A stretch of DNA of 64,000 bases from Clostridia bacterium. GTDB taxonomy: Bacteria; Bacillota; Clostridia; Oscillospirales; Acutalibacteraceae. The position numbers and the translations under genes are program-made. The stretch is from NCBI GenBank assembly GCA_017454485.1, contig JAFTCX010000056.1, positions 82,316 through 146,315 on the forward strand. The letters run 5' to 3'. Below are positions 1 to 64,000 of the stretch, in pieces (positions within the stretch are counted from its first letter, which is position 1; each line of letters opens with the position of its first letter). The notes under the pieces were generated by a model. That model was not told where the DNA came from and made no database searches. It saw only the letters and a list, made by a program, of their open reading frames with translations.

Positions 1-131
1 TCCACCGTGGCTGTCACTTTTGCCTCCACTTCGTCAGGGAAGAATTTTTCGATCTTCTTCAGACGTTTTTCAGCACGCTCTTTAAAGGAATCTCTTGGGG
101 TGCATTTTCTGCCGATCACTGTAATTTTCAT
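1..131 (-). CDS. hpf: Ribosome hibernation-promoting factor (HPF/YfiA), 5' part only
   Basis: The first 43 codons of a protein that runs off the left edge. The N-terminus reads MKITVIGRKCTPRDSFKERA and continues with a Lys-rich helix (KRLKKIEKFF), which matches the start of the HPF/RaiA fold. The family binds the 30S decoding centre and forms inactive 70S dimers or 100S particles in stationary phase. The start at 131 is set by the GGAG motif 9 nt upstream; an in-frame ATG at 140 touches the same motif and is too close to it. Whether this is the long, dimerising form cannot be seen because the C-terminus is missing. It is divergent from ligA. Confidence 0.85.
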   Translation of the reverse strand, partial: MKITVIGRKCTPRDSFKERAEKRLKKIEKFFPDEVEAKVTATV

Positions 132-156
132 AACAGTCATCTCCTTTCTATTTGAG

Positions 157-190
157 ATTATAGCACATTTAAGCTAAAAAATAAATAAGA
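157..190 (-). promoter_or_regulatory. Probable sigma-A promoter of hpf
   Basis: A perfect TATAAT -10 box (complement of 157-162) lies 26 nt upstream of the hpf start. The -35 region is AT-rich and poor (TTATTT-like), so the promoter may need an activator or another sigma factor. Confidence 0.5.
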
Positions 191-216
191 TTTCGTGATT
201 TTGCTGTAAAAAATGA

Positions 217-2286
<2,070 letters not shown>

Positions 2287-2287
2287 A

Positions 2288-2448
2288 GTACCCGGTGATT
2301 CACTCGGTGCGTGAAGATTGGCGAGGAAATTTTTCGTCAGATGTAACAGAAATCGCGCAGCAAACCTGACGGTTTGTAAGAGATTTCTGTGCAAAATGAC
2401 GGAAAATTTACCGTCAAGATTTGCACATCCGAGTTAATCAGTGGGTAC
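2288..2448. repeat. 161-bp near-palindromic element, copy 1
   Basis: Begins GTACCCGGTGATTCACTCGG and ends CCGAGTTAATCAGTGGGTAC, which are imperfect inverted repeats of each other. The inverted symmetry continues inward along almost the whole element, including a perfect 9-bp central stem (ACAGAAATC/GATTTCTGT), so an RNA copy would fold into one long hairpin. It begins one base after the ligA stop codon. Two other copies of identical length lie at 11847 and 20747. It encodes no plausible protein. The shape fits a non-autonomous MITE-like element, but no target-site duplication is certain because GTAC itself is palindromic. Confidence 0.85.
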
Positions 2449-2455
2449 TAAAAAA

Positions 2456-2488
2456 CTGCCGGCTGAAAACAGTCGGCAGCATTTTTTT
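2456..2488. terminator. Bidirectional intrinsic terminator between ligA and the ABC-binding lipoprotein gene
   Basis: A 10-bp stem CTGCCGGCTG/CAGTCGGCAG (one G-U pair) with AAAA loop at 2456-2479 is followed by a T7 run on the + strand and by T6 on the - strand. It lies directly after the stop codon of the leftward gene and after repeat copy 1 behind ligA. Confidence 0.85.
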
Positions 2489-3497
2489 ATTTTGCGATAT
2501 AATAGCAGGAATCGGGAAGCGCCGGTTTAAGATACATGGCGTCGATCGCGCCGACCATGGCGGCGCCTTCCATCAGCACGACGTTCGCTCTTGCAATCAG
2601 ATCGACCGCCTGCTGCGTTTTTGCAGCGGCCTGTTTGCGATCGGACTGTTCCTCATTCACCTGCAGCACATCAGCGCTCACAAGACCTTTTTCAATCAGC
2701 AGATCAGTAGCTTCGCCCGGGTGCAGGTTGACCCATTCCACGCTGGCGCGAAGATCAGCGAGCACCTTCTGCACGCCGTCGGGATTACTTTCGATAAAGG
2801 ACTTCTTTGCAATGACGCAGTTTTCCACAAGCGGCTGGGACTTGCGCGCGTCGATCCACGCGTTCGTCAGCGTAAACGCGACCGCAGCACCGCTTTTGGC
2901 AACGGCCAGTGTGGCGTAAGGTTCCGGCAAAACAGCGATCTGCGCGGAGCCGTCGATCACCTTTTCATACACGGCCGCATCAACGGAATCTTCTACCGTC
3001 GCGGTGACGCCTGCCGTTTCAAGCAGGGATTCCAGCTCCGTTTTCAGCGTACCTATCACACGGGACAACGCTTCTTCAGATGCTGCTGTCGGTTCACCGA
3101 CAAGAATCGTTTTTCCGACAAGGTCTTTGACGCCGCCGATCGAAGTGCCGTTCGTCACAACAGACGCGGTGCCGAACGTGTTCACGGCGAGGATCTGCAC
3201 GGAATCCGGCGTTTCATCCAAAAGCTGCGGGACGCGCCACAGCGGCACAACGGCAAGATCGGTGGTCATCGGCGCCGCAGCGATATCCGCATCGGAGATC
3301 ACATAGGTTTCGTCGTCAAACAGCTTTGCCAGGGAAAAGTCTGCAGCCAGTGTGCTGCGTGCAATGGAAATGGGCTTGCCGCTGTAGGCAACGGCTGCGG
3401 GAGTGCGGGGAGTTTCGTTCGTTTCGCCGCAGGCAGCGAGAGAGAACAAGAGCAGGAATACAAGGGAAAGTGCCAGAAACTTCTTGAGGGGTTTCAT
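2487..3497 (-). CDS. ABC transporter substrate-binding lipoprotein (SsuA/TauA/THI5-like)
   Basis: 336 residues. A lipoprotein signal sequence (MKPLKKFLALSLVFLLLFS) ends in the lipobox LAAC with Cys23, so the protein is probably anchored outside the membrane. The body (SIARSTLAADFSLAKLF, VVPLWRVPQLLDE, GTASVVTNGTSI, GKTILVGEPTAASEE, QIAVLPEPYATLAVAKSGA) has the pattern of the NMT1/THI5-SsuA group, which bind sulfonates, nitrate-like anions or pyrimidines. The ligand cannot be told. The start overlaps the stop of the upstream regulator gene by 4 nt, so the two are translationally coupled. No permease or ATPase gene is next to it; a terminator follows directly. Confidence 0.8.
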   Translation of the reverse strand: MKPLKKFLALSLVFLLLFSLAACGETNETPRTPAAVAYSGKPISIARSTLAADFSLAKLFDDETYVISDADIAAAPMTTDLAVVPLWRVPQLLDETPDSVQILAVNTFGTASVVTNGTSIGGVKDLVGKTILVGEPTAASEEALSRVIGTLKTELESLLETAGVTATVEDSVDAAVYEKVIDGSAQIAVLPEPYATLAVAKSGAAVAFTLTNAWIDARKSQPLVENCVIAKKSFIESNPDGVQKVLADLRASVEWVNLHPGEATDLLIEKGLVSADVLQVNEEQSDRKQAAAKTQQAVDLIARANVVLMEGAAMVGAIDAMYLKPALPDSCYYIAK

Positions 3498-4192
3498 AAA
3501 ACCTCACCTTTCTGTATTTGGTCTTTGGATATACACTGCATCAGCAGCTCCCTGCTGATCAAATAAATGATTTTTCCTTCGCGGCGGATCACGCCGTCCT
3601 CCTGCAGGCAGGAAAACGCACGATAAAGTGAAGGACGCGAAATGTCGAGCATGGTTGCAATCTGCTGCATGGAGCAATCAAGCTCAAAGGTCATGTTTTC
3701 GCCGAACGCATTGTTCAAATAACGCGCCAGACGGTTTTGTGCGTTGCCGCCGGTATAGGTCGTCACACGCTGCTCCAAAGTGATGACCCGATCGGAAAGC
3801 ATACGGATCACTCTCATTGCAAAGTTCGGATCGTCCTGCAAAAGCTGTAAAACACCGGCTTTGGTCAAAAAAAGAACACTGGTATCCCGCGTTGCTATGA
3901 GAACGTTTGCGGCATTTGAGCCGGTTGAGAACATCGCCTCCATGCCAAAAATACTACCTTCACCAATACGAACTGCGCAAAGGTCGTTAGCAATTCTACG
4001 TTTGATTGCATTGCCGGTTAGAATAAACGCAAGCGTACCGGAAGATGAACGGTCATCGGCGATGATGTCTCCGCGTTGGAAGGTGCCGGTTTCGGCCTTA
4101 TCATCCAAGACGGATTCCAGTACTGCAGGATCCGTAGAAGCAAACAATTCATGCATTCGCATTTTATGGGTAATTCGCGCACGCTGAATCAC
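3494..4192 (-). CDS. Crp/Fnr-family transcriptional regulator
   Basis: 232 residues from a GTG start. GTG at 4192 is chosen because GGAGGT lies 8 nt upstream; the open frame extends further upstream but through the promoter. The N-terminal part is a cyclic-nucleotide-type beta roll (FQRGDIIADDRSSSGTLAFILTGNAIKRR, IGEGSIFGMEAMF), a long dimer helix follows (VIRMLSDRVITLEQRV), and the C-terminal winged helix includes MQQIATMLDISRPSLYRAFS. There is no N-terminal Cys cluster of Fnr type, so a small ligand is more likely than an iron-sulfur cluster. It is co-transcribed with the binding lipoprotein and probably controls that pair. Confidence 0.88.
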   Translation of the reverse strand: MIQRARITHKMRMHELFASTDPAVLESVLDDKAETGTFQRGDIIADDRSSSGTLAFILTGNAIKRRIANDLCAVRIGEGSIFGMEAMFSTGSNAANVLIATRDTSVLFLTKAGVLQLLQDDPNFAMRVIRMLSDRVITLEQRVTTYTGGNAQNRLARYLNNAFGENMTFELDCSMQQIATMLDISRPSLYRAFSCLQEDGVIRREGKIIYLISRELLMQCISKDQIQKGEVL

Positions 4193-4220
4193 GATTGTCA
4201 CCTCCAAAAAACTGAACCAT

Positions 4221-4249
4221 ATTTTAACACAGACAGAAAAAAAAATCAA
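4221..4249 (-). promoter_or_regulatory. Sigma-A promoter of the Crp/Fnr-lipoprotein pair
   Basis: Read on the - strand: TTGATT (4249-4244), 17-nt spacer, TAAAAT (4226-4221), then the GGAGG and GTG start about 25 nt downstream. Confidence 0.75.
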
Positions 4250-4272
4250 CCCCAAATCTTCCTTTTCTGAAA

Positions 4273-4312
4273 GAAAAAACAATACGCTCGACAAAATGTG
4301 AGCGTATTGTTT
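4273..4312 (-). terminator. Intrinsic terminator of the zinc-ribbon/TPR gene
   Basis: A 13-bp stem (AAACAATACGCTC/GAGCGTATTGTTT, arms 4277-4289 and 4300-4312) is followed on the - strand by T6. It lies 17 nt after the stop codon of the leftward gene. Confidence 0.8.
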
Positions 4313-4328
4313 CAAAACTGTGAACTCT

Positions 4329-6263
4329 TTAACCGGCTGTCGTAGTTGTTACGTCAGCCGCCGCAGTGGCGGTACCGGCTGTTGTTGTAGTTGTACCGGC
4401 GGTTGTTGTGGTTTCGGTCTCAGCCTTTGCCGGAGAGAACACCAGCGTTTCCGTCTGCTTGTCCGGGCCTGTCAGGTTCATCGTTGCCTGATAGGTGATC
4501 TTACCGTCGGCAAACGTCAGCGTTGCGGTCGCAATCGTTTTGTTGTTCGCTCTGTAACGGTCAATGATGTGGTTCTTGGAAACAGCGCGGTTTGCGGAGA
4601 AGAAATAGTAGTTGTCGATCGGCTTGAAGTCCTGCGAACGGTTCTTATTGGGCTTTTCCGCTTCATCGGAGAACACCCAAAGGAGCTTGCCGCCGGAAAG
4701 CTGGAAGTCGGACACAAGGGTGTGATTCTCTTTTTTCGCGCCCTTTTCAATGTTCGACGTCTGCTGCGTGCAGGTGAATGTGCCGGCATAAGCCGCAAGA
4801 GATTTATAGTTGTTGTAATAGGCGAGCAGCTTCTTTGCATAGGGGTAATCTTTCGGCATAGAGTTCAGATCCGTCATTGTCACGCTGGACATGGAGGCGG
4901 ACATCTTCTGTGCCACAAGCGTGCAAAGAAGCAGGCCCGGGCTCTTTTGATAATCGCCGAGCGCGGTGAAGATTTCAATGGCGGCGTCCAGCTTATCTTC
5001 CTTGACAAACGTCACGCCCTGCTTATAGATCGTTGCAAGCTGCGTTTTCACATCTTCGGTTTCACCGAGCTGATGAAACAGATTGATCGCTTCTTTATAG
5101 TTGCCGTTTTCCGCAAGCATTTCGGCAAACTGATACTGCGCTTTCTGAATCTGAACGTCGCAGTCCTGATAATCGCCGAGGGACTGGAACAGGGAGATGG
5201 CTTCTTCAAAGAACTTTTTCCCCACAAGATCGACAGCCTGCAGATACTTTGTGTTTTTGATCTTGTCGGCGGTGTCTTTATAATCGCCGAGCTTTTGGAA
5301 GTTTTCGAGCGCAGCGGCGTAATTGCCGGACTGCATCTGCTCCGTCGCGGTGCGATATGCGCTTTCGCGGGTATAGTAGCCATAGCCGAAATAACCGCCG
5401 GCGCAAAGCAGGATCAGCACAAGAAGGATTGCGACGACCTTGCCGCCCTTTTTCTTCTTGTTGGCCTTTTTCTCTTCTTTGGCAGCTTTCTTCGCCGCTT
5501 TTTTCTCTTCCTTGGAAAGCTTTTCTTTCTTGGCCTTCTTGTCTTTTTTCTTGCCCTTTTTGCCTTCGTCGGCTTCCTCATAATCATCGGGGATCAGGCC
5601 GTTGAATTCGGGCACGGGTTCTTCACTGCCCTCCACACGGGCAAGCTTTTTGGCGTTGAGCACACGGAAATCGACCTTGCTGAGTTCGTCCAGCGCACAG
5701 CCGCAAACGTGGCAGTTGGCCTCCTCACGCGCATTGATCGCGCCGCAGGCACAGCACCAAAGATCGCGGTCGATCACAGGCTGGAACTTTGCGTCGGGCG
5801 TGTATTCCATCTGGTATTGCTTCACCATTTCCACATCGCCCTGCAGCAGCGACAGCAGATCCTGCTGCATCGGCAGCGGATTCCATTCGGCGTCGGCGTC
5901 AGCCGTCCATTTGGTTTCGTCCGCAAACACGACCTCCGTCACGCAGGCCTTGAAGCCGGTCGCTTCCGCAGCGGAAACGATGACAGCGGATTTTTGTCCG
6001 AAAAAGTCGTCACGCGCGGCGGCGAGATGCTGATAAGCATAGGTCATTTTGTCGGCCAGCGCGTTGCCTTCTTCATCCACGGGAACAAGGGCGAGCTTTA
6101 CGGCAGAGATCACCTGACGGCTGATGTTTTTCAGTTTCAACTGCGCCAGCAAAACTTCCTTTTCATGATCCTTGAGCAAAAAGCCCTGTGCAATCACGAC
6201 GGGAGCGCCAATTGCATAGAGATTCTCCGGCAAAGAGAACAGTTTTTCAAATCGACCGCTCAT
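4329..6263 (-). CDS. Zinc-ribbon, single-pass membrane protein with TPR-like repeats (function unknown)
   Basis: 644 residues, not recognised as a named family. Seen in order: an N-terminal beta-rich domain (1-160, LLAQLKLKNISRQVISAVKLAL); a zinc ribbon with CxxC pairs Cys170/173 and Cys184/187; an extremely Lys/Glu-rich stretch (235-273); one membrane segment (276-295); then three or more helical repeats of about 40 residues with the recurring pattern F..LGDYKD/LGDYQDC; a lipocalin-like beta region; and a Thr/Ala tail (TTTTAGTATAAADVTTTT). The topology would put the zinc ribbon inside and the repeats outside. The start at 6263 is chosen for its GGAGGT 7 nt upstream. Monocistronic, with its own promoter and terminator. 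Confidence 0.75.
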   Translation of the reverse strand: MSGRFEKLFSLPENLYAIGAPVVIAQGFLLKDHEKEVLLAQLKLKNISRQVISAVKLALVPVDEEGNALADKMTYAYQHLAAARDDFFGQKSAVIVSAAEATGFKACVTEVVFADETKWTADADAEWNPLPMQQDLLSLLQGDVEMVKQYQMEYTPDAKFQPVIDRDLWCCACGAINAREEANCHVCGCALDELSKVDFRVLNAKKLARVEGSEEPVPEFNGLIPDDYEEADEGKKGKKKDKKAKKEKLSKEEKKAAKKAAKEEKKANKKKKGGKVVAILLVLILLCAGGYFGYGYYTRESAYRTATEQMQSGNYAAALENFQKLGDYKDTADKIKNTKYLQAVDLVGKKFFEEAISLFQSLGDYQDCDVQIQKAQYQFAEMLAENGNYKEAINLFHQLGETEDVKTQLATIYKQGVTFVKEDKLDAAIEIFTALGDYQKSPGLLLCTLVAQKMSASMSSVTMTDLNSMPKDYPYAKKLLAYYNNYKSLAAYAGTFTCTQQTSNIEKGAKKENHTLVSDFQLSGGKLLWVFSDEAEKPNKNRSQDFKPIDNYYFFSANRAVSKNHIIDRYRANNKTIATATLTFADGKITYQATMNLTGPDKQTETLVFSPAKAETETTTTAGTTTTTAGTATAAADVTTTTAG

Positions 6264-6318
6264 GATAGTACCTCCAATAACGTAACTCAATCGTTATATT
6301 TTTAATGCTGTATTTTTT

Positions 6319-6347
6319 ATTATAATGCCCGTATCAAATTTTGTCAA
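6319..6347 (-). promoter_or_regulatory. Consensus sigma-A promoter of the zinc-ribbon/TPR gene
   Basis: Perfect TTGACA (6347-6342), 17-nt spacer and perfect TATAAT (6324-6319). It is the strongest promoter by sequence in the window, implying abundant expression of an uncharacterised protein. Confidence 0.85.
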
Positions 6348-6356
6348 GAAAAATCG

Positions 6357-6400
6357 GGCTTTTCGATGCATTCCTCATCGGCTTTTCGATGCATTCCTCA
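6357..6400. repeat. 21-bp tandem duplication over a stop codon
   Basis: GGCTTTTCGATGCATTCCTCA occurs at 6357-6377 and 6380-6400. The right copy holds the last bases and the stop codon of the VanY-type gene; the left copy lies just downstream of it. Confidence 0.9.
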
Positions 6401-7276
6401 ATAGGCAATCCCCTGTTGATCGAGGAATTCCTCCAGACACAGCCCGCTGTCGCGGATCTGCTTTGCCCATTCCACGCCGACATAGCGCCAGTGCCAGGGT
6501 TCGAACACAATGCCGGTCACATCCTCCTTGCCCTTCGGGTAACGCAGGATAAAGCCGTATTTATACGCGTTTTCAGTCAGCCAGGTGTATTCCTTCTGAT
6601 TGACGAACGAATCATAGACGTTGCAAATATCCATGCAAAGGCCGAGGTTGTGTTCGCTTGTGCCGGGCGGCAAAATCACGGTCGCCGCCTTTTTGGCAGC
6701 GTCCTCGCGGGAAAGATGATAGTCCGCCATATAGGTTTCCGTCAGGTGGTTATAGTTGTTCTTCTGCCGCTCATAGGAACGGTAGGCGGAATACGGCGTA
6801 AGAATGATACCGTCCTGCTTTGCTGCGGTATACATCTCCTCGTAATGCGGCGCCACGCGCGCATCAAGATATTTTCCCGTGTCAAAAATTTCGTCGAGAT
6901 TCGGTTCATAGCTTTCCGGAAACTCCCGTGTGCCGCTCACGACCACAAGCTGCCAGTTATCGTCTGTCACTTCTACAATATAGCGCCCGGTATCGGGATT
7001 TGTTACACGTTCGGCAGCCACGCTGGAAATCACCTGCGAAGGGGCAGAAGGTTCGGATGCCGAAGCTGTTTCGGTGGTTTGCGTATCGGAAACGGAAACG
7101 GAAGCAGACGGCGCCTGTGAAGAAGCGGAGGGTTCGGAGGCTGAAGAAGCGGAAGTTTGCGGCGCTTCCTGCAGCGTGCTCTGCTTGCGGTTGACTAGCT
7201 CCAGCGTGCCAAACACTGCGAGCGCCAGAATCAAAAGGATGATGATCACATATTTAAGATCGGAATGTTTTTTCAT
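6398..7276 (-). CDS. VanY/DacB-type D-alanyl-D-alanine carboxypeptidase (M15B)
   Basis: 292 residues. An N-terminal anchor (YVIIILLILALAVFGTLELV, residues 9-28) is followed by a Ser/Ala/Thr-rich spacer of about 60 residues and the M15 domain. Zinc and catalytic motifs are visible: SEHNLGLCMDI (His and Asp ligands) and EPWHWRYVG (Glu base and His ligand). The family trims the terminal D-Ala from peptidoglycan stems outside the membrane. The start at 7276 has GGAGG 5 nt upstream; an upstream in-frame ATG lacks a ribosome site. It is the last gene of a leftward run starting at 11095. Confidence 0.9.
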   Translation of the reverse strand: MKKHSDLKYVIIILLILALAVFGTLELVNRKQSTLQEAPQTSASSASEPSASSQAPSASVSVSDTQTTETASASEPSAPSQVISSVAAERVTNPDTGRYIVEVTDDNWQLVVVSGTREFPESYEPNLDEIFDTGKYLDARVAPHYEEMYTAAKQDGIILTPYSAYRSYERQKNNYNHLTETYMADYHLSREDAAKKAATVILPPGTSEHNLGLCMDICNVYDSFVNQKEYTWLTENAYKYGFILRYPKGKEDVTGIVFEPWHWRYVGVEWAKQIRDSGLCLEEFLDQQGIAY

Positions 7277-7330
7277 TGAATCCTCCTTGAGCAAGAATCG
7301 GGACTGTTTGTGCAAACAGCCCCTTTTTTA

Positions 7331-8581
7331 TCAGTCGTACTGCTCTTTCAAGCCCTGCTCGTCAAACATAAACAGCGCGTGCAGGCAGATGTCGAGCGAT
7401 TTTTCAATCGTGCGCGGCTCGAGCAGCTCTTCCGTGTCGCGGCGCGTATGATAATAACGCGGGCCGGTCGGATCCATGGCGGCAAGCGTGGCGGCAGGCA
7501 CGCCGAGCTTTGTCACTGCGGCAGCGTCGGACGAGCCGAGATACACGCTGTGATACGGCAGATCCACACCGCACTGCGCACCGGCGGCTTTCATCAGCGC
7601 GCACACACGCGGATCGTTCTTGACAGTGCCGGTCATATCCTTGGCATAGATGGCCATATCGTCAAAGTCGCGCAGGGTGTCCATGCAGAAAAACACGGTC
7701 GGAATCTCCTGCAGCTCCTTCTGATGCGCTTTAGCATAGGCGCGCGCCCCGCGCAGACCGCATTCTTCGCAGCCGGCAGTCAGCGCCACGACTTCCGTGT
7801 TTTCAAAGGTGATGTTGTTGTCTTCCAAAAACTTGAGCACGCCGATGCTGGTCACACAGCCGGTCAGGTTGTCGTTTGCACCCATCACGGGTTTTTTGAA
7901 ATTCGAAAAGAACATGATGAGGATGAACGCGGGCACAAAGCCGAGTTCGATATAGCGGAACACGACGAACGCGCCGGTCACTTCACCGCCGACCGGGCCG
8001 AACTGCACGGTTTGGATGATGGAGATCACAAGCATATACAGCAGACCGACGATCGCATAGCCGGAGCCGCCGAAGAAAAGCGCCTTTCCGCCGAGATGCA
8101 TGAAACGCCATTCCCAAGCGGAATCGGTGTGACCCGCAAAGATGATGCGCTGCTTGACTTCGCCGGTCGGTGTTCTTGTGCCGATCGTGTTCGCGGACGT
8201 TTTTTTTGGGAAGAACGGATCGAGGAATTCCCAGTAGAACAGGAATTCGGTCAGCAGGAAAAGGATCGCAAGGCATGTCAGCGCCAGCGAAACGACGGGC
8301 AGATTCAAAAATGAGCACAGCACGGCGCCCAGCAGGCAGATACCATCAAGCACGACCCAGGCCATGAACGCCACGGGATGCACGTTGAAATCTTCCATAA
8401 CGACCTTGTCGGCGCAGGTTTCCATCTCTTCCTTGAAATGCTCCTGCGCTTTGCGTTCGCTTTCGCTGCCCGAACCGCGCGGCCCGATATTTTTGCAGAC
8501 TTTACGGATCTCTCTGGTGGTGTAGTTGCAATACATCCGCAGAGAGGACGGATAATTTTTGACACTTTCTTCGGCTTTCAT
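7331..8581 (-). CDS. Membrane-embedded M28-family metallopeptidase
   Basis: 416 residues. Zinc-ligand motifs of the M28 aminopeptidase fold are visible in order: GHTDS (His/Asp), GANDNLTGC (Asp), EECGLRG (Glu pair), FCMDT (Asp) and YYHTRRD (final His). Unlike soluble M28 enzymes, hydrophobic segments occur before the first motif (about 68-118) and between the first His and the Asp of GANDN (FGGSGYAIVGLLYMLVISII and FVPAFILIMFF). The domain is therefore predicted to be interrupted by membrane hairpins. Substrate unknown. It lies between the Dabb and VanY genes in one leftward run. Confidence 0.78.
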   Translation of the reverse strand: MKAEESVKNYPSSLRMYCNYTTREIRKVCKNIGPRGSGSESERKAQEHFKEEMETCADKVVMEDFNVHPVAFMAWVVLDGICLLGAVLCSFLNLPVVSLALTCLAILFLLTEFLFYWEFLDPFFPKKTSANTIGTRTPTGEVKQRIIFAGHTDSAWEWRFMHLGGKALFFGGSGYAIVGLLYMLVISIIQTVQFGPVGGEVTGAFVVFRYIELGFVPAFILIMFFSNFKKPVMGANDNLTGCVTSIGVLKFLEDNNITFENTEVVALTAGCEECGLRGARAYAKAHQKELQEIPTVFFCMDTLRDFDDMAIYAKDMTGTVKNDPRVCALMKAAGAQCGVDLPYHSVYLGSSDAAAVTKLGVPAATLAAMDPTGPRYYHTRRDTEELLEPRTIEKSLDICLHALFMFDEQGLKEQYD

Positions 8582-8604
8582 TGAAAAGCAGCCCCTTTCT
8601 GAAT

Positions 8605-8919
8605 TTAATCTGTGTCGTCGACCGCATAATCAACCGAGGCGCGGCCGTCGCGCACAAGGGCAATGTATTCGGTAATATACTTATGCGCGGGATGCAGACG
8701 GTAGGTCGTGATATCGCGCAGCGATTTAAATGTGCTGACTGCCACGGCGTCATACATTCCGGGCTTGTCATTGATGTTGAAATACACCTTCATCGAAAGC
8801 AGACAGTCGATCTGGTCAGGCAGCGCTTCCATTTTTTCTTTGATGTAATGCAGGTTTTCTTCCTTGGTTCTGTCCTGGGCATACTCCTTGAGCTTCCACA
8901 TAACGATATGGCGGATCAT
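8605..8919 (-). CDS. Dabb-family (stress-responsive A/B barrel) protein
   Basis: 104 residues with the typical start MIRHIVMWKLKEYAQ, a central DQIDCLLSMKVYFNIND and the closing AHKYITEYIALVRDGRASVDY. This is the dimeric ferredoxin-like Dabb fold, usually of unknown role in bacteria. AGGAG lies 8 nt upstream of the ATG. It sits 14 nt after proX in the same run. Confidence 0.85.
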   Translation of the reverse strand: MIRHIVMWKLKEYAQDRTKEENLHYIKEKMEALPDQIDCLLSMKVYFNINDKPGMYDAVAVSTFKSLRDITTYRLHPAHKYITEYIALVRDGRASVDYAVDDTD

Positions 8920-8933
8920 GGCAGATACTCCTT

Positions 8934-9437
8934 TCAGCGTTCACAGCGGATGAAGAGCACTTCATTCCCCTGCGCTTCAATGAATTTCAGCAAATCGGAA
9001 AACTTGAGCCATACAAAGGCGGTGTTGACATTCGGGTGGAATCCCACAAGCCCGTCGAGCGTGAGCAGATCGCGGTCGAACACGACCTTGACGTCGTGCG
9101 CGTCGTTGTTCAGCACACCGAACGGCGTCACCGAACCCGGCTGCAAGCCAAGGTGCTTTTCCAGCCGTTCCGCTGAACCGAAGGACAGCCGCGAAGAGCC
9201 GAGCTGCGGCTTGATGGACCCCTGAATGTCGGGGTGTTTGTCTTTGCACATGGAAACGATGTAGTGCACTTTTCCGTTCGCGTTGCGCAAAAACAAATTT
9301 TTGCACACTTCGCCGCGGGTAAAAATGCCAAGCGCGTCCATGTCTTCGATGGTGTGTACGGGCGGATGCTCCATCAGTTCATAGGTGATCCCGGCCGCGT
9401 CCAGCGCATCGAGTACCTTTTTCATTTGTTCATTCAT
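8934..9437 (-). CDS. proX: Prolyl-tRNA editing protein ProX (YbaK/EbsC superfamily)
   Basis: 167 residues. Free-standing deacylase that hydrolyses mischarged Ala-tRNA(Pro) in the cytoplasm. Features: YELMEHPPVHTIEDM, GEVCKNLFLRN with the conserved Lys, QLGSSRLSFGSAERL, LGLQPGSVTPFGVLND and VGFHPNVNTAFVWLKF. These match the ProX/PrdX branch rather than YbaK. Its start overlaps the stop of the preceding gene by 4 nt, so translation is likely coupled to a secreted protein with no evident link to tRNA editing. Confidence 0.9.
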   Translation of the reverse strand: MNEQMKKVLDALDAAGITYELMEHPPVHTIEDMDALGIFTRGEVCKNLFLRNANGKVHYIVSMCKDKHPDIQGSIKPQLGSSRLSFGSAERLEKHLGLQPGSVTPFGVLNNDAHDVKVVFDRDLLTLDGLVGFHPNVNTAFVWLKFSDLLKFIEAQGNEVLFIRCER

Positions 9438-10609
9438 GCTCTTGTATAGGTGGTCTCGGCGCCGGAATCAAGATTTGTCAGCGTCAGCGCGTTGCCGGAA
9501 ACGGAGAAGGAAAAGCGCTCCGTCACAGTGCGGGTATAGGCGGAATAGCGAAGGACCAGCGTGTCGCCGTCAATGTCATAGGTGCCGCGGAAGCTGCCGT
9601 TGATGGGAATGTTGATCACGGGGATGTTGATGTCCACATAGGTGATCTCCACAAGGCCGCCGTCCATAAAGCGATAGCCGCGCGAACCGGTGCTGTCGCG
9701 CCATTTTCCGAGCAGATCCTCTTCGCGCGTTGTGCCCTCGGGCAGTGCGCCGATGCCGTCGCGCAAAAACAGGATCGTATTGCCTTTGTTGTCAACCAAC
9801 GACAGTGTTTTTGTGCTCGCGCTGTAGCTGTAGCTCTGCGTGGCGCGTTCGCCGTCGAGCAAAAACTGGATGGTGAGCTTGTTGCCCTCGGTGACATAAA
9901 CGCCGGTGTAGCTGCCGCTGATCTCCTTGCGCGAAGCCTCGGGAAGCTCGGCTTTTGCAAAGGCCATCGTCACAATGCCGTTGCCGTCAAACTGATAGCG
10001 GATCGTCGCGTCGGCGCTGCCCCAGGTTCCGGTCAGTTCGTCGTCCACTTTGCCGCTTTCGGGAATTTCCGACGCCATCGACGGTGCGCCGCGCATATAC
10101 ACGCTGGTTTTGCCGTCCTCCTGATTCGTCAGCTTGAGCTGGTTGGTATTGCTCTCATCGAAGGAAACGTAAAAATGATAGTTGATCGCCTTGCTGTAGA
10201 TGGAATAGGAAACGGAAAGCATCTCGCCGTCGAGCGTATAGGTGCCGTCGGCAGTGCCGCTGAGCGGCAAGTTGAGGATGGGCACGGTCAAATTGAAATA
10301 AGTGACCGTCACTTTGCCGTTTTCAAAGAACTCATAGCCGCTCATGCCGGCCGAATCCGTCCATTTGCCGAGGATCGCGCTTTGCAGCTTCGTCTTGTCG
10401 TTCGCATCGCTCTGCGAAGGCTCTGTGGAATCAATGTCAAAATAAGAGGACGTGTTCTCCTGAGAAGACTGCGTTTGGGAGAGCGGCGTTGTTTCAGGCT
10501 CTTTTTTGTGATTGATTCCAACAGACACCCCGATGATCACCGCGCAAAGCAGCAGCGTTGCGGCGATTACACACAGGATAATCTTGGTACTTTTCGTCAT
10601 TTTTTTCAT
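9434..10609 (-). CDS. Membrane-anchored protein with three tandem lipocalin-like (DUF5640-type) repeats
   Basis: 391 residues: an N-terminal membrane anchor (IILCVIAATLLLCAVIIGVSV, about 9-29), a Ser/Thr/Gln linker, then three related units starting near 75, 185 and 295. Each opens with LGKWTDSAG, TGTWGSADAT or LGKWRDSTG and continues with a YEFFENG/YQFDGNG/YRFMDGG turn, a GTYTLDG-type hairpin and a closing LTNQEDGK-type strand. The pattern resembles DUF5640/lipocalin-like domains; that name is from memory. The single-domain lipoprotein at 10646 is a paralogue. Function unknown; an exported binding role is an inference. Confidence 0.7.
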   Translation of the reverse strand: MKKMTKSTKIILCVIAATLLLCAVIIGVSVGINHKKEPETTPLSQTQSSQENTSSYFDIDSTEPSQSDANDKTKLQSAILGKWTDSAGMSGYEFFENGKVTVTYFNLTVPILNLPLSGTADGTYTLDGEMLSVSYSIYSKAINYHFYVSFDESNTNQLKLTNQEDGKTSVYMRGAPSMASEIPESGKVDDELTGTWGSADATIRYQFDGNGIVTMAFAKAELPEASRKEISGSYTGVYVTEGNKLTIQFLLDGERATQSYSYSASTKTLSLVDNKGNTILFLRDGIGALPEGTTREEDLLGKWRDSTGSRGYRFMDGGLVEITYVDINIPVINIPINGSFRGTYDIDGDTLVLRYSAYTRTVTERFSFSVSGNALTLTNLDSGAETTYTRA

Positions 10610-10645
10610 CGGAATGCACCTCTGTCAGCGTTGTTCCTTTTTGTG

Positions 10646-11095
10646 TTATTCGGACACTGCTTCTGCGCTCGTTGTGCTTGCCGCTGTCGTGGATGCAGGC
10701 GCGGCGGCTTGCGCGGCACGGGTCAGGGTGTAGGTGTTTCCGGTGGTGGTGTTCGTCATCGTCAGAATGTCGTGGTCAACGGTGACGGTATATTCCTCGT
10801 TGATGTTCGCCAGCAGCGTATAGGAAACCTTGAGGTGATAAGCGCCGTCTTCGCCCTTTTCCAGCGTATAGGTGCCGTCGATATCGGAGCTGAGCTTCGT
10901 TCCGATCACGGGGATGGTAAAGTCGAGATAGTGGATCTTCAGCGTGCCGTTGTCTGCAAAATCATAGCCGAGTTTGCCGGTGGATTCACGCCAGGAACCG
11001 ACAATGTCCTTTTCCACATTCGCGCAGGAAGCGAGCAAAGTGAATGAGAGCACAAAGACAAGCAGCAGTGCAAGAGAAGTTTTAAGATGTTTCAT
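10646..11095 (-). CDS. Single-domain DUF5640-like lipoprotein
   Basis: 149 residues. The lipoprotein signal ends at LASC, so Cys24 would be lipidated. The body (DIVGSWRESTGKLGYDFADNG, LDFTIPVIGTKL, DGTYTLEKGEDG, LTMTNTTTGNTYTLTRA) is a single copy of the repeat found three times in the neighbouring gene at 9434. The C-terminus is Ala/Thr/Ser-rich. GGAGG lies 8 nt before the ATG. It is the first gene of the leftward run 11095-6398. Confidence 0.75.
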   Translation of the reverse strand: MKHLKTSLALLLVFVLSFTLLASCANVEKDIVGSWRESTGKLGYDFADNGTLKIHYLDFTIPVIGTKLSSDIDGTYTLEKGEDGAYHLKVSYTLLANINEEYTVTVDHDILTMTNTTTGNTYTLTRAAQAAAPASTTAASTTSAEAVSE

Positions 11096-11124
11096 GAGTA
11101 GAACCTCCTGAATTTGATAGAGCC

Positions 11125-11153
11125 ATTATACAACAAAAAACCGCATTTGTAAA
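11125..11153 (-). promoter_or_regulatory. Sigma-A promoter of the lipoprotein-to-VanY operon
   Basis: TTTACA (11153-11148), 17-nt spacer, TATAAT (11130-11125). The -35 box lies inside the loop of the terminator that ends the ATPase operon, so termination and initiation are packed into about 40 bp. Confidence 0.75.
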
Positions 11154-11161
11154 TAGCGGTT
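11134..11161 (-). terminator. Intrinsic terminator of the V-type ATPase operon
   Basis: AACCGC/GCGGTT stem (11139-11161) followed on the - strand by a T6 run; it lies about 35 nt after the subunit D stop codon. Confidence 0.7.
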
Positions 11162-11206
11162 TCATGATTCTTATTTTTTCTGTGTTTCATGATTCTTATT
11201 TTTTTT
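11160..11206. repeat. Tandem duplication (about 20 bp) over the subunit D stop codon
   Basis: TTTCATGATTCTTATTTTTT occurs at 11160-11179 and again from 11185, period 25 bp. The right copy carries the TAA stop of subunit D. Confidence 0.9.
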
Positions 11207-11804
11207 GCCGCTTGACAACCTTCAGGCGCGAGAAATCCTCACGTTCTTTTTCGTCAAGCGCTTCGCTGATCTGTTTGACCGTTGCTTCAAAGCGCGGAAT
11301 CATGATATTAGACAGCGCGTTGGAGCGCTTTTGCGTTTTTTTCACAGCGTCCGCAAGGCGGCAAATGCTGCTTTCAATTTCGGAAAGCGACGCGGTGAGC
11401 GCCTTCACTTCGCTGAACCGGCGGCACGCTTCGTCAAAATCGGCGTTCGTTTCAAGAAAGCCGAACGCGCGCACATCCACGGTCTGCTCTTTAAGCTGCA
11501 CTGTCGGCAGCTCCACGCCCATCACGGAGCGGTAGTCGATCTCGATATCGTCCGCCACGGGCACGGCACTGACAAAGCGTGCGAGCGAGCCGAGGTTGAG
11601 CGTTGCGCGTTTGAGCGCGTCGAACGCGGCAGCGTAGGTTTCGCCGATCTGCGACTGCACGTCTTTCGCCTTGTCAATGAGCTGCATCATCTCGCGCACG
11701 AGGATGTTCCGCTTGCGATCCATCAGATCATAGCCGAGCTTTGCCAGCTCCAACGATTTTTTTGTGTTCATCAGATTTGCCTTGGTCGGCACGATCTGCG
11801 CCAT
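11196..11804 (-). CDS. ntpD: V-type ATPase subunit D (central rotor shaft)
   Basis: 202 residues. The N-terminal helix (IVPTKANLMNTKKSLELAKLGYDLMDRKRNILVREM) and the C-terminal helix (NALSNIMIPRFEATVKQISEALDEKERE) are the coiled-coil signature of subunit D, which turns inside the A3B3 head. It carries AGGAGGT 6 nt upstream of the ATG. It is the last gene of the operon and the only one separated from its neighbour by a large gap (188 nt), which is filled by repeat copy 2. Confidence 0.95.
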   Translation of the reverse strand: MAQIVPTKANLMNTKKSLELAKLGYDLMDRKRNILVREMMQLIDKAKDVQSQIGETYAAAFDALKRATLNLGSLARFVSAVPVADDIEIDYRSVMGVELPTVQLKEQTVDVRAFGFLETNADFDEACRRFSEVKALTASLSEIESSICRLADAVKKTQKRSNALSNIMIPRFEATVKQISEALDEKEREDFSRLKVVKRQKK

Positions 11805-11846
11805 GCGATCACCTCCTGCGAAAATTCAAAAGATCAGCCTTGGTAG

Positions 11847-12007
11847 GTACCCGCTGATTCACTCGGTGCGTGAAGATTGGCGAGGAAACTTTTCGTCAGA
11901 TGCAACAGGAATCGCGCAGCAAACCTTCCGGTTTGTAAGAGATTTCTGTGCAAAATGACGGAAAATTTGCCGCCAATGTTTGCGTATTCGAGTTAATCAG
12001 TGGGTAC
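11847..12007. repeat. 161-bp near-palindromic element, copy 2, inside the V-type ATPase operon
   Basis: Same length and terminal inverted repeats as the copies at 2288 and 20747. It separates subunits B and D. Its right end, read leftward, gives GTA CCC ACT GAT TAA: these codons are the last four residues and the stop codon of subunit B. Inserted in an operon, its RNA would fold as a long hairpin between two cistrons. Confidence 0.88.
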
Positions 12008-13363
12008 GTAGTACTTGTCGAGCATTTTTTCGTCCACGCGATCCAGCTCGCTGCGCGGCAGCATTGACAACAGCTTCCAACCCAGATCGAGCGTTTGCTC
12101 CATCGAGCGGTTTTCCTTCCCCTGCCCGAGGAACTGTTCCTCAAACGCTTTGCCGAACGCCATCACGCGCTTGTCGCCGGCGGAAAGCTCGTCTTCGCCG
12201 ATGACGGAAGCGAGTGCTTTCGCATCCTGCACACGGGCATACAGCGCAAAAAGCTGGTTGGCCAGCGCAGAATGATCCTCCCGCGTAAAGCCCGCGCCGA
12301 TGCCGTCCTTCATCAGACGTGACAGCGAAGAAAGCACATTCACCGGCGGATAAATACCTGTGGTGTCAAGGCCGCGATCCAGCACGATCTGCCCTTCCGT
12401 GATATAGCCGGTCAAATCGGGAATTGGGTGGGTGATGTCGTCGTTGGGCATGGTCAGAATCGGAATTTGCGTCACAGAGCCCTTGGCGCTGTTGATGATG
12501 CCGGCGCGTTCATACAGCGTTGCAAGGTCGGAATACAGATAGCCGGGATAGCCTTTTCTGCCGGGGATTTCACCCTTCGATGAGGAAAACTCGCGCAGCG
12601 CTTCGCAGTACGACGTCATATCCGTGAGGATGACGAGAATATGCTTGTTCATTTCAAACGCGAGATATTCCGCGGCGGTCAGCGCGCAGCGCGGCGTGAT
12701 GATGCGTTCGATGATCGGATCGTTGGAAACGTTCAAAAACATGACCACACGGTCCATGACGCCTGCATTTTCAAAGGAGGTACGGAAATAATCCGCAACG
12801 TCGTTTTTGACGCCCATCGCCGCAAAGACGATTGCAAAATCCTCGGAATCGGCCACACTCGCCTGCTCCACGATCTGCACGGCAAGCTCGTTGTGGCGCA
12901 TACCGGAGCCGCTGAAAATCGGCAATTTTTGACCGCGAATGAGCGTGGTCAGACAGTCGATCGACGAGATGCCGGTGCGGATGTAGTTTTTGGGATACAC
13001 ACGCGCCACGGGATTCATCGGCTGACCGTTGACGTTCATTTTTTTCTTCGGGAACACCTCGCCCAGCCCGTCGATCGGTCGGCCGAGTCCGTCGAACACA
13101 CGGCCGAGAATTTCGCCGGAAAGCGGCATTTCCATCGGGTGACCGGTCAAACGTGTGCGGGTGTTGACCATGGAAAGACCGCGCGTGCCCTCAAACACCT
13201 GCAGTGCGACCTTGTCGCCTTCAATGGCAACAATTCGGCCGGTACGGGCGCTGCCGTCGGGCAGGCTGATTTCCACAAGCTCTTCATTGATCGGGTGCTC
13301 CACGCCCTCCAGAATGACCAGCGCGCCGTTGATCTCGCTGAGTCCCTGATGTTCAATCAGCAT
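11993..13363 (-). CDS. ntpB: V-type ATPase subunit B
   Basis: 456 residues, close to the usual length. Non-catalytic nucleotide-binding subunit of the head. Motifs: [92 protein letters not shown] and [21 protein letters not shown]. The C-terminus ends DKYYVPTD; the final VPTD and stop are encoded by the end of repeat copy 2, so the original tail has been replaced. It lies 12 nt after subunit A. Confidence 0.97.
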
Positions 13364-13375
13364 GAAAAACCCTCC

Positions 13376-15139
13376 TTATTTTCGAAGATAAGACGCAAGA
13401 ACGGCGTCGATCTCATTGAGATCCTCATCCAGCAGCTCGAGCTTGTTGTTCGGCACATCATATTTCATTTTGATGAGCTTGTCAAACAAGCCGGTCGCCG
13501 TCAGCTTGCTCATCGGCACCGCCATGGCGACGATCTGCCGGCATTTATGATAGAGATGCAAAATGACATGCATCATTTTCATCTGCTTTTCGGGTGTGAC
13601 ATAGGTGTCGTCCGGATGGAAGGCGTTTTGCTGCAAAAAGCCGACGCGGATCACGCGCGCGATTTCCAGCGTGAGCTTCTGATCGTCCGGCAAAACATCA
13701 GCGCCGATGAGCTTGACGATCTCCATCAGGTTCGTTTCCTCATAAAGAATGGACGAGATCTCCTCGCGGTACTTCATGAAGTCGGGACCGACATTGTCAT
13801 GATACCAGCGTTCCAGATCACCGAGGTATTCGCTGTAGCTGTTGTTCCAGTTGATCGCGGGATAGTGCCGCGCATAAGCGAGCGATTTATCCAGCGCCCA
13901 GAAGCAGCGCGTAAAACGCTTGGTGTTCTGTGTGACAGGCTCGGAAAAGTCGGAGCCCTGCGGCGACACGGCGCCGATGATCGTTACAGAGCCTTCGCCG
14001 CCGGAGAGCACATCCATATATCCGGCGCGCTCATAGAATTCGGAAAGGCGCGACGGCAAATACGCCGGGAAGCCTTCGTCCGCCGGCATTTCCTCCAACC
14101 GGCCGGAAATTTCGCGCAGCGCTTCCGCCCAGCGGGATGTGGAATCCGCCATGATCGCGGTATGATAGCCCATATCGCGGTAGTATTCCGCGAGGGTGAT
14201 GCCGGTATAGATCGACGCTTCACGGGCGGCGACCGGCATATTGGACGTGTTCGCAATCAGCACGGTGCGGTCGGTCAGCGGCTTTCCGCTGCGCGGATCA
14301 ATCAGCTCGGAAAACTCCTGCAGCGCCTGCGTCATCTCGTTGCCGCGTTCCCCGCAGCCGACATAGACGATGATATCCGCATCGCACCACTTTGCAAGCT
14401 GGTGCTGCGTCATGGTCTTGCCTGTGCCGAAGCCGCCGGGAATGGCGGCGGCGCCGCCCTTGGCGATCGGAAACAGGGTGTCGAGCACGCGCTGGCCCGT
14501 GATCAGCGGAACGCTTGCCGCGCGGCGGTGCGCAACCGGACGCGGCTGTCGGATCGGCCAGCGCTGCGTCAGCGTCAGTTCATGGCGGCTGCCCTTTGCG
14601 TCCTCCAGCACGGCAACCGTGTCGTGGATGCGGTATGCGCCGTCGGGTTTCACTTCAACGACCTTGCCGCTCAGCAGCGGAGAGAGCATCACTTTGTGGC
14701 GGATGGCAGGCGTCTCCTGCGTTTCGGCGTAGATGCTGCCGCCGGAAAGCGTATCGCCGACCTTGACGGTCAGATGAACGTTCCAAAGCTTTTCTTCGTC
14801 CAGCACGGCGGTGGAAATGCCTTTGCCGATGAATGCGCCGCTTTTTTGCATCAGCGACTGCAGCGGACGTTCAATGCCGTCAAAAATATTGGAAAGGATA
14901 CCGGGGCCGAGCTCCACGCAAAGCTGGCTGTCTGTGCCGATCACGGGTTCGCCCGGCGCAAGACCGGCGGTATCCTCATAGACCTGAATCGTCGTTTTGT
15001 CGCTGTCAATGGCAATGACCTCGCCAACGAGCTTCTGTTCGCCGACATAGACCATTTCCAGCATGGAAAGCGTGGTTTTTCCCTTGATCGTAACGACCGG
15101 GCCGTTGATGCCGAAAATCAGATTTTCCATAAACTGCAT
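13376..15139 (-). CDS. ntpA: V-type ATPase catalytic subunit A
   Basis: 587 residues. ATP-hydrolysing or synthesising subunit. The P-loop is GGFGTGKT (235-242), slightly different from the common GPFGSGKT. The long non-homologous insertion between about 115 and 190 is present, as are GERGNEMTQALQEFSEL and ADSTSRWAEALREISGRLEEMPADEG. An ATG at 15130 is an alternative start; the SD-like GAGGTGA is 3 nt from the first ATG and 12 nt from the second, so the choice is uncertain. It follows subunit E by 5 nt. Confidence 0.97.
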   Translation of the reverse strand: MQFMENLIFGINGPVVTIKGKTTLSMLEMVYVGEQKLVGEVIAIDSDKTTIQVYEDTAGLAPGEPVIGTDSQLCVELGPGILSNIFDGIERPLQSLMQKSGAFIGKGISTAVLDEEKLWNVHLTVKVGDTLSGGSIYAETQETPAIRHKVMLSPLLSGKVVEVKPDGAYRIHDTVAVLEDAKGSRHELTLTQRWPIRQPRPVAHRRAASVPLITGQRVLDTLFPIAKGGAAAIPGGFGTGKTMTQHQLAKWCDADIIVYVGCGERGNEMTQALQEFSELIDPRSGKPLTDRTVLIANTSNMPVAAREASIYTGITLAEYYRDMGYHTAIMADSTSRWAEALREISGRLEEMPADEGFPAYLPSRLSEFYERAGYMDVLSGGEGSVTIIGAVSPQGSDFSEPVTQNTKRFTRCFWALDKSLAYARHYPAINWNNSYSEYLGDLERWYHDNVGPDFMKYREEISSILYEETNLMEIVKLIGADVLPDDQKLTLEIARVIRVGFLQQNAFHPDDTYVTPEKQMKMMHVILHLYHKCRQIVAMAVPMSKLTATGLFDKLIKMKYDVPNNKLELLDEDLNEIDAVLASYLRK

Positions 15140-15144
15140 TCACC

Positions 15145-15738
15145 TCACGCTTCCAGCGTCATGCCGGATTCCTGTAAAAAGACGTCTCTTTGCGCGCGCA
15201 GACGGCTGTCGAACGTATCTTCCAAAAACAGCGTTTTGTCGCTGTTGCACACGGCAGCAAGGCCGATGGAGATTTCGTCGCTTGCGCAAACGTCCTTCAC
15301 GCCGGCGATGTCTTTGCAAATGTCCGTTGCCGCCGGAAGATCGCGTGCGCAAACAAACACCGTTGCGCCTTCGCCGATCCGCGACGCAAGCGCTTTGATG
15401 CATTTTTCAAGCGTATCACAGTATTCCGGCGTCCGGCAAAAGGCGCAAAGCTCATGCTTTGCCTTTTCAAAAACGGCGGAAACAATCTCTTCGCGGTGCT
15501 GCACGGCCGCACGGCGCACATCTGCGTGCAGCCGCGCGATCTCGCGGTTGGTTTGCGTGCGCAAACGGCCCGTTTCATAGGCGGCGCGGCTTTCAAAATC
15601 CGCTTTTGCCTTGGCGGAGAACTGATCGAGCTGCTCCTTTGTGGCGCGTGCGGTCTTGGTTTGCATCTTTTTGACGATCGCGTCGGCATTTTTATAGATT
15701 TCGCGGGCAAAGCCCTCTATTTTTTCGTTTTGATTCAT
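15145..15738 (-). CDS. ntpE: V-type ATPase subunit E (peripheral stalk)
   Basis: 197 residues. A long, Ala/Lys/Glu-rich N-terminal helix (IVKKMQTKTARATKEQLDQFSAKAKADFESRA) is followed by a globular part ending LFLEDTFDSRLRAQRDVFLQESG. This is the E-type stator that pairs with the G/H subunit encoded first in the operon. Identification rests on composition, size and position. Confidence 0.9.
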   Translation of the reverse strand: MNQNEKIEGFAREIYKNADAIVKKMQTKTARATKEQLDQFSAKAKADFESRAAYETGRLRTQTNREIARLHADVRRAAVQHREEIVSAVFEKAKHELCAFCRTPEYCDTLEKCIKALASRIGEGATVFVCARDLPAATDICKDIAGVKDVCASDEISIGLAAVCNSDKTLFLEDTFDSRLRAQRDVFLQESGMTLEA

Positions 15739-15753
15739 GGTTCCTCCGTTCTG

Positions 15754-16059
15754 TCACACATTGATTCCGATCGCGTCGCGCACATAGCGCGTGATGCTGT
15801 CGCTTTCGGTCGTCAGATTCGCCATATCGGGAATTTCGGTGACAAGCAGGGTCTGATTCTTTTTGAGCAGCAAAAGCTCTGTCGGATACTGCAGCGACAG
15901 CGTGCGCGTGACAAGCAGAATGCCCACATCGCCGCGCGCGATCACACGCTGTGCGGTTTCGTTCAGCGCTTCTGCAGAATTCACAAGCGCACCCTCCACA
16001 CCGGCAAGGCGCAGCCCTGTCAGTGTGTCTTCATCCGCGCTGAGAAGAAACATTTTCAT
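15754..16059 (-). CDS. ntpG: V-type ATPase subunit F (central stalk regulator)
   Basis: 101 residues. MFLLSADEDTLTGLRLAGVEGALVNSAEAL and the DVGILLVTRTLSLQYP strand are the Rossmann-like pattern of subunit F, which binds subunit D at the centre of the rotor. It lies 6 nt after subunit K and 15 nt before subunit E. Confidence 0.93.
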   Translation of the reverse strand: MKMFLLSADEDTLTGLRLAGVEGALVNSAEALNETAQRVIARGDVGILLVTRTLSLQYPTELLLLKKNQTLLVTEIPDMANLTTESDSITRYVRDAIGINV

Positions 16060-16065
16060 CGTTTC

Positions 16066-16554
16066 TCAGACCTTGTTGAGGATCAGAATGGAAATAACAA
16101 CGCCGTACAGGGCGATGGATTCACCCAATGCAACGAAGATCAGGCTCTTACCGAAGGATTTCGGGTCTTCACTCGTCGCGGCAATCGCGGCAGGCGCACC
16201 GGCCGCAACGGCGATACCGCCGCCGATGCCGGAAATTGCGGTGACAAGACCGGCCGCAAGCAGGCCGAGCCCTTTATCGGAGGAGGATGCGGGCGCCGCC
16301 GCAGCTTCTTCGGCTTCGGCAGCCTGCGCGGTCGCTTCGGGCGCAGCAACCGGCTCGTTTGCAGCGGACACAGCGAACGCGCAGATACTGACCATCACGA
16401 TCAGAATCAGGAAGGTCACGAGATTGACGCGCATCACTTTGCGGGCGGGTTTGCCCTCCATGCGCTTTTTAAAGGTATAAAACGCGGAAAACATCAGCGC
16501 GAGTGCGGGCAGGATGATGAGTGCGGCTGTGAGAAAAACGTTCATTGTGTTCAT
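16066..16554 (-). CDS. ntpK: V-type ATPase membrane rotor subunit K (c-ring)
   Basis: 162 residues with two unequal halves. The C-terminal hairpin (GLGLLAAGLVTAISGIGGGIAVAAGAPAAIAATSEDPKSF..., then SLIFVALGESIALYGVVISILIL) is a normal c-ring hairpin with the ion-binding Glu in LGESIALYG. The N-terminal half has two hydrophobic helices without a carboxylate (VFLTAALIILPALALMFSAF and LVTFLILIVMVSICAFAVS), joined by a 35-residue Ala/Glu/Pro linker. One ion site per four helices is expected. Na+ versus H+ use cannot be told by eye. Confidence 0.92.
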   Translation of the reverse strand: MNTMNVFLTAALIILPALALMFSAFYTFKKRMEGKPARKVMRVNLVTFLILIVMVSICAFAVSAANEPVAAPEATAQAAEAEEAAAAPASSSDKGLGLLAAGLVTAISGIGGGIAVAAGAPAAIAATSEDPKSFGKSLIFVALGESIALYGVVISILILNKV

Positions 16555-16568
16555 AATAATTTCCTCCG

Positions 16569-18542
16569 TCAGTTTGATTTTGATTTATGATAAGCTTTTT
16601 TTGCAAGCTTTTTTTCCGAAAACGCATGGAGCTTTGCGGCTTCAAACGCGCGTCCTTCGCCTTCATAAAAGCGCGAGAACATCTCATAGAATTCCAGACG
16701 CAATCCCTGAATGCCGGAAAGCAGACCCTCCAGCGCGATGACAAGGATGTTGCCCAGGATGATGACGATGATGCCCTTGACGCTCTTCGGGTCGCCGGCG
16801 AGGGTGAAAACGACCATCATCATGGACGCGTGCACGATTACAAACGCGCCCACGCGCAGGAACGAAACAGTGTTGCTGAAATAAGACAGCACATATTCGA
16901 TCGTTTCAAACAGGTTTTGCATGATGTAATCGGAGATGCTTTCGGGCTTGACGAGGTGATGTTCGTCAATGGAGCCGGCGATGATCTCCTTATTGAAAAG
17001 AATCAGCAGACCGACCGCAAGCATCATCACGGAAATGTTCGACGGGATGAGCGTCTTATGCGACATGAAGGTATACACCAGCGAAACGCCGCCGAGATAG
17101 ACCGCAATGCCGGTCAGACCGTTTTCGCTGAACAGCGCCGTGCCGATCTTTCCCTTTTTCAGCGAAGAGACGATGTTCAGACACATGGCGACAACTACGA
17201 GCGCGATGCCGATGCCGATGGCAAAGACGAGCACCGTGTTGATCGAATCCATGACGGAGATCGGTTTCCCGCGCATGCCGAGCTTTTCATACAGCGGATC
17301 GAGCGCTTCCTCAAAGCCGAAGACCGACCCGAACACAAAGCCAAAGATCATGGACGCGAAGCCGCACGGCAAAAGGATTTTTCCGAGCGCCATGCCCTTG
17401 AGCTTCCACATGGCGAGCCCGACGAGGATCAGCGCAAGACCCTGACCGACGTCGCCGAACATGATGCCGAACAGCAGCGTAAATGTGATGGCGACAAAGC
17501 CGGTGATATCGATGTCGTTATAGGACGGCAGACCGTACATTTCAACGAAAAAGCTGTAGGGTCTGAAAAAGATCAGATTTTTCAGCCGCGTGGGCGGACG
17601 GACATGATCGCCCTTTTCGGGGTCTTCGATCTCCACGGAGAACGCCGGATATTTTTCCAGCCGCGCGCGCAGCCGCTTTTCGCTTTTGGCCGGTATCCAG
17701 CCGACGTAAAAGCAGTTCTTTTCATGGAACACCGCGTATTTGCGCAGTTCAAACAGATCGGAGGACTGCACAAGCTTTACATACAGCGCGCAGATGCGGT
17801 CGCCCTCGGTTTTCCAGATTTCGGCAATCTTTTCGTGCAGCTCGTTCTGCTGCGCTTCAATGATCGTGATGTTCTCTTCCAGCCGCGCAATGATCTCTTC
17901 GGTCGTGCCGACGGCGGAGGGCACATGCATACGGTCAAAATGCAGCGAGGCAAAAATGCGGTCCACCTCGTCCTCGTGCTCCTTCGGCGCAAAATAAACG
18001 CCCCAATAGCCGTCGCTGTCGGTGGAACACGGCACAAATAAGATGTAAGGATGTTCGCCGTAGCCGCGCGTGAGCTTCAGATAGCTGTCCTTGGACAGAT
18101 GGCCGAAGCGCGCGACAATGAACTTGCAGGCAAAGATGTCCTCGAGCTTTACGCCGAGGCCGAGAAAATGCGAATACTGCGCGATGCCGGCGCGGCAAGT
18201 TTCGATCTGGTCGTTCAGCGACGCGGCCTGCGAAGCGAAATCTGCGAGCCGCCGCTCAAGCTGTTCCACATATTCCTGCGTTTTTTCGTCGATCACGGTG
18301 CCTTTGACTTTTTTTGCGGTTTCAAGGCTCACATCAAACTGCCGTGCAAGATCTTTGATCACGGAGATGGTCGTCTGATAGGGATTTTCCTCGTTGAGCG
18401 GCGCGTAGCCCATCGTCGGTGAGATGAACGAATCCGCTTTTTCCGGGTGGAAATTCCCGTCGCTGCAAAGGGCGCCGATGACTTTTCCAAGCTGGGCTGT
18501 CGGTCCGTTGACCATGACCAGCTTCATTTTTTCAATCGCCAA
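16569..18542 (-). CDS. ntpI: V-type ATPase subunit I (a-type stator, ion channel)
   Basis: 657 residues from a TTG start, chosen because GGGGTG lies 9 nt upstream. The N-terminal soluble half carries coiled-coil arms (EYVEQLERRLADFASQAASL, EENITIIEAQQNELHEKI). The C-terminal half has several membrane segments, including GFVAITFTLLFGIMFGDVGQGLAL and the helix region DYIMQNLFETIEYVLSYFSNTVSFLRVGAF, which contains the essential Arg. The subunit forms the ion half-channels next to the K ring. Confidence 0.95.
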   Translation of the reverse strand: MAIEKMKLVMVNGPTAQLGKVIGALCSDGNFHPEKADSFISPTMGYAPLNEENPYQTTISVIKDLARQFDVSLETAKKVKGTVIDEKTQEYVEQLERRLADFASQAASLNDQIETCRAGIAQYSHFLGLGVKLEDIFACKFIVARFGHLSKDSYLKLTRGYGEHPYILFVPCSTDSDGYWGVYFAPKEHEDEVDRIFASLHFDRMHVPSAVGTTEEIIARLEENITIIEAQQNELHEKIAEIWKTEGDRICALYVKLVQSSDLFELRKYAVFHEKNCFYVGWIPAKSEKRLRARLEKYPAFSVEIEDPEKGDHVRPPTRLKNLIFFRPYSFFVEMYGLPSYNDIDITGFVAITFTLLFGIMFGDVGQGLALILVGLAMWKLKGMALGKILLPCGFASMIFGFVFGSVFGFEEALDPLYEKLGMRGKPISVMDSINTVLVFAIGIGIALVVVAMCLNIVSSLKKGKIGTALFSENGLTGIAVYLGGVSLVYTFMSHKTLIPSNISVMMLAVGLLILFNKEIIAGSIDEHHLVKPESISDYIMQNLFETIEYVLSYFSNTVSFLRVGAFVIVHASMMMVVFTLAGDPKSVKGIIVIILGNILVIALEGLLSGIQGLRLEFYEMFSRFYEGEGRAFEAAKLHAFSEKKLAKKAYHKSKSN

Positions 18543-18559
18543 ATATTGTCACCCCGATT

Positions 18560-19591
18560 CTATAGGTTCAGCCCGTCGCGCAGCGTTTGCGCCGGGACCT
18601 GAAATTTGATGCCTTCAATGATGCGTACAAGGTTTTCTGTTTGAAACTGCGAAAGCAATAGATAGCAGAACATCACAACGCTCGGATACACCGAAAAGCG
18701 GATCTGCTTCTTGCAGCGATCACACAAGCTGCGCGAGAGCTGCGTTTCCAGCGGCAGCTCGCTTTCCCGGGAAAACCAGTCTTTATAGCAGCCGCGCGAA
18801 ACAGATTCCAAAAATGCGTCTGCGCTCTCGAATTTTCCGAACTGCGCCACCTCGCGTTCGGAAAAATTCGTCAGTGTCACCATGCTTTGCAGCGGCACCT
18901 GCGCCAGCGGCAGGATGTCTTTATAGGATTTCAGCGCACGAAAGGTGCTTGAAATGAGCTTGATATCCAGTGATGCGCTGATGAGCTCCAAAAGCGCCTT
19001 GCGTTCGCTGCCGGAAAAGCAGTCCTTGATGAGCTTTTTGATCGCGGTTTCAAAATAGGACTGAAACGCCAGCTCAAACGTCAGATAGCTGACGCGTTCG
19101 GCGTTCAGGCACGAACGGTAAATGCGCTCATAGGGTGTGCGTCCCAGCACAGCGAGCACTTCCTGCAGGCTGTTTGCCCGACCGAGCGCGAACAGATCGA
19201 TATGCACATGCTTATCCAGAAACGGATTCATCTGCAGCAGATAGATTTCGCTGTTGCCGGACAGCAGCGAAACGGTGCAGCGCAAAATCTGCTCGATCTC
19301 TGTTTTTATAATGAAGTATTGATAAAAACGGTTGCCGATGGCGAGTTCATACCGGCAGATGGACGCAAAATGCTCAAACTGCCGCTTGGAGACCAGCTCC
19401 TCCAGCGCGGAAGCGGTGCAGATTACACCCGGCGCCGACAACAGCGCTTCATATTCCGGTTTGCTTTTTAAAACGCCGGTAAACTCCGTGAGCGTTTTGC
19501 AATTCACCAGCGCGTCATAATCCGCTTCGGTCAGCCGTTTGCCGTAAAGCGCCCGTGAAAGCGCAAGCACGGCGTTTGCGCCTTTTGCCAT
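18560..19591 (-). CDS. ntpC: V-type ATPase subunit C (rotor-ring adaptor, AtpC/d-type)
   Basis: 343 residues. The funnel-shaped subunit that joins the D/F shaft to the K ring. Helical pattern includes LALSRALYGKRLTEADYDALV, YFIIKTEIEQILRCTVSLLSG and SYLTFELAFQSYFETAIKKLI. The start at 19591 is chosen over a longer frame because GGGAGGTGA sits just upstream and the product begins MAKGANAVLALSR. It lies 28 nt after the G/H gene. Confidence 0.9.
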   Translation of the reverse strand: MAKGANAVLALSRALYGKRLTEADYDALVNCKTLTEFTGVLKSKPEYEALLSAPGVICTASALEELVSKRQFEHFASICRYELAIGNRFYQYFIIKTEIEQILRCTVSLLSGNSEIYLLQMNPFLDKHVHIDLFALGRANSLQEVLAVLGRTPYERIYRSCLNAERVSYLTFELAFQSYFETAIKKLIKDCFSGSERKALLELISASLDIKLISSTFRALKSYKDILPLAQVPLQSMVTLTNFSEREVAQFGKFESADAFLESVSRGCYKDWFSRESELPLETQLSRSLCDRCKKQIRFSVYPSVVMFCYLLLSQFQTENLVRIIEGIKFQVPAQTLRDGLNL

Positions 19592-19619
19592 GGCGTCACC
19601 TCCCAGAGAAGATTCATAA

Positions 19620-19931
19620 TCAGCCTTCCTTGGCGCGCGCGACGATTTGCCGCACCCACGCTTCTTCGTGTGCGCGATAGAGCGCATCCAGTCCGTCGAT
19701 CAGCGACTGCTTGCTCTTTTCAATCTCGGACAGCGCGGCGGACTTTGCTTTTTCCGACTGCTGCTGTTCTTCGGCAATGAGCGCGTCCAGCTTGTTCTGA
19801 TAGTCACGTTCCAGTGCTTTGCGCTGTTCGTCCACGGTTTCAAGCGCTTTGACGCGTTCCTTTTTCGCTTTGGAAACACGCACGCGGGCTTCTTTGTCAA
19901 TTTGGATGAGGCGATCAATCAGTTGCTCCAT
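19620..19931 (-). CDS. V-type ATPase peripheral-stalk subunit G/H
   Basis: 103 residues, almost entirely a charged helix (MEQLIDRLIQIDKEARVRVSKAKKER..., EEQQQSEKAKSAALSEIEKS). This matches the small coiled-coil stator partner of subunit E, which commonly opens bacterial V-type ATPase operons. Assignment rests on its position and composition. AGGTGA precedes the ATG. Confidence 0.82.
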   Translation of the reverse strand: MEQLIDRLIQIDKEARVRVSKAKKERVKALETVDEQRKALERDYQNKLDALIAEEQQQSEKAKSAALSEIEKSKQSLIDGLDALYRAHEEAWVRQIVARAKEG

Positions 19932-19997
19932 AACGGTTCACCTTTAAAAAATGAAAATGCAGGGGAACGTCGGTTTCTCCCCTGAAATATAAAACAT

Positions 19998-20025
19998 ATT
20001 ATAGCACTTTATTTTTTTATTTCAA
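19998..20025 (-). promoter_or_regulatory. Sigma-A promoter of the V-type ATPase operon
   Basis: TTGAAA (20025-20020), 16-nt spacer, TATAAT (20003-19998). A short AGGGGA/TCCCCT hairpin lies in the leader between the promoter and the first gene. Confidence 0.75.
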
Positions 20026-20074
20026 GAGAAAGTCTCAATTTTTTTTTGTGACTTCCTACAAAGATCAAAATGCC

Positions 20075-20103
20075 TTGCATTTATTTTTATTATATGTTAA
20101 TAT
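20075..20103 (+). promoter_or_regulatory. Sigma-A promoter of the LUD-protein gene
   Basis: TTGCAT (20075-20080), 17-nt spacer, TAATAT (20098-20103), 37 nt before the start codon. Confidence 0.65.
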
Positions 20104-20140
20104 ATCGTCAAACGTTATTTTGAATACGGAGGAATCGCTG

Positions 20141-20746
20141 ATGGACATTCAGAAAACCATGGCAAATTTTGAAAAACACGGGTTTGCCGTGTCGTATTTT
20201 GCAACAAAAGAAGCGGCTGCCGCCTATTTGAACGAGCAGATCGACGGCGTCACCGTCGCTGCCGGCGGCTCGATGACGATTGCCGCCATGGGGCTGCAGG
20301 AATCGCTTTCGGCGCACAACACGTTTTTGTCCCACGCCAATCCGCCGCAGGGCATGACCGCCGACGACGTGCGCCGCGCGGCAATGACGACCGACGTTTA
20401 TCTCACCTCGGCCAACGGCGCAACCACAAGCGGCGAGCTTGTGAACATTGACGGCGCGGGCAACCGTGTGGGCTCCACCTACTTCGGCCATAAAAAGGTC
20501 TACTTCATCGTCGGCATTCAAAAATTCGAGGACACGCTTGAAAAAGCGATCTTCCGCGCGCGCAACATTGCTTCGCCGAAGAACGCGCAACGGCTGCATC
20601 GAAAAACGCCGTGTGCGCTCAAAGCCGACCGCTGCTATGACTGCAACAGCCCCGAGCGCATCTGCAACGGACTTTCCATCCACTACCGCAAGCTCTATTC
20701 CGCAGATACCGAAGTTGTCATCATCGGCGAGGAGCTCGGCTATTAA
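20141..20746 (+). CDS. LUD-domain protein (LutC/DUF162-like)
   Basis: 201 residues. GGAGG 8 nt upstream sets the start at 20141; the frame is open further upstream through the promoter. Motifs: VTVAAGGSMTIAAMGLQESL, DVYLTSANGATTSGELVNIDGAGNRVGSTYFG and KVYFIVGIQKFEDTLEKAIFRARNIASPKNAQRL, then a Cys-rich tail (CYDCNSPERIC). The LUD fold is found in lactate-oxidation proteins, but single-domain members like this one are usually isolated and of unknown function. No lutA/lutB is near. The stop codon directly abuts repeat copy 3. Confidence 0.88.
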   Translation: MDIQKTMANFEKHGFAVSYFATKEAAAAYLNEQIDGVTVAAGGSMTIAAMGLQESLSAHNTFLSHANPPQGMTADDVRRAAMTTDVYLTSANGATTSGELVNIDGAGNRVGSTYFGHKKVYFIVGIQKFEDTLEKAIFRARNIASPKNAQRLHRKTPCALKADRCYDCNSPERICNGLSIHYRKLYSADTEVVIIGEELGY

Positions 20747-20907
20747 GTACCCGCTGATTCACTCGGTATGTGAAGATTGGCGAGGAAATTTTTCGTCAGA
20801 TGTAACAGAAATCGCGCAGATAACCTTCCGGTTTTCAAGAGTTTTCTGTACAAAATGACGGAAAATTTACCGTCAAGATTTGCATATCCGAGTGAATCAG
20901 AGGGTAC
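20747..20907. repeat. 161-bp near-palindromic element, copy 3
   Basis: Starts on the base after the LUD stop codon. By eye it differs from copy 1 at about 14 of 161 positions, with changes concentrated in the central loop, while the terminal inverted repeats and the long symmetric stem are kept. Confidence 0.88.
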
Positions 20908-20932
20908 TAAAGCTTGCATAAACCGACCTTAT

Positions 20933-20978
20933 CCACTCCAAACTAAGAGTAAAAAGTCTCTTTTTGGGGTGGTTTTTT
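20933..20978 (+). terminator. Strong terminator-like hairpin overlapping the DUF421 start site
   Basis: Outer stem CCACTCCAAA (20933-20942) with TTTGGGGTGG (20963-20972), inner stem AAGAG/CTCTT, then T6 (20973-20978). By form it is an intrinsic terminator for the LUD transcript. However, the 3' arm GGGGTGG is also the only SD-like sequence for DUF421, and its TTG start overlaps the end of the T run, so it may act as an attenuator or translation switch. Confidence 0.7.
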
Positions 20979-21612
20979 GTTTTCTCTTTTGATCCGCACA
21001 CTCATCATCTATGTGCTGCTGCTCTTCGGCGTGCGGCTGCTCGGCAAACGGCAGATCGGCGAGCTGCAGCCGACCGAGCTTGTGATCACGCTGCTCATCA
21101 GCGATATTGTCACGCTGCCGCTGCTGAACATTCAAACGCCGCTGCTGCAAAGCGTTTTGATCGTTGTTCTGCTGATCGCAATGGAGGTGCTGCTCTCCAT
21201 TTTGAGCTTGAAGCTCCGGCCGCTGCGCACGCTCATCCAGGGCAATTCCGTGCTCGTCATCAAAGACGGCGTTTTGCAGCAGCAGGCTCTGCGCCTACTG
21301 CGCTACAGTGTGGACGACCTTGTGGAGGCGCTGCGGCTCAAGGATGTGTTCGATCTTTCCGAGGTTGCATATGCTTATATTGAAACGAACGGCGAGCTGA
21401 GCATCCTCAAGAAAGAGCAAAATCAAGCGGCAGCACTCCCCTGCCTTGTGGTTTGCGACGGAAAGATCATTGATAAAGAGTTCGGCGTCTGCAATCTGAC
21501 GGAAAAAAAGCTGACCACCATCTTAAAACAAAAGGGCGTCGCGCTGCGGGATGTGTTTTTGATGACCTGCACCGCGGACGGAACCGTGCAGATCATTGAA
21601 AAGGAGCACTGA
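20977..21612 (+). CDS. DUF421-family membrane protein (YetF-like)
   Basis: 211 residues from a TTG start. The N-terminus (LLIRTLIIYVLLLFGVRLLGKRQIGELQPTELVITLLIS) and further hydrophobic segments up to about residue 75 form three membrane helices. The cytoplasmic part (LIQGNSVLVIKDGVLQQQALRLLRYSVDDLVEALR) is the conserved DUF421 core. In Bacillus some members affect germination, but no general function is known. An alternative TTG at 20989 has no ribosome site. It is followed at once by a DUF4363 gene, the common partner. Confidence 0.85.
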   Translation: MFSLLIRTLIIYVLLLFGVRLLGKRQIGELQPTELVITLLISDIVTLPLLNIQTPLLQSVLIVVLLIAMEVLLSILSLKLRPLRTLIQGNSVLVIKDGVLQQQALRLLRYSVDDLVEALRLKDVFDLSEVAYAYIETNGELSILKKEQNQAAALPCLVVCDGKIIDKEFGVCNLTEKKLTTILKQKGVALRDVFLMTCTADGTVQIIEKEH

Positions 21613-21613
21613 T

Positions 21614-21991
21614 ATGAAACGGCTGGTTATTTGTCTGTTGATGTTCGCGTTCGTCATCGGCGTCGCTTCTTTCGGCACAGTCACGGTCAAAAAGCAGTCG
21701 AACGCGCTGCTGCAGGCAATAGACAAGACGATCACGGCGATGGATGAAGAAAAAGACGGCGAAACGCTGACGTATGCAAAACGAATCGAAACGATGTGGA
21801 GCAGCGATGCACTGCCGCTGTTCGTCTTTCTCGATCACACCGCATTCAGCGAGCTCGACCTGCTGCTGCCGCACCTGTCCGAGTATCTTTCGGAGCAGAC
21901 GATTCCGGCAAAAGAGCAGCTTCTTCGCTGCCGAGGAATCTTAGAAGATGTGCTGCTGCATCAGCGCGTTAGCATCGGCAACATTTTATAA
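21614..21991 (+). CDS. DUF4363-family protein
   Basis: 125 residues. A hydrophobic N-terminus (LVICLLMFAFVIGVASFG) precedes a helical domain (ALLQAIDKTITAMDEEKDGETLTYAKRIETMWS, HTAFSELDLLLPHLSEYL). These proteins are usually encoded directly behind DUF421 genes, as here. GGAG lies 8 nt upstream, within the end of the DUF421 gene. Function unknown. Confidence 0.75.
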   Translation: MKRLVICLLMFAFVIGVASFGTVTVKKQSNALLQAIDKTITAMDEEKDGETLTYAKRIETMWSSDALPLFVFLDHTAFSELDLLLPHLSEYLSEQTIPAKEQLLRCRGILEDVLLHQRVSIGNIL

Positions 21992-21998
21992 CGAAATC

Positions 21999-22027
21999 TT
22001 GCCTTTTGGCGCGAAATATGCTATACT
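21999..22027 (+). promoter_or_regulatory. Sigma-A promoter of the NfeD-SPFH operon
   Basis: TTGCCT (21999-22004), 17-nt spacer, TATACT (22022-22027), with AAGGAGGTGA shortly downstream. Confidence 0.7.
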
Positions 22028-22050
22028 GTTTCACAAGGAGGTGAGACAGC

Positions 22051-22500
22051 ATGGATACGATTCTGATCGTATGGATCGCACTGGCCGTTGTGTTCGCTGT
22101 GATTGAAGCCGCAACCGCGCAAATCATCACCATCTGGTTTGCCGTAGGCGCCGTCGGCGCAATCGTCGCAAAGCTGATGAACGCTTCGCTGCTTGTGCAG
22201 TTCCTCGTGTTCGTTGCTCTGTCCGTGTTGACGCTCGTCATCGCCCGTCCGTTCCTTGTGAAATTCACAAGAACCAAGACCCAACCGACCAATCTCGATA
22301 TGTGCATCGGGCAGGATGCCCTTGTGCTGGAAGAGATCAACAACACCAAGGGCACGGGACAGGTGAAAATCCGCGGCAACGTCTGGACGGCGCGAAGTAA
22401 GAACGACAGCATCATCCCGAAGGACGCCATTGTAACAGTAGACGCCATTGACGGCGTAAAACTCATCGTTTTTGAAAAAGGACAGGAGGTCAATGTATGA
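22051..22500 (+). CDS. NfeD-like membrane protein
   Basis: 149 residues. Two or three hydrophobic N-terminal segments (ILIVWIALAVVFAVIEAATAQIITIWFAVGAVGAIVA, FLVFVALSVLTLVIARPF) are followed by a small OB-fold domain (IGQDALVLEEINNTKGTGQVKIRGNVWTARS). This is the short NfeD type without a protease domain. NfeD proteins work with SPFH/stomatin proteins in membrane microdomains; the downstream gene encodes exactly such a partner, with a 4-nt overlap. Confidence 0.92.
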   Translation: MDTILIVWIALAVVFAVIEAATAQIITIWFAVGAVGAIVAKLMNASLLVQFLVFVALSVLTLVIARPFLVKFTRTKTQPTNLDMCIGQDALVLEEINNTKGTGQVKIRGNVWTARSKNDSIIPKDAIVTVDAIDGVKLIVFEKGQEVNV

Positions 22501-23426
22501 GCCCGACATTACTATTTATTCTGCTTGGTCTGATTTTGCTTTTGGTCATCATCCTTGCGGCAAACATCAAAATCGTGCCGCAGTCCCGCGCCTATGTCAT
22601 TGAAAAGCTCGGCGCCTACAGCGCAACGTGGCAGACCGGACTGCATGTGAAAATTCCCGTGTTTGAGCGTGTGGCAAAAATCGTTTCGCTCAAAGAGCAG
22701 GTTGTGGATTTCAAGCCGCAGCCCGTGATTACAAAGGATAACGTCACGATGCAGATCGACACGGTCGTTTTCTATCAGATCACCGACCCGAAGCTTTACA
22801 CCTACGGCGTGGAGCATCCGCTTTCCGCGATTGAAAATCTGACGGCGACCACGCTGCGCAACATCATCGGCGAAATGGAGCTTGACCATACGCTGACCTC
22901 GCGCGACACCATCAACGCAAAGATTCGCGGCATTCTTGACGAAGCGACCGACCCCTGGGGCATCAAGGTCAACCGCGTGGAGCTGAAAAACATTCTGCCG
23001 CCGCGTGAAATTCAGGACGCGATGGAAAAGCAGATGAAAGCCGAACGCGAACGCCGCGAAGCGATTTTGCGCGCCGAGGGCGACAAGGAAAGCAAAATTC
23101 TTGTTGCACAGGGACAGAAGGAAGCAAAAATTCTTGCCGCGCAGGCGGATAAGGAAGCCGCGATTTTGCAGGCCGACGCTGTGCGCGAACAGAAGATCCG
23201 CGAAGCCGACGGTGAAGCGCAGGCCATCCTTGCCATTCAAAGAGCCGAAGCGGAAAGCATCCGGCTGATCAACGAAGCGAACCCGAGCAACGCCGTGATC
23301 GCGCTGCGCTCGCTGGAATCGCTGGAAAAAGTGGCGGACGGGCAGGCAACGAAGCTCATCATCCCCTCGGAGATCCAGTCCGTGGCCGGTCTTGCAGCAA
23401 GCGTCAAGGATATCATTCAAAAGTAA
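22497..23426 (+). CDS. SPFH/Band 7 (stomatin/QmcA-like) protein
   Basis: 309 residues. One N-terminal membrane segment (LLFILLGLILLLVIILAANIKIV), then the SPFH domain (PQSRAYVIEKLGAYSATWQTGLHVKIPVFERVAKIVSLKEQVVDFKP), a conserved VNRVELKNILPP and a long Ala/Glu-rich coiled coil (AERERREAILRAEGDKESKILVAQGQKEAKILAAQADKEAAIL). Oligomerises on the membrane and is thought to organise membrane domains and proteolysis. Confidence 0.95.
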   Translation: MSPTLLFILLGLILLLVIILAANIKIVPQSRAYVIEKLGAYSATWQTGLHVKIPVFERVAKIVSLKEQVVDFKPQPVITKDNVTMQIDTVVFYQITDPKLYTYGVEHPLSAIENLTATTLRNIIGEMELDHTLTSRDTINAKIRGILDEATDPWGIKVNRVELKNILPPREIQDAMEKQMKAERERREAILRAEGDKESKILVAQGQKEAKILAAQADKEAAILQADAVREQKIREADGEAQAILAIQRAEAESIRLINEANPSNAVIALRSLESLEKVADGQATKLIIPSEIQSVAGLAASVKDIIQK

Positions 23427-23427
23427 G

Positions 23428-24270
23428 ATGCAAAATCACGCTTTCGGCGTTGAAACTTTACCGGACGAGTTTTCGTTTGAAGAAGAACACACGCCGCAAC
23501 AAACAACAGAAAAACAAAGCTTACTCCCCCGCCTGCTACTCGGCGGGGCTGTTGTTGTTTTGGTTGCTGTATGTGTCGTTTTCGGCTTTTTGCTTGAGCA
23601 AAAGACAAAACCTGTGCTTTCCGAGCAAACGACCGTCGGCGCATTCACCTTTGCAGAGCAGGATGAAGAGGATGACACGCCGACGTCGCAACCCACCGCC
23701 GAAAAAGCAGTTGATTCCTATGCGATGACGGATGCTTTCGGCGTGCCATGCGGGACCTTTTGCGTTTTATCTGTGCCGGAACAATCGATACAGGAGATGG
23801 AGCACGACATCCTTTGCTCCCTTTGGGATAAAGGAGCAGAAAGCGACGCGCTTTACACAACGGTTCGTTTTTCCGGCGGCGACGGGCTGATGTTTTCCAA
23901 AGGCAATGTTACCACAGCCGTTTACGGAACGATTGATAAAAACGCCTGTGTCGAAACAGTGAAGGGTATGCTCGTTCGCGCAGAGGACGGCACGTTGACC
24001 GACCTGCCGAAAGCTGAAATGTCTGTCTCGGAATCGACCGTTACGCAATCCGCAGACGAAGAATTCGCAATCGCTGACAGCGTCTCCCCTGCTGCTGCTG
24101 ATGATGATGCTGCCCCCGATCATCAAACCAGTGAAACGGTTTATATCACCGCTTCCGGCACAAAGTTCCATCGCGGGGATTGTTACCATCTCCACGCGTC
24201 AAAGATCGCAATTTCACGCAAGGAAGCAATGGAAAAGGGCTACACCGCCTGTTCGCAGTGCAACCCTTGA
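23428..24270 (+). CDS. Single-pass membrane protein with a C-terminal Cys/His zinc-like motif
   Basis: 280 residues from an ATG one base after the SPFH stop codon; no good ribosome site is seen, so translation may be coupled. A membrane helix (LLLGGAVVVLVAVCVVFGFLL) is followed by an acidic low-complexity region and a final unit: VYITASGTKFHRGDCYHL, then ISRKEAMEKGYTACSQCNP. That last unit resembles the Ada-type metal-binding motif that often ends secreted Gram-positive proteins. The middle region is not recognised. Function unknown. Confidence 0.65.
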   Translation: MQNHAFGVETLPDEFSFEEEHTPQQTTEKQSLLPRLLLGGAVVVLVAVCVVFGFLLEQKTKPVLSEQTTVGAFTFAEQDEEDDTPTSQPTAEKAVDSYAMTDAFGVPCGTFCVLSVPEQSIQEMEHDILCSLWDKGAESDALYTTVRFSGGDGLMFSKGNVTTAVYGTIDKNACVETVKGMLVRAEDGTLTDLPKAEMSVSESTVTQSADEEFAIADSVSPAAADDDAAPDHQTSETVYITASGTKFHRGDCYHLHASKIAISRKEAMEKGYTACSQCNP

Positions 24271-24294
24271 AACAAATATTCACTTTTTAAGTAC

Positions 24295-24320
24295 GCCATG
24301 CACAGCGCATGGCTTTTTTT
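24295..24320 (+). terminator. Intrinsic terminator of the NfeD-SPFH operon
   Basis: Perfect stem GCCATGC/GCATGGC (24295-24301, 24307-24313) followed by T7. It lies between two converging genes and touches the stop codon of the DUF378 gene. Confidence 0.8.
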
Positions 24321-24552
24321 ATGCTGCGTTTCGGCGGTCTTCCCGTTCTTCGCGGCTGACAGCTTTGCGCTCGGAAAACAGCAGCGAAATGCACCAGATG
24401 CCGGCCAGGGCAACGATCGTATAGATCACGCGGCTGAGGATGGCGTCCTGTCCGCCGAAGATCCAAGCCACAAGGTCAAATTGGAACAGTCCGATCAGAC
24501 CCCAGTTGATCGCGCCGATGATGGTGAGTACAAGGGAAATTTTATCAAGCAT
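24319..24552 (-). CDS. DUF378-family small membrane protein
   Basis: 77 residues from the ATG with GGAGTG 7 nt upstream. Two hydrophobic helices (ISLVLTIIGAINWGLIGLFQFDLVAWIFGG and VIYTIVALAGIWCISLLF) match the DUF378 pattern. It is the last gene of the lon-engB-glpP-GNAT run, 52 nt behind the GNAT gene. Function unknown. Confidence 0.85.
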   Translation of the reverse strand: MLDKISLVLTIIGAINWGLIGLFQFDLVAWIFGGQDAILSRVIYTIVALAGIWCISLLFSERKAVSREEREDRRNAA

Positions 24553-24604
24553 TTCAATCACTCCTTTGCCCATAGTATGGACGAAAAGGAGCGCGTTATG
24601 CAAA

Positions 24605-25174
24605 TTAAAAATGACAGACCAAAATTTTCAATCCCGGCAGCGCCGCTTTGCAAACAAAGCCGTTTCGCTCATAAAACGCGAGCGCGGTTTGATTGTTTGA
24701 CGCACAGGAAAGAAAAAGCGTGTGGATGCCGATCGTTGCGAGATGCGCCTTGAGCGCGTGCATCAGCGCCGTTCCCGTGCCGCTGTGCCGCGCCGTTTCA
24801 CAAAGGTCGATGTGCAGATGCGCCGAAAACGAGTGCGCAAAGAAAGCGTGGATCGTCTGCGCAAAGCGGCCCTGCAGCGCAAACGAAGGGCCGAGCAAAT
24901 CAATCTGCGGCAGATAGTCTCTTCGGTAACAGCGCAAAAACGCGGCGGTATCCGGCGCACAAAGAAGATATCCCAGCGGCGTGTCGGTTTCATCCACGGC
25001 GACAAAGCAGTGTTCGGTCTGCGTCAGCACATAAATATCGCAATACACGAGGTGAAGATACTGCCTTTGCTTTTCCGTTGCAACGGGAATGCTTGCCGTT
25101 TCTTCACAGATGCGCCGCAGCGCAAGCAGATCCTCCGTTCTGCAAACGCGAACGGTCAGTTTTTCACATTCCAT
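24605..25174 (-). CDS. GNAT-family N-acetyltransferase
   Basis: 189 residues. Acetyl-CoA loop HSGTGTALMHALKAHL, and the closing LFLSCASNNQTALAFYERNGFV, are typical of GNAT domains. The N-terminal half (RVCRTEDLLALRRICEETAS) fits as well. Acceptor unknown. Its first 19 nt overlap the end of glpP, with AAGGA upstream of the ATG. Confidence 0.85.
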   Translation of the reverse strand: MECEKLTVRVCRTEDLLALRRICEETASIPVATEKQRQYLHLVYCDIYVLTQTEHCFVAVDETDTPLGYLLCAPDTAAFLRCYRRDYLPQIDLLGPSFALQGRFAQTIHAFFAHSFSAHLHIDLCETARHSGTGTALMHALKAHLATIGIHTLFLSCASNNQTALAFYERNGFVCKAALPGLKILVCHF

Positions 25175-25728
25175 AATTCCTTACAGGACGTTGACACGCC
25201 GAGCGCACCGCTTTCCAGCGCGTTTTGAATATCCGATTGTGTGCTGACAAGTCCGCCGACGATGACGGGCACCTCCAGCTCTTGCGCAAGCTGTTTTGTG
25301 ATGCGCGGCATGATCCCCGGCAGGATTTCAACCGTATCGGGACGCACGAGGGAGGCGGATTTTACCGTGGTCTGAATGGAAAGAGAGTCCACGATAAACA
25401 GCCGCTGCACGGTCAAAAGTCCGAGCTCCCTTGCGGCCTTGAGCTGGCTGTTTTTGGTGGAGATGATCCCGTCCGGACAAATCTCCTGCGCAATATAGCG
25501 CACCGCAACGGCGTCGCGGGAAAAGCCTTCGATCAGATCGACGTGCAAAAAGATCATTTTCTTTGCCTTTTTCGCCTTTTGCACGATCTCCTTGAGGTTG
25601 AAGATGTTGCCGCAAAGCAAAAAGATCGTGGAGCAAGAGGAAGCGAGCGCTGCGTCGATATCGTCGGGGTTTTTCACCCCGGCGATGATCGGGTTTTGCT
25701 GCAAGCGGTAACGAAAGGTGTCGTTCAT
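25156..25728 (-). CDS. glpP: GlpP-type glycerol-3-phosphate-responsive antiterminator
   Basis: 190 residues. NPIIAGVKNPDDIDAALAS, STIFLLCGNIFNLKEIV, KMIFLHVDLIEGFSRDAVAVRYI, PDGIISTKNSQLKAARELGLLTVQRLFIVDS and VEILPGIMPRITKQL are characteristic of the GlpP family, which binds glycerol-3-phosphate and prevents early termination of glp mRNAs. No glp genes lie in this window. It is 10 nt behind engB in the lon operon. Confidence 0.92.
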   Translation of the reverse strand: MNDTFRYRLQQNPIIAGVKNPDDIDAALASSCSTIFLLCGNIFNLKEIVQKAKKAKKMIFLHVDLIEGFSRDAVAVRYIAQEICPDGIISTKNSQLKAARELGLLTVQRLFIVDSLSIQTTVKSASLVRPDTVEILPGIMPRITKQLAQELEVPVIVGGLVSTQSDIQNALESGALGVSTSCKELWNVKN

Positions 25729-25738
25729 GGCAATCTCC

Positions 25739-26326
25739 TTATTCTGCGTTCAGGCTGCGTGCAATGCAGTCGCGCAATTGCTGTGCACCGGTGCCCTTGG
25801 TTGCGGAAAACGGAAGGATCGCCACGGCGTCATAATCGGCGAGCGCGGCGGTGTGGCGTTCGAGCATCGATGCAAATTCCGTTTTGTTGAGCTTGTCGCA
25901 TTTGGTCAGCGCAACGGCAAACGGGATGCCGCTTTCATGCAGAAAGCGCAGCATATCCGCGTCCTGCGCCGTCATATCGTGGCGCATATCCAAAAGCTGC
26001 ACCACCAGCCGCAGATCGCGTTCCGATTGAAAATAAGCTTCCATCAATTCCGCCCAGCGCAGCTTTTCGCTGTGGCTGACCTTTGCATATCCGTAGCCGG
26101 GCAGATCCACAAACCGGCAGTTGTCCAGCCGGAAAAAATTGATCGTGACCGTTTTTCCGGGCACGGAGCTGACCCTTGCCAGCGCCTTTCGCCCGAGCAC
26201 TTTGTTGAGCAGCGAGGATTTTCCGACATTGGAACGGCCGGAAAAAGCAATCTCCGGCAGATCGGACGCTTTAAGCTGCTGCTTTGTGCCGAAAGAGGTT
26301 TCAAAAACCGCGTTGTCAAATCTCAT
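25739..26326 (-). CDS. engB: Ribosome biogenesis GTP-binding protein YsxC/EngB
   Basis: 195 residues. GTPase motifs: G1 GRSNVGKS (30-37), G3 DLPGYGYA and G4 TKCDKLN. Needed for 50S assembly. GGAGG precedes the ATG, and the start overlaps the lon gene end by 11 nt, an arrangement common in Firmicutes. Confidence 0.97.
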   Translation of the reverse strand: MRFDNAVFETSFGTKQQLKASDLPEIAFSGRSNVGKSSLLNKVLGRKALARVSSVPGKTVTINFFRLDNCRFVDLPGYGYAKVSHSEKLRWAELMEAYFQSERDLRLVVQLLDMRHDMTAQDADMLRFLHESGIPFAVALTKCDKLNKTEFASMLERHTAALADYDAVAILPFSATKGTGAQQLRDCIARSLNAE

Positions 26327-28724
26327 AGTTCCTCCGCGCGTGCGTTTCGTCGGGCTTCAGGCGAATGTGCTGCTGTTCCGGCTTTGCGGGTGTGCTGTCT
26401 TTGAGCGAGAGCGCAAACACCTCGTCAAGATGCTCGACCGGGACAAATTTTACGTTTTCTTTCACAACGTCCTCCACTTCCCAAAGGTCGCTTTCGTTGT
26501 CCTTCGGGATGATGACCAGCTTCACACCGTGCTTGTAGGCCGCCATGCTTTTTTCGCGCAGACCGCCGATCGGCAGCACGCGCCCGGTCAGCGAAATTTC
26601 GCCCGTCATTGCAACGTCGCGGAACGCCGGACGCTGCGTGAGCGCCGAAAGCATGGCGGTCGCCATCGTCACACCGGCGGAGGGACCGTCCTTCGGCACA
26701 GCGCCCTGCGGCACATGAACGTGGATGTCTTTTTTGGTGAACGCTTCGGCGTCGATGCCCTCTCTTGCGGCGATGGAACGCAGATAGGAGTGCGCGGCTT
26801 TGGCGGATTCCTTCATCACGTCGCCGAGCGAGCCGGTCAGCTCAAGCTTTCCGCTGCCGTCCATGACCACGGCTTCCACCTGCAGCAGTTCGCCGCCGAC
26901 ACTCGTCCAGGCAAGGCCGTTAACCACGCCGACGGCGTCCTTTTTCGGCAGCACATCGTCTTTATACTTCGGCGGACCGAGCATCTCGCGCAGCAGCTTT
27001 ACCGTTACCGTCACACGCTTGCTTTCGCCCTTGGTGAGCAGCATTGCGCTTTTGCGGCAAACGGACGCGATGCACTGCTCAAGCCGGCGCACACCGGCTT
27101 CTCTTGTGTAGGACGCGATCAGTTCGTTCAGCGCATCGTCGGAAAAACGAAGCTGATTGCCGGAAAGTCCGTGCGCCTTCATTTGCTTTTTGACAAGATG
27201 GCGTTTGGCGATCTGCAGCTTTTCCTCGGCCGTGTAGCTGGAAAGCTCAATGAGCTCCATACGGTCGAGCAGCGGCGCGGGGATGGTTGACATATCGTTT
27301 GCCGTGGTGATGAACAGCACACGGCTGAGATCGACGGGGAATTCGATGAAATGATCGCGGAAGGTGTTGTTTTGTTCGGGATCGAGCGCTTCCAGCAGCG
27401 CGGACGAGGGGTCGCCTTTATAATCGGCGCCGAGTTTGTCCACTTCGTCAAGCAGAATGATCGGGTTCATGCTCTTCGCCTGCGTCAGCGCGGAAATCAG
27501 CCGTCCGGGCATTGCGCCGATGTATGTTTTGCGGTGGCCGCGAATTTCGGCTTCGTCACGCACGCCGCCCAGCGACATGCGCACATATTTGCGCCCCATT
27601 GCTTCGGCAACCGAACGCACGATCGACGTTTTGCCGACGCCCGGAGGGCCGACAAGGCAGAGGATCTGCGCGCGGCTGCTGTCTGTCATGGCGCGCACGG
27701 CAAGCATTTCCAAAAAGCGCTCCTTGATCTTTTTCATCCCATAATGGTCGCGGTCAAGAATTGCTGCGGCGTGCGCAAGATCGAGCGTATCCTCGGTATA
27801 GACGTTCCACGGCAGGGCAAGACACGCATCAAGATACGAGCGGATGACATTCGCGTCGGGCGAAGTGCTCTGCATTTTGGAAAGCTTGTTCGCTTCGCGC
27901 AGCAGCTTTTCCTCCACATCCTTTTCAAAGTGCAAGGCAAGAATCTTTTCGCGGTACTGCTGCGCTTCGGCAATCGTATCGTCGCCTTCGCCGAGCTCGC
28001 TGGAAATTGCGCGCATCTGCTCGCGCAGGTAGTTTTCGCGCTGAATATCGTCCAACTGCGTCTGCACCTTGCCTTCGATGTCGTCCTCGATGCGGAAGAT
28101 CGCAATTTCATGCGAAAGGATGGCGCACAGCTTTTCCAGTCTGCGGATCGGATGGAATTCCTCCAAAATCGCCTGCCGGTCTTCATAGCCGGAAAGTGCA
28201 TTCGCCGCAATCACATCCGCAAGGTGGCTCGGGTCGCGTGTGAGAAAAATTTCCATCGCCACGTCGCGCGCCTGCTTGTTGGTCAGCTCCGCAAATTCAT
28301 CGAAGATGTCCTTCGTCTTATTGATGAGCGCGGAGATGTAATCCGGCTCAACGCCTCTGACAGCGATATCTTTGCGCTGCTTGACGTCGGAAACGAGGTA
28401 ATAATTTCCGTAAAGCACGCGCATCACATCTGCACGGCTTTCGCCTTCGATCAACACGCGGATATTGTCGCTGTCCGGCGCTTTGACCACCTGCTTGATG
28501 GAGGCGATCACGCCGGTTTTGAACAGCTCGTTTTCACCGGGATCATCGTCGGCAACGCTGCGCTGCGCAACGAGAAACACACGCTGGTTTTCGTTCATCG
28601 CCGCGCGGATCGCCGCGATGCTTTTTTCTCTGCCGACTTCAAAATGCAGCTTCATGCCCGGAAACACAACGAGTCCGCGCAGCGCCACGGTCGGCAGCGA
28701 TTTATAAATCAGATTAACAGCCAT
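26316..28724 (-). CDS. lon: ATP-dependent protease Lon
   Basis: 802 residues, full length. N-terminal substrate domain ([15 protein letters not shown]), coiled coil, AAA+ domain with Walker A GPPGVGKT (359-366) and Walker B ILLDEVDK, and the C-terminal Ser-Lys protease domain with Ser682 ([11 protein letters not shown]) and Lys725 ([10 protein letters not shown]). Degrades damaged and regulatory proteins in the cytoplasm. First gene of a five-gene leftward run with its own promoter. Confidence 0.98.
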
Positions 28725-28760
28725 AAAGTACTCCTTTGCTGTGGGTTCACTTTTCAGATA

Positions 28761-28789
28761 AGCATATCATAATTCGACGATTTTTGCAA
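28761..28789 (-). promoter_or_regulatory. Sigma-A promoter of the lon operon
   Basis: TTGCAA (28789-28784), 17-nt spacer, TATGCT (28766-28761). No CIRCE or CtsR-type direct repeat was noticed near it. Confidence 0.7.
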
Positions 28790-28839
28790 CTGCAAACCGC
28801 GACTTTTTCAAATAATCCGTCTGCATCTTTGCGGAAATG

Positions 28840-28868
28840 TTGACAACAAACGGAAAACAGGGTAAACT
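28840..28868 (+). promoter_or_regulatory. Sigma-A promoter of cca
   Basis: TTGACA (28840-28845), 17-nt spacer, TAAACT (28863-28868), 29 nt before the start codon; divergent from the lon promoter. Confidence 0.75.
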
Positions 28869-28897
28869 TGTTGCATCAAACGAAACGGAGAGAAAGT

Positions 28898-30217
28898 ATG
28901 GTTTTGCCGGATTACGCCGAAAAAGCGATTGCGCTGCTGAACGAAAGCGGCTTTGCCTGCTATGCCGTCGGCGGCTGGGTGCGCGACGGACTGCTGCAAA
29001 GCGCGTCGCATGATATCGATCTGACAACGAGCGCCACGCCCGAAGAAATGCAGCGCGTTTTTTCGTCCTATTCCGTGATCGCTACCGGACTGCAGCACGG
29101 CACTCTGACCGTTTTGCTGGACGGTCATCCCTTGGAGATCACAACCTTTCGCACCGAGAGCGCGTATTCCGACGGGCGGCATCCCGATGCCATCCGCTTT
29201 GCGCGCGATTTAAACAGCGACCTGTCGCGCCGCGATTTCACCGTCAACGCCATGGCGTTTCACCCAAGGGAAGGCGTGGTGGATCCCTTCGGCGGGCAAC
29301 AAGACCTGCAAAACAGCGTGCTGCGCTGCGTCGGAAACGCGGCCGAGCGCTTCACCGAAGACGCGCTGCGCATTTTGCGTCTGCTGCGCTTTGCGTCAAA
29401 GCTCGGCTTTTCTGTGGAAAGCCAAACGAAAAAGGCGGCGTTTGAATGTAAAGAGCGGCTGCTCCTGCTTTCCAAAGAACGGATTGCAGTGGAGTTCAAG
29501 GGCATTTTATGCGGCGCATTCGTCAAAGATGTGCTTTTGGAATATCACGAGATCCTCGCCGTGCTCTTTCCGTTCATCAGCAAAATGTATGGCTTTGCGC
29601 AGCATAATTTTCACCACTGCTTCGATGTGTATGAACACACCGCGACGGTTGTTGCCGCCGCACCGGACACACCCGTGCTGCGCCTTGCGGCGTTCTTTCA
29701 CGATTGCGGAAAACCTGACTGCTTCACAACAGACGAAAACGGAATCGGCCATTTTTACGCCCACGCCTCGCGCAGCGCACAAATTGCAAAAGAAACGATG
29801 CAATCGCTCAAGCTCGACAAAAAAACGACCGAGCGCGTGACGCTGTTGGTGAAGCTGCATGACAGCCCGATCGAGGAGGACGCGCGCGCGATCAAGCGCA
29901 GGCTGAACAAATACGGCGAAGCGGCACTGCTGGAGCTGATCGCCCTGCAGCGTGCGGACACGTTGGGACTCGCGCCGGCATTTCACACGCGGCTGGCGCA
30001 TTTTGACGCGCTCGAATCGCTCACGGGCGAAGTCGTCGCGTCCGGCGCGGTGTTTTCGCTGCGCGATCTTGCAGTGAACGGAAACGATATGAAACGGCTG
30101 GGTCTGCGCGGCAAAGAAATCGGTTCTGCGCTGAAAAAGCTGCTTTGCGCAGTGCTGGATGAAAAGGTCAAAAACGAAAAGGCGGCGCTGCTGGAATATT
30201 TGAAGCTGCACCCTTGA
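28898..30217 (+). CDS. cca: CCA tRNA nucleotidyltransferase (HD-domain type)
   Basis: 439 residues. Adds or repairs the 3' CCA of tRNA. Class II nucleotidyltransferase head: FACYAVGGWVRDGLL, then HDIDLTTSATPEEM (metal aspartates) and RRDFTVNAMAFHP. The neck and body follow, and an HD phosphohydrolase domain (RLAAFFHDCGKPDCF) occupies the C-terminal half. The start is at 28898 (GAGAG upstream), not the earlier in-frame ATG at the promoter -10 box. Monocistronic; the riboswitch promoter overlaps its stop codon. Confidence 0.93.
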   Translation: MVLPDYAEKAIALLNESGFACYAVGGWVRDGLLQSASHDIDLTTSATPEEMQRVFSSYSVIATGLQHGTLTVLLDGHPLEITTFRTESAYSDGRHPDAIRFARDLNSDLSRRDFTVNAMAFHPREGVVDPFGGQQDLQNSVLRCVGNAAERFTEDALRILRLLRFASKLGFSVESQTKKAAFECKERLLLLSKERIAVEFKGILCGAFVKDVLLEYHEILAVLFPFISKMYGFAQHNFHHCFDVYEHTATVVAAAPDTPVLRLAAFFHDCGKPDCFTTDENGIGHFYAHASRSAQIAKETMQSLKLDKKTTERVTLLVKLHDSPIEEDARAIKRRLNKYGEAALLELIALQRADTLGLAPAFHTRLAHFDALESLTGEVVASGAVFSLRDLAVNGNDMKRLGLRGKEIGSALKKLLCAVLDEKVKNEKAALLEYLKLHP

Positions 30218-30242
30218 CTTTCCATGAAACGCATGGTACAAT
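30214..30242 (+). promoter_or_regulatory. Sigma-A promoter of the folT transcript
   Basis: TTGACT (30214-30219), 17-nt spacer, TACAAT (30237-30242). The -35 box contains the stop codon of cca. Transcription would start just ahead of the riboswitch. Confidence 0.8.
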
Positions 30243-30254
30243 AAACACACAAAA

Positions 30255-30349
30255 ACAGAGTAGAGGAACGTGCGTACAGTGTCCGCAGGACGGGGAGTTG
30301 TCTGCGGAACGAAGGGGTTTCCCGCGGTACGTTCCCCGCATCCCGCTGT
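30255..30349 (+). ncRNA. Tetrahydrofolate (THF, folT-type) riboswitch aptamer
   Basis: Aligns along its length with the THF aptamer as remembered: 5' AGAGTAG core at 30257-30263, AGTGTCC near 30278, ACGAAGG near 30309, and closing 3' strand CGCATCCCGCTGT (30337-30349) that pairs with the 5' ACAG end. It precedes a FolT-type folate transporter gene, the usual target. The expression platform is listed separately. Confidence 0.85.
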
Positions 30350-30354
30350 TCATC

Positions 30355-30400
30355 GAATGAAAAGAACCTCTTTCATTCCCGCAGTGGGGCTTGAAGGAGG
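30355..30400 (+). promoter_or_regulatory. Riboswitch expression platform: two mutually exclusive hairpins at the folT SD
   Basis: Hairpin A: GAATGAAA (30355-30362) pairs perfectly with TTTCATTC (30371-30378). Hairpin B: CCTCTTTC (30367-30374) pairs with GAAGGAGG (30393-30400), which is the ribosome-binding site. Both need bases 30371-30374, so only one can form. B hides the SD and A frees it. Translation control is inferred. Confidence 0.75.
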
Positions 30401-30408
30401 AATTTTTT

Positions 30409-31179
30409 ATGTCAGAAGTTCAATCGCAAGCCACCCGCACACCCGAAGGCGCACTCAGTCAGCCGCCGGTTTTCAGCAAAACCTACTGGCGTTTGGCCGC
30501 AAAAAACTTTTCCGATGTGCGCATGATCGTCTTTGCCGCGCTCATCATCGCCATGCGCGTGGTTGTGAAATTTTTCAAAATTCCGCTGGCGGCCGGGCTT
30601 TCGCTTTCCTTTGACTGCTATGTGAATTCCCTCGGCTCGCTGTGCTACGGTCCGCTTGTCGGTCTTGCCGTCGGCGCAATCAGCGACACGCTGGGCTGCA
30701 TCATCCACCCCAGTGGCGATTACTTTTTGCCGTTCATCCTCACGGAGATGAGCAGCTCGTTTATCTTCGGCCTGTTCCTGTGGCGGCGCAACCTGACACC
30801 CGGACGCGTGCTGGTTTGCAAATTCACGGTCAACCTGTTTTGCAACATCATCCTCACGAGCGTGCTGATGAAATGGTATTATTACGCGCTTTACGGCCTT
30901 GAGGACGCGCAGGCGTATTCCATCATCAACCTGACGCGGATCGCCAAAAACCTGATTTTGTTCCCGCTGGAGGCCGTGCTCATCACGATCATACTCGGTG
31001 CGCTGATCACACCGCTGAAATCATTGCGGCTGCTGCCGAAGAATCACGGAAAGCTGGAGATCCGCAAGCGCGACATCGTGCTGGTGGTCGCTTTGCTGCT
31101 GCTTTCCGTCGGACTTGTGCTGCTTTATGTGTTTGTGCTCAAGGATTTCATCGCCGAACACAACATCAAGCTGCTGTAA
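30409..31179 (+). CDS. folT: Folate-specific ECF transporter S component FolT
   Basis: 256 residues, about six hydrophobic segments. RMIVFAALIIAMRVVVKFFKIP, LSLSFDCYVNSLGSLCYGPLVGLAVGAISDTLGCIIHP and YFLPFILTEMSSSFIFGLFLW fit the FolT group of ECF substrate-binding membrane proteins. It works with a shared EcfA/EcfA'/EcfT module encoded elsewhere. The start has AAGGAGG 8 nt upstream. Folate specificity is supported by the upstream THF riboswitch. Confidence 0.9.
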   Translation: MSEVQSQATRTPEGALSQPPVFSKTYWRLAAKNFSDVRMIVFAALIIAMRVVVKFFKIPLAAGLSLSFDCYVNSLGSLCYGPLVGLAVGAISDTLGCIIHPSGDYFLPFILTEMSSSFIFGLFLWRRNLTPGRVLVCKFTVNLFCNIILTSVLMKWYYYALYGLEDAQAYSIINLTRIAKNLILFPLEAVLITIILGALITPLKSLRLLPKNHGKLEIRKRDIVLVVALLLLSVGLVLLYVFVLKDFIAEHNIKLL

Positions 31180-31191
31180 GGGGGCTTTTTC

Positions 31192-32400
31192 ATGGACGCG
31201 CTGCGTTTTCATGGCGGTACATTCAAGCTCATGCAGATCACGGACACGCAGGAGCATCACCGCGTAAATCCGGACACCGTGAAGCTCATCTGGCTGGCGC
31301 TTGCGCGTGAACAGCCCGATCTCGTTGTGCTCACAGGCGATCAGATCGCAGGCTACTCCCCCTCGTTTCGCGGCGATACGAAACGGAAAATCACCGAAAC
31401 ACTTGATACGCTGCTGCAGCCGTTCGATGAATTCGGTGTGCCGTTCTGCATGACTTTCGGCAACCACGACAACAACTGCGGCATCGAAAACAAGGCGCAG
31501 ATGCCGATCTATCGGGCGCACCCGACGTTTCTTTCCGGCACGCCGCGCAGTGAGGACGACCCCGGCACGCTGTCGCTGACATTGAAATCCGCCGACGGCA
31601 AGCGGGACGTTTTTGCGCTGTATCTGATCGACTCCGGCGGAAAGAATCCCGACGGCTCCTATGCCGCGGTCAAAAAAGAACAGATCGAATGGTTCAAAAG
31701 CGAACACGAGCGCCTTTCAGCGGGCGGAGATCCGTTGCCTTCCCTGGTGTTTCAGCATATTCCCCTGCCGGAATATTACAGCGTTTTAAAGCGCGTTCCA
31801 AAGGGCACGAAAGGCGCTGTGGAAGCGTTTTTTGACCACGCGGGCGAGTTTTACGTTTTGCCGGAAAGTGCGGTTGCGCGCGGTGATTTTATGCGTGAAT
31901 CCCCTGCCGCGCCGCCGGTCAACACAGGCGAATTTGCCGCGCTCAAAGAAAAAGGCGGCGTGCTGGGCGTGTTTTGCGGACACGACCATATCAATTCCTT
32001 CGTTCTGCCGCTGGACGGCATGGACCTCGGCTACACGCAGGGCTGCGGTTTTCACGTTTACGGTCCCGGGCGGCAGCGCGGTGTGCGCGTGTTCACCCTG
32101 CACGAGAACGACCCGACCCGATATGAGACGAAAACCGTCACCATGGCAGACCTTTCAGACGATCCGCCTGCCGAGCCGCTGATGGAATTCATTTTACAGC
32201 ATATGCCGGCGTCGGCACAGCCGGTCATCCGCGCGGCAAAGCGTGCCGGTGCAGTTGTGCTCGGCGCTGCGGCAGCGGCGATCGTTTTCAAGCGCTTAAA
32301 TAAAGCCAAACAAAAAGGACACGGATCGACCGTGCCCTTTTTCTATGGCTCTTTTACCATCTGTTTTCTACATATTCGCAGAATGCGTACATATCCTTGA
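31192..32400 (+). CDS. Calcineurin-like metallophosphoesterase
   Basis: 402 residues as read. Metal-binding motifs: ITDTQ (Asp, replacing the usual DxH by a DTQ), VVLTGDQIAG, FGNHDNN, FQHIPL and CGHDHIN, in the right order for the calcineurin-like fold. Substrate unknown; it is 12 nt behind folT and probably shares its transcript. Oddity: the in-frame stop lies beyond a strong hairpin terminator at 32311-32345, and the last 47 nt overlap the converging DUF2804 gene. TAA codons occur in both other frames just before the hairpin (32297 and 32301), so a late frameshift or sequence error is possible. Confidence 0.85.
   Translation: MDALRFHGGTFKLMQITDTQEHHRVNPDTVKLIWLALAREQPDLVVLTGDQIAGYSPSFRGDTKRKITETLDTLLQPFDEFGVPFCMTFGNHDNNCGIENKAQMPIYRAHPTFLSGTPRSEDDPGTLSLTLKSADGKRDVFALYLIDSGGKNPDGSYAAVKKEQIEWFKSEHERLSAGGDPLPSLVFQHIPLPEYYSVLKRVPKGTKGAVEAFFDHAGEFYVLPESAVARGDFMRESPAAPPVNTGEFAALKEKGGVLGVFCGHDHINSFVLPLDGMDLGYTQGCGFHVYGPGRQRGVRVFTLHENDPTRYETKTVTMADLSDDPPAEPLMEFILQHMPASAQPVIRAAKRAGAVVLGAAAAAIVFKRLNKAKQKGHGSTVPFFYGSFTICFLHIRRMRTYP
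32311..32345. terminator. Bidirectional intrinsic terminator
   Basis: AAAAAGGACACGG/CCGTGCCCTTTTT stem with one A-C mismatch and T5 tails on both strands. It is 9 nt behind the DUF2804 stop codon on the - strand and inside the extended 3' end of the phosphoesterase frame on the + strand. Confidence 0.85.
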
Positions 32401-33427
32401 TTTCCAGCACTGTGCCGTCGTCCAGCGTCACGGTACCGTTCCAAAGGCCGTGCACCTGATGAGAATGCATACGCATCACGGCGACGTTCAGATCGGAGTG
32501 GTGATCGTAAAACGGCGTCATGGTCAGATTGAAGCGGCCGTCTTCGGAAATGAACTCCCACGGCTGCATATATTTGTCCGGCTTCGGGAAGGTCTTAACG
32601 TCAACCGCGCCGAATTTATGCGCCTTTCCGTCATAGAACAGACAGGTTTCGGTCGCGTTGCTCTCGTCGCCGATGCCCCATGTAATCTCAAAGCCAAAAA
32701 TGTGACGGTTGCCGTCGGCGTCATAAAGATATGTTGAACCGCTGCCCCAATACCAAACCAGGCTGTATGGCGTGCAGACGCGCCCCCAGTCGAGCGAGCA
32801 GAAGGTGTCGTCCTTTGTGAACTCATAGCATTCGCCGCCGAATTTGAATGTACCGGCGCAAGGCATACAAAGCTGCTTTGTGGTCATGAAATAGCGATCC
32901 GGGAAGCCTTCAAACGGCAAAACGGTCGTGATGTTTTCGAGTCCGGGCATGATGTCCATCTGGAAATTCAGTTCAACATCGTCCATCTTAAAGCAGATGG
33001 TGCGTGAAGTCTCTTCGGTGTCAAACGCAAACGACGCTTTGCCGATCGTCATCTGCACCGTGTTGGGGACATCGCCCTTCGGCGGAAGCACATACTTATC
33101 CTTGCCGCCGATAAAGGGCGACATGACGGATTTCAGCGTTTTCCCCTGTTTGAGATCGACAAGCACAGCGGAAACATAGCCGCCCAGCGAGATGTTTGCA
33201 AAGCTGAGCTGCACCATGTATTTGCCGTTGGAAAGCTGATAAAAATCCCATTCCTTACGGCGCATCTGATGCTTGACATGAAAGCGGTTATAGTTGAACA
33301 CGTTGTGACGCGCCCAGCCCTTGGCGAGCAGCCTTCCGTCCGGCGAAAGCAGGTTCGTCGGTTCGGTGTATTCCGTCTGCTTGCTTTTGAACGGCGCCTC
33401 TTGCCAGCCGACATAGGTTTTTTCCAT
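32354..33427 (-). CDS. DUF2804-family protein
   Basis: 357 residues. WDFYQLSNGKYMVQLSFANISLGGYVSAVLVDL, FCSLDWGRVCTPYSLVWYWGSGS and HIFGFEITWGIGDES are typical of the DUF2804 beta-rich family (lipocalin-like tocopherol cyclase-like folds have been suggested). No signal peptide. GGAGG lies 7 nt upstream of the start. Monocistronic with its own promoter and terminator. Function unknown. Confidence 0.85.
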   Translation of the reverse strand: MEKTYVGWQEAPFKSKQTEYTEPTNLLSPDGRLLAKGWARHNVFNYNRFHVKHQMRRKEWDFYQLSNGKYMVQLSFANISLGGYVSAVLVDLKQGKTLKSVMSPFIGGKDKYVLPPKGDVPNTVQMTIGKASFAFDTEETSRTICFKMDDVELNFQMDIMPGLENITTVLPFEGFPDRYFMTTKQLCMPCAGTFKFGGECYEFTKDDTFCSLDWGRVCTPYSLVWYWGSGSTYLYDADGNRHIFGFEITWGIGDESNATETCLFYDGKAHKFGAVDVKTFPKPDKYMQPWEFISEDGRFNLTMTPFYDHHSDLNVAVMRMHSHQVHGLWNGTVTLDDGTVLEIKDMYAFCEYVENRW

Positions 33428-33557
33428 AGTAGTTCCTCCTGTTCTATTTTTCTTTCACACGTCCGGTGAAAGTGAATTTTCAATCCGTTTGTCCCGATAA
33501 TAGAAGATGCGGTCGCGCTCCGAGATCTCGCGCTGCACGCGTGGGATCGCTGTTTTT

Positions 33558-33586
33558 ATTCTACAACGAAGACGGCAAAAATGCAA
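33558..33586 (-). promoter_or_regulatory. Sigma-A promoter of the DUF2804 gene
   Basis: TTGCAT (33586-33581), 17-nt spacer, TAGAAT (33563-33558). It lies just behind the hisIE stop codon and leaves a leader of about 120 nt containing a GCGCGAGA/TCTCGGAGCGC-type inverted repeat. Confidence 0.6.
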
Positions 33587-33603
33587 GCATATTTTTCAGC
33601 TTG
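33578..33603 (-). terminator. Weak terminator candidate at the end of the his operon
   Basis: CAAGC/GCTTG stem (arms at 33599-33603 and 33584-33588) followed by CATTTTTG on the - strand. The stem is short and overlaps the hisIE stop codon. Confidence 0.35.
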
Positions 33604-34246
33604 TCATCTTCTCCTGCTTGATTTTGTGGTCAATCACATGGCGCGAGGCAAGCTCGCTCATGATGTCGTCGATGGAAATGCCCGCTTCGGTCATGAGCAC
33701 GAGCACATGATAGGTCAGATCGGCGATCTCATAGATCGTCTCTTTTTTGTCCTCGGCCTTAGCGGCGATGATGACCTCGGTGCATTCCTCACCGACCTTT
33801 TTGAGAATTTTGTCAAGCCCTTTTTCAAACAGATAGGTCGTGTAGGAGCCTTCCTTCTTTTCGGTCTTGCGGCCTTCGATCAGCTTCATCAGCCCTTCCA
33901 GCGAAAACGCGTGGCGGCTTTCGCTTTGGAACACCTCGTCATTGAAGCAGGACGTCGTGCCCTTATGGCAAGCGGGACCGTCCGGCTCCACCATCACAAC
34001 GAGCGCGTCCTTGTCGCAGTCTGCCGTAATGGAGACAATGTGCTGGAAATGACCGCTCGTTTCACCCTTGAGCCACAGCTCCTGCCGCGAACGGCTCCAA
34101 AAGCAGGTCAGCTCCTTTTCCAGAGAAACGGCAAGGCTTTCACGGTTCATATAGGCGAGCGTGAGCACCTGCTTTGTTTTTGCGTCAACAACGATCGCGG
34201 GGATCAGACCTTTTTCGTCAAATTTCAGTTCGTCAATGTTCAGCAT
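33596..34246 (-). CDS. hisIE: HisIE: phosphoribosyl-AMP cyclohydrolase / phosphoribosyl-ATP pyrophosphatase
   Basis: 216 residues. Catalyses steps 2 and 3 of histidine synthesis. HisI part: [39 protein letters not shown] with the zinc-binding Cys of [21 protein letters not shown]. HisE part from about 120: [33 protein letters not shown]. The ATG at 34246 has AAGGA 8 nt upstream; an ATG at 34255 is an alternative. Last gene of the operon. Confidence 0.95.
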
Positions 34247-34259
34247 CGTTTTCATCCTT

Positions 34260-35018
34260 TCAAATTCTTGCTGGAATGCCGTGGGCTTTCATTTCCCGTT
34301 TCAAATCCATGATCGAGACCTCGCCGAAATGGAAGATCGACGCGGCAAGTCCGGCGTCCACCTTCGGCAGTATCTGAAACAGTGTGATAAAATCTTCGAT
34401 CCTTCCCGCGCCGCCGGACGCGATCACGGGCACGGACACCACGTCGCACACCTTTTGCAGCATCTCCAGATCAAAGCCGCCCTTCACGCCGTCGGTGTCG
34501 ATGGAGTTGAGCACAATTTCACCCGCGCCGCGCTCAACGCCGGAGCGGATCCATTCAATCGCCTCCATGCCGGTGTTTTCGCGCCCGCCCTTGGCAAACA
34601 CGCGAAACACGCCGTCCACACGCTTCACGTCTGCGGAAAGCACGACGCACTGGCTGCCGTAAAGCTTTGCCGCTTCGTCGATCAGATTCGGGTTGCGGAT
34701 TGCGCCGGAATTGACGCTGACCTTGTCCGCGCCGCATTTAAGCACGCGGTCAAAATCCGAAAGCGTGTTGATGCCGCCGCCGACGGTGAGCGGAATGAAC
34801 ACCTTGCCTGCCGTTTCGGTGAGAATATCCGAAAACAGCTTTCGCCCCTCGGCAGAGGCTGTGATATCATAAAAAACAAGCTCGTCCGCGCCGTTTTTGC
34901 TGTAATAGGACGCGAGCTCCACCGGCGACGAAACGTCGGCCAGTCCCTCAAAATTCACACCCTTGACCACACGGCCGTTTCGCACGTCCAGACAGGGAAT
35001 GATGCGTTTTGTAATCAT
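34260..35018 (-). CDS. hisF: HisF: imidazole glycerol phosphate synthase cyclase subunit
   Basis: 252 residues, start [23 protein letters not shown] with catalytic Asp11. TIM barrel with [33 protein letters not shown] and VIASGGAG. Makes IGP and AICAR with ammonia from HisH. GAGGTGG precedes the ATG, which overlaps the hisA stop by 4 nt. Confidence 0.97.
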
Positions 35019-35728
35019 GTTGCCACCTCGATCGCCGCTTTCAAGTCGATTGCGCCGGTATAGTACGCTTTGCCGATGATCGCGCCGTAAAGCTCCATTT
35101 CGCGCAGCTTTTTGACATCCTCCAACGTGGAAACGCCGCCCGACGCTTCGATTTGCAATTTGAATTTTTCCGAAAGCGCCCGGTAAAGCGCAAGGTTCGT
35201 TCCCTGCATCGCGCCGTCCTTGGAAATATCGGTCACAATCAGCGTTTTCACGCCGATGTCCTGCATCTTTTTGCAAAACGAATCCGCGTCATAGGCGCTT
35301 TTTTCCGTCCATCCCTTCACGGCAACAAAGCCGTCCTTGAGATCGACGCCGACAGCGATCTTTTCGCCGTAGGCAGCAACGCATTCTTTCAAAAACGCTT
35401 CATCCGTCACGGCCGCCGTGCCGAGAATCACGCGATCGATGCCGCTTTCCAAATAGGTTTTCACCGTTTCCATCGAACGCACGCCGCCGCCGATTTCGCA
35501 AAACAGACCGCTTTCACGTTTGATGCGTTTGACGATCTCAAGGTTCGGCGTTGTGCCGTTTTTTGCGCCCTCAAGGTCTACAATGTGGATATGCGTCGCG
35601 CCGCACGCTTTGAAATCGAGCGCGATCTCCCACGGACGGGTGCTGTAAACGGTCATTTGCGCATAGTCGCCCTTGAACAGGCGCACCGCCTTGCCCTCAT
35701 AGAGGTCGATTGCCGGAAACAGGATCAT
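35015..35728 (-). CDS. hisA: HisA: ProFAR isomerase
   Basis: 237 residues. MILFPAIDLYEGKAVRLFKGDY with catalytic Asp8, the CEIGGGVRSMETV phosphate loop and LIVTDISKDGAMQGTN with the second catalytic Asp. GGAGGTGG lies just upstream of the ATG; the frame is open further upstream inside hisH but has no ribosome site there. Confidence 0.97.
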   Translation of the reverse strand: MILFPAIDLYEGKAVRLFKGDYAQMTVYSTRPWEIALDFKACGATHIHIVDLEGAKNGTTPNLEIVKRIKRESGLFCEIGGGVRSMETVKTYLESGIDRVILGTAAVTDEAFLKECVAAYGEKIAVGVDLKDGFVAVKGWTEKSAYDADSFCKKMQDIGVKTLIVTDISKDGAMQGTNLALYRALSEKFKLQIEASGGVSTLEDVKKLREMELYGAIIGKAYYTGAIDLKAAIEVAT

Positions 35729-36342
35729 GCGCCCACCTCCTGACAAAACGCGCGTAAAATCGCAAGCCCCACGTCGCCGCTTTTTTCGGGATGGAACTGA
35801 CAGCCGTAAACATTCCCTTTTTGCACAGCGGCGGTCAGCGGCGCGCCGTAATCGCACGTTGCAATCACCGCGTCGAAGCAGTCGGCGGCGTAATAGGAAT
35901 GCACGAAGTAAACGTAATCGCCGTTTTTGATGTTGCGAAACAGGTCGCTTTCGCGCTTGAAGTCGAGCGCGTTCCAGCCGATTTGCGGAATTTTCAGCGA
36001 CTTTGGAATCACATCGGCAATCGGGCGCACACCGCCTTGAATCAGACCGAGGCCCTCATATTCGCCGAATTCATAGCTTTTTTCAAAGAGCATCTGCATT
36101 CCGAGACAGATGCCGAGCAGCGGCTTGCCGTTCTTTGCAACGTCTTTGAGCACTGTGTCAAGCCCGCTGTCGCGCAGCTTTTGCGCGGCGTCACGAAATG
36201 CGCCCACGCCGGGTAAAATGACACGGTCCGCGCTGCGAATGACGTCTGCGTCGCCTGTCACGACCACATCGGCGCCGATGGCGTTCAGCGAACAGCGCAG
36301 CGAAAACAGGTTGCCCACGCCGTAATCAACGATTGCGAGCAT
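35725..36342 (-). CDS. hisH: HisH: glutaminase subunit of IGP synthase
   Basis: 205 residues. Class I glutamine amidotransferase with nucleophile Cys in LLGICLGMQMLFE, oxyanion PGVGAFRDA and catalytic His/Glu in YGCQFHPEKSG. Supplies ammonia to HisF. The ATG at 36342 overlaps the hisB stop in TGATG; a TTG one codon earlier is possible. Confidence 0.97.
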   Translation of the reverse strand: MLAIVDYGVGNLFSLRCSLNAIGADVVVTGDADVIRSADRVILPGVGAFRDAAQKLRDSGLDTVLKDVAKNGKPLLGICLGMQMLFEKSYEFGEYEGLGLIQGGVRPIADVIPKSLKIPQIGWNALDFKRESDLFRNIKNGDYVYFVHSYYAADCFDAVIATCDYGAPLTAAVQKGNVYGCQFHPEKSGDVGLAILRAFCQEVGA

Positions 36343-36929
36343 CAAAGCACCCCTTTCGTAGACGGGATCTCATCGGCAAAGTCTGCGTCATTTTTTACCG
36401 CCGCCTTCATTGCGCGGCCGAAGGCCTTGAACGCGCCCTCAATGATGTGGTGCGTGTTGGAACCTGCGATCTGGCGCAGATGCAGCGAGCAAGGGCAGTT
36501 GCGCACAAAGCCGAGGAAGAATTCCTCCACAAGCTCGGTGTCAAACGACCCCACCTTTGCGCGCGGCAGTGTCAGATCATAGCCCAGACACGCGCGGCCG
36601 GAAAGATCGACCGCCGCGAGGATCAGCGCTTCGTCCATCGGCAGCAGCATACTGCCATAGCGCACAATGCCTTTTTTATTGCCGAGCGCTTGGGTAAACG
36701 CCTGTCCAAGCGCAATGCCGATATCTTCCGTGCTGTGGTGATCGTCCACTTCGGTGTCGCCCTTACAGACCAGCGTCAGATCAAACCGTCCGTGGCGCGC
36801 AAAGAGCGTGAGCATATGATCGAGAAAACCGACGCCGCTTTGAATGCTGCTTTCTCCCCTGCCGTCGAGGTTGAGCGACAGGGTAATATCGGTTTCCGCT
36901 GTGGTACGTTGAATCGCAGCCGTTCTCAT
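36342..36929 (-). CDS. hisB: HisB: imidazoleglycerol-phosphate dehydratase
   Basis: 195 residues, monofunctional form. Metal motifs HxxxH: GFLDHMLTLFARHGRF, DDHHSTEDIGIALGQAF, and the second half EEFFLGFVRNC and GSNTHHIIEGAFKAFGRAM. Makes imidazole-acetol phosphate. GGAGG precedes the ATG, overlapping hisC by 4 nt. Confidence 0.98.
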   Translation of the reverse strand: MRTAAIQRTTAETDITLSLNLDGRGESSIQSGVGFLDHMLTLFARHGRFDLTLVCKGDTEVDDHHSTEDIGIALGQAFTQALGNKKGIVRYGSMLLPMDEALILAAVDLSGRACLGYDLTLPRAKVGSFDTELVEEFFLGFVRNCPCSLHLRQIAGSNTHHIIEGAFKAFGRAMKAAVKNDADFADEIPSTKGVL

Positions 36930-37990
36930 GATTGTTCCTCCAAAATCTCCCGCACATTCTGCAGCAGAATGTCCATCTGTGCTTTTGTGCCGATGGTAAT
37001 GCGGTTATAGTCTTTCAGCCGCGGCGTTTCAAAATGGCGCACCAGCACGCCGCGCGCTTTCAGTTGTTGATAAAGCGAAAGTCCGCTGATTTGCCCGCTT
37101 TTTGCGAACACGAAGTTCGCCTTTGATTCCAGCACGGAAAAGCCCAGCGCGGTCAGCGCGTTCGATGTATAAGCGCGGTTTTCCCGAATCACGGCGCAGT
37201 TCGCTTTGGTTTGCGCCTCGTCCTGCAACGCCGCAAGCCCGGCCGCCTGGGTCATGCTGTTGACGTTATAGGGGTTCGTGGAATATTTGATCGTGTTCAG
37301 ATCCCGAATGAGCGCTCTGCTGCCCACGCCGAAGCCGAGTCTGCCGCCGGCGAGTGAGCGCGATTTGGAAAAGGTCTGCGTCACAAGCAGGTTGTCATAT
37401 TTACGGATCAGCTTCACCGCGCTCTCTGCGCCGAAATCCACATAAGCTTCATCGATCACGACCACGTTGTCAGGATTAGATGCAACGATTTTTTCGATTT
37501 CAGAAAGCGCAAGCGCTTTTCCCGTCGGCGCGTTGGGGTTGGCGATGAAAACCGTTTTGCCGAGGGAGAGATAATCCTCCACGCGAATACTATATTCGTC
37601 ATCGAGCGGAATTTCCGTATACGGCACGCCGTTCAGCGCGGCAAAGACTTTATAAAACCCGTAGGTGATATCGGCAAACGCCGCCGGATGGTCCTTATCG
37701 CAAAAGGCCATGAACGCGAAGTTGAGAATTTCGTCCGAGCCGTTGGTGAGCAAAACCTCGTCAGCTTCCACACCGAGCGTTTCGGCAAGCTTTTTTGAAA
37801 GCGCCGAACACGTCGGGTCGTTATAAAGCTGCAGCCCGGCCGCCGCTGCGGCAGCGCTTTTTGCAACGCGTTCACTCGGCGGAAACGGGGATTCGTTGGT
37901 GTTGAGCTTGACATACTGCGTATCCTTCGGCTGCTCCCCGGGGGTATACGGCGTCAGCGCCTGAAATTTGCTGCTGAAGAATCTGCTCAT
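36926..37990 (-). CDS. hisC: HisC: histidinol-phosphate aminotransferase
   Basis: 354 residues. PLP enzyme of fold type I: VKLNTNESPFPPS, VLLTNGSDEILNFAFMAF, FIANPNAPTGKALA, VVIDEAYVDFGAES and the PLP Lys in TQTFSKSRSLAGGRLGFGVG. GGAGG precedes the ATG; overlaps hisD by 4 nt. Confidence 0.97.
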   Translation of the reverse strand: MSRFFSSKFQALTPYTPGEQPKDTQYVKLNTNESPFPPSERVAKSAAAAAAGLQLYNDPTCSALSKKLAETLGVEADEVLLTNGSDEILNFAFMAFCDKDHPAAFADITYGFYKVFAALNGVPYTEIPLDDEYSIRVEDYLSLGKTVFIANPNAPTGKALALSEIEKIVASNPDNVVVIDEAYVDFGAESAVKLIRKYDNLLVTQTFSKSRSLAGGRLGFGVGSRALIRDLNTIKYSTNPYNVNSMTQAAGLAALQDEAQTKANCAVIRENRAYTSNALTALGFSVLESKANFVFAKSGQISGLSLYQQLKARGVLVRHFETPRLKDYNRITIGTKAQMDILLQNVREILEEQS

Positions 37991-39267
37991 ACGTCGTCCT
38001 CCGAACGCACCATGGCGCTCTTTGCGTGGCCGGTGAGCCCCTCCTTCGTTGCAAAAAACGCAACGTCTTCGGCAACAGCGGCAAGCGCATCCTTTGTGTA
38101 ATAGGTGTACTGCGTCTTTTTGACAAAATCATCCACCGAAAGCGGCGAAGAGAATTTCGCCGTGCCGCTGGTCGGCAGCGTATGGTTCGGGCCGGCAAAA
38201 TAATCGCCGAGCGCTTCGGGACAGTTGCGGCCCATGAAAACGGAACCGGCGTGACGGATGGAATCGAGCAGATCAAAGGGGTTGTCCACGCAGAGCTCCA
38301 GATGCTCGGGCGCGATCTCGTTGGCGATTTCAATTGCGTTCATCAAATCGTTTGCAACAATGATCTTACCGTTGTTGTCGATGGAGGCGCGTGCGATCTC
38401 GGCGCGCTCAAGCAACGGAATTTGTTTTTCAAGCTCACCCTGCACGGCCTTTGCAAAGTCCATGCTGTCGGTCACAAGCACCGCCGAAGCGAGCTTGTCG
38501 TGCTCCGCCTGCGAAAGCAGATCGGCCGCCGCGTGGCGCGGATTGGTTTTTCCGTCCGCGACGATGAGAATTTCACTCGGTCCGGCGATCATATCAATGG
38601 ACACCTGCCCGAACACCTGCTTTTTCGCTTCGGCAACAAAGGCGTTGCCGGGGCCGACGATCTTATCCACCTTCGGGATGCTCTCGGTGCCGAACGCAAG
38701 CGCGGCAATCGCTTGTGCACCGCCGACTTTGAAAATTTTGTCGATCCCCGCCACAGACGCGGCCGCCAAAATGGCCGGGTTGACCTTGCCGTCCTTTCCG
38801 GGCGGCGTCACCATCACAACCTCGCGCACACCGGCGATTTTTGCCGGAATGGCGTCCATGAGCACCGTGGACGGATAGGCCGCTGTGCCGCCGGGCACAT
38901 AAAGACCGGCTTTGTCCACGGGGATGATCTTTTGCCCGATCACGACGCCGGGCTCGGTGTTGATGATAAAGCTCGTGCGCACCTGCTTTTCATGAAATGC
39001 GCGGATGTTCGCCGCAGCACGGTGCAAAATATCGAGAAAGCGCGGTTCCACAAGCGAGAGCGCTTCGTCGATCTCCTCTTTTGAGACAACCAGCGTTTTG
39101 AGAACCGCCTTGTCAAATTTTTCAGTGAAGGCAAACAGCGCCGCGTCGCCGTCGCGTTTGACCGCCGACAGAATGTCGGACACGATGGCGCTGACATCCA
39201 TTTTCGGCTCCACGCGGGCAAAAACCTCGCTTGCGCTCACTTCGGCATAGTTTAAAATACGAATCAT
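37987..39267 (-). CDS. hisD: HisD: histidinol dehydrogenase
   Basis: 426 residues. Two-step oxidation of histidinol to histidine with NAD+ and zinc. YVPGGTAAYPSTVLMDAIPAKIAGV, VGGAQAIAALAFGTESIPKVDKIVGPGN, IDMIAGPSEILIVADGKTNPRHAAADLLSQAEHD and the C-terminal NHTLPTSGTAKFSSPLSVDDFVKK contain the usual catalytic and zinc residues. Overlaps hisG by 4 nt. Confidence 0.98.
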   Translation of the reverse strand: MIRILNYAEVSASEVFARVEPKMDVSAIVSDILSAVKRDGDAALFAFTEKFDKAVLKTLVVSKEEIDEALSLVEPRFLDILHRAAANIRAFHEKQVRTSFIINTEPGVVIGQKIIPVDKAGLYVPGGTAAYPSTVLMDAIPAKIAGVREVVMVTPPGKDGKVNPAILAAASVAGIDKIFKVGGAQAIAALAFGTESIPKVDKIVGPGNAFVAEAKKQVFGQVSIDMIAGPSEILIVADGKTNPRHAAADLLSQAEHDKLASAVLVTDSMDFAKAVQGELEKQIPLLERAEIARASIDNNGKIIVANDLMNAIEIANEIAPEHLELCVDNPFDLLDSIRHAGSVFMGRNCPEALGDYFAGPNHTLPTSGTAKFSSPLSVDDFVKKTQYTYYTKDALAAVAEDVAFFATKEGLTGHAKSAMVRSEDDV

Positions 39268-39902
39268 GCTTGTTCCTCCAACAGCGCCTGCATGCGCTTT
39301 GCAATGGTTTCGATCTGCCCGTTTTTGAATTTGAACGCGGCCTTGTTGGCGATCAGGCGCGCGCTGATGGGCACGATCGTTTCCATCGGCAGCAGATCGT
39401 TTTCCTTGAGCGTTGTGCCGGTTTCGACAATATCCACAATCACGTCGGAAAGGCCGAGAATCGGCGCGAGCTCAATGGAACCGTTCAGATGTATAATATC
39501 AATATCGCGGCCGAGCGCGGCATAATAGCTTTGCGCAATGTGCGAAAACTTTGTTGCAACGGTCAGCGTGCGGCGGCGGTCATCATGAAAGCCTTTTTTT
39601 GCCGCAACCGCCATACGGCATTTGCCCATGCGCAGATCGAGCAGCTCATACACGTCCGGCTCATATTCCAGCAGAATATCCTTGCCCACAACGCCGATAT
39701 CCGCGGCGCCGCGCTCCACATAGATGGAAACGTCGGAGGGCTTGACCCAGAAATAGCGCACGCCGCAGGCCTCGTTTTCAAAGATCAGCTTGCGGTTGTT
39801 TTCTTTGATAGACGGGCATTCAAACCCCGAACGCTCAAACAGCGCATAGGCTTTTTCGCCGAGTCTGCCCTTTGGCAGCGCAATGTTCAGCATGTTATCC
39901 AA
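39264..39902 (-). CDS. hisG: HisG: ATP phosphoribosyltransferase catalytic subunit, short form
   Basis: 212 residues from a TTG start, chosen because the GAGG motif is 9 nt from it but 15 nt from the next ATG (39893). LNIALPKGRLGEKAYALFERSG, DVSIYVERGAADIGVVGKDIL and the PRPP loop IVDIVETGTTLKENDL are typical. Short HisG lacks the regulatory domain and needs HisZ, which is encoded directly upstream with an 8-nt overlap. Confidence 0.96.
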   Translation of the reverse strand: MDNMLNIALPKGRLGEKAYALFERSGFECPSIKENNRKLIFENEACGVRYFWVKPSDVSIYVERGAADIGVVGKDILLEYEPDVYELLDLRMGKCRMAVAAKKGFHDDRRRTLTVATKFSHIAQSYYAALGRDIDIIHLNGSIELAPILGLSDVIVDIVETGTTLKENDLLPMETIVPISARLIANKAAFKFKNGQIETIAKRMQALLEEQA

Positions 39903-41007
39903 GGGGCTTCACCTCACCGTTTTCAAATTTCATCAACTGCGCATAGCGCAGCTTTTCCGGCTTTTTCCGCTGGGCACAAACGCTTTTTCCGCTTTTGCGC
40001 AATTCTTCCAGCGCCTTGGAAAGCGCCGCGAGTGATACGCCCTCGTCATAGAGCACAACGGCGTCCACATCAAAGCCGCTGTCGGAAAGAAGCAGGCGCT
40101 CCAGCTCGTCAAGATACAGCGCAAAGCCGATGGCGCCGAAATCGCGGTGCAGACGCTGCATCAGCCGGTCATACTGCCCGCCGGAAAGCACGCTGTTCGG
40201 CACACCCTCAACAAAGCCCTTAAAAACAAAGCCGTTATAGTAGTTCATATCGCTGACAACGGAAAAATCCAGCCGCAGCATCTCGTAAAGCTCCGTGCCG
40301 GCAAAGGCGTTCATCATCGTTTCAAGCTGCGTGAGCGCCGTGCAGTCGCTTTCGTCGGCAAACAGATCGCGCAGCTTTGCGATCACGTCCAGCGGATCGC
40401 CGTAGAGCTGCACCAGCGAACAGATGCGTTCGGCGCCGCGCTTTTCAATTCCGTTTTCGGCGCAGATGCGCTCGATCTCGTGGCAGTTCTTCTCGTCGAT
40501 ACATTTGACGATCTGTGCTTTGACCGCGTTCGGCAGCACAAAGTCGTCCAGCACGGCGGCAACGATGCCGAGGTGCGACACATCGAGCACAGCGGGTCTG
40601 CCGATGCATTTCAGACTCCGGCAGGCCAGAGAGAGCACTTCATAGATGCAGTAGTCGTCGATCTCGCCCATGCATTCCAGCCCGGACTGCAAAATCTCCT
40701 TGAACGTATGCGTGCCCTTGGAGATGCGGTAGACGTTCTCGTTATAATAGACCTTTTGCGTGGCGGCAAGCGCGTCGCCGCTGTTTTTGATGATGGAAAG
40801 CGTCACGTCGGGCTTGAGCGCCATCAGCTTTCCGTTGGTATCGGTAAACGTGATCACGGAATCGGAAATCAAAAAGTCCTTGTTGCGCACATAGAGGTCA
40901 TATTCCTCAAATTTGCTCATCTTATACTGTGCGTAGCCGCTTTGCTCATAAAGCGCACGCAGTTCGCCCTGCAGGGCTTCGAGCGTTTGATTTGCACTTG
41001 TGTTCAT
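39895..41007 (-). CDS. hisZ: HisZ: ATP phosphoribosyltransferase regulatory subunit
   Basis: 370 residues. Histidyl-tRNA synthetase-like but without tRNA-charging function. EEYDLYVRNKDFLISDSVITFTDTNGKLMALKPDVTLSIIKNS, LQSGLECMGEIDDYCIYEVLSLA and a divergent C-terminal end (GGQYDRLMQRLHRDFGAIGFALYLDEL) match HisZ. Forms an octamer with short HisG and confers feedback by histidine. The start overlaps the regulator gene by 4 nt. Confidence 0.95.
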   Translation of the reverse strand: MNTSANQTLEALQGELRALYEQSGYAQYKMSKFEEYDLYVRNKDFLISDSVITFTDTNGKLMALKPDVTLSIIKNSGDALAATQKVYYNENVYRISKGTHTFKEILQSGLECMGEIDDYCIYEVLSLACRSLKCIGRPAVLDVSHLGIVAAVLDDFVLPNAVKAQIVKCIDEKNCHEIERICAENGIEKRGAERICSLVQLYGDPLDVIAKLRDLFADESDCTALTQLETMMNAFAGTELYEMLRLDFSVVSDMNYYNGFVFKGFVEGVPNSVLSGGQYDRLMQRLHRDFGAIGFALYLDELERLLLSDSGFDVDAVVLYDEGVSLAALSKALEELRKSGKSVCAQRKKPEKLRYAQLMKFENGEVKPLG

Positions 41008-41306
41008 GCGCGGTCCCCTTTCTTTTCATACCAGCGGTCGAGCGCCTGCCGGTAGCCGCCGGAGCCGTAATTCAGGCATTTGCTCACGCGGCCGATCGTC
41101 GCCGTGCTGATCTGCACGTCCTTTGCGATCTGCTGATAGCTGCATTTTTGATCGAGCAAAAACGCGGCGTCCAAACGCTGCGCCATATCGGAAATTTCGC
41201 GGATGGTGCAAAGGTCGGCAAAAAAGCGCCGGCAGTCGTCCTCGGAATCCAGTTGCAAAATCACCTGATACAATCTCGAAATCGAATCTAAATTTTGTTC
41301 CGCCAT
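41004..41306 (-). CDS. TrpR-like (YerC/YecD family) repressor, probable HisR-type
   Basis: 100 residues. LYQVILQLDSEDDCRRFFADLCTIREISDMAQRLDAAFLLDQKCSYQQIAKDVQISTATIGRVSKCLNYGSGGYRQAL is the whole YerC/TrpR-like helix-turn-helix pattern, with the recognition helix near ISTATIGRVSKCL. It is the first gene of the his operon and overlaps hisZ by 4 nt. A palindrome in its own promoter is a likely binding site. Control by histidine is an inference from position and from the known HisR group. Confidence 0.9.
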   Translation of the reverse strand: MAEQNLDSISRLYQVILQLDSEDDCRRFFADLCTIREISDMAQRLDAAFLLDQKCSYQQIAKDVQISTATIGRVSKCLNYGSGGYRQALDRWYEKKGDRA

Positions 41307-41346
41307 AGTCAGCCTCCTTACGGATGGTTTCGGAAATCTTCATGTT

Positions 41347-41375
41347 ATATTATCACATTAGCGTGCTAAAGTCAA
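41347..41375 (-). promoter_or_regulatory. his operon promoter with palindromic operator
   Basis: TTGACT (41375-41370), 17-nt spacer, TAATAT (41352-41347). The spacer holds TTAGCACGCTAA (41369-41358, 5-bp arms TTAGC/GCTAA), directly next to the -35 box. A dimeric repressor bound here would block RNA polymerase. No T-box or leader peptide was seen between promoter and first gene. Confidence 0.75.
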
Positions 41376-41479
41376 ACCCGTGCGCAATTGTTCAAAAAAA
41401 GTTCACAATACCAAATAAATACCAAATAAGATAAAAAGAAGCCGCGCCTTTCAGCACAGCTCCCTTTGCAGCCATTGAT

Positions 41480-42283
41480 TCACTGTGTCACCTTGAGATC
41501 CAGCCGCAGCTTGTCCGAGATCATGGCGATGAACTCCGAATTCGTCGGCTTACCGCGTGAATTCTGAATCGTATAACCGAAATAGGACGCGAGCACATCC
41601 ACATCGCCGCGATCCCACGCGACCTCAATGGCGTGACGGATGGCGCGCTCCACACGAGAGGACGTGGTCTTGAACGTCTTTGCAACCGACGGATAGAGTA
41701 CTTTTGTGACCGCGTGCATCAGTTCCGGGTCCTCCACGGTGCGCATGATCGCTTCGCGGAGATATTGATAGCCCTTGATATGCGCCGGCACGCCGATCTC
41801 ACGCATGATTTTTGAGATCAGCCGCTCAATGGACTGCGTGCCCTGTGTGTCAACCGTCTGCAAAGACGCGATCGTATCATCCAATGTGCGAGATACCTTG
41901 GCGGACTTTCGAAACAGCAGCGATTCCATGCGTTCCGCGCATATTTTCGGATCGAACGGCTTGAGCAAAAAGTAGTCTGCGCCATTTTGCAGCATGGAAA
42001 GCTGCAGCTCCGGCTGATCGACCGCCGACATGACGACCACCTTCATCGGGTTTTCCTCACGAAAAGACGCAAGGCTTTGCAGCACGCCGAGCGCGTCGAT
42101 GTTGATCAGAAATGCATCCATCATCAGCAGCGCGGGCTGCTCCTTTTTGACACGCTCCAAAAGCAATTTTCCGTCGCGCGGCAGCAGCAGCACCTGAAAG
42201 CCCTTGTTCTTGAGCTGCGCCGCACACAGCGACGTGCCGTCCGTTCCTTCCACTGTAATCATGATTTTCGGATTCTTTTTCAT
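41480..42283 (-). CDS. spo0A: Sporulation transcription factor Spo0A with divergent receiver
   Basis: 267 residues. The C-terminal DNA-binding domain is strongly conserved ([68 protein letters not shown]). The receiver keeps the phospho-acceptor Asp56 (ALLMMDAF), Ser86 and Lys108 (LLKPFD), but the two metal-binding Asp of B. subtilis (DD in VADDN) are Val11-Glu12 here and the MPHLDG loop after Asp56 is changed. Master regulator of sporulation entry. It lies just downstream of spoIVB, the classical order. Confidence 0.95.
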
Positions 42284-42326
42284 GACAATGCCTCTCTTTC
42301 GTATTGTGTGTATTTTTCACATTTTG

Positions 42327-42355
42327 ATTCTATCGCAAAGGTGCATAATAGTCAA
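42327..42355 (-). promoter_or_regulatory. Promoter of spo0A
   Basis: TTGACT (42355-42350), 17-nt spacer, TAGAAT (42332-42327), a sigma-A type promoter in the spoIVB-spo0A gap. Confidence 0.7.
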
Positions 42356-42362
42356 GAGAAAA

Positions 42363-42370
42363 TTGTCGAA
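42363..42370. promoter_or_regulatory. Candidate 0A box upstream of the spo0A promoter
   Basis: TTGTCGAA on the + strand matches the Spo0A target core TGTCGAA exactly. It is 7 nt upstream of the spo0A -35 box, consistent with autoregulation. Confidence 0.6.
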
Positions 42371-42416
42371 TCCTCAAAATTTTTTTAAAAAATTTTTATT
42401 ATTCAGGCAAAAAAGG

Positions 42417-43622
42417 TTATGATGCAAGGTTTTCTGCTGCTTGCGAGATGTTTTTGACCGTTTCCATCATATAAGCGCCGAAAATAGCGTAGCCGCGCTG
42501 CGGTTCATTCACAAACACATGGGTCACCGCGCCGACCAGCATGTGATTTTGAATCACCGGGCTGCCGCTCATGCCCTGCACAATGCCGCCGGTTTTTTGC
42601 AAAAGCGCCGGATCCGTCACGCGAATGACCATATTCCGGTCGCGCTCATCCTGCAAGGACACCTTTTCAATCTCCACGTCAAAGAGCTGCGGTCCGCTTT
42701 GATCAACGGTGGACAAGATCTGCGCCTTGCCGGGTCGAACCTCCTGCGCTGTGGCAACCGGCATTTTATGATTGCCGCGCTCTGTCAGCAGTTTTCCATA
42801 GACGCCGCGCACATCGTTGCTGAAAAGCGTGCCGATGGATTCCGTTTTGAACGAGCCGCACAGCTCGCCGGCGTGACCGGTGGCACCTTTGTAACAACCG
42901 GTGATAGTCGCTTCCACAATATCACCGTTATATAGTGGTAATTTTTCACCTGTATCAATGTCGCAGACCGCGTGACCGAGCCCGGCGAAGATTTTACTTT
43001 GCGGATCAAAAAACGTCATCGTTCCGATCCCCGCCGCACTGTCGCGCACCCACATGCCTGCCATATATTTTTGCTGTGACGCGGAATACGCCGGCAAAAA
43101 CGTCGTTGAACGCCGCGCTTCACCGCGCTGATAGTCGATTGTAAACGCCTCGCCGTGAAAATCAGAGAGCAGCGCCGAAAGCTCCGTATGGCTGTTGACG
43201 CTTTGCCCGTTCACCTGAAGGATGATATCGCCCTTTTTCAGCCCTGCACGGTCCGCCGGTGATACATTCCCCTGCGGCGTGTCCACACTGTCTGTGGAAA
43301 CGATCACCACGCCGCTGGTATACATCCGCAAGCCGAACACCTCGCCGCTGACATTCACATATTGGCGTGCACTGACTTTCATGCGCGTATTCTTGACGGG
43401 AAACGTGCCGAGAAACTTCACTGTGACGTCAAAATTTTTTGTTTCCCCGTTCTCTTTTTTGCTTTTCACGTTTTCCATCGAATACATACCGCGATGCGTC
43501 GGCACCGCGTCCGCCACCGTGACGATTTCATTCGGCACGGAAAAAAAACCGAACAGCAAAAAGCCCCAGATGACAATCATCAGAAGGCACAGTGATTTTT
43601 GAATCCATTGAATTATTTTCAT
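42417..43622 (-). CDS. spoIVB: SpoIVB sporulation peptidase (S55)
   Basis: 401 residues from the ATG with GGGGAGG 7 nt upstream. One membrane anchor (SLCLLMIVIWGFLLFGFFSV), a PDZ domain (SPADRAGLKKGDIILQVNGQSV) and the S55 serine peptidase domain with His in IFAGLGHAVCDIDTG and Ser in IVQGMSGSPVIQ. In the forespore it cleaves SpoIVFA to trigger sigma-K processing. No typical sigma-G box was recognised upstream, which does not exclude one. Confidence 0.95.
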   Translation of the reverse strand: MKIIQWIQKSLCLLMIVIWGFLLFGFFSVPNEIVTVADAVPTHRGMYSMENVKSKKENGETKNFDVTVKFLGTFPVKNTRMKVSARQYVNVSGEVFGLRMYTSGVVIVSTDSVDTPQGNVSPADRAGLKKGDIILQVNGQSVNSHTELSALLSDFHGEAFTIDYQRGEARRSTTFLPAYSASQQKYMAGMWVRDSAAGIGTMTFFDPQSKIFAGLGHAVCDIDTGEKLPLYNGDIVEATITGCYKGATGHAGELCGSFKTESIGTLFSNDVRGVYGKLLTERGNHKMPVATAQEVRPGKAQILSTVDQSGPQLFDVEIEKVSLQDERDRNMVIRVTDPALLQKTGGIVQGMSGSPVIQNHMLVGAVTHVFVNEPQRGYAIFGAYMMETVKNISQAAENLAS

Positions 43623-43683
43623 CTTTTCCTCCCCTTTTTGATGCATCGTGAATAACTTGTGCTTTTTTTCAAAGATTATCATC

Positions 43684-43713
43684 GAAAAAAAGCGGCAAAA
43701 AAAGAAAGCCGCT
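43684..43713 (-). terminator. Intrinsic terminator behind the glycerophosphotransferase gene
   Basis: AGCGGC/GCCGCT stem (43691-43713) with a T6-7 tail on the - strand, separating the envelope block from spoIVB. Confidence 0.75.
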
Positions 43714-43754
43714 CATTCTCAAGCGGAATCAGCGGTGGAAATGATTGGCAATTT

Positions 43755-44843
43755 TCATGATAAATATGCATGAATGCGCGATACAATGCGAGAAACGGCG
43801 TGACCGTCACAGGCGGAAACCTGCGACGCGATCAACTGCGAAAGCGCAGCGTCCATGCCGGTTTCGGCGGTTTTACGCACAACCGGCAGCAGCAAGGCCG
43901 CGTCTTTGACGCAATGCGCCCCAATCAGTGAGGCAAAGTCAGCATAAAACGAGCGCTCATAGTCTGCGAGATCGGGGCAGTAAAACACCGACGGAACGCC
44001 GCAAAGGAAGGCGTCGAAAATCAAAGAGGAATAATCGGTGATGAGAACGGCGGATACGGAAAGCAGCGCGTCGGCGGAAAGATCGCCGCATTCAATGATA
44101 CGCTTTGTCGCCGCCGTTACAAGCGGCGTTTGCATCACAGGATGGCGTTTGATGATCAGCAGCTCATTTTCCGCAAGCGCGGCGTCCAGCGCGGAAAAGT
44201 CGAGTTTCGGGTCAAAATCAGTCACAGTGCCGTCCGTCTCCCGAAACGTCGGCGCATACAGGTAGACCGTTTTGCCCTTCCAGTCCGGATGCTTTTCAAA
44301 CACACGCGCCACAGCAGTTGCCTTTTGTGTGGGATCGAGCAGCGCATCGGTGCGCGGCAGTCCCAGCGGTCGGATCACAGACGGCGAAACGCCGAACGCA
44401 GCGGCATAGATTCCGCCCACCGCTTCGCCCGAAACGATCACATCCGTATATTGATCGTGGGTCGCACGTTCCTCCTGCGGCGAAAGGCGTGACGGCGCGT
44501 CGAGCCCGAAACGCTTGAATGCGCCGGCGGCGTGCCAAAGCTGGATCACCTTTTGCTGCGGACGCAGCCGCACCTGCCGCAGATAGCGAATATAATCGTC
44601 GGTCACGATCACGCGTGAAGTCAAAAGATCGTACCTCGCGCGCAGCATCTGCATCAGCGAATGCGGCAGCATCTGTGCAAACAAAACCTTTTTTCCCTGC
44701 ACCGCGTCAAAGACGCATTTCATATTTTCCAGCGGTACGGCGTTGCTGCGGATCGTATAAAAGAACACGCGGTTTTTCACCGGGAACAGCCGAAACAAAA
44801 GCGTGACCGCCTCGCTGATCCAATGTCGAAGTTTTTGTATCAT
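43755..44843 (-). CDS. CDP-glycerol glycerophosphotransferase family protein (TagB/TagF-like)
   Basis: 362 residues. KVIQLWHAAGAFKRFGLD, PLGLPRTDALLD, TVYLYAPTFRE, LIIKRHP and AVLITDYSSLIFDAFLCGVPSVFYCPDL are the conserved motifs of enzymes that transfer glycerol- or ribitol-phosphate to teichoic-acid-type polymers at the inner membrane face. A single gene without other tag genes nearby; the polymer it works on is unknown. It is 9 nt behind the S41-like gene. Confidence 0.88.
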   Translation of the reverse strand: MIQKLRHWISEAVTLLFRLFPVKNRVFFYTIRSNAVPLENMKCVFDAVQGKKVLFAQMLPHSLMQMLRARYDLLTSRVIVTDDYIRYLRQVRLRPQQKVIQLWHAAGAFKRFGLDAPSRLSPQEERATHDQYTDVIVSGEAVGGIYAAAFGVSPSVIRPLGLPRTDALLDPTQKATAVARVFEKHPDWKGKTVYLYAPTFRETDGTVTDFDPKLDFSALDAALAENELLIIKRHPVMQTPLVTAATKRIIECGDLSADALLSVSAVLITDYSSLIFDAFLCGVPSVFYCPDLADYERSFYADFASLIGAHCVKDAALLLPVVRKTAETGMDAALSQLIASQVSACDGHAVSRIVSRIHAYLS

Positions 44844-44852
44844 GATACGCCC

Positions 44853-46025
44853 TCACTCGGTAAACAGCGCCGCCGCTGCAAGGAACTGGCTGTCTTTGGA
44901 AAGCGTTTCCGTGCTTTCGCTTTCATCGGCCGCAACATCGGGCTTGAGCCCGTTTTCCTGAAAGCTTTCGCTTTGATAAGGCAGCATTTCGCCCACGGAA
45001 AGCAGCACATGGTCGCCGTCGGACAGGCGAAAGCTGTCGGTCACAAGCGCTTTTCCGGCGGTGGTCGTTCCGACAAGCTGCGCTTTGCCGAAATCGCGCA
45101 AATCGCACGCAAACAGCTCGCCCGCGTAGGCGGTCTTTTTGGAAACGAGCACCGCCATCGGAAGGTTCACTTCCCCTGCCGAGGTGGAAAGCGTGGAGAT
45201 CGTCTCCCCCGCTTTATCCACAAGCGTCGCGGCCGGCGTGTCCTGATTCAGCGGCACAAACACGTCCAGCGTTTTGATCGCGTTTTCCACATTCATGCTC
45301 GCGTTTTCGCGCACATCGACGACCAGTGCGCGCACGCCCGAGGATTGCAGCAGCTCCACAGCAGACTGCACCTGCGACGCGGTGGAATCATAAAACTGCG
45401 TGATCTGCAAATAGCCGATGTTTTGATAGGTATCTGTGAACACGGACGCGGCCTCATAGCCTTTTTCCAGCTCCACGGTCGTCTCCTGTTCTTTGCGGCG
45501 AAACGTCACGCTGACCGACATCACATTGTTGTTTTCCAGCTTTTGCGCAATCTCGTCGCAGTTGGAGGGATCGAGCACAATGGCGTCCACCGCGACAATG
45601 GAATCGCCCTTTTTGATGCCGCCCTTTGCCGCAGGCGAGCCTTTAGTGACAGACTCCACGCGCAAAACGCCCTTTTCGGTTTTGCTGAACGTGAACCCGA
45701 CGCCCTGCATCTGACCGCGGCTGACAGCCTGAAACTGCTTGAACTCCTCTGCGGAAAGCAGACGGGAAACGCCGTCGGAAAGTCCGCTGACATAGCCGCT
45801 TTCAATCGCGCGGCGCAGCGCTTTGCTGTCGTTTTTGCCGTAATAATGCGCGGCGATCAGAGAATCCAGCTCGTCAAGCACCTCATAACGCGCCTGCTTT
45901 TCCGGCAAATCGCCGAGCAGCGCGTTGGTTTTCTGCTGCACGATCAGCGCCGTCGCGATTGCGGTGAGCGCAATGCTCAAAAATATCAGCCCGAAGGTGA
46001 CGCCGACAGAAATCTTTTTTTTCAT
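44853..46025 (-). CDS. S41-like (CtpA/B) PDZ protein, probably catalytically inactive
   Basis: 390 residues. Membrane anchor (VTFGLIFLSIALTAIATALIV), PDZ domain about 105-185 (GVLRVESVTKGSPAAKGGIKKGDSIVAVD) and the S41 protease core. The conserved TASASE position reads TAYAGEL, placing Tyr300 at the nucleophile site, while Lys325 (TTAGKA) is kept at the 25-residue distance seen in CtpB. The DLRNNPGG loop is also changed (VVDVRENASMN). A single TCC-to-TAC change would account for Ser to Tyr. GAGAGG precedes the ATG. Likely a scaffold rather than a protease, by inference. Confidence 0.85.
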   Translation of the reverse strand: MKKKISVGVTFGLIFLSIALTAIATALIVQQKTNALLGDLPEKQARYEVLDELDSLIAAHYYGKNDSKALRRAIESGYVSGLSDGVSRLLSAEEFKQFQAVSRGQMQGVGFTFSKTEKGVLRVESVTKGSPAAKGGIKKGDSIVAVDAIVLDPSNCDEIAQKLENNNVMSVSVTFRRKEQETTVELEKGYEAASVFTDTYQNIGYLQITQFYDSTASQVQSAVELLQSSGVRALVVDVRENASMNVENAIKTLDVFVPLNQDTPAATLVDKAGETISTLSTSAGEVNLPMAVLVSKKTAYAGELFACDLRDFGKAQLVGTTTAGKALVTDSFRLSDGDHVLLSVGEMLPYQSESFQENGLKPDVAADESESTETLSKDSQFLAAAALFTE

Positions 46026-46041
46026 GCGATTCCTCTCTTTC

Positions 46042-46072
46042 AAAAAAAGGACTATCACAGGCGCGATAGTCC
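46042..46072 (-). terminator. Intrinsic terminator behind the second M23 gene
   Basis: GGACTATC/GATAGTCC stem (46049-46072) followed on the - strand by T7. It separates the ftsEX-M23 operon from the S41-like gene, which may depend on read-through. Confidence 0.85.
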
Positions 46073-46088
46073 TCTACCGATATTATGG

Positions 46089-47498
46089 CTATGGTTTTGT
46101 AACATAATTGAGCGGGTTTTTCTTCACGCCGTTGTCACGAATTTCAAAATGCAGGTGCGGGCCGGTGGAATTGCCGGTGGAACCGACATTTGCGATCTGC
46201 TGCCCCTGATTGACATACTGCCCCTCGGTGACAACAAGATTCGAGCAGTGGCCGTAAATGGATGTGAAGCCATCGCCGTGGTCAATGAGCACATAGCGAC
46301 CGTAGCCCGTTGTGCCCCAAATGGCGGCCGCAACATAGCCGCTGCGCGTGGCGTAGATCGGTTTGCCGTAAACACCGGCGGCCGAAATATCGATGCCGCC
46401 GTGGAACGACCAGCCGGAGATCGAAGCGCTGCGGTTTCCGAAGCCGGACGTGATGTAGCAGCTGATCGTGCCCAGCGGCCAAGCCCAGCCCTCGTTTGAC
46501 GGAAGCACAGGCGCGGCTGTGGTCGTTGTGTAATCGCGCGGATCGCCGTTGGCGATGTTCGGCACGCTCGGGTCGCCGTTTGCAACGTTCGGCGCGGTCG
46601 GCGCCGTTGTTGTCGGCGGAAGGGTCGTTGTGGTCAGGCTGCGCACAAGTTCGTCCAGCTCTTTATCCGCCTGTACATGCTCTTGTTCAAGCTTGCGCTG
46701 ATAGGAAAGATAGGCTTCGCTGTCCTTGTCGAGCTGCGCCACATAGTCTTGGGCCTTTTTATAATCCGCTTCAAGCTGCGTGATCGTCGTTTGAAAGTCC
46801 TTTTGCTTTTCGGACAGCTCTTTTTTCTTTTCCACAACGCTCTTGCGCGTGGATTCCACAGACGCCTTTTTTTCTTCCAGCTCGCCTTGCTTGCGCTGCA
46901 AGGTGGCGCGTGCGTCTCTGAGCTGCTGCACCTGGGTGCGGAACGCTTCGATAACCTCGCGGTCTTTTTCGCTCATGCGGCGCATCATTTCAAGCCGCGT
47001 TAAAAACCCGGCAAGCGAATCGGCGCCCATGAGGATCTTGATCGCGGTCTGATTGCCTGTGATATAGGAAGCGCGAAGCTTTGAGGAAAGCCGATCTTTG
47101 GAATTTTCGATGTTTTGCTTGCTTTCCAGAATCTGCTGCGTTGCAAGCGCGACCTCATCCTCCAGCACGAGAATCTCATTTTTGAACTGCTTGATCTGGT
47201 TGTCATAGCCGAGAATCTCCTGATCGATCGCCTGAATCTGCGTGTCGAGCGCGTCGGCTTTTTCTTCAACAACGTCGATCTGCGCATTGAGCGCATCGAG
47301 ATACTCCTGCTGCGATTCCTTTTTTTTCGCAAGCTCACTTAGCTTCTCTTTGCCGGCTTTGATCTCTTCTTCCAGCGAAGAGATCCTGCTTTCCAGCTCC
47401 GCCATTGTCGCGGCGTGTGCCGGCGAAAAACCGTCATGGCAAAGCACAATGGAAAGCACGAGGCAACTCGACAGCAGCAATGCCAAAAATCGTTTCAT
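46089..47498 (-). CDS. Coiled-coil M23 endopeptidase (EnvC/PcsB-like), second paralogue
   Basis: 469 residues. Signal peptide ending near AHA-AT, a long coiled coil (about 32-300, ELESRISSLEEEIKAGKEKL...), the conserved loop ITGNQTAIKILMGADSLAGFLTRLEMMRRMSEKD shared with its paralogue, a Thr/Pro linker with a tandem VANGDPSVPNIANGDP, and a C-terminal M23 domain with zinc motifs FHGGIDIS and HLHFEIR. Cleaves peptidoglycan cross-links. It probably acts with FtsEX, encoded upstream in the same direction. Confidence 0.92.
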   Translation of the reverse strand: MKRFLALLLSSCLVLSIVLCHDGFSPAHAATMAELESRISSLEEEIKAGKEKLSELAKKKESQQEYLDALNAQIDVVEEKADALDTQIQAIDQEILGYDNQIKQFKNEILVLEDEVALATQQILESKQNIENSKDRLSSKLRASYITGNQTAIKILMGADSLAGFLTRLEMMRRMSEKDREVIEAFRTQVQQLRDARATLQRKQGELEEKKASVESTRKSVVEKKKELSEKQKDFQTTITQLEADYKKAQDYVAQLDKDSEAYLSYQRKLEQEHVQADKELDELVRSLTTTTLPPTTTAPTAPNVANGDPSVPNIANGDPRDYTTTTAAPVLPSNEGWAWPLGTISCYITSGFGNRSASISGWSFHGGIDISAAGVYGKPIYATRSGYVAAAIWGTTGYGRYVLIDHGDGFTSIYGHCSNLVVTEGQYVNQGQQIANVGSTGNSTGPHLHFEIRDNGVKKNPLNYVTKP

Positions 47499-47545
47499 GT
47501 TTCGTGCCTTCTTTAAATGGAAAACGCTGAAATTTAGTGGAAGAA

Positions 47546-48907
47546 TTATAAGTAGTTCATCGGGTTTTGCTTGACGCCGTTGTAACGCACTTCAAAGTGG
47601 CAGTGCGGGCCGGTCGAGTTTCCGCTCGAACCGACGCAGGCGATCTGCTGACCCTTGGAAACGCTTTGTCCGGTTGAAACATTCAGCGAAGAGCAGTGAC
47701 CGTAAACGGTCGTGTAGCCGTCGCCGTGGTCAAGGATGACATAGTTGCCGTAGCCCGTGGTGCCGTAGGTCGCGGTGATGACCGTGCCGCCGCGCGAAGC
47801 ATAGATCGGTCGGCCGTAAATGCCGCCGCCGGCGATATCGATGCCGCCGTGGAACGACCAGCCGGAGATGGAGGCGCTGCGGTTGCCGAAGCCGGAGGAG
47901 ATGTAGGTCGATCCGCCGACCGGGAAGCCCCAGGAGCCGCTGCTTGCGGGCGCAGAGGAAGTGCCGGAGGAAGACGTGGAACCGCTGCTGCTGCCGCCGG
48001 ACGACTGCTGCTGTTGCTGCTGGGCGCGCAATCTTGCAAGACGCTCTTCTTCGGCCTTTTTGATGATGGCGTCGATCTCGGCGTCCGCTCTCTGACGTTC
48101 GCTCTGCAGGTTGTTGATATAGCTCTGATAGACCGCGCTGCTGGCGTCAAGCTGGGCGAGCAGCTTGTTGACCTGGTTGTAGGTTTTCTGAATGTTTGCA
48201 AGCGCCGTTTTCAGCGTTGCCTTCCGCTTGGAAAGCTCATTCTTGCGCGCCTGCTTCTCGTCGCGCACCTGCTGCACTTCGGCTTTTTTCTCGTCAAAGA
48301 TCGATTTCTTTTCCGCAAGCTCATCCTTTTGCGCTTTGAGCTTGTCCACGATCTCACGGAACGCGTCGATCGCCTTTTTGTCGTTTTCGCTCGAACGCCG
48401 CATCATTTCCAGCCGCGTCAAAAACGAAGCAAGCGAGTTTGCGCCCATGAGGATCTTCAAGTTGGAATCCTTGCCGTAAACATAGGACGTGCGCAGCTTT
48501 GTGGAAAGCTCGTCCTTTTGCGCTTCGATCTGCGCCTTGGTTTTGGCGATTTCTGTGCGCACCTTGCGGATCTGCTGACGGACTTTGTCAATCTGCGTTT
48601 GAATTTTTGCAATTTTTTTATCGAGCTTTTTGATCTCGGCGGAAACAGCGTCAATCTGCTGCTGCACGGCGTTGATCTTTTCCTGCTGTGCGGTGATCTG
48701 AACCTGCAGGGTGTCAAGATATTCCTGCTGCTTTTCCTTCTTGCTTTTCAGCTCGTTGATCTTCGCACGGTTGGCTTTGATCTGCTCGTCAATTTTAACG
48801 ATTTTTTGCTGCAGCTCCTGTTTGGTGGCTGCGGCGGCCTGAAAAACGCCTGTGGCGGAAAACAGCAGCAGCACCGACAGCAGCAAGGCTATGATTCTTT
48901 TTTTCAT
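47546..48907 (-). CDS. Coiled-coil M23 endopeptidase (EnvC/PcsB-like), first paralogue
   Basis: 453 residues. Signal peptide (RIIALLLSVLLLFSATGVFQAAAA), a Lys/Gln-rich coiled coil, the loop YGKDSNLKILMGANSLASFLTRLEMMRRSSEND, a Gln/Ser/Gly linker and an M23 domain with FHGGIDIAG and HCHFEVR. Nearly the same architecture as the next gene; the M23 domains are much more alike than the linkers. It follows ftsX by 50 nt. Confidence 0.92.
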   Translation of the reverse strand: MKKRIIALLLSVLLLFSATGVFQAAAATKQELQQKIVKIDEQIKANRAKINELKSKKEKQQEYLDTLQVQITAQQEKINAVQQQIDAVSAEIKKLDKKIAKIQTQIDKVRQQIRKVRTEIAKTKAQIEAQKDELSTKLRTSYVYGKDSNLKILMGANSLASFLTRLEMMRRSSENDKKAIDAFREIVDKLKAQKDELAEKKSIFDEKKAEVQQVRDEKQARKNELSKRKATLKTALANIQKTYNQVNKLLAQLDASSAVYQSYINNLQSERQRADAEIDAIIKKAEEERLARLRAQQQQQQSSGGSSSGSTSSSGTSSAPASSGSWGFPVGGSTYISSGFGNRSASISGWSFHGGIDIAGGGIYGRPIYASRGGTVITATYGTTGYGNYVILDHGDGYTTVYGHCSSLNVSTGQSVSKGQQIACVGSSGNSTGPHCHFEVRYNGVKQNPMNYL

Positions 48908-48957
48908 ATAATATATGCTCCTTTCCCGCGCAAAACAGCGCGTCAGTCAAGCATAAA

Positions 48958-50040
48958 TCAATTGTTCAGTTCAGATTCGCTGCCCTCTTTTTTGAGATAG
49001 CGCAGCAGAGAAACAACGCTGCCGAACGCACCCAAAAGCATACCCGCGATAATGTAGGCGATGACAGTGAACGGGAAGAAATCGCGGATGGAAACAACGC
49101 TTGAGCCGAACAGACCGAACAGCGATTGCAGCGCACTGCCCTCGCCCATTTCAAGCGCATAGGTCAGCCCGAACGCGATAGCGCCGGAAATCAAACCGAT
49201 GAAAATGCCCTCGATCATAAACGGCCAACTGATGAACGCGTTGGTTGCGCCAACGGATTTCATGACCTGGATGTCGATCTTACGCGACACCATAGTGATG
49301 CGGATGGTGTTGATGATGATGAACAGCGAAACGATGATCAGCACGATCACAAGGATGAAGCAGATGAGCGTGATGCTCTTTTGCATCGTGGTGATCTGAT
49401 GCACGATCTCCTGGCTTTCACGCACGGTATCCACGTGCGGAACGACATTGATCTTCGCCAGCGTGGTGTTGAAATCTTCAATGTTACGCACGGTGATGCG
49501 GAAGGAATCCGGCAAGGGATTTTCGATCACATCCTCCAGCACCTCGCGCTGCACGCCGAATTCATCAAGCTGTTCGCTGAACGCCCGCTCTTTACGCACA
49601 AGCTCAACGCCATAGGGGTTCGCTTCCATTTCCGCAACGGAGTGGGCGTGACGGTCGATTGTTTCGGCAGTCTGTCCGTCGGACTGACTGTTGCCCTCCT
49701 GCGTGGTCTCTTCCGGGAAAAGACCGACATTTTCAATATCGAGAAGCGCGTTATAGGTTTCGAGCAAGCCGTTATCATCGGTGCCGTCCTGCACAAACAG
49801 CACCACGACGTTTTGTTTTTCCACATCGCTGACCAGGGAGCGCATATTGCCCAAAAGCACAACGGACACGCCGATCAGCAGCAGACACGCGGTCAGAACG
49901 CTGATGGATGACAGCGACATCGTGCGGTTCGCAACAAGGTTGCGCAAGCCCATCTTCGTCAGATATGAGGTGTTCAGTCCGCCGATCCGTTTTGCCTTCG
50001 GGGGCTTTGCGGCCTTTTGCTTCTTTTCTTTATTCGCCAT
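48958..50040 (-). CDS. ftsX: FtsX: division-associated ABC permease-like protein
   Basis: 360 residues. Lys-rich N-terminus, first membrane helix (SISVLTACLLLIGVSVVLLGN), extracellular domain of about 150 residues with an acidic insert (ETTQEGNSQSDGQTAET), then three C-terminal helices (LICFILVIVLIIVSLFIIIN, FMIEGIFIGLISGAIAFGLTY and FTVIAYIIAGMLLGAFGSVV). FtsX transmits FtsE ATPase cycles to extracellular hydrolases. Its start overlaps ftsE by 11 nt. Confidence 0.95.
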   Translation of the reverse strand: MANKEKKQKAAKPPKAKRIGGLNTSYLTKMGLRNLVANRTMSLSSISVLTACLLLIGVSVVLLGNMRSLVSDVEKQNVVVLFVQDGTDDNGLLETYNALLDIENVGLFPEETTQEGNSQSDGQTAETIDRHAHSVAEMEANPYGVELVRKERAFSEQLDEFGVQREVLEDVIENPLPDSFRITVRNIEDFNTTLAKINVVPHVDTVRESQEIVHQITTMQKSITLICFILVIVLIIVSLFIIINTIRITMVSRKIDIQVMKSVGATNAFISWPFMIEGIFIGLISGAIAFGLTYALEMGEGSALQSLFGLFGSSVVSIRDFFPFTVIAYIIAGMLLGAFGSVVSLLRYLKKEGSESELNN

Positions 50041-51064
50041 CTGCCTGCGCCTCCGTTTCCTCTTCGATCACAACGATCTGCTCCACTTGCGCTTCTTCTT
50101 CCACGATGAACATCTCCGTTGCCACTTGCGCATCGGAAACTTCGTCCGACGTCTGCATCTGCTGGGCGCCCGCGTTCATTTCGGAAGAAAGCGTTGCAAT
50201 CATCTCGTCGGCGGAAAGCGACGGGTCTACGGCCGGCTGTTCAAGCAGCGTGGGTTCTTCCGTCTGCTCAACCGCTTCGGTCGGCACAACGACCGGCACT
50301 TCGGGCTGCGGCGCGGGAATGGGCTGATGCTCCGGCACAGAGGCCAGCTTGCGCGCAATATCTTCGCGCTGCGCCTGAATTTTCTGATAGGCGGTGTTGG
50401 ACGCCACGTCGGAGATGATGCGTCCGTTTTCGATCGTGACAATGCGGTGGTCGAACTGGTGCACCAACTCAAGGTCGTGCGTGACGACGACGACGGTGGC
50501 GCCGAGCGCGTTGATTTTATCGAACAGGCTCATGATCTCGCCCGAAAGCACCGGGTCAAGGTTGCCGGTCGGCTCGTCGGCGATGATCACACCGGGGTTG
50601 TTGACCAGCGCACGGGCAATCGCCACACGCTGACGCTCGCCGGTGGAGAGCTGATTTGGCAAGCATTTTGCCTTTGCGGAAAGGTCGACCAGCCGCAGCA
50701 CATAGCGCACACGCTTGCGGATGATGCGCTCGCCGACGCCGATCACGCGCAGCGCGAACGCGACGTTATCGTAAACGGTCATTTTCGGAATCAGGCGGAA
50801 ATCCTGAAACACGATGCCGAGCATACGGCGCAGATACGGCAGCTCCTTCTTTTTGATTTTTGTCAGATTATACGGGCCGACGATGACGGTGCCGCTGTCC
50901 ACGCGCTCCTGTCCCATGATGACGTTCAAAAACGAGCTTTTGCCCGCGCCGGAAGCGCCGACGATGAACACGAATTCGCCGTCATCAATGCGCACGGAAA
51001 CATGGTCCAGGGCCAACACATCGTTGGTCTTGTACTTCATGCTGACTTCTTTAAATTCTATCAT
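50030..51064 (-). CDS. ftsE: FtsE: division-associated ATPase with a long acidic C-terminal extension
   Basis: 344 residues; usual FtsE has about 225. ABC core: Walker A GASGAGKS (36-43), signature [15 protein letters not shown], Walker [13 protein letters not shown] and H-loop VVVVTHD. From about 250 on, a Pro-, Glu- and Val-rich tail ([24 protein letters not shown], ..., [25 protein letters not shown]) is added. The tail is probably unstructured and cytoplasmic. Confidence 0.95.
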
Positions 51065-51089
51065 AGCTTCTTTCTTTCACGGCTTTCCT

Positions 51090-52175
51090 TTAATACTTCA
51101 CCGGTTTTGCGTCCAGATATTTTTTGACCATCAGCGCAACCTTGAAGACGATTGCGTCGTCAAACTCACGCAGATCGAGCCCCGTGAGCTTTTTGATTTT
51201 TTCAAGACGGTAGACCAGCGTGTTTCTGTGCACGAACAGCTTTCTGCTCGTTTCGGAAACATTCAGGTTGTTTTCAAAGAATTTTTGAATGGTGAACAGC
51301 GTCTCCTGATCCAGCCCGACAATGGAGCCTTTTTTGAAGATCTCCTTCAAAAACATCTCGCACAGCGTGGTCGGAAGCTGATAAATCAGGCGCGCGATAC
51401 CGAGGTTGTCATAGGTCACAATGGTTTTTTCCGTGTCAAAAACCTTGCCGACCTCCAATGCGATCTGCGATTCCTTGAACGAGCGCGGCAGATCCTTCAG
51501 CCCCTGCACGATGGAGCCGATGCCGATGAGCGCGTTGATGTAATATTCTGTGTGCAGCGTATCAATGATGGAACGCGCCAGCGCTTCAAGGTCCTTCATC
51601 TCGTTGCCGACACGCAGCTCCTTGACAAGGGCGATGTCGGTTTCGTTGATGTTGATGATCAGGTCCTTCTGCTTATCGGGGAAAAGCTTTTGCAGCGCCT
51701 CGCTGACCGGCATTTCGGAGCGGTCCTGCGTTCTGACAAGCAGCACGCAGCGCGGCACTTCGTTGTTGAAGCCGAACTCGCGGGTCTTGAGATAGATATC
51801 GCCGGGGAGGATATTGTCGAGAATCACATTTTTGATGAAGTTGCTGCGGTCGTATTTTTCATCGTAGTATTGTTTGATCCCGTTGAGTGCAACCGCAATC
51901 AGGCGCGCATAGTTTGCCGCCGCGTCGTCGTCGCCGTCCACAAAAACCGCCGCGTCCGGATGCATCTGCACACCGATCGCCATATAGGTCTTGCCGCCGA
52001 TGACCTTCGCTTCAAAGGAGGAAAGCTCCTTTGTGACGTTGATAACATCGTTCTCCCCAATGCGGCGCAGATCGCTGCAGCAGATGATGATCCCGTTGCT
52101 GTCAACCACGCCGATGGTGCGGTCAATCGCGTCCTTCATCTGATGAATGGTTCCCTGAAACAGTCTGTTTGACAT
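51090..52175 (-). CDS. CdaR/PucR-type transcriptional regulator
   Basis: 361 residues from the ATG with GGGAGGC upstream. N-terminal sensor-like domain (MKDAIDRTIGVVDSNGIIICCSDLRRIG), a middle GGDEF-like CdaR domain (IALVKELRVGNEMKDLEALARSIIDTL) and a C-terminal PucR helix-turn-helix (FFENNLNVSETSRKLFVHRNTLVYRLEKIKKLTGLDLREFDDAIVF). Placed ahead of ftsE with a 25-nt gap, it may regulate this envelope operon; the ligand is unknown. Confidence 0.87.
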   Translation of the reverse strand: MSNRLFQGTIHQMKDAIDRTIGVVDSNGIIICCSDLRRIGENDVINVTKELSSFEAKVIGGKTYMAIGVQMHPDAAVFVDGDDDAAANYARLIAVALNGIKQYYDEKYDRSNFIKNVILDNILPGDIYLKTREFGFNNEVPRCVLLVRTQDRSEMPVSEALQKLFPDKQKDLIININETDIALVKELRVGNEMKDLEALARSIIDTLHTEYYINALIGIGSIVQGLKDLPRSFKESQIALEVGKVFDTEKTIVTYDNLGIARLIYQLPTTLCEMFLKEIFKKGSIVGLDQETLFTIQKFFENNLNVSETSRKLFVHRNTLVYRLEKIKKLTGLDLREFDDAIVFKVALMVKKYLDAKPVKY

Positions 52176-52250
52176 TTCTTCAGCCTCCCAAATATAGATT
52201 GTTTTTGATAAAAAAAGCATTTATGCATTTTGACGATTGTTTGTGGTTCC

Positions 52251-52279
52251 ATTGTACACAATTTATCGGCAATTTGCAA
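52251..52279 (-). promoter_or_regulatory. Promoter of the CdaR-ftsEX-M23 operon
   Basis: TTGCAA (52279-52274), 17-nt spacer, TACAAT (52256-52251), with a leader of about 70 nt. Confidence 0.6.
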
Positions 52280-52451
52280 TATAAAAACGAAAAATTTTTA
52301 GATATTTTTTCATGATTTTGATTTTTAGGCGCTATTTTTTGACAAAAACATCATATTTAGAAGGAAGGAATCCTTTTTTTCGTTACTTTTTTCGTTGTGT
52401 AAAATAACCATACACCCAAAACCTAAAATCAACTTAACACTTTGCGCGGCG

Positions 52452-52480
52452 TTGTAATTCCGGCGCATTTGTGCTATACT
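52452..52480 (+). promoter_or_regulatory. Promoter of the M16 pair-topB operon
   Basis: TTGTAA (52452-52457), 17-nt spacer, TATACT (52475-52480), 41 nt before the start codon. Confidence 0.65.
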
Positions 52481-52521
52481 ATGGATAATTACCCGTTGAT
52501 TGTGAACAGGAGGCTGAGCCT

Positions 52522-53811
52522 ATGGAAATTTTAAAGATTACGAACGGCGTGCGTCTGGCCTTTGCGCAGACGAGCCAATTCAAAACGGCGGTCATGAGCC
52601 TTTCGGTGTCTGTGCCGCTGAATGAACACGCCGCAAAAAACGCGCTGCTGATCCGTCTGCTTGCGCGCACAAACAAAAAACACCCGTCCACGCTGGAAAT
52701 GAACCGTGCGCTGGCGTCGCTTTACGGCGCAACGATCACGCCGATCATTGAAAAGCAGGGCGAAACGCAGGTGCTGCGGCTGCTGCTGTCCGCACTGGAC
52801 GACCGGTTTACGCTGGATGGGGAGAGCGTTTGCGAAGACTGTATGCAGATGCTCTTTGACTGCTTCTTTGACCCCGACGTCACCCCCGACGGCTTCAAGG
52901 AGGAAAACCTTGCGCTGGAAAAGCGGCTGCTGATTGAAAAGATCGACGCCGAGCGCGACGATAAGCGCATTTATGCGCGCGAACGGCTGACCGAGGAAAT
53001 GTGCAAAAACGAGGCCTACGGCCGCAGCAAATACGGCACAAAGGAAGAGATCGGTGCGCTCGACGGCAAGGCGCTGTTTGAACAGTGGAAAACGCTTTTG
53101 CTGCACGCGCCGATGGAGTTCGCCTTTGTGGGCAGCACGCCGAAGGAACAGCTCGTTTCCCTTTTGAAAAAGAAATGCGAAGCGTTCCCGAAGGAAAGCA
53201 TCACCGAGCTGCACACGGAATTTCTCACGGAAAGCTACGGCAGCAAAACGATCACGGAAACGCAGAAAGTCAAACAGGGCAAGCTCGTCATCGGCTACCG
53301 CGCGGGCATGACCTATGATATGGACAACTATGCCGCAATTCGGCTGATGACGGCAATCTTCGGCGGCGGCACGTTTTCCAAGCTGTTCATGAACGTGCGC
53401 GAAAAGCAGAGCCTTTGCTATTACTGCGCGGCGCGGCTGATTGCCGCCAAGGGCATTTTGCTCGTGGACAGCGGCGTGGAAACCGAAAACGCCCAAAGAA
53501 CGCTGGACGCCATCCGCGCGGAGCTGGACGCGGTTCGCAAGGGCGATTTTACCGACGAAGTCATCGAGCAGGCAAAGCTGAGCATCTGCGACGCGCTCAA
53601 GGGCGTGCATGATTCCAACAGCGCCCTCCTCGGCTGGTTCGCGTCACACACCGCGTCAAGCAAGTTTTACACTCCCGAGGAGATCGCGGACATGATCCGC
53701 GCAGTCAGCCGCGAAGAGATCATTCTTGCCGCGAACATGATTACGGAGGACACCGTTTATATTTTAAAGAGCGAAAAGGAGGAGAGCGCAGATGCAAAAG
53801 AAACGCATTGA
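52522..53811 (+). CDS. M16-family protein without catalytic motif (YfmF-like)
   Basis: 429 residues. The M16 (insulinase-like) fold is visible (LIRLLARTNKKHPSTLEMNRALASLYGATI, LVIGYRAGMTYDMDNYAAIRLMTAIFGGGTFSKLFMNVREKQSLCYYCAARL) but the HxxEH zinc site is absent, as in the non-catalytic half of M16B pairs. AGGAGG precedes the ATG. It overlaps the catalytic partner by 20 nt, and the two probably form a heterodimer. Confidence 0.9.
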   Translation: MEILKITNGVRLAFAQTSQFKTAVMSLSVSVPLNEHAAKNALLIRLLARTNKKHPSTLEMNRALASLYGATITPIIEKQGETQVLRLLLSALDDRFTLDGESVCEDCMQMLFDCFFDPDVTPDGFKEENLALEKRLLIEKIDAERDDKRIYARERLTEEMCKNEAYGRSKYGTKEEIGALDGKALFEQWKTLLLHAPMEFAFVGSTPKEQLVSLLKKKCEAFPKESITELHTEFLTESYGSKTITETQKVKQGKLVIGYRAGMTYDMDNYAAIRLMTAIFGGGTFSKLFMNVREKQSLCYYCAARLIAAKGILLVDSGVETENAQRTLDAIRAELDAVRKGDFTDEVIEQAKLSICDALKGVHDSNSALLGWFASHTASSKFYTPEEIADMIRAVSREEIILAANMITEDTVYILKSEKEESADAKETH

Positions 53812-55060
53812 AAGCAAGCTGCTCGGCGAAAGCTATGTGGAGCTGACGCATGACAGCGGACTGAAAATTCTTGTGATGGAAAAGCCGGATTACACCGGCG
53901 CGTTCGCCATGTTCGGCGCGAATTACGGCTCGGTCGACACCTGCTTCCGGCTGCAGGGCGCAAAGGAGTTCACCAAAGTGCCCGAGGGCATCGCGCATTA
54001 TCTGGAGCACAAGCTCTTTGAAAGCGAGGATCTGGACGCATTTGAGCGCTTTGCAAAAACCGGCGCGTCCGCCAACGCGTTCACATCCTTTGACCGCACC
54101 TGCTACCTCTTTCAGTGCAGCGATCGCTTTGAAGAAAACCTTGAAATTTTGCTCGATTTTGTAAAATCGCCCTATTTCACGGCGCAGACCGTGCAGAAGG
54201 AGCAGGGCATCATCGGGCAGGAGATCCGCATGTATCAGGACGCACCCGACTGGCAGGTGCTGTTCAACCTGCTGCGTGCGCTGTATCACAACAACCCCGT
54301 GCGCATCGACATTGCGGGCACGATCGAATCCATTGCGCAGATCACCGCCGAGCTGCTGTATGACTGCTATCACACGTTTTACAACCATTCCAACATGGTG
54401 CTCGCCGTCGCCGGCGGCGTCACAGTCGAACAGGTGCTGCGTGTGGCGGATAAGGTGCTCAAAAAGGAAGCGCCCGTGCAGTTTGAGCAGATCATCCCGG
54501 GCGAGCCGAAGGAAGTCAGACAAAAACTGATCGAAGAAACGCTTTCCGTCGATCTTCCGAAATTTGCCCTCGGCTTTAAGCAGTCGCACAGCACACCCGT
54601 GCGAACGGCAAAGGAATGTGTGATGTTCGACATTGCGCTGGACATCATCGCCGGCAAGGTTACGCCGCTGTATCACGAGCTGCTTTCCGAGGGGCTCATC
54701 AACACGAGCTTTTCCGGCGAATATTTCACCGGCCGCGGCTTTGCCGTGCCGATGTTCACCGGCGAAAGCGCCGACGCGTTCAAAGTGAAGGAAGCGATCC
54801 TTTCCAAGATCAAGTCGCTCAAGGAAAACGGCGTCACCGACGAAGAGTTTGACATTTCGCGCAAACGCCTGTACGGGCTGGAAATCCGTGCGTTCAACGA
54901 GGTGGACGACCTCGCAAACGACCTTGTGGAGTGCAGTTTCAAAAACGAAACGCTGTTTGACCGGATCGAATGCTACCGCACGCTGACAAAGCAGGAAGTG
55001 GAAGCGGCGATCAAAGACGGGTTTGACGAAGAAAACTGCAGCCTGTCCCTGATCCGCTGA
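53792..55060 (+). CDS. M16-family zinc metallopeptidase (YfmH-like)
   Basis: 422 residues. Catalytic HxxEH in VPEGIAHYLEHKLFE with the downstream Glu in QKEQGIIGQEIRMYQD. The C-terminal half contains DLPKFALGFKQ and LYHELLSEGLINTSFSGEYFTGRGFAVPMF. Pairs with the preceding inactive homologue; the substrate is probably peptides but is not known. Confidence 0.93.
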   Translation: MQKKRIESKLLGESYVELTHDSGLKILVMEKPDYTGAFAMFGANYGSVDTCFRLQGAKEFTKVPEGIAHYLEHKLFESEDLDAFERFAKTGASANAFTSFDRTCYLFQCSDRFEENLEILLDFVKSPYFTAQTVQKEQGIIGQEIRMYQDAPDWQVLFNLLRALYHNNPVRIDIAGTIESIAQITAELLYDCYHTFYNHSNMVLAVAGGVTVEQVLRVADKVLKKEAPVQFEQIIPGEPKEVRQKLIEETLSVDLPKFALGFKQSHSTPVRTAKECVMFDIALDIIAGKVTPLYHELLSEGLINTSFSGEYFTGRGFAVPMFTGESADAFKVKEAILSKIKSLKENGVTDEEFDISRKRLYGLEIRAFNEVDDLANDLVECSFKNETLFDRIECYRTLTKQEVEAAIKDGFDEENCSLSLIR

Positions 55061-55071
55061 AAGGAGTTCTT

Positions 55072-57243
55072 ATGGCAAAACAACTTGTCCTTGCGGAAAA
55101 GCCCTCCGTTGCACGCGATCTTGCGCGTGTGCTCGGCGCAAACCGCAAGGCCGACGGCTTTTTGGAGGGCGGCAACTACGTTGTCACCTGGGCGCTGGGT
55201 CATCTGGTGACGCTCGCCGACCCAGAAACGTATGACGACAAATATAAGGCGTGGCGGCTGGAGGATCTGCCGATGCTGCCGGACAAAATGAAGCTGACCG
55301 TGATCAAGCAGACGGCGAAACAGTATCACACCGTCCAAAAGCTGATGGCGCGCGGCGATATCGGTTCGCTGGTCATCGCCACCGACGCCGGACGCGAGGG
55401 CGAGCTTGTTGCGCGCTGGATCATGCAAAAGGCGCACTGGAAGAAGCCGACCTTCCGCCTTTGGATCTCTTCGCAGACCGACCGCGCCTTCAAGGACGGC
55501 TTTGCGCATCTGAAACCGGCGAAGGAGTACGACAACCTCTACGCGTCCGCACAGGCGCGTGCCGAGGCGGACTGGCTGGTTGGCTTAAACGTCACACGCG
55601 CCCTCACCTGCCGGTTCAACGCTTCACTTTCCGCCGGACGGGTGCAGACGCCCACGCTCGCCATGATCGTGGAGCGCGAAAAAGAGATTGCCGCCTTTGT
55701 GCCGAAGGATTACTACACGCTGCAGGCGCTGTTTCCGGGCTTTTCGGCCACCTTCCGCGACGGCAAAAACAACACGCGCTTTTCCGATTTGACGTTTGTG
55801 CAAAAAATTCAAAAGGAAGTGACGGGCAGGCAGGCGGTCGTTTCAAAGCTGGAACGCACGGCAAAAACAACGCCCCCGCCGGCGGCCTATGATCTGACGG
55901 AGCTGCAGCGCGACGCAAACAAGCTCTATGGCTATTCCGCAAAGCAGACGCTGTCCTATATGCAGTCGCTGTATGAATTCCATAAGGTGCTCACCTATCC
56001 GCGCACCGATTCGCGCTACATTACGGACGACATCGTGCCGACGATCCCAGAACGGCTGCGCGCGTGCGCAAACGGCGTTTTTCAAAAGGCGGCCATCGCG
56101 CTTTCCCGTGCGCCCATCCAGACGAAATACATTGTCAACAACGCCAAGGTCACCGACCACCACGCGATCATTCCGACCGAGCAGCCGCCCGTATTTTCCA
56201 AAATGAGCCACGAGGAGCGCACCATCTATGATCTTGTGGTCAAACGCTTTCTCGCCGTGCTTTCTGCGCCGTTTGCGTTTGACGAGGTCAAGCTCACCGT
56301 TTCTGTCGGGCAGCACAATTTTTATGCCAAGGGCAAGATCGTGCGCTCGAGCGGCTGGAAAGCGTTTTATTCCGCCGACTTTGACGAAGAAGAGCTCGAC
56401 GCGGAAATCAAAACGCAAAAGCTGCCGGAGCTGCGGCAGGGACAGACGCTGGCGGTTCAGAACACAAAGATCGTCAGCGGCAAAACGCGCCCCCCGGCGC
56501 GCTACACCGAAGCGACACTGCTCACGGCGATGGAGCATCCCACGGGGCAGATTCAGGACAAAAACCTCAAAAAGGTGATGGAGACCACCAGCGGGCTCGG
56601 CACGCCTGCCACTCGCGCCGACATCATTGAAAAGCTGTTTGACAATTTCAGCATTGAGCGCAACGGCAAAGAGATTCACCCCACGGCAAAGGGCAAGCAG
56701 CTCATCGCCATTGTGCCGAACGACCTGCGCTCGGCACAGCTCACCGCCGAATGGGAGCAGCAGCTCCAGAACATTGCGCGCGGCACAGGCAACCAGAAGC
56801 GCTTCATTCAGGAAATGCGCGATTACGCCACTTCCCTTGTCGGGCAGGTCATTGCCAGCAACGCACAGTATCACCACGACAATGTCACGCGCGAAAAATG
56901 CCCGGTCTGCGGAAAATATATGCTTGAAGTCAACGGCAAAAAGGGTAAGATGCTGATCTGTCAGGACCGCGAATGCGGCTATCGCAAAGGGCTTTCCACG
57001 GTCACGAACGCGCGCTGTCCGCAGTGTCACAAAAAAATGGAGCTGCGCGGCGAGGGCGACAAGAAAATGTTTTGCTGCGTGTGCGGCTACCGCGAAAAGC
57101 TCTCTGATTTTCAGTCGCGCAAAGCGCAGGCCGGCGCGGGAAAGGCCGAGGTCATGCATTATATGCGCAAACAGCAGCAGCAGGAAAAGCAGGAGGAAAA
57201 AAACAACCCGATGGCGGACCTGCTCAAGGACTTTTTCAATTAA
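55072..57243 (+). CDS. topB: DNA topoisomerase III (TopB, type IA)
   Basis: 723 residues. Toprim domain with LVLAEKPSVARDLARVLG and TDAGREGELVARWIM, then the catalytic Tyr309 in LTYPRTDSRY, followed by KVTDHHAIIPTEQPP and GLGTPATRADIIEKLF. A C-terminal zinc region has four-Cys units (CPVCGKYML...CQDRECGY and CPQCHKKMELRG...CCVCGY). Relaxes and decatenates DNA. AAAGGAG precedes the ATG, 11 nt after the M16 gene. Confidence 0.97.
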   Translation: MAKQLVLAEKPSVARDLARVLGANRKADGFLEGGNYVVTWALGHLVTLADPETYDDKYKAWRLEDLPMLPDKMKLTVIKQTAKQYHTVQKLMARGDIGSLVIATDAGREGELVARWIMQKAHWKKPTFRLWISSQTDRAFKDGFAHLKPAKEYDNLYASAQARAEADWLVGLNVTRALTCRFNASLSAGRVQTPTLAMIVEREKEIAAFVPKDYYTLQALFPGFSATFRDGKNNTRFSDLTFVQKIQKEVTGRQAVVSKLERTAKTTPPPAAYDLTELQRDANKLYGYSAKQTLSYMQSLYEFHKVLTYPRTDSRYITDDIVPTIPERLRACANGVFQKAAIALSRAPIQTKYIVNNAKVTDHHAIIPTEQPPVFSKMSHEERTIYDLVVKRFLAVLSAPFAFDEVKLTVSVGQHNFYAKGKIVRSSGWKAFYSADFDEEELDAEIKTQKLPELRQGQTLAVQNTKIVSGKTRPPARYTEATLLTAMEHPTGQIQDKNLKKVMETTSGLGTPATRADIIEKLFDNFSIERNGKEIHPTAKGKQLIAIVPNDLRSAQLTAEWEQQLQNIARGTGNQKRFIQEMRDYATSLVGQVIASNAQYHHDNVTREKCPVCGKYMLEVNGKKGKMLICQDRECGYRKGLSTVTNARCPQCHKKMELRGEGDKKMFCCVCGYREKLSDFQSRKAQAGAGKAEVMHYMRKQQQQEKQEEKNNPMADLLKDFFN

Positions 57244-57261
57244 AAAAACACATATATTTAC

Positions 57262-57293
57262 GGCGGCCGTCAAAACGACGACCGCCCGTTTTT
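57262..57293 (+). terminator. Intrinsic terminator behind topB
   Basis: GGCGGCCGTC/GACGACCGCC stem with one mismatch (57262-57285) and a T5 tail at 57289-57293. Confidence 0.75.
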
Positions 57294-57636
57294 CAGGCTT
57301 CGAATGGAAACAGCGACGCGGCGGGACAGCGCGGCGCAGCCGCGCAGAACGGAGCGCGGGAAAACGCACACTTTGCGCAAAAAAAGACTGCGCTTAAAGC
57401 GGGTTTTGAAGACTTCGCGCACCGGGCGCTCCGGTGCATCGTGCGAAGCACGATGCGTCCCGCCGCCGGTTGACCGAAAAGCGAATGAAAAAAGCCCGTT
57501 CAGGCTGCTGCCTGACAAAACAGATACATCATCTCTGATCATGAGAAAAAGAAAAGCGCTTTGCAAGCAGGAGAATTCCTGCTTGCATCGCGCATTTTTT
57601 ATGTTACTTTGACGTTGAAATACAGCGGTCCCCTTC
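57294..57636. other. Non-coding region rich in perfect inverted repeats
   Basis: 343 bp with no convincing gene. It contains GCGCGGC/GCCGCGC (57329-57345), ACCGG/CCGGT (57421-57435), GCATCGTGC/GCACGATGC (57436-57456), TCAGGC/GCCTGA (57500-57515, with T6 following on the - strand) and GCAAGCAGG/CCTGCTTGC (57563-57586). The last two could terminate the leftward tatD transcript. The GC-rich part differs in composition from nearby spacers. Confidence 0.6.
57563..57600. terminator. Terminator candidate near the end of tatD
   Basis: Perfect 9-bp stem GCAAGCAGG/CCTGCTTGC (57563-57586). A T6 run lies 8 nt beyond on the + strand, and a T-rich stretch on the - strand beyond GCGC. It lies 50 nt behind the tatD stop codon. 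Confidence 0.45.
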
Positions 57637-58404
57637 TCATCCGATCCCGAAAAGGAGTGCTGTATTCTCTCTGCACCGATCGATCAGCGCCTGTGCATCC
57701 TCGCCGCGCACAGCGGCAATCGTTGCCGCGACATAGGCAATCAGCGAAGAATCGTTGCGCTTTCCGCGAAACGGCACCGGCGCCATGTAGGGGCAGTCCG
57801 TTTCCAAAAGCAGCCGGTCTTGCGGCACGGCCGCGGCAACAGAAAGCGGTTTTTTTGCGTTTTTAAATGTCACCGCGCCGCCCAGACCGATGTAAAAGCC
57901 AAGCTGAAGCAGCTCTTCCATGGTTTCCACCGAGCCGGAATAGCAGTGCATCACGCCGCGCGGACAGTGCTTTTTCAACAGCGAAAGCGTGTCGGCGTGC
58001 GCCTCGCGGTCGTGGATGATCACGGGTTTTTCAAGCTCGTTCGCAAGGATGAGCTGACGCTCGAACGACTCAAGCTGCACTTCCTTCGGGATATCCCAGT
58101 AGTAATCCAGTCCGATCTCCCCCACCGCGACCACCTTCGGGTGGCTGTAAAGCTCCAGCAGCGCGTCATAATCCGCTTCGGTCGCATCGGCGGCCTCTTC
58201 GGGATGGATGCCGATCGCGGCGTAGATATAATCGAACCGTTCGGCCAGCGCAATGGACGTGCGCGACGTGGCAAGCGTTGTGCCGCAGTTGATGACGCCG
58301 GCAACGCCGCTTTGCGGCAAACGCGCCAAGAGCGCTTCGCGGTCTTCGTCGAAGCGCTCATCATCATAGTGTGCGTGGGAGTCAAAGATGCCGCAAAGGT
58401 TCAT
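57637..58404 (-). CDS. tatD: TatD-family metal-dependent hydrolase
   Basis: 255 residues. FDSHAHYDDERF (HxH metal site), AIGIHPEEA, VGEIGLDYYWD (Glu bridge), KPVIIHDREAH, RGVMHCYSG and LLLETDCPYMAP, all in the TatD order. Members act as metal-dependent DNases or are assigned to quality control. The ATG at 58404 overlaps the metG stop by 4 nt, a pairing common in Firmicutes. Confidence 0.95.
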   Translation of the reverse strand: MNLCGIFDSHAHYDDERFDEDREALLARLPQSGVAGVINCGTTLATSRTSIALAERFDYIYAAIGIHPEEAADATEADYDALLELYSHPKVVAVGEIGLDYYWDIPKEVQLESFERQLILANELEKPVIIHDREAHADTLSLLKKHCPRGVMHCYSGSVETMEELLQLGFYIGLGGAVTFKNAKKPLSVAAAVPQDRLLLETDCPYMAPVPFRGKRNDSSLIAYVAATIAAVRGEDAQALIDRCRENTALLFGIG

Positions 58405-60341
58405 CGGATTTTGCTCCCGTTCGGAATGCCGTCCACAAAAATGACCTTCACGTTGTCCTCGCTCACGTCGGCGGCAAGAATCATGCCGCAGCTTTCCACA
58501 CCGCAGAGCACGGCGGGCTTGAGGTTGGAAACAACGATCACCTGTTTGCCGATCAGGTCCTCCGGTTTGTACCATTTCGCAATGCCGGAGGCAACGGTGC
58601 GCGGCTTGCCGCTGCCGTCGTCCAAAGTGAGCTGCAGCAGCTTCTTTGCGCGCTTGACAGGCACACAGTCCGTGATCTGCGCCACACGCAGATCGACCTT
58701 GGCAAAGTCGTCGATGCCGATCTTCGCAACGCCCTCAATCTCTTCAATCGCCTTTTCCTTCGCGGCGGCTGCCTTTTGCTTTTCTTCGATCTCGGCCATC
58801 ATTTTTTCCGCGTCGATGCGCGCAAACAGCGGCTCCGGCGTGCCGACCGGGTGCTGCAGCGGATAAGCGCCGAACGAAGAGAGCGAATCGTAGCTCAGCG
58901 CGTCACAGTTGATCTGTGCGCCGATTTTTGCCGCTGTCTCCGGCATAAACGGCGTGAGCAGCACGGCGAGGAAGCGGATGGATTCAAGAAGGTTATACAG
59001 CACCGTGGAAAGTCTGCCCTGCTGCGCTTCGCATTTGGCCAGCGACCACGGCATGGTCTGGTCGATGTATTTGTTGCACTGCTTTGCAAAATTCATGATC
59101 GCGTCCACCGCGTCGGCGATGTGATACGTCGTCATGCAGTCGTCCACACGCTGCACCGCGGCAAGCGCCGCGTCTTTAAGCGCCGGGTCGAATTCATCGT
59201 CCGCCTGATCGTTGACCGGCAGCACGCCGTCAAAATATTTTTGCGTCATGGCAATGGTGCGGTTGACAAGGTTGCCCAGCGTGTTTGCAAGGTCGCTGTT
59301 GAAGCGTTCGATGATCGTGCTGTAGGTAATCGAACCGTCGTTTGCGTGCGGCATTTCGGAAAGCAGATAATAGCGCACCGCGTCCACGCCGAGCAGATCG
59401 CACAGATCGTCCGCGTAGATCACATTGCCCTTGGATTTGCTCATCTTATCCTCGCCGTACAGCAGCCACGGGTGGCCGTAGACCTGCTTGGGCAGCGGCT
59501 CGCCGAGCGCCATGAGGATGATCGGCCAGTAGATCGTATGAAAGCGCACAATGTCCTTGCCGATGATGTGCACATCCGCCGGCCAGTATTTTTGATAAAG
59601 CTCGCCGCTGCCGTCGGGATCGTAGCCCAGCGCGGTGATGTAGTTCGACAGCGCGTCGATCCAGACATAGATCACATGGTCGGGATCAAACGTGACCGGA
59701 ATGCCCCATTTGAACGAGGTGCGCGAAACGCAAAGATCCTGCAGTCCCGGCTTGATGAAGTTGTTGAGCATCTCCTTTTTGCGGCTTTCGGGATAGATGA
59801 AGTTTTCGTTTTGCTCAATGTAGTCCTCAAGCTGCTTTTGATACTTGGAAAGGCGCAGGAAATACGCCTCCTCCTTAGCCGGATGGCATTCGCGGCCGCA
59901 GTCGGGGCATTTGCCGTCCTTGAGCTGCGACGGCGTCCAGAACGATTCGCACGGCGTGCAGTACATGCCCTCGTATTCGCTCTTATAGATGTCGCCCTGC
60001 GCATAGAGCTTGTTGAAGATCTTCTGCACGGCCTTTTCGTGGTAATCGTCGGTCGTGCGGATAAACTTGTCATAAGTCGTGTTCAGCCGGTCGCAGATCG
60101 CGCGGATCTCCCCCGCCACCTTGTCCACATATGCCTTCGGGCTGACGCCGGCGCTTTTCGCGTATTCGTCAATCTTCTGCCCGTGCTCGTCAGTGCCGGT
60201 CAAAAAGAACACGTCGTAGCCCTGCAGACGCTTATAGCGCGCAATGGCGTCGGTCAGCACAATCTCGTAGCTGTTGCCGATGTGGGGCTTGCGCGAGGTG
60301 TATGCGATTGCGGTCGTGATATAAAACTTGCCTTTTTCCAT
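58401..60341 (-). CDS. metG: Methionyl-tRNA synthetase with C-terminal tRNA-binding domain
   Basis: 646 residues from MEKGKFYITTAIAY, with GGAGAG 7 nt upstream. Class I signatures: PHIGN at 19-23 (variant of HIGH) and KMSKSKGN. A zinc knuckle (CTPCESFWTP...CPDCGREC) and the anticodon domain follow. The C-terminal about 105 residues form an EMAPII/TRBP-type domain (FAKVDLRVAQITDCVPVKRAKKLLQLTLDDG). Charges tRNA(Met). 19 nt behind the autolysin gene. Confidence 0.97.
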   Translation of the reverse strand: MEKGKFYITTAIAYTSRKPHIGNSYEIVLTDAIARYKRLQGYDVFFLTGTDEHGQKIDEYAKSAGVSPKAYVDKVAGEIRAICDRLNTTYDKFIRTTDDYHEKAVQKIFNKLYAQGDIYKSEYEGMYCTPCESFWTPSQLKDGKCPDCGRECHPAKEEAYFLRLSKYQKQLEDYIEQNENFIYPESRKKEMLNNFIKPGLQDLCVSRTSFKWGIPVTFDPDHVIYVWIDALSNYITALGYDPDGSGELYQKYWPADVHIIGKDIVRFHTIYWPIILMALGEPLPKQVYGHPWLLYGEDKMSKSKGNVIYADDLCDLLGVDAVRYYLLSEMPHANDGSITYSTIIERFNSDLANTLGNLVNRTIAMTQKYFDGVLPVNDQADDEFDPALKDAALAAVQRVDDCMTTYHIADAVDAIMNFAKQCNKYIDQTMPWSLAKCEAQQGRLSTVLYNLLESIRFLAVLLTPFMPETAAKIGAQINCDALSYDSLSSFGAYPLQHPVGTPEPLFARIDAEKMMAEIEEKQKAAAAKEKAIEEIEGVAKIGIDDFAKVDLRVAQITDCVPVKRAKKLLQLTLDDGSGKPRTVASGIAKWYKPEDLIGKQVIVVSNLKPAVLCGVESCGMILAADVSEDNVKVIFVDGIPNGSKIR

Positions 60342-60360
60342 CTGTACTCTCCTTTGGTCT

Positions 60361-63060
60361 TTATGCCGGATTGGTGTGCGCGGTATAACGGTCGCCGTAG
60401 GCACCCCAGTAGACCTTTCCGTCCACACGGATATAGGCGCGCACATCATAATGATAGGTTGTGCCTGCTTTTAAGTTTTTGATCAGCGCCTTGTTGGAAG
60501 CAACGTTTGCAACCTTTTTGCGCGAGCCGGTGTCGCTGACACGGTACACACAATAGCCGCTTGCGCCCTTGACCGGGCTCCACGTCAGCTTCAGGCAGGT
60601 GCGCTTTGTGGAATACTGCCGCACACCGGCCACTTTTTCGGGCTTTGTTGTTGTCATGAGCTCGTCGCCGGCTGTGCCCTCATAGGTATTGCCATCCTGT
60701 CTTGTGAACGCTTTGACAACAAAAACGGTCTGCGTTCCTGCCGAAAGGCCCTGCACGGTGTACTGCGCCGTGCTTGTGTCGCCGAGCTCAATGAGTGAAC
60801 CGTTCGTCAGATTGCGGCGGAACACACGGTAGCCGTCGACGTCCTCCATCGCGTTCCATTGCAGCGTCACGCTGTCTGTTTCGGCGGCGGTCTGCCGCAG
60901 TCCCGTGACGGCAACGGGGCCGGTGCGCGCGGTCAGCGTTAAGCTGTAGGGCGTGTAATAATTCTTTCCGCCGATCGAAACCACGGCGCGGACCTTGAAC
61001 CAATAGGACGACGAGGGCAAAAGCGACGAAACGCTGAGCGTGCGCCCCTCGGTCTTTTGCACCGCAACAAAGGCTTCGCGGTCGTCGTCATAGCGCACAA
61101 GCTGATACAGCCTTGCGCCCTCCACGGCGCTCCAGGTCAGCGTCACTGACGAGGCGGACGACGCGCTTTGCGAAAGGTGTTCCGGACCGTTGGGCAGCGT
61201 CTTTGCCGAAAACACATTGGACGCCGTGCCCCAAACGGTGGAGCCGCTCGCTTTGCTGTAGGCCTTGACGCACACCTCTAAGGTTGTGCCCGGGACAAGA
61301 TTTTGAAAGGTATACGCCGTCTTTTTCGTGGTGATCACCACATCGTTTTTGCCGCGTTCGGGGTTGTATTGATAAACGCGGTAGCCCGTTGCACCGGGCA
61401 GCGCGGACCACGACAGTGTGAAGCCCGTTTCGCTCACCTTTGTCTGCTGCAAGCCGCCCACCTGCCCGACTTCGTTGGTGGTCACGACCGGCGCGCTCGT
61501 ATCGTTCGGCGGCGCGGAAGCACTGACCACATACTTGACCATCGCGAACCGTCCGACGGAATCATACGCGAGTACAACGCAGGCGCCCTCCTTGAGGAAG
61601 TTCAGCTTGGTGTCGTCGGTCACAGTACACACGCGCGTATCCAGCGAAACATATTTGAAATACAAGCGCTTGTTGCCGGTGGAATACTTCGGCGTATAAA
61701 GCCCGGTGGAAACGGTTTTTTTGGAAACCGGCATGGTGAAGCCGCACGGGATGAAGCCCTTATAGGCTGTGCCGTCATAGACAAATTTCACCTGATACCA
61801 CACGGGGTAGCGCAAAATGCTGTCGTAATAGCGCGAGTCGGTCGGATAGGTGCCGAGCACGGTCAGGTTCGTTCCGGGCGCAAGGGTGAACGCCATTTTG
61901 TCGTAGTTCGTGGACGGCCCTGTGCGGATGCTGGACGCAGAGGACAGCGAAACCTTCACCGTTTGCGACGCGGCGTCGGCCAGCTTGAGCGTGCCGGTGT
62001 TGTCGGCCGCGCCGGGCATGTTGCGAAACACGGGGATGGAAAACACGAAGTGCTGTCCGAGCAGACCCATCGAAAGATAGGAGCGGTAAGAGGCATACGC
62101 CTGCACGCACGCGCCGGAGATGTTCGTCATGTACTGGTGATTGTAAAGCCCGTAGGCGCTGTTCGGGTTGACGCAGAAGCGCTGGTAATAGCCGGTGTCC
62201 TGCCCCTTTGCGATATAGGTGTTCGCAAGATACTGCGCGCCGCCGAGGATGCTTTTTTTCGGCGTTGTCCAGGGACGGCCGTAGGTGCCGTCCTTGCCGT
62301 TGGCAGCCCAGGCAAGGCCGCGTGTGACAGCGCCGGCGCCGTCGGACGCGCCGATGTTATAGAAGTTATAGATGCCGGGATAGGTGCTGTTTTTGCCGCT
62401 CACGCTGCCGGAACCGGAAGAGCCGATCTCGCTGCGGATTTTTGAGGCAAGAAAGCACGGGTTTACGTTATAAGTTTGACCGGCCTCATAAATGGCTGAG
62501 GCATAGGTCTGATTGATCGTCTTTGTCTCGCCGTCGCTCGTGAGATAGGTCATCTTTTTGTTATACATGAACGTGCCGGACAGCACGACATCGACGGCCT
62601 CAACAGTGAAGGAATCGTCAAAGCTGAGCAGCTCAAACTGAAAGATGTTCTCCTCGTTGAGGAAGTTGCGCGGATCCATAAAAAAGGACACGGCGAACTT
62701 GTTGGCGGTGCAAAAGCCGCCGTCCTTCTGAATATAGGCGCCGGAGCTGTAGTTATAGTCGCCGGTGTTTTTGCTCTTGAACAGGTTCGTATAGTTATCG
62801 GAGATCTCCACCACGGAGCGTCCCCCGCTGCTTTCAATGTCAATGACTTCGTTCCAGTCAAGGCCGGTATCCAGCGCCTGAAATTCCCACGAGGGATAAA
62901 GCTGGTGCAGCTCACGCAGCTTCACGCGGTAGCTTTCCGGAAACGCGGAAATGCTTTTTTCAAACGCGGCGTCCGCGCCGAGCGACGGCATTGCAAACAG
63001 CAGCGCCAAAGCCGCGATCAGCGCAGCGCAAACAAGGCCGCAAAGACCTTTTCGTTTCAT
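60361..63060 (-). CDS. Large secreted autolysin: glucosaminidase-like domain, SH3 and four fibronectin type III repeats
   Basis: 899 residues. Signal peptide (GLCGLVCAALIAALALLFAMPSLGADA), then a LytD-type N-acetylglucosaminidase domain up to about 360 with the catalytic-Glu region FLASKIRSEIGSSGSGSVSGK and AWAANGKDGTYGRPW. A bacterial SH3-like unit follows (SASSIRTGPSTNYDKMAFTLAPGTNLTVLGTY). The second half has four FN3 repeats (for example FTLSWSALPGATGYRVYQYN, VTLTWSAVEGARLYQLVRYD, VTLQWNAMEDVDGYRVFRRN and LKLTWSPVKGASGYCVYRVS). Start at 63060 (GGGAAG upstream); the frame is open beyond without a ribosome site. Acts in the cell wall. Confidence 0.88.
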   Translation of the reverse strand: MKRKGLCGLVCAALIAALALLFAMPSLGADAAFEKSISAFPESYRVKLRELHQLYPSWEFQALDTGLDWNEVIDIESSGGRSVVEISDNYTNLFKSKNTGDYNYSSGAYIQKDGGFCTANKFAVSFFMDPRNFLNEENIFQFELLSFDDSFTVEAVDVVLSGTFMYNKKMTYLTSDGETKTINQTYASAIYEAGQTYNVNPCFLASKIRSEIGSSGSGSVSGKNSTYPGIYNFYNIGASDGAGAVTRGLAWAANGKDGTYGRPWTTPKKSILGGAQYLANTYIAKGQDTGYYQRFCVNPNSAYGLYNHQYMTNISGACVQAYASYRSYLSMGLLGQHFVFSIPVFRNMPGAADNTGTLKLADAASQTVKVSLSSASSIRTGPSTNYDKMAFTLAPGTNLTVLGTYPTDSRYYDSILRYPVWYQVKFVYDGTAYKGFIPCGFTMPVSKKTVSTGLYTPKYSTGNKRLYFKYVSLDTRVCTVTDDTKLNFLKEGACVVLAYDSVGRFAMVKYVVSASAPPNDTSAPVVTTNEVGQVGGLQQTKVSETGFTLSWSALPGATGYRVYQYNPERGKNDVVITTKKTAYTFQNLVPGTTLEVCVKAYSKASGSTVWGTASNVFSAKTLPNGPEHLSQSASSASSVTLTWSAVEGARLYQLVRYDDDREAFVAVQKTEGRTLSVSSLLPSSSYWFKVRAVVSIGGKNYYTPYSLTLTARTGPVAVTGLRQTAAETDSVTLQWNAMEDVDGYRVFRRNLTNGSLIELGDTSTAQYTVQGLSAGTQTVFVVKAFTRQDGNTYEGTAGDELMTTTKPEKVAGVRQYSTKRTCLKLTWSPVKGASGYCVYRVSDTGSRKKVANVASNKALIKNLKAGTTYHYDVRAYIRVDGKVYWGAYGDRYTAHTNPA

Positions 63061-63097
63061 GAACTCACTTCCCTGAAAAAAGATTTCCGATTCTTTT

Positions 63098-63517
63098 TTA
63101 TCTGAGATAGGCGGGCAAAACGCTTTCCACCAGCGCGGCGTCTTTGCTGTATTCGCCCCTTTGCGCAGTTTGCTCATTCGGCTTTGCAGACGAAACGTCC
63201 GCACGCGGCGCGGTCTGCATCCGGTCGATCAGCGCGTTGAGGTTTTCACAAAGCGATTCGCCGACCTCCTTGAGCCGTTCGGTCGCTTCGGAAAGGCTTT
63301 CCACAGCGTCGCCGTCCTCCTTCGGAGAAACCGGCAGTTCCTCACGCGGTGAGCCCTGCAGCGATTCGATCTGCGCGTTCAGCGTTTCCATGGTCTCTTC
63401 CACCTGCTGCTTGTAGTCGCTGAATTCCAGCTTCATTTTTTCGATGTAAGAGATCACATCTTCCTTGTTAAAGCCGCCGAACATTTGCTTTTTGAACAGA
63501 CGTTGCTCCTTTTCCAT
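63098..63517 (-). CDS. DivIVA-domain-like protein
   Basis: 139 residues. FKKQMFGGFNKEDVISYIEKMKLEFSDYKQQVEETMETLNAQIESL resembles the N-terminal DivIVA membrane-curvature motif followed by a coiled coil; the rest is an acidic low-complexity part and another helix (LKEVGESLCENLNALIDRM). It heads the operon with the autolysin, metG and tatD, so a link to septal or polar wall growth is plausible but inferred. Confidence 0.7.
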   Translation of the reverse strand: MEKEQRLFKKQMFGGFNKEDVISYIEKMKLEFSDYKQQVEETMETLNAQIESLQGSPREELPVSPKEDGDAVESLSEATERLKEVGESLCENLNALIDRMQTAPRADVSSAKPNEQTAQRGEYSKDAALVESVLPAYLR

Positions 63518-63556
63518 TTGTCATTCCCCGCTTCTTTTCAATATATAGATAGTTGT

Positions 63557-63585
63557 ATTATATCACAACTTTTTCCTTGATTCAA
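63557..63585 (-). promoter_or_regulatory. Sigma-A promoter of the DivIVA-autolysin-metG-tatD operon
   Basis: TTGAAT (63585-63580), 17-nt spacer, TATAAT (63562-63557), about 40 nt before the start codon. Confidence 0.75.
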
Positions 63586-63627
63586 CCTTTCCGCCGAAAA
63601 AAGGGGCGACTGCCGACGTTTCTTTTA

Positions 63628-63652
63628 TGGTTGCGGGAGAAGGACTTGAACC
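63628..63652 (-). pseudogene. tRNA 3'-end remnant
   Basis: Read on the - strand it gives a T-loop (GGTTCAAGTCC), an acceptor strand TCCCGCA and a genomic CCA end. No matching 5' half (TGCGGGA acceptor, D-arm, anticodon arm) is found at the expected distance, so it is not a complete tRNA. Confidence 0.5.
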
Positions 63653-63705
63653 TATTCGCGGCGGCTGTGCCGCCTTGCCCCTCGCAAACGTCGTCGCCCC
63701 GCTCG

Positions 63706-63770
63706 CTTGGAGCGCGTCGCGGCGCTCGTCGGGCTCATAACAGGGAAGTCGATTCAGATCCTGTTCCGGT
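63706..63770 (+). pseudogene. tRNA(Met)-like internal fragment
   Basis: GCTCGTCGGGCTCATAACA (63724-63742) looks like the D-arm end and CAT anticodon loop of a tRNA(Met), followed by a T-loop-like ATTCAGATCC. The anticodon stem does not pair (CGGG opposite CAGG) and there is no CCA end. It faces the - strand fragment at 63628. Confidence 0.4.
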
Positions 63771-63775
63771 AAAGA

Positions 63776-63816
63776 GTAAAACAAACGGACCGCCAAAGGC
63801 GATCCGTTTGTTTTAC
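63776..63816. terminator. Long perfect palindrome, possible terminator
   Basis: GTAAAACAAACGGA and TCCGTTTGTTTTAC are perfect inverted repeats of 14 bp, with an inner CGCC/GGCG stem and a 3-nt loop. The arms are A/T-rich on both outer sides, so it could stop transcription from either side. Confidence 0.5.
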
Positions 63817-63880
63817 TGGCACGTTGCACCAAAAAAGATATTTTGCTTTTTTGTGTTAGCGAGGGCGTTTTCTCATTCAT

Positions 63881-63924
63881 AAACCAGAAGTCAAGAGGAT
63901 GACTCCTGGTTTATTTCATTTTTT
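63881..63924 (+). terminator. Hairpin with T-run, terminator candidate
   Basis: AAACCAGAAGTCA/TGACTCCTGGTTT stem (63881-63912, one mismatch) followed by ATTTCATTTTTT. No rightward gene ends here, so its purpose is unclear. Confidence 0.5.
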
Positions 63925-64000
63925 GAGATAGCCGATATAATGATATCAGGCTACAGTTTTTTGCTTGCTTTACAAAGATGTCGCCATTTGCCTGACCGCC

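Follow-up and report, generated by a model that had tools for sequence, protein, structure and literature searches.

Gene-less MITEs of an Oscillospirales genome, probably moved by an IS5-family transposase, with an interior conserved across the order

A 64,000-nucleotide stretch of the genome of a Clostridia bacterium of the Acutalibacteraceae (hereafter the window) displays three near-palindromic repeats at the 3′ ends of genes, and raises the question of whether these are mobile elements that happened to land there or devices that act on the adjoining transcripts. The three copies (2288..2448, 11847..12007 and 20747..20907, all on the plus strand) are genuine, with a length of 161 bp each, and differ from one another at 13 (copies 1 and 2), 14 (1 and 3, for which the original prediction had given about 14) and 19 positions (2 and 3). 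They rank first in a repeat search of the window (three copies of 170 nt, 88–91%), and chance repetition is rejected as their explanation. The predicted terminal inverted repeats and internal symmetry are likewise present: the 20-base termini of each copy are reverse-complementary at 17, 17 and 19 positions, respectively (in copy 1, 2288..2307 on the plus strand and 2429..2448 on the minus strand), while the ungapped self-matches of 94–100/161 place all three far from perfect palindromes. Copy 1 folds with a predicted energy of −80.8 kcal/mol, against −38.5 ± 4.0 in 200 shuffles.

The placement relative to stop codons is also as predicted. The stop of ligA (NAD-dependent DNA ligase; 304..2286, plus strand) ends at 2286 and copy 1 starts directly 3′ of it at 2288, followed by a terminator-like hairpin (2456..2479, plus strand) that, in the empty allele, adjoins the stop of ligA. 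The region around copy 1 (2200–2540) yielded no promoter-like site. Copy 3 starts at 20747, directly 3′ of the stop of a LUD-domain protein gene (20048..20746, plus strand; start codon uncertain). Copy 2 lies between atpB (V/A-type ATPase subunit B; 11993..13363, minus strand) and the downstream atpD (subunit D; 11196..11804, minus strand), and encloses the last codons and the stop (11993–11995, minus strand) of the former. The C-terminus of AtpB reads KYYQG in the empty allele and KYYVPTD in the window; copy 2 entered two codons before the old stop, and the element thus now provides both the stop and the tail.

Across the 2.42 Mb genome, we found 152 terminal-repeat ends (at most 3 mismatches; 132 of them within the stretches examined at the level of insertions), versus one with a reversed-pattern control, and there are relatives in the genus. 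Hence, the repeats are not confined to the window. Because 152 ends correspond to roughly two copies per 64 kb, three copies are ordinary, and the distribution that had been considered notable (three within 20 kb, followed by 43 kb with none) is rejected as a meaningful cluster. With boundaries fixed by the terminal ends alone, 45 of 86 elements are flanked by a perfect 4-bp target duplication, with duplications of 5, 3 and 2 bp in 1, 6 and 4 elements, respectively. The duplicated target is usually YWWR (33/45) and strictly YTAR in only 16/45, the commonest versions being CTAA, TTAG, TAAA and TTAA. In the window, copy 1 is flanked by TAAA (2284..2287, which includes the TAA of ligA, and 2449..2452), copy 2 by GTAG (11843..11846 and 12008..12011) and copy 3 by TTAA (20743..20746, including the stop TAA) and TAAA (20908..20911), which agree at three of four bases. 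All three sites are vacant in the relative RUG13829 (L141), which carries a 72-bp copy of its own that is missing from the window. As short non-coding elements with terminal inverted repeats, a duplication of fixed length, empty sites and a dispersed high copy number, the repeats are MITEs without their own gene, and the mobile nature that had been proposed for them is supported.

IS5-family transposons of the same order have related ends, which suggests mobilization by an IS5-type enzyme, a partner that we infer from sequence comparison. IS5-family transposases (NF033581) adjoin related ends on both sides, with TTAA flanks, in L242 and L248; L243 also displays both related ends beside such a transposase, one end was seen in L241, and L132 has a transposase with both ends of another type. 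The window elements share with the ends of L248, L242 and L243, all intact members, the core CTGATT, with different first bases, and with the IS5 group a 4-bp duplication in which CTAA and TTAG are the commonest versions; the duplication motif given for IS5 is YTAR (PMC10359306). They differ from that group in the lack of an internal transposase, in ends that begin with GTACCC rather than GGAA or GGATAC, in the low share of strict YTAR noted above and in the absence of a partner from the window genome. Indeed, the search for a transposase with the same termini, which the original prediction had called for, returned none in this genome and none elsewhere with exactly GTACCC ends; profiles PF01609 and PF13586, a remnant tail and a full IS5 transposase gave no match in this assembly, which is 87% complete and in which some elements sit at contig ends. 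Inspection by eye of the ORFs adjoining two solo ends (C25:74832 and C60:15210) likewise uncovered no transposase. We envisage that an IS5-family DDE transposase would recognize the ends of about 20 bp, cut a 4-bp target, usually YWWR, and leave a 4-bp duplication. That these are gene-less MITEs, most likely moved by such an enzyme, and that their interior is an older conserved module, we regard as highly probable.

The proposed tie to mRNA 3′ ends stands in part. Mapping the insertions relative to stops (86 rows, one of 87 elements being omitted for want of a left flank; gene calls from a codon-usage caller made for this analysis rather than a standard program) revealed contact with a stop codon for 15 of 86 duplications, where 7.0 ± 2.4 would be expected, a count in which two neighboring elements at one place (G000:C61) are both scored at a stop. 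A second family of the order has 11/49 against 5.7 expected (49 of 66 matches gave boundaries, with repeats removed), such that in two families of the order the excess is about two-fold beyond what the intergenic restriction and the target motif account for. A mixed set drawn from 27 further genomes, for which there is no null, has 4/69; these derive from 96 matches less 21 opposite-strand doubles and one weak place, that is 74, of which 69 passed the end test, some with doubtful boundaries (G102, G164, G246, L269 and L295). The duplication counts of the mixed set (26/69) and the second family (30/49) lean high, as their boundaries were partly chosen by the duplication. The part of the claim that does not stand is an obligatory 3′-end element, which is rejected: 71 of 86 duplications lie off stops, and 13 of 87 insertions are between divergent genes, where there is no 3′ end. 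The insertions fall mostly outside gene bodies: 21 lie within a called gene, 13 of them at most 22 bp from its stop and 8 (of 87) deeper than that. Target choice accounts for part of the link to stops, as TAA or TAG is included in each of the common duplications (CTAA, TTAG, TAAA and TTAA); the rest, we infer, reflects the harmlessness of insertions there because a stop is restored by either the duplication or the terminal repeat.

The interior of the elements has a history distinct from their ends. A 105-nt core (2316..2420 in copy 1, on the strand with the best fold as RNA; 11875..11979 and 20775..20879 in copies 2 and 3; all on the plus strand) is present, at a threshold of 1e-4, in 71 of the 394 genomes that represent the order. 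It was not found outside the order in a sample of the phylum at the stricter threshold of 1e-5, where 2 of 398 genomes matched, both from within the order and both having supplied sequences to the core model. A scan of 80 V-ATPase loci, which are short stretches and hence no evidence of absence, returned a single weak partial match (L170). Conservation across 33 genomes amounts to 0.86 and 0.80 in the two interior arms versus 0.54 in the ends; the arms enclose a variable apical stem and are carried with several different ends, and genome G400 holds about 85 copies. A perfect duplication is also seen in 8 of 17 short copies devoid of the core; as such copies carry target duplications, the core seems dispensable for transposition, and it therefore probably has another job.

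A clue to that job comes from the mismatches of the hairpin. One strand folds better than the other in 58/58 copies and in 35/35 genomes (27 genomes plus 8 of the genus). In the outer arms, which lie outside the model, G.T exceeds A.C in 21 of 27 genomes, falls short of it in 4 and ties in 2; more A.C than G.T is found in three genomes (G339, G342 and G408). A test of the strand bias on variant frequencies gives P = 0.001, and a second lineage a weaker P = 0.083; the asymmetry may be partly inherited. The symmetry of the core would, on our model, be kept so that one strand folds well, with G.U tolerated more than A.C. The most likely accounts, with a chance that we put at about even, are those in which the better-folding strand is active in the form of a folded RNA or of a single strand. 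This pairing constraint lends indirect support to the suggestion that the element works as a hairpin; however, the better-folding strand is mostly antisense to the gene ending beside the copy (20:11, 18:5 and 15:9, with some G400 copies counted in both of the latter two), an orientation at odds with a plain mRNA 3′-end hairpin. More specifically, it is conceivable, though we hold it only tentatively, that a structured RNA found throughout the order makes up the interior, its fold on one strand being maintained over the 44 genera sampled, and that it travels as MITE cargo on several IS5-type vehicles, the transposon ends having been changed repeatedly. Known Rfam RNAs are rejected for this role, as none reaches its gathering score at the copies (the best at copy 1 is STnc430, with 26.3 bits against a cut-off of 47). 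The sole Rfam match in the window, a THF riboswitch, lies elsewhere.

These observations have to be weighed against simpler accounts. The elements might be ordinary MITEs with a functionless interior, whose cores are alike by common descent while the ends drifted along with their transposases. The duplication, the ends and the behavior of the copies are all MITE-like, and two of the end types each adjoin an IS5-family transposase, these enzymes being 45% identical to one another; but in the absence of function the interior would be expected to erode sooner than ends that transposition requires, the opposite of the conservation observed, and the mismatches are strand-biased, which leaves this account with a real yet clearly minor share of our belief. 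Somewhat less credible is a constraint on single-stranded DNA, as an intermediate of replication or transposition, or an avoidance of perfect palindromes, neither of which involves RNA. Hairpins of DNA tolerate G.T as well, and the window copies are indeed far from perfect palindromes; against this, the core-less short forms carry duplications, and palindrome avoidance by itself predicts no bias of G.T over A.C.

An mRNA 3′-end device, by which a hairpin kept by selection after stops would stabilize, process or end transcripts, could explain the stop-codon excess in two families, the position of copy 1, with the stop of ligA before it and a terminator-like hairpin after it, and the very stable fold of that copy. 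Yet it does not sit well with the preponderance of duplications off stops, the insertions between divergent genes, the 4/69 of the mixed set, the mostly antisense orientation of the stronger strand or the vacancy of the three window sites in the nearest relative, and we deem it unlikely. REP/BIME-like elements, which a RAYT (Y1) transposase moves by recognizing their hairpins, also have many palindromic, largely intergenic copies. REP/RAYT elements are not known to produce a target duplication, whereas the 4-bp duplication and terminal repeats of about 20 bp seen here fit a DDE transposase; this origin is accordingly rejected, with hardly any probability remaining to it.

Among known repeats, the ERIC/IRU elements of enterobacteria, imperfect palindromes of about 127 bp that lie close to the ends of genes and fold into hairpins in mRNA, resemble the window elements by description rather than by sequence comparison and belong to another host group. 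We know of no exchange of ends in the Correia/NEMIS elements of Neisseria, and the target of the RUP elements of Streptococcus pneumoniae is an IS630-type TA, unlike that of the window elements. Correia/NEMIS elements are similar in size (~107–155 bp), terminal repeats and numerous intergenic copies, and their RNA stem-loops are proposed to act on neighboring mRNAs via RNase III; a review gives a TA motif at the ends of most such repeats, in contrast to the 4-bp duplication here (PMC2229807). RUP (107 bp, 108 intergenic copies) has termini on which a transposase supplied in trans is believed to act, and no conserved interior module is mentioned in the part of the source at hand (PMC2229807). 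A TA duplication of the Correia/RUP type is not seen in the window family, in which 2-bp duplications are confined to the 4 of 86 elements noted above. A phage or plasmid relative is also rejected, with no matches in viral contigs (end and core patterns), phages or plasmids, and a survey of the open-access literature, judged by titles and the beginnings of abstracts, recovered no paper about this element.

The usual expectation for a MITE is that the ends read by the transposase are kept and the middle is lost; here, it is the middle that is conserved across a bacterial order, and it combines strand-specific pairing with several types of ends. A structured RNA in the core, if real, would be one without a known name as far as our searches show. 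Should the middle indeed be a folded RNA, the order would possess a regulatory module that is mobile, that numbers about 85 copies in a single genome and for which the window copies match no Rfam family. Finally, a target motif containing stop codons lets a transposon enter the ends of genes cheaply, and has once led it to supply the stop of an ATPase subunit.

The three 161-bp copies in the window (2288-2448, 11847-12007 and 20747-20907) belong to a MITE family of a known kind, of which we found no description in the open-access literature. The length given in the original prediction is exact for each copy, with pairwise differences of 13, 14 and 19, and the predicted terminal inverted repeats are likewise borne out, 17-19 of the 20 end bases matching in inverted orientation; copy 1 folds at -80.8 kcal/mol versus -38.5 for shuffles. 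The 2.42-Mb draft genome to which the window belongs (G000; 90 contigs; window at C27:82316-146315) has 152 matches to the end pattern at ≤3 mismatches, as against one for a reversed-pattern control. Many of its contig ends (C3, C28, C33, C50, C53, C60, C76, C81, C83 and C85) carry elements, and thus the repeat probably broke the assembly. Tandem arrangements are also seen, namely the element's left end in three repeats with 41-bp spacing (L094, G000:C52:36838-36982) and an array of three element copies spaced by ~349 bp in another genome (L265, G339:C30). Elsewhere, the window displays a THF (tetrahydrofolate) riboswitch (30254-30350, + strand; 88.8 bits) and three pairs of direct repeats at 46105-48543, with spacings of 1.42-1.45 kb, which suggest a duplicated gene.

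With element boundaries fixed from the ends alone, the stretches retrieved from G000 and its relatives contained 87 elements (58 in G000, 15 in G019, 6 each in G004 and G012, and 1 each in G013 and G016). Of 86 elements, 45 are bordered by a perfect 4-bp duplication, most frequently CTAA (8), TTAG (6) and TAAA (5), with duplications of 2, 3 and 5 bp at 4, 6 and 1 elements, respectively. Empty sites, raised in the original prediction of a mobile element, are present for all three window copies in the relative RUG13829, whose region is syntenic with the window at 85-90% identity and has a 72-bp element after atpD that is absent from the window. Copy 1 separates the ligA stop from a terminator-like hairpin, and copy 2 entered atpB two codons ahead of the old stop, replacing the tail KYYQG* with KYYVPTD*.

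In the order Oscillospirales, transposases of the IS5 family (NF033581) have ends related to those of the element. Two such loci (L248 and L242), both with TTAA flanks, pair GGATAC.CTGATTAAAT on one side with a divergent version of it on the opposite side; a third (L243) has two GGAA-type ends beside the transposase, and a fourth (L241) a single GGAACCACTGATTTAATC end adjoined by CTAA. A further NF033581 transposase (L132), which shares 45% identity with the one in L248, is bounded on both sides by GGCAACACCGCACAA-type ends; by eye, this element has a TAAA duplication. The duplication motif that PMC10359306 gives for IS5 itself is YTAR; by hand count, 16 of the 45 perfect duplications are strict YTAR and 33 are YWWR. 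Since a search for an IS5-family transposase gene in G000 found none, we infer the partner from these related ends; G019, searched with the full transposase as query, gave no match. L134 (G009:C17) also contains a degraded transposase of IS5 type, at whose C-terminal end lies an element with GGAACC ends.

The predicted tie to gene 3′ ends holds in part. Gene calls from our own caller on emptied loci place the 87 insertions in tandem (34), convergent (14) and divergent (13) contexts, inside called genes (21) or at an edge (5); of the 21 in-gene insertions, 13 are ≤22 bp from the gene's stop and 8 are deeper. Among 86 target duplications, 15 overlap a stop codon or come directly after one, against 4.1 ± 1.9 expected for random intergenic positions, 7.4 ± 2.5 for YWWR sites and 7.0 ± 2.4 (P ~0.001) for a motif trained on copies distant from stops. 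G400, a genome of another family of the order in which the elements have other ends, shows 11/49 at stops versus 5.7 ± 1.9 expected (P = 0.01). Against the tie stand the 13 divergent insertions and a mixed collection from 27 genomes, in which 4 of 69 elements are at a stop and 12 within -7 to +10, these being raw counts in which some boundaries are doubtful. The 60 bp upstream of starts show no deficit of insertions (32 versus a null of 30.5-34.6). Accordingly, the excess in the families of the two well-sampled genomes is real but modest and is due in part to target choice, the rest probably reflecting the harmlessness of such insertions.

In aligned elements from ten genomes the ends differ, the inner arms are strongly conserved and the apical stem varies, with compensation by eye; RNAalifold finds 53 pairs, 27 of them changed on both sides. 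Mean column identity over 33 genomes is 0.86 and 0.80 for the inner arms and 0.54 for the terminal 20 positions per side. By eye, the end types group into GTACCC/GTAACC-CTGATTAA, GGAACCTCTGAATAAAT and GGCAACACCGCACAAT, plus five rarer ones of 1-2 elements each (TGGTTCAGGTGTCAAAAG, GAGGCGGCACGCCGGGCAC, GACGTGAACCGCTGCTGC, GAAGTTGCTTTCATAGCC and GGTCACATCTAAAAACC). A covariance model built from 14 sequences of the 105-nt interior (2316-2420, + strand, in copy 1) was run on 394 genomes of the order and matched 71 at E ≤ 1e-4, with rough E-values, spread by hand count over 44 of 169 genera and 14 family labels. In a phylum sample of 398 genomes, six of them from the order, the two matches at E ≤ 1e-5 were G000 and G048, both in the order and both sources of sequences for the model; the 392 genomes from outside the order gave none. 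G400 has 96 listed core matches, or ~85 places once opposite-strand doubles are removed; several (e.g., C75:3826-3983) span ~157 nt rather than 104, a larger variant.

Short forms of 70-84 bp carry a perfect duplication in 8 of 17 cases, and the conserved motif TTTCGTCAGA, present in 52 of 63 full forms, occurs in none of the 17. The core therefore seems unneeded for transposition, which leaves its conservation to be explained in some other way. We tentatively favor a folded RNA, ahead of a constraint on single-stranded DNA, and regard plain ancestry as the least favored of the three. As RNA, the window's + strand outfolds its complement in 58/58 copies (-88.9 versus -66.6 kcal/mol), and the same strand folds better in the means of 35/35 genomes and in 30/30 G400 copies of 171 bp. 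Mismatches summed per genome are G.T 225 versus A.C 74; in the outer arms, which are absent from the model, they are 70.8 versus 21.5 (G.T ahead in 21 genomes, A.C in 4, with 2 ties), and orientation called from sequence alone agrees in 69/69. Variant types in the window's genus point to near-equal origin (G.T 23, A.C 22), with G.T variants in more copies than A.C (P = 0.001) and than other mismatches (P = 0.02); for G400 the types number 18 and 6, with P = 0.083 in the frequency test. Counted against a strand constraint are the shared ancestry of the copies, the excess of A.C over G.T in G339, G342 and G408, and the mostly antisense orientation of the better-folding strand to the neighboring gene end (20:11, 18:5 and 15:9 in three sets; 23:8, 16:12 and 12:9 antisense:sense for tandem pairs only). 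What is new in this family is the combination of a conserved, strand-constrained interior with differing ends.
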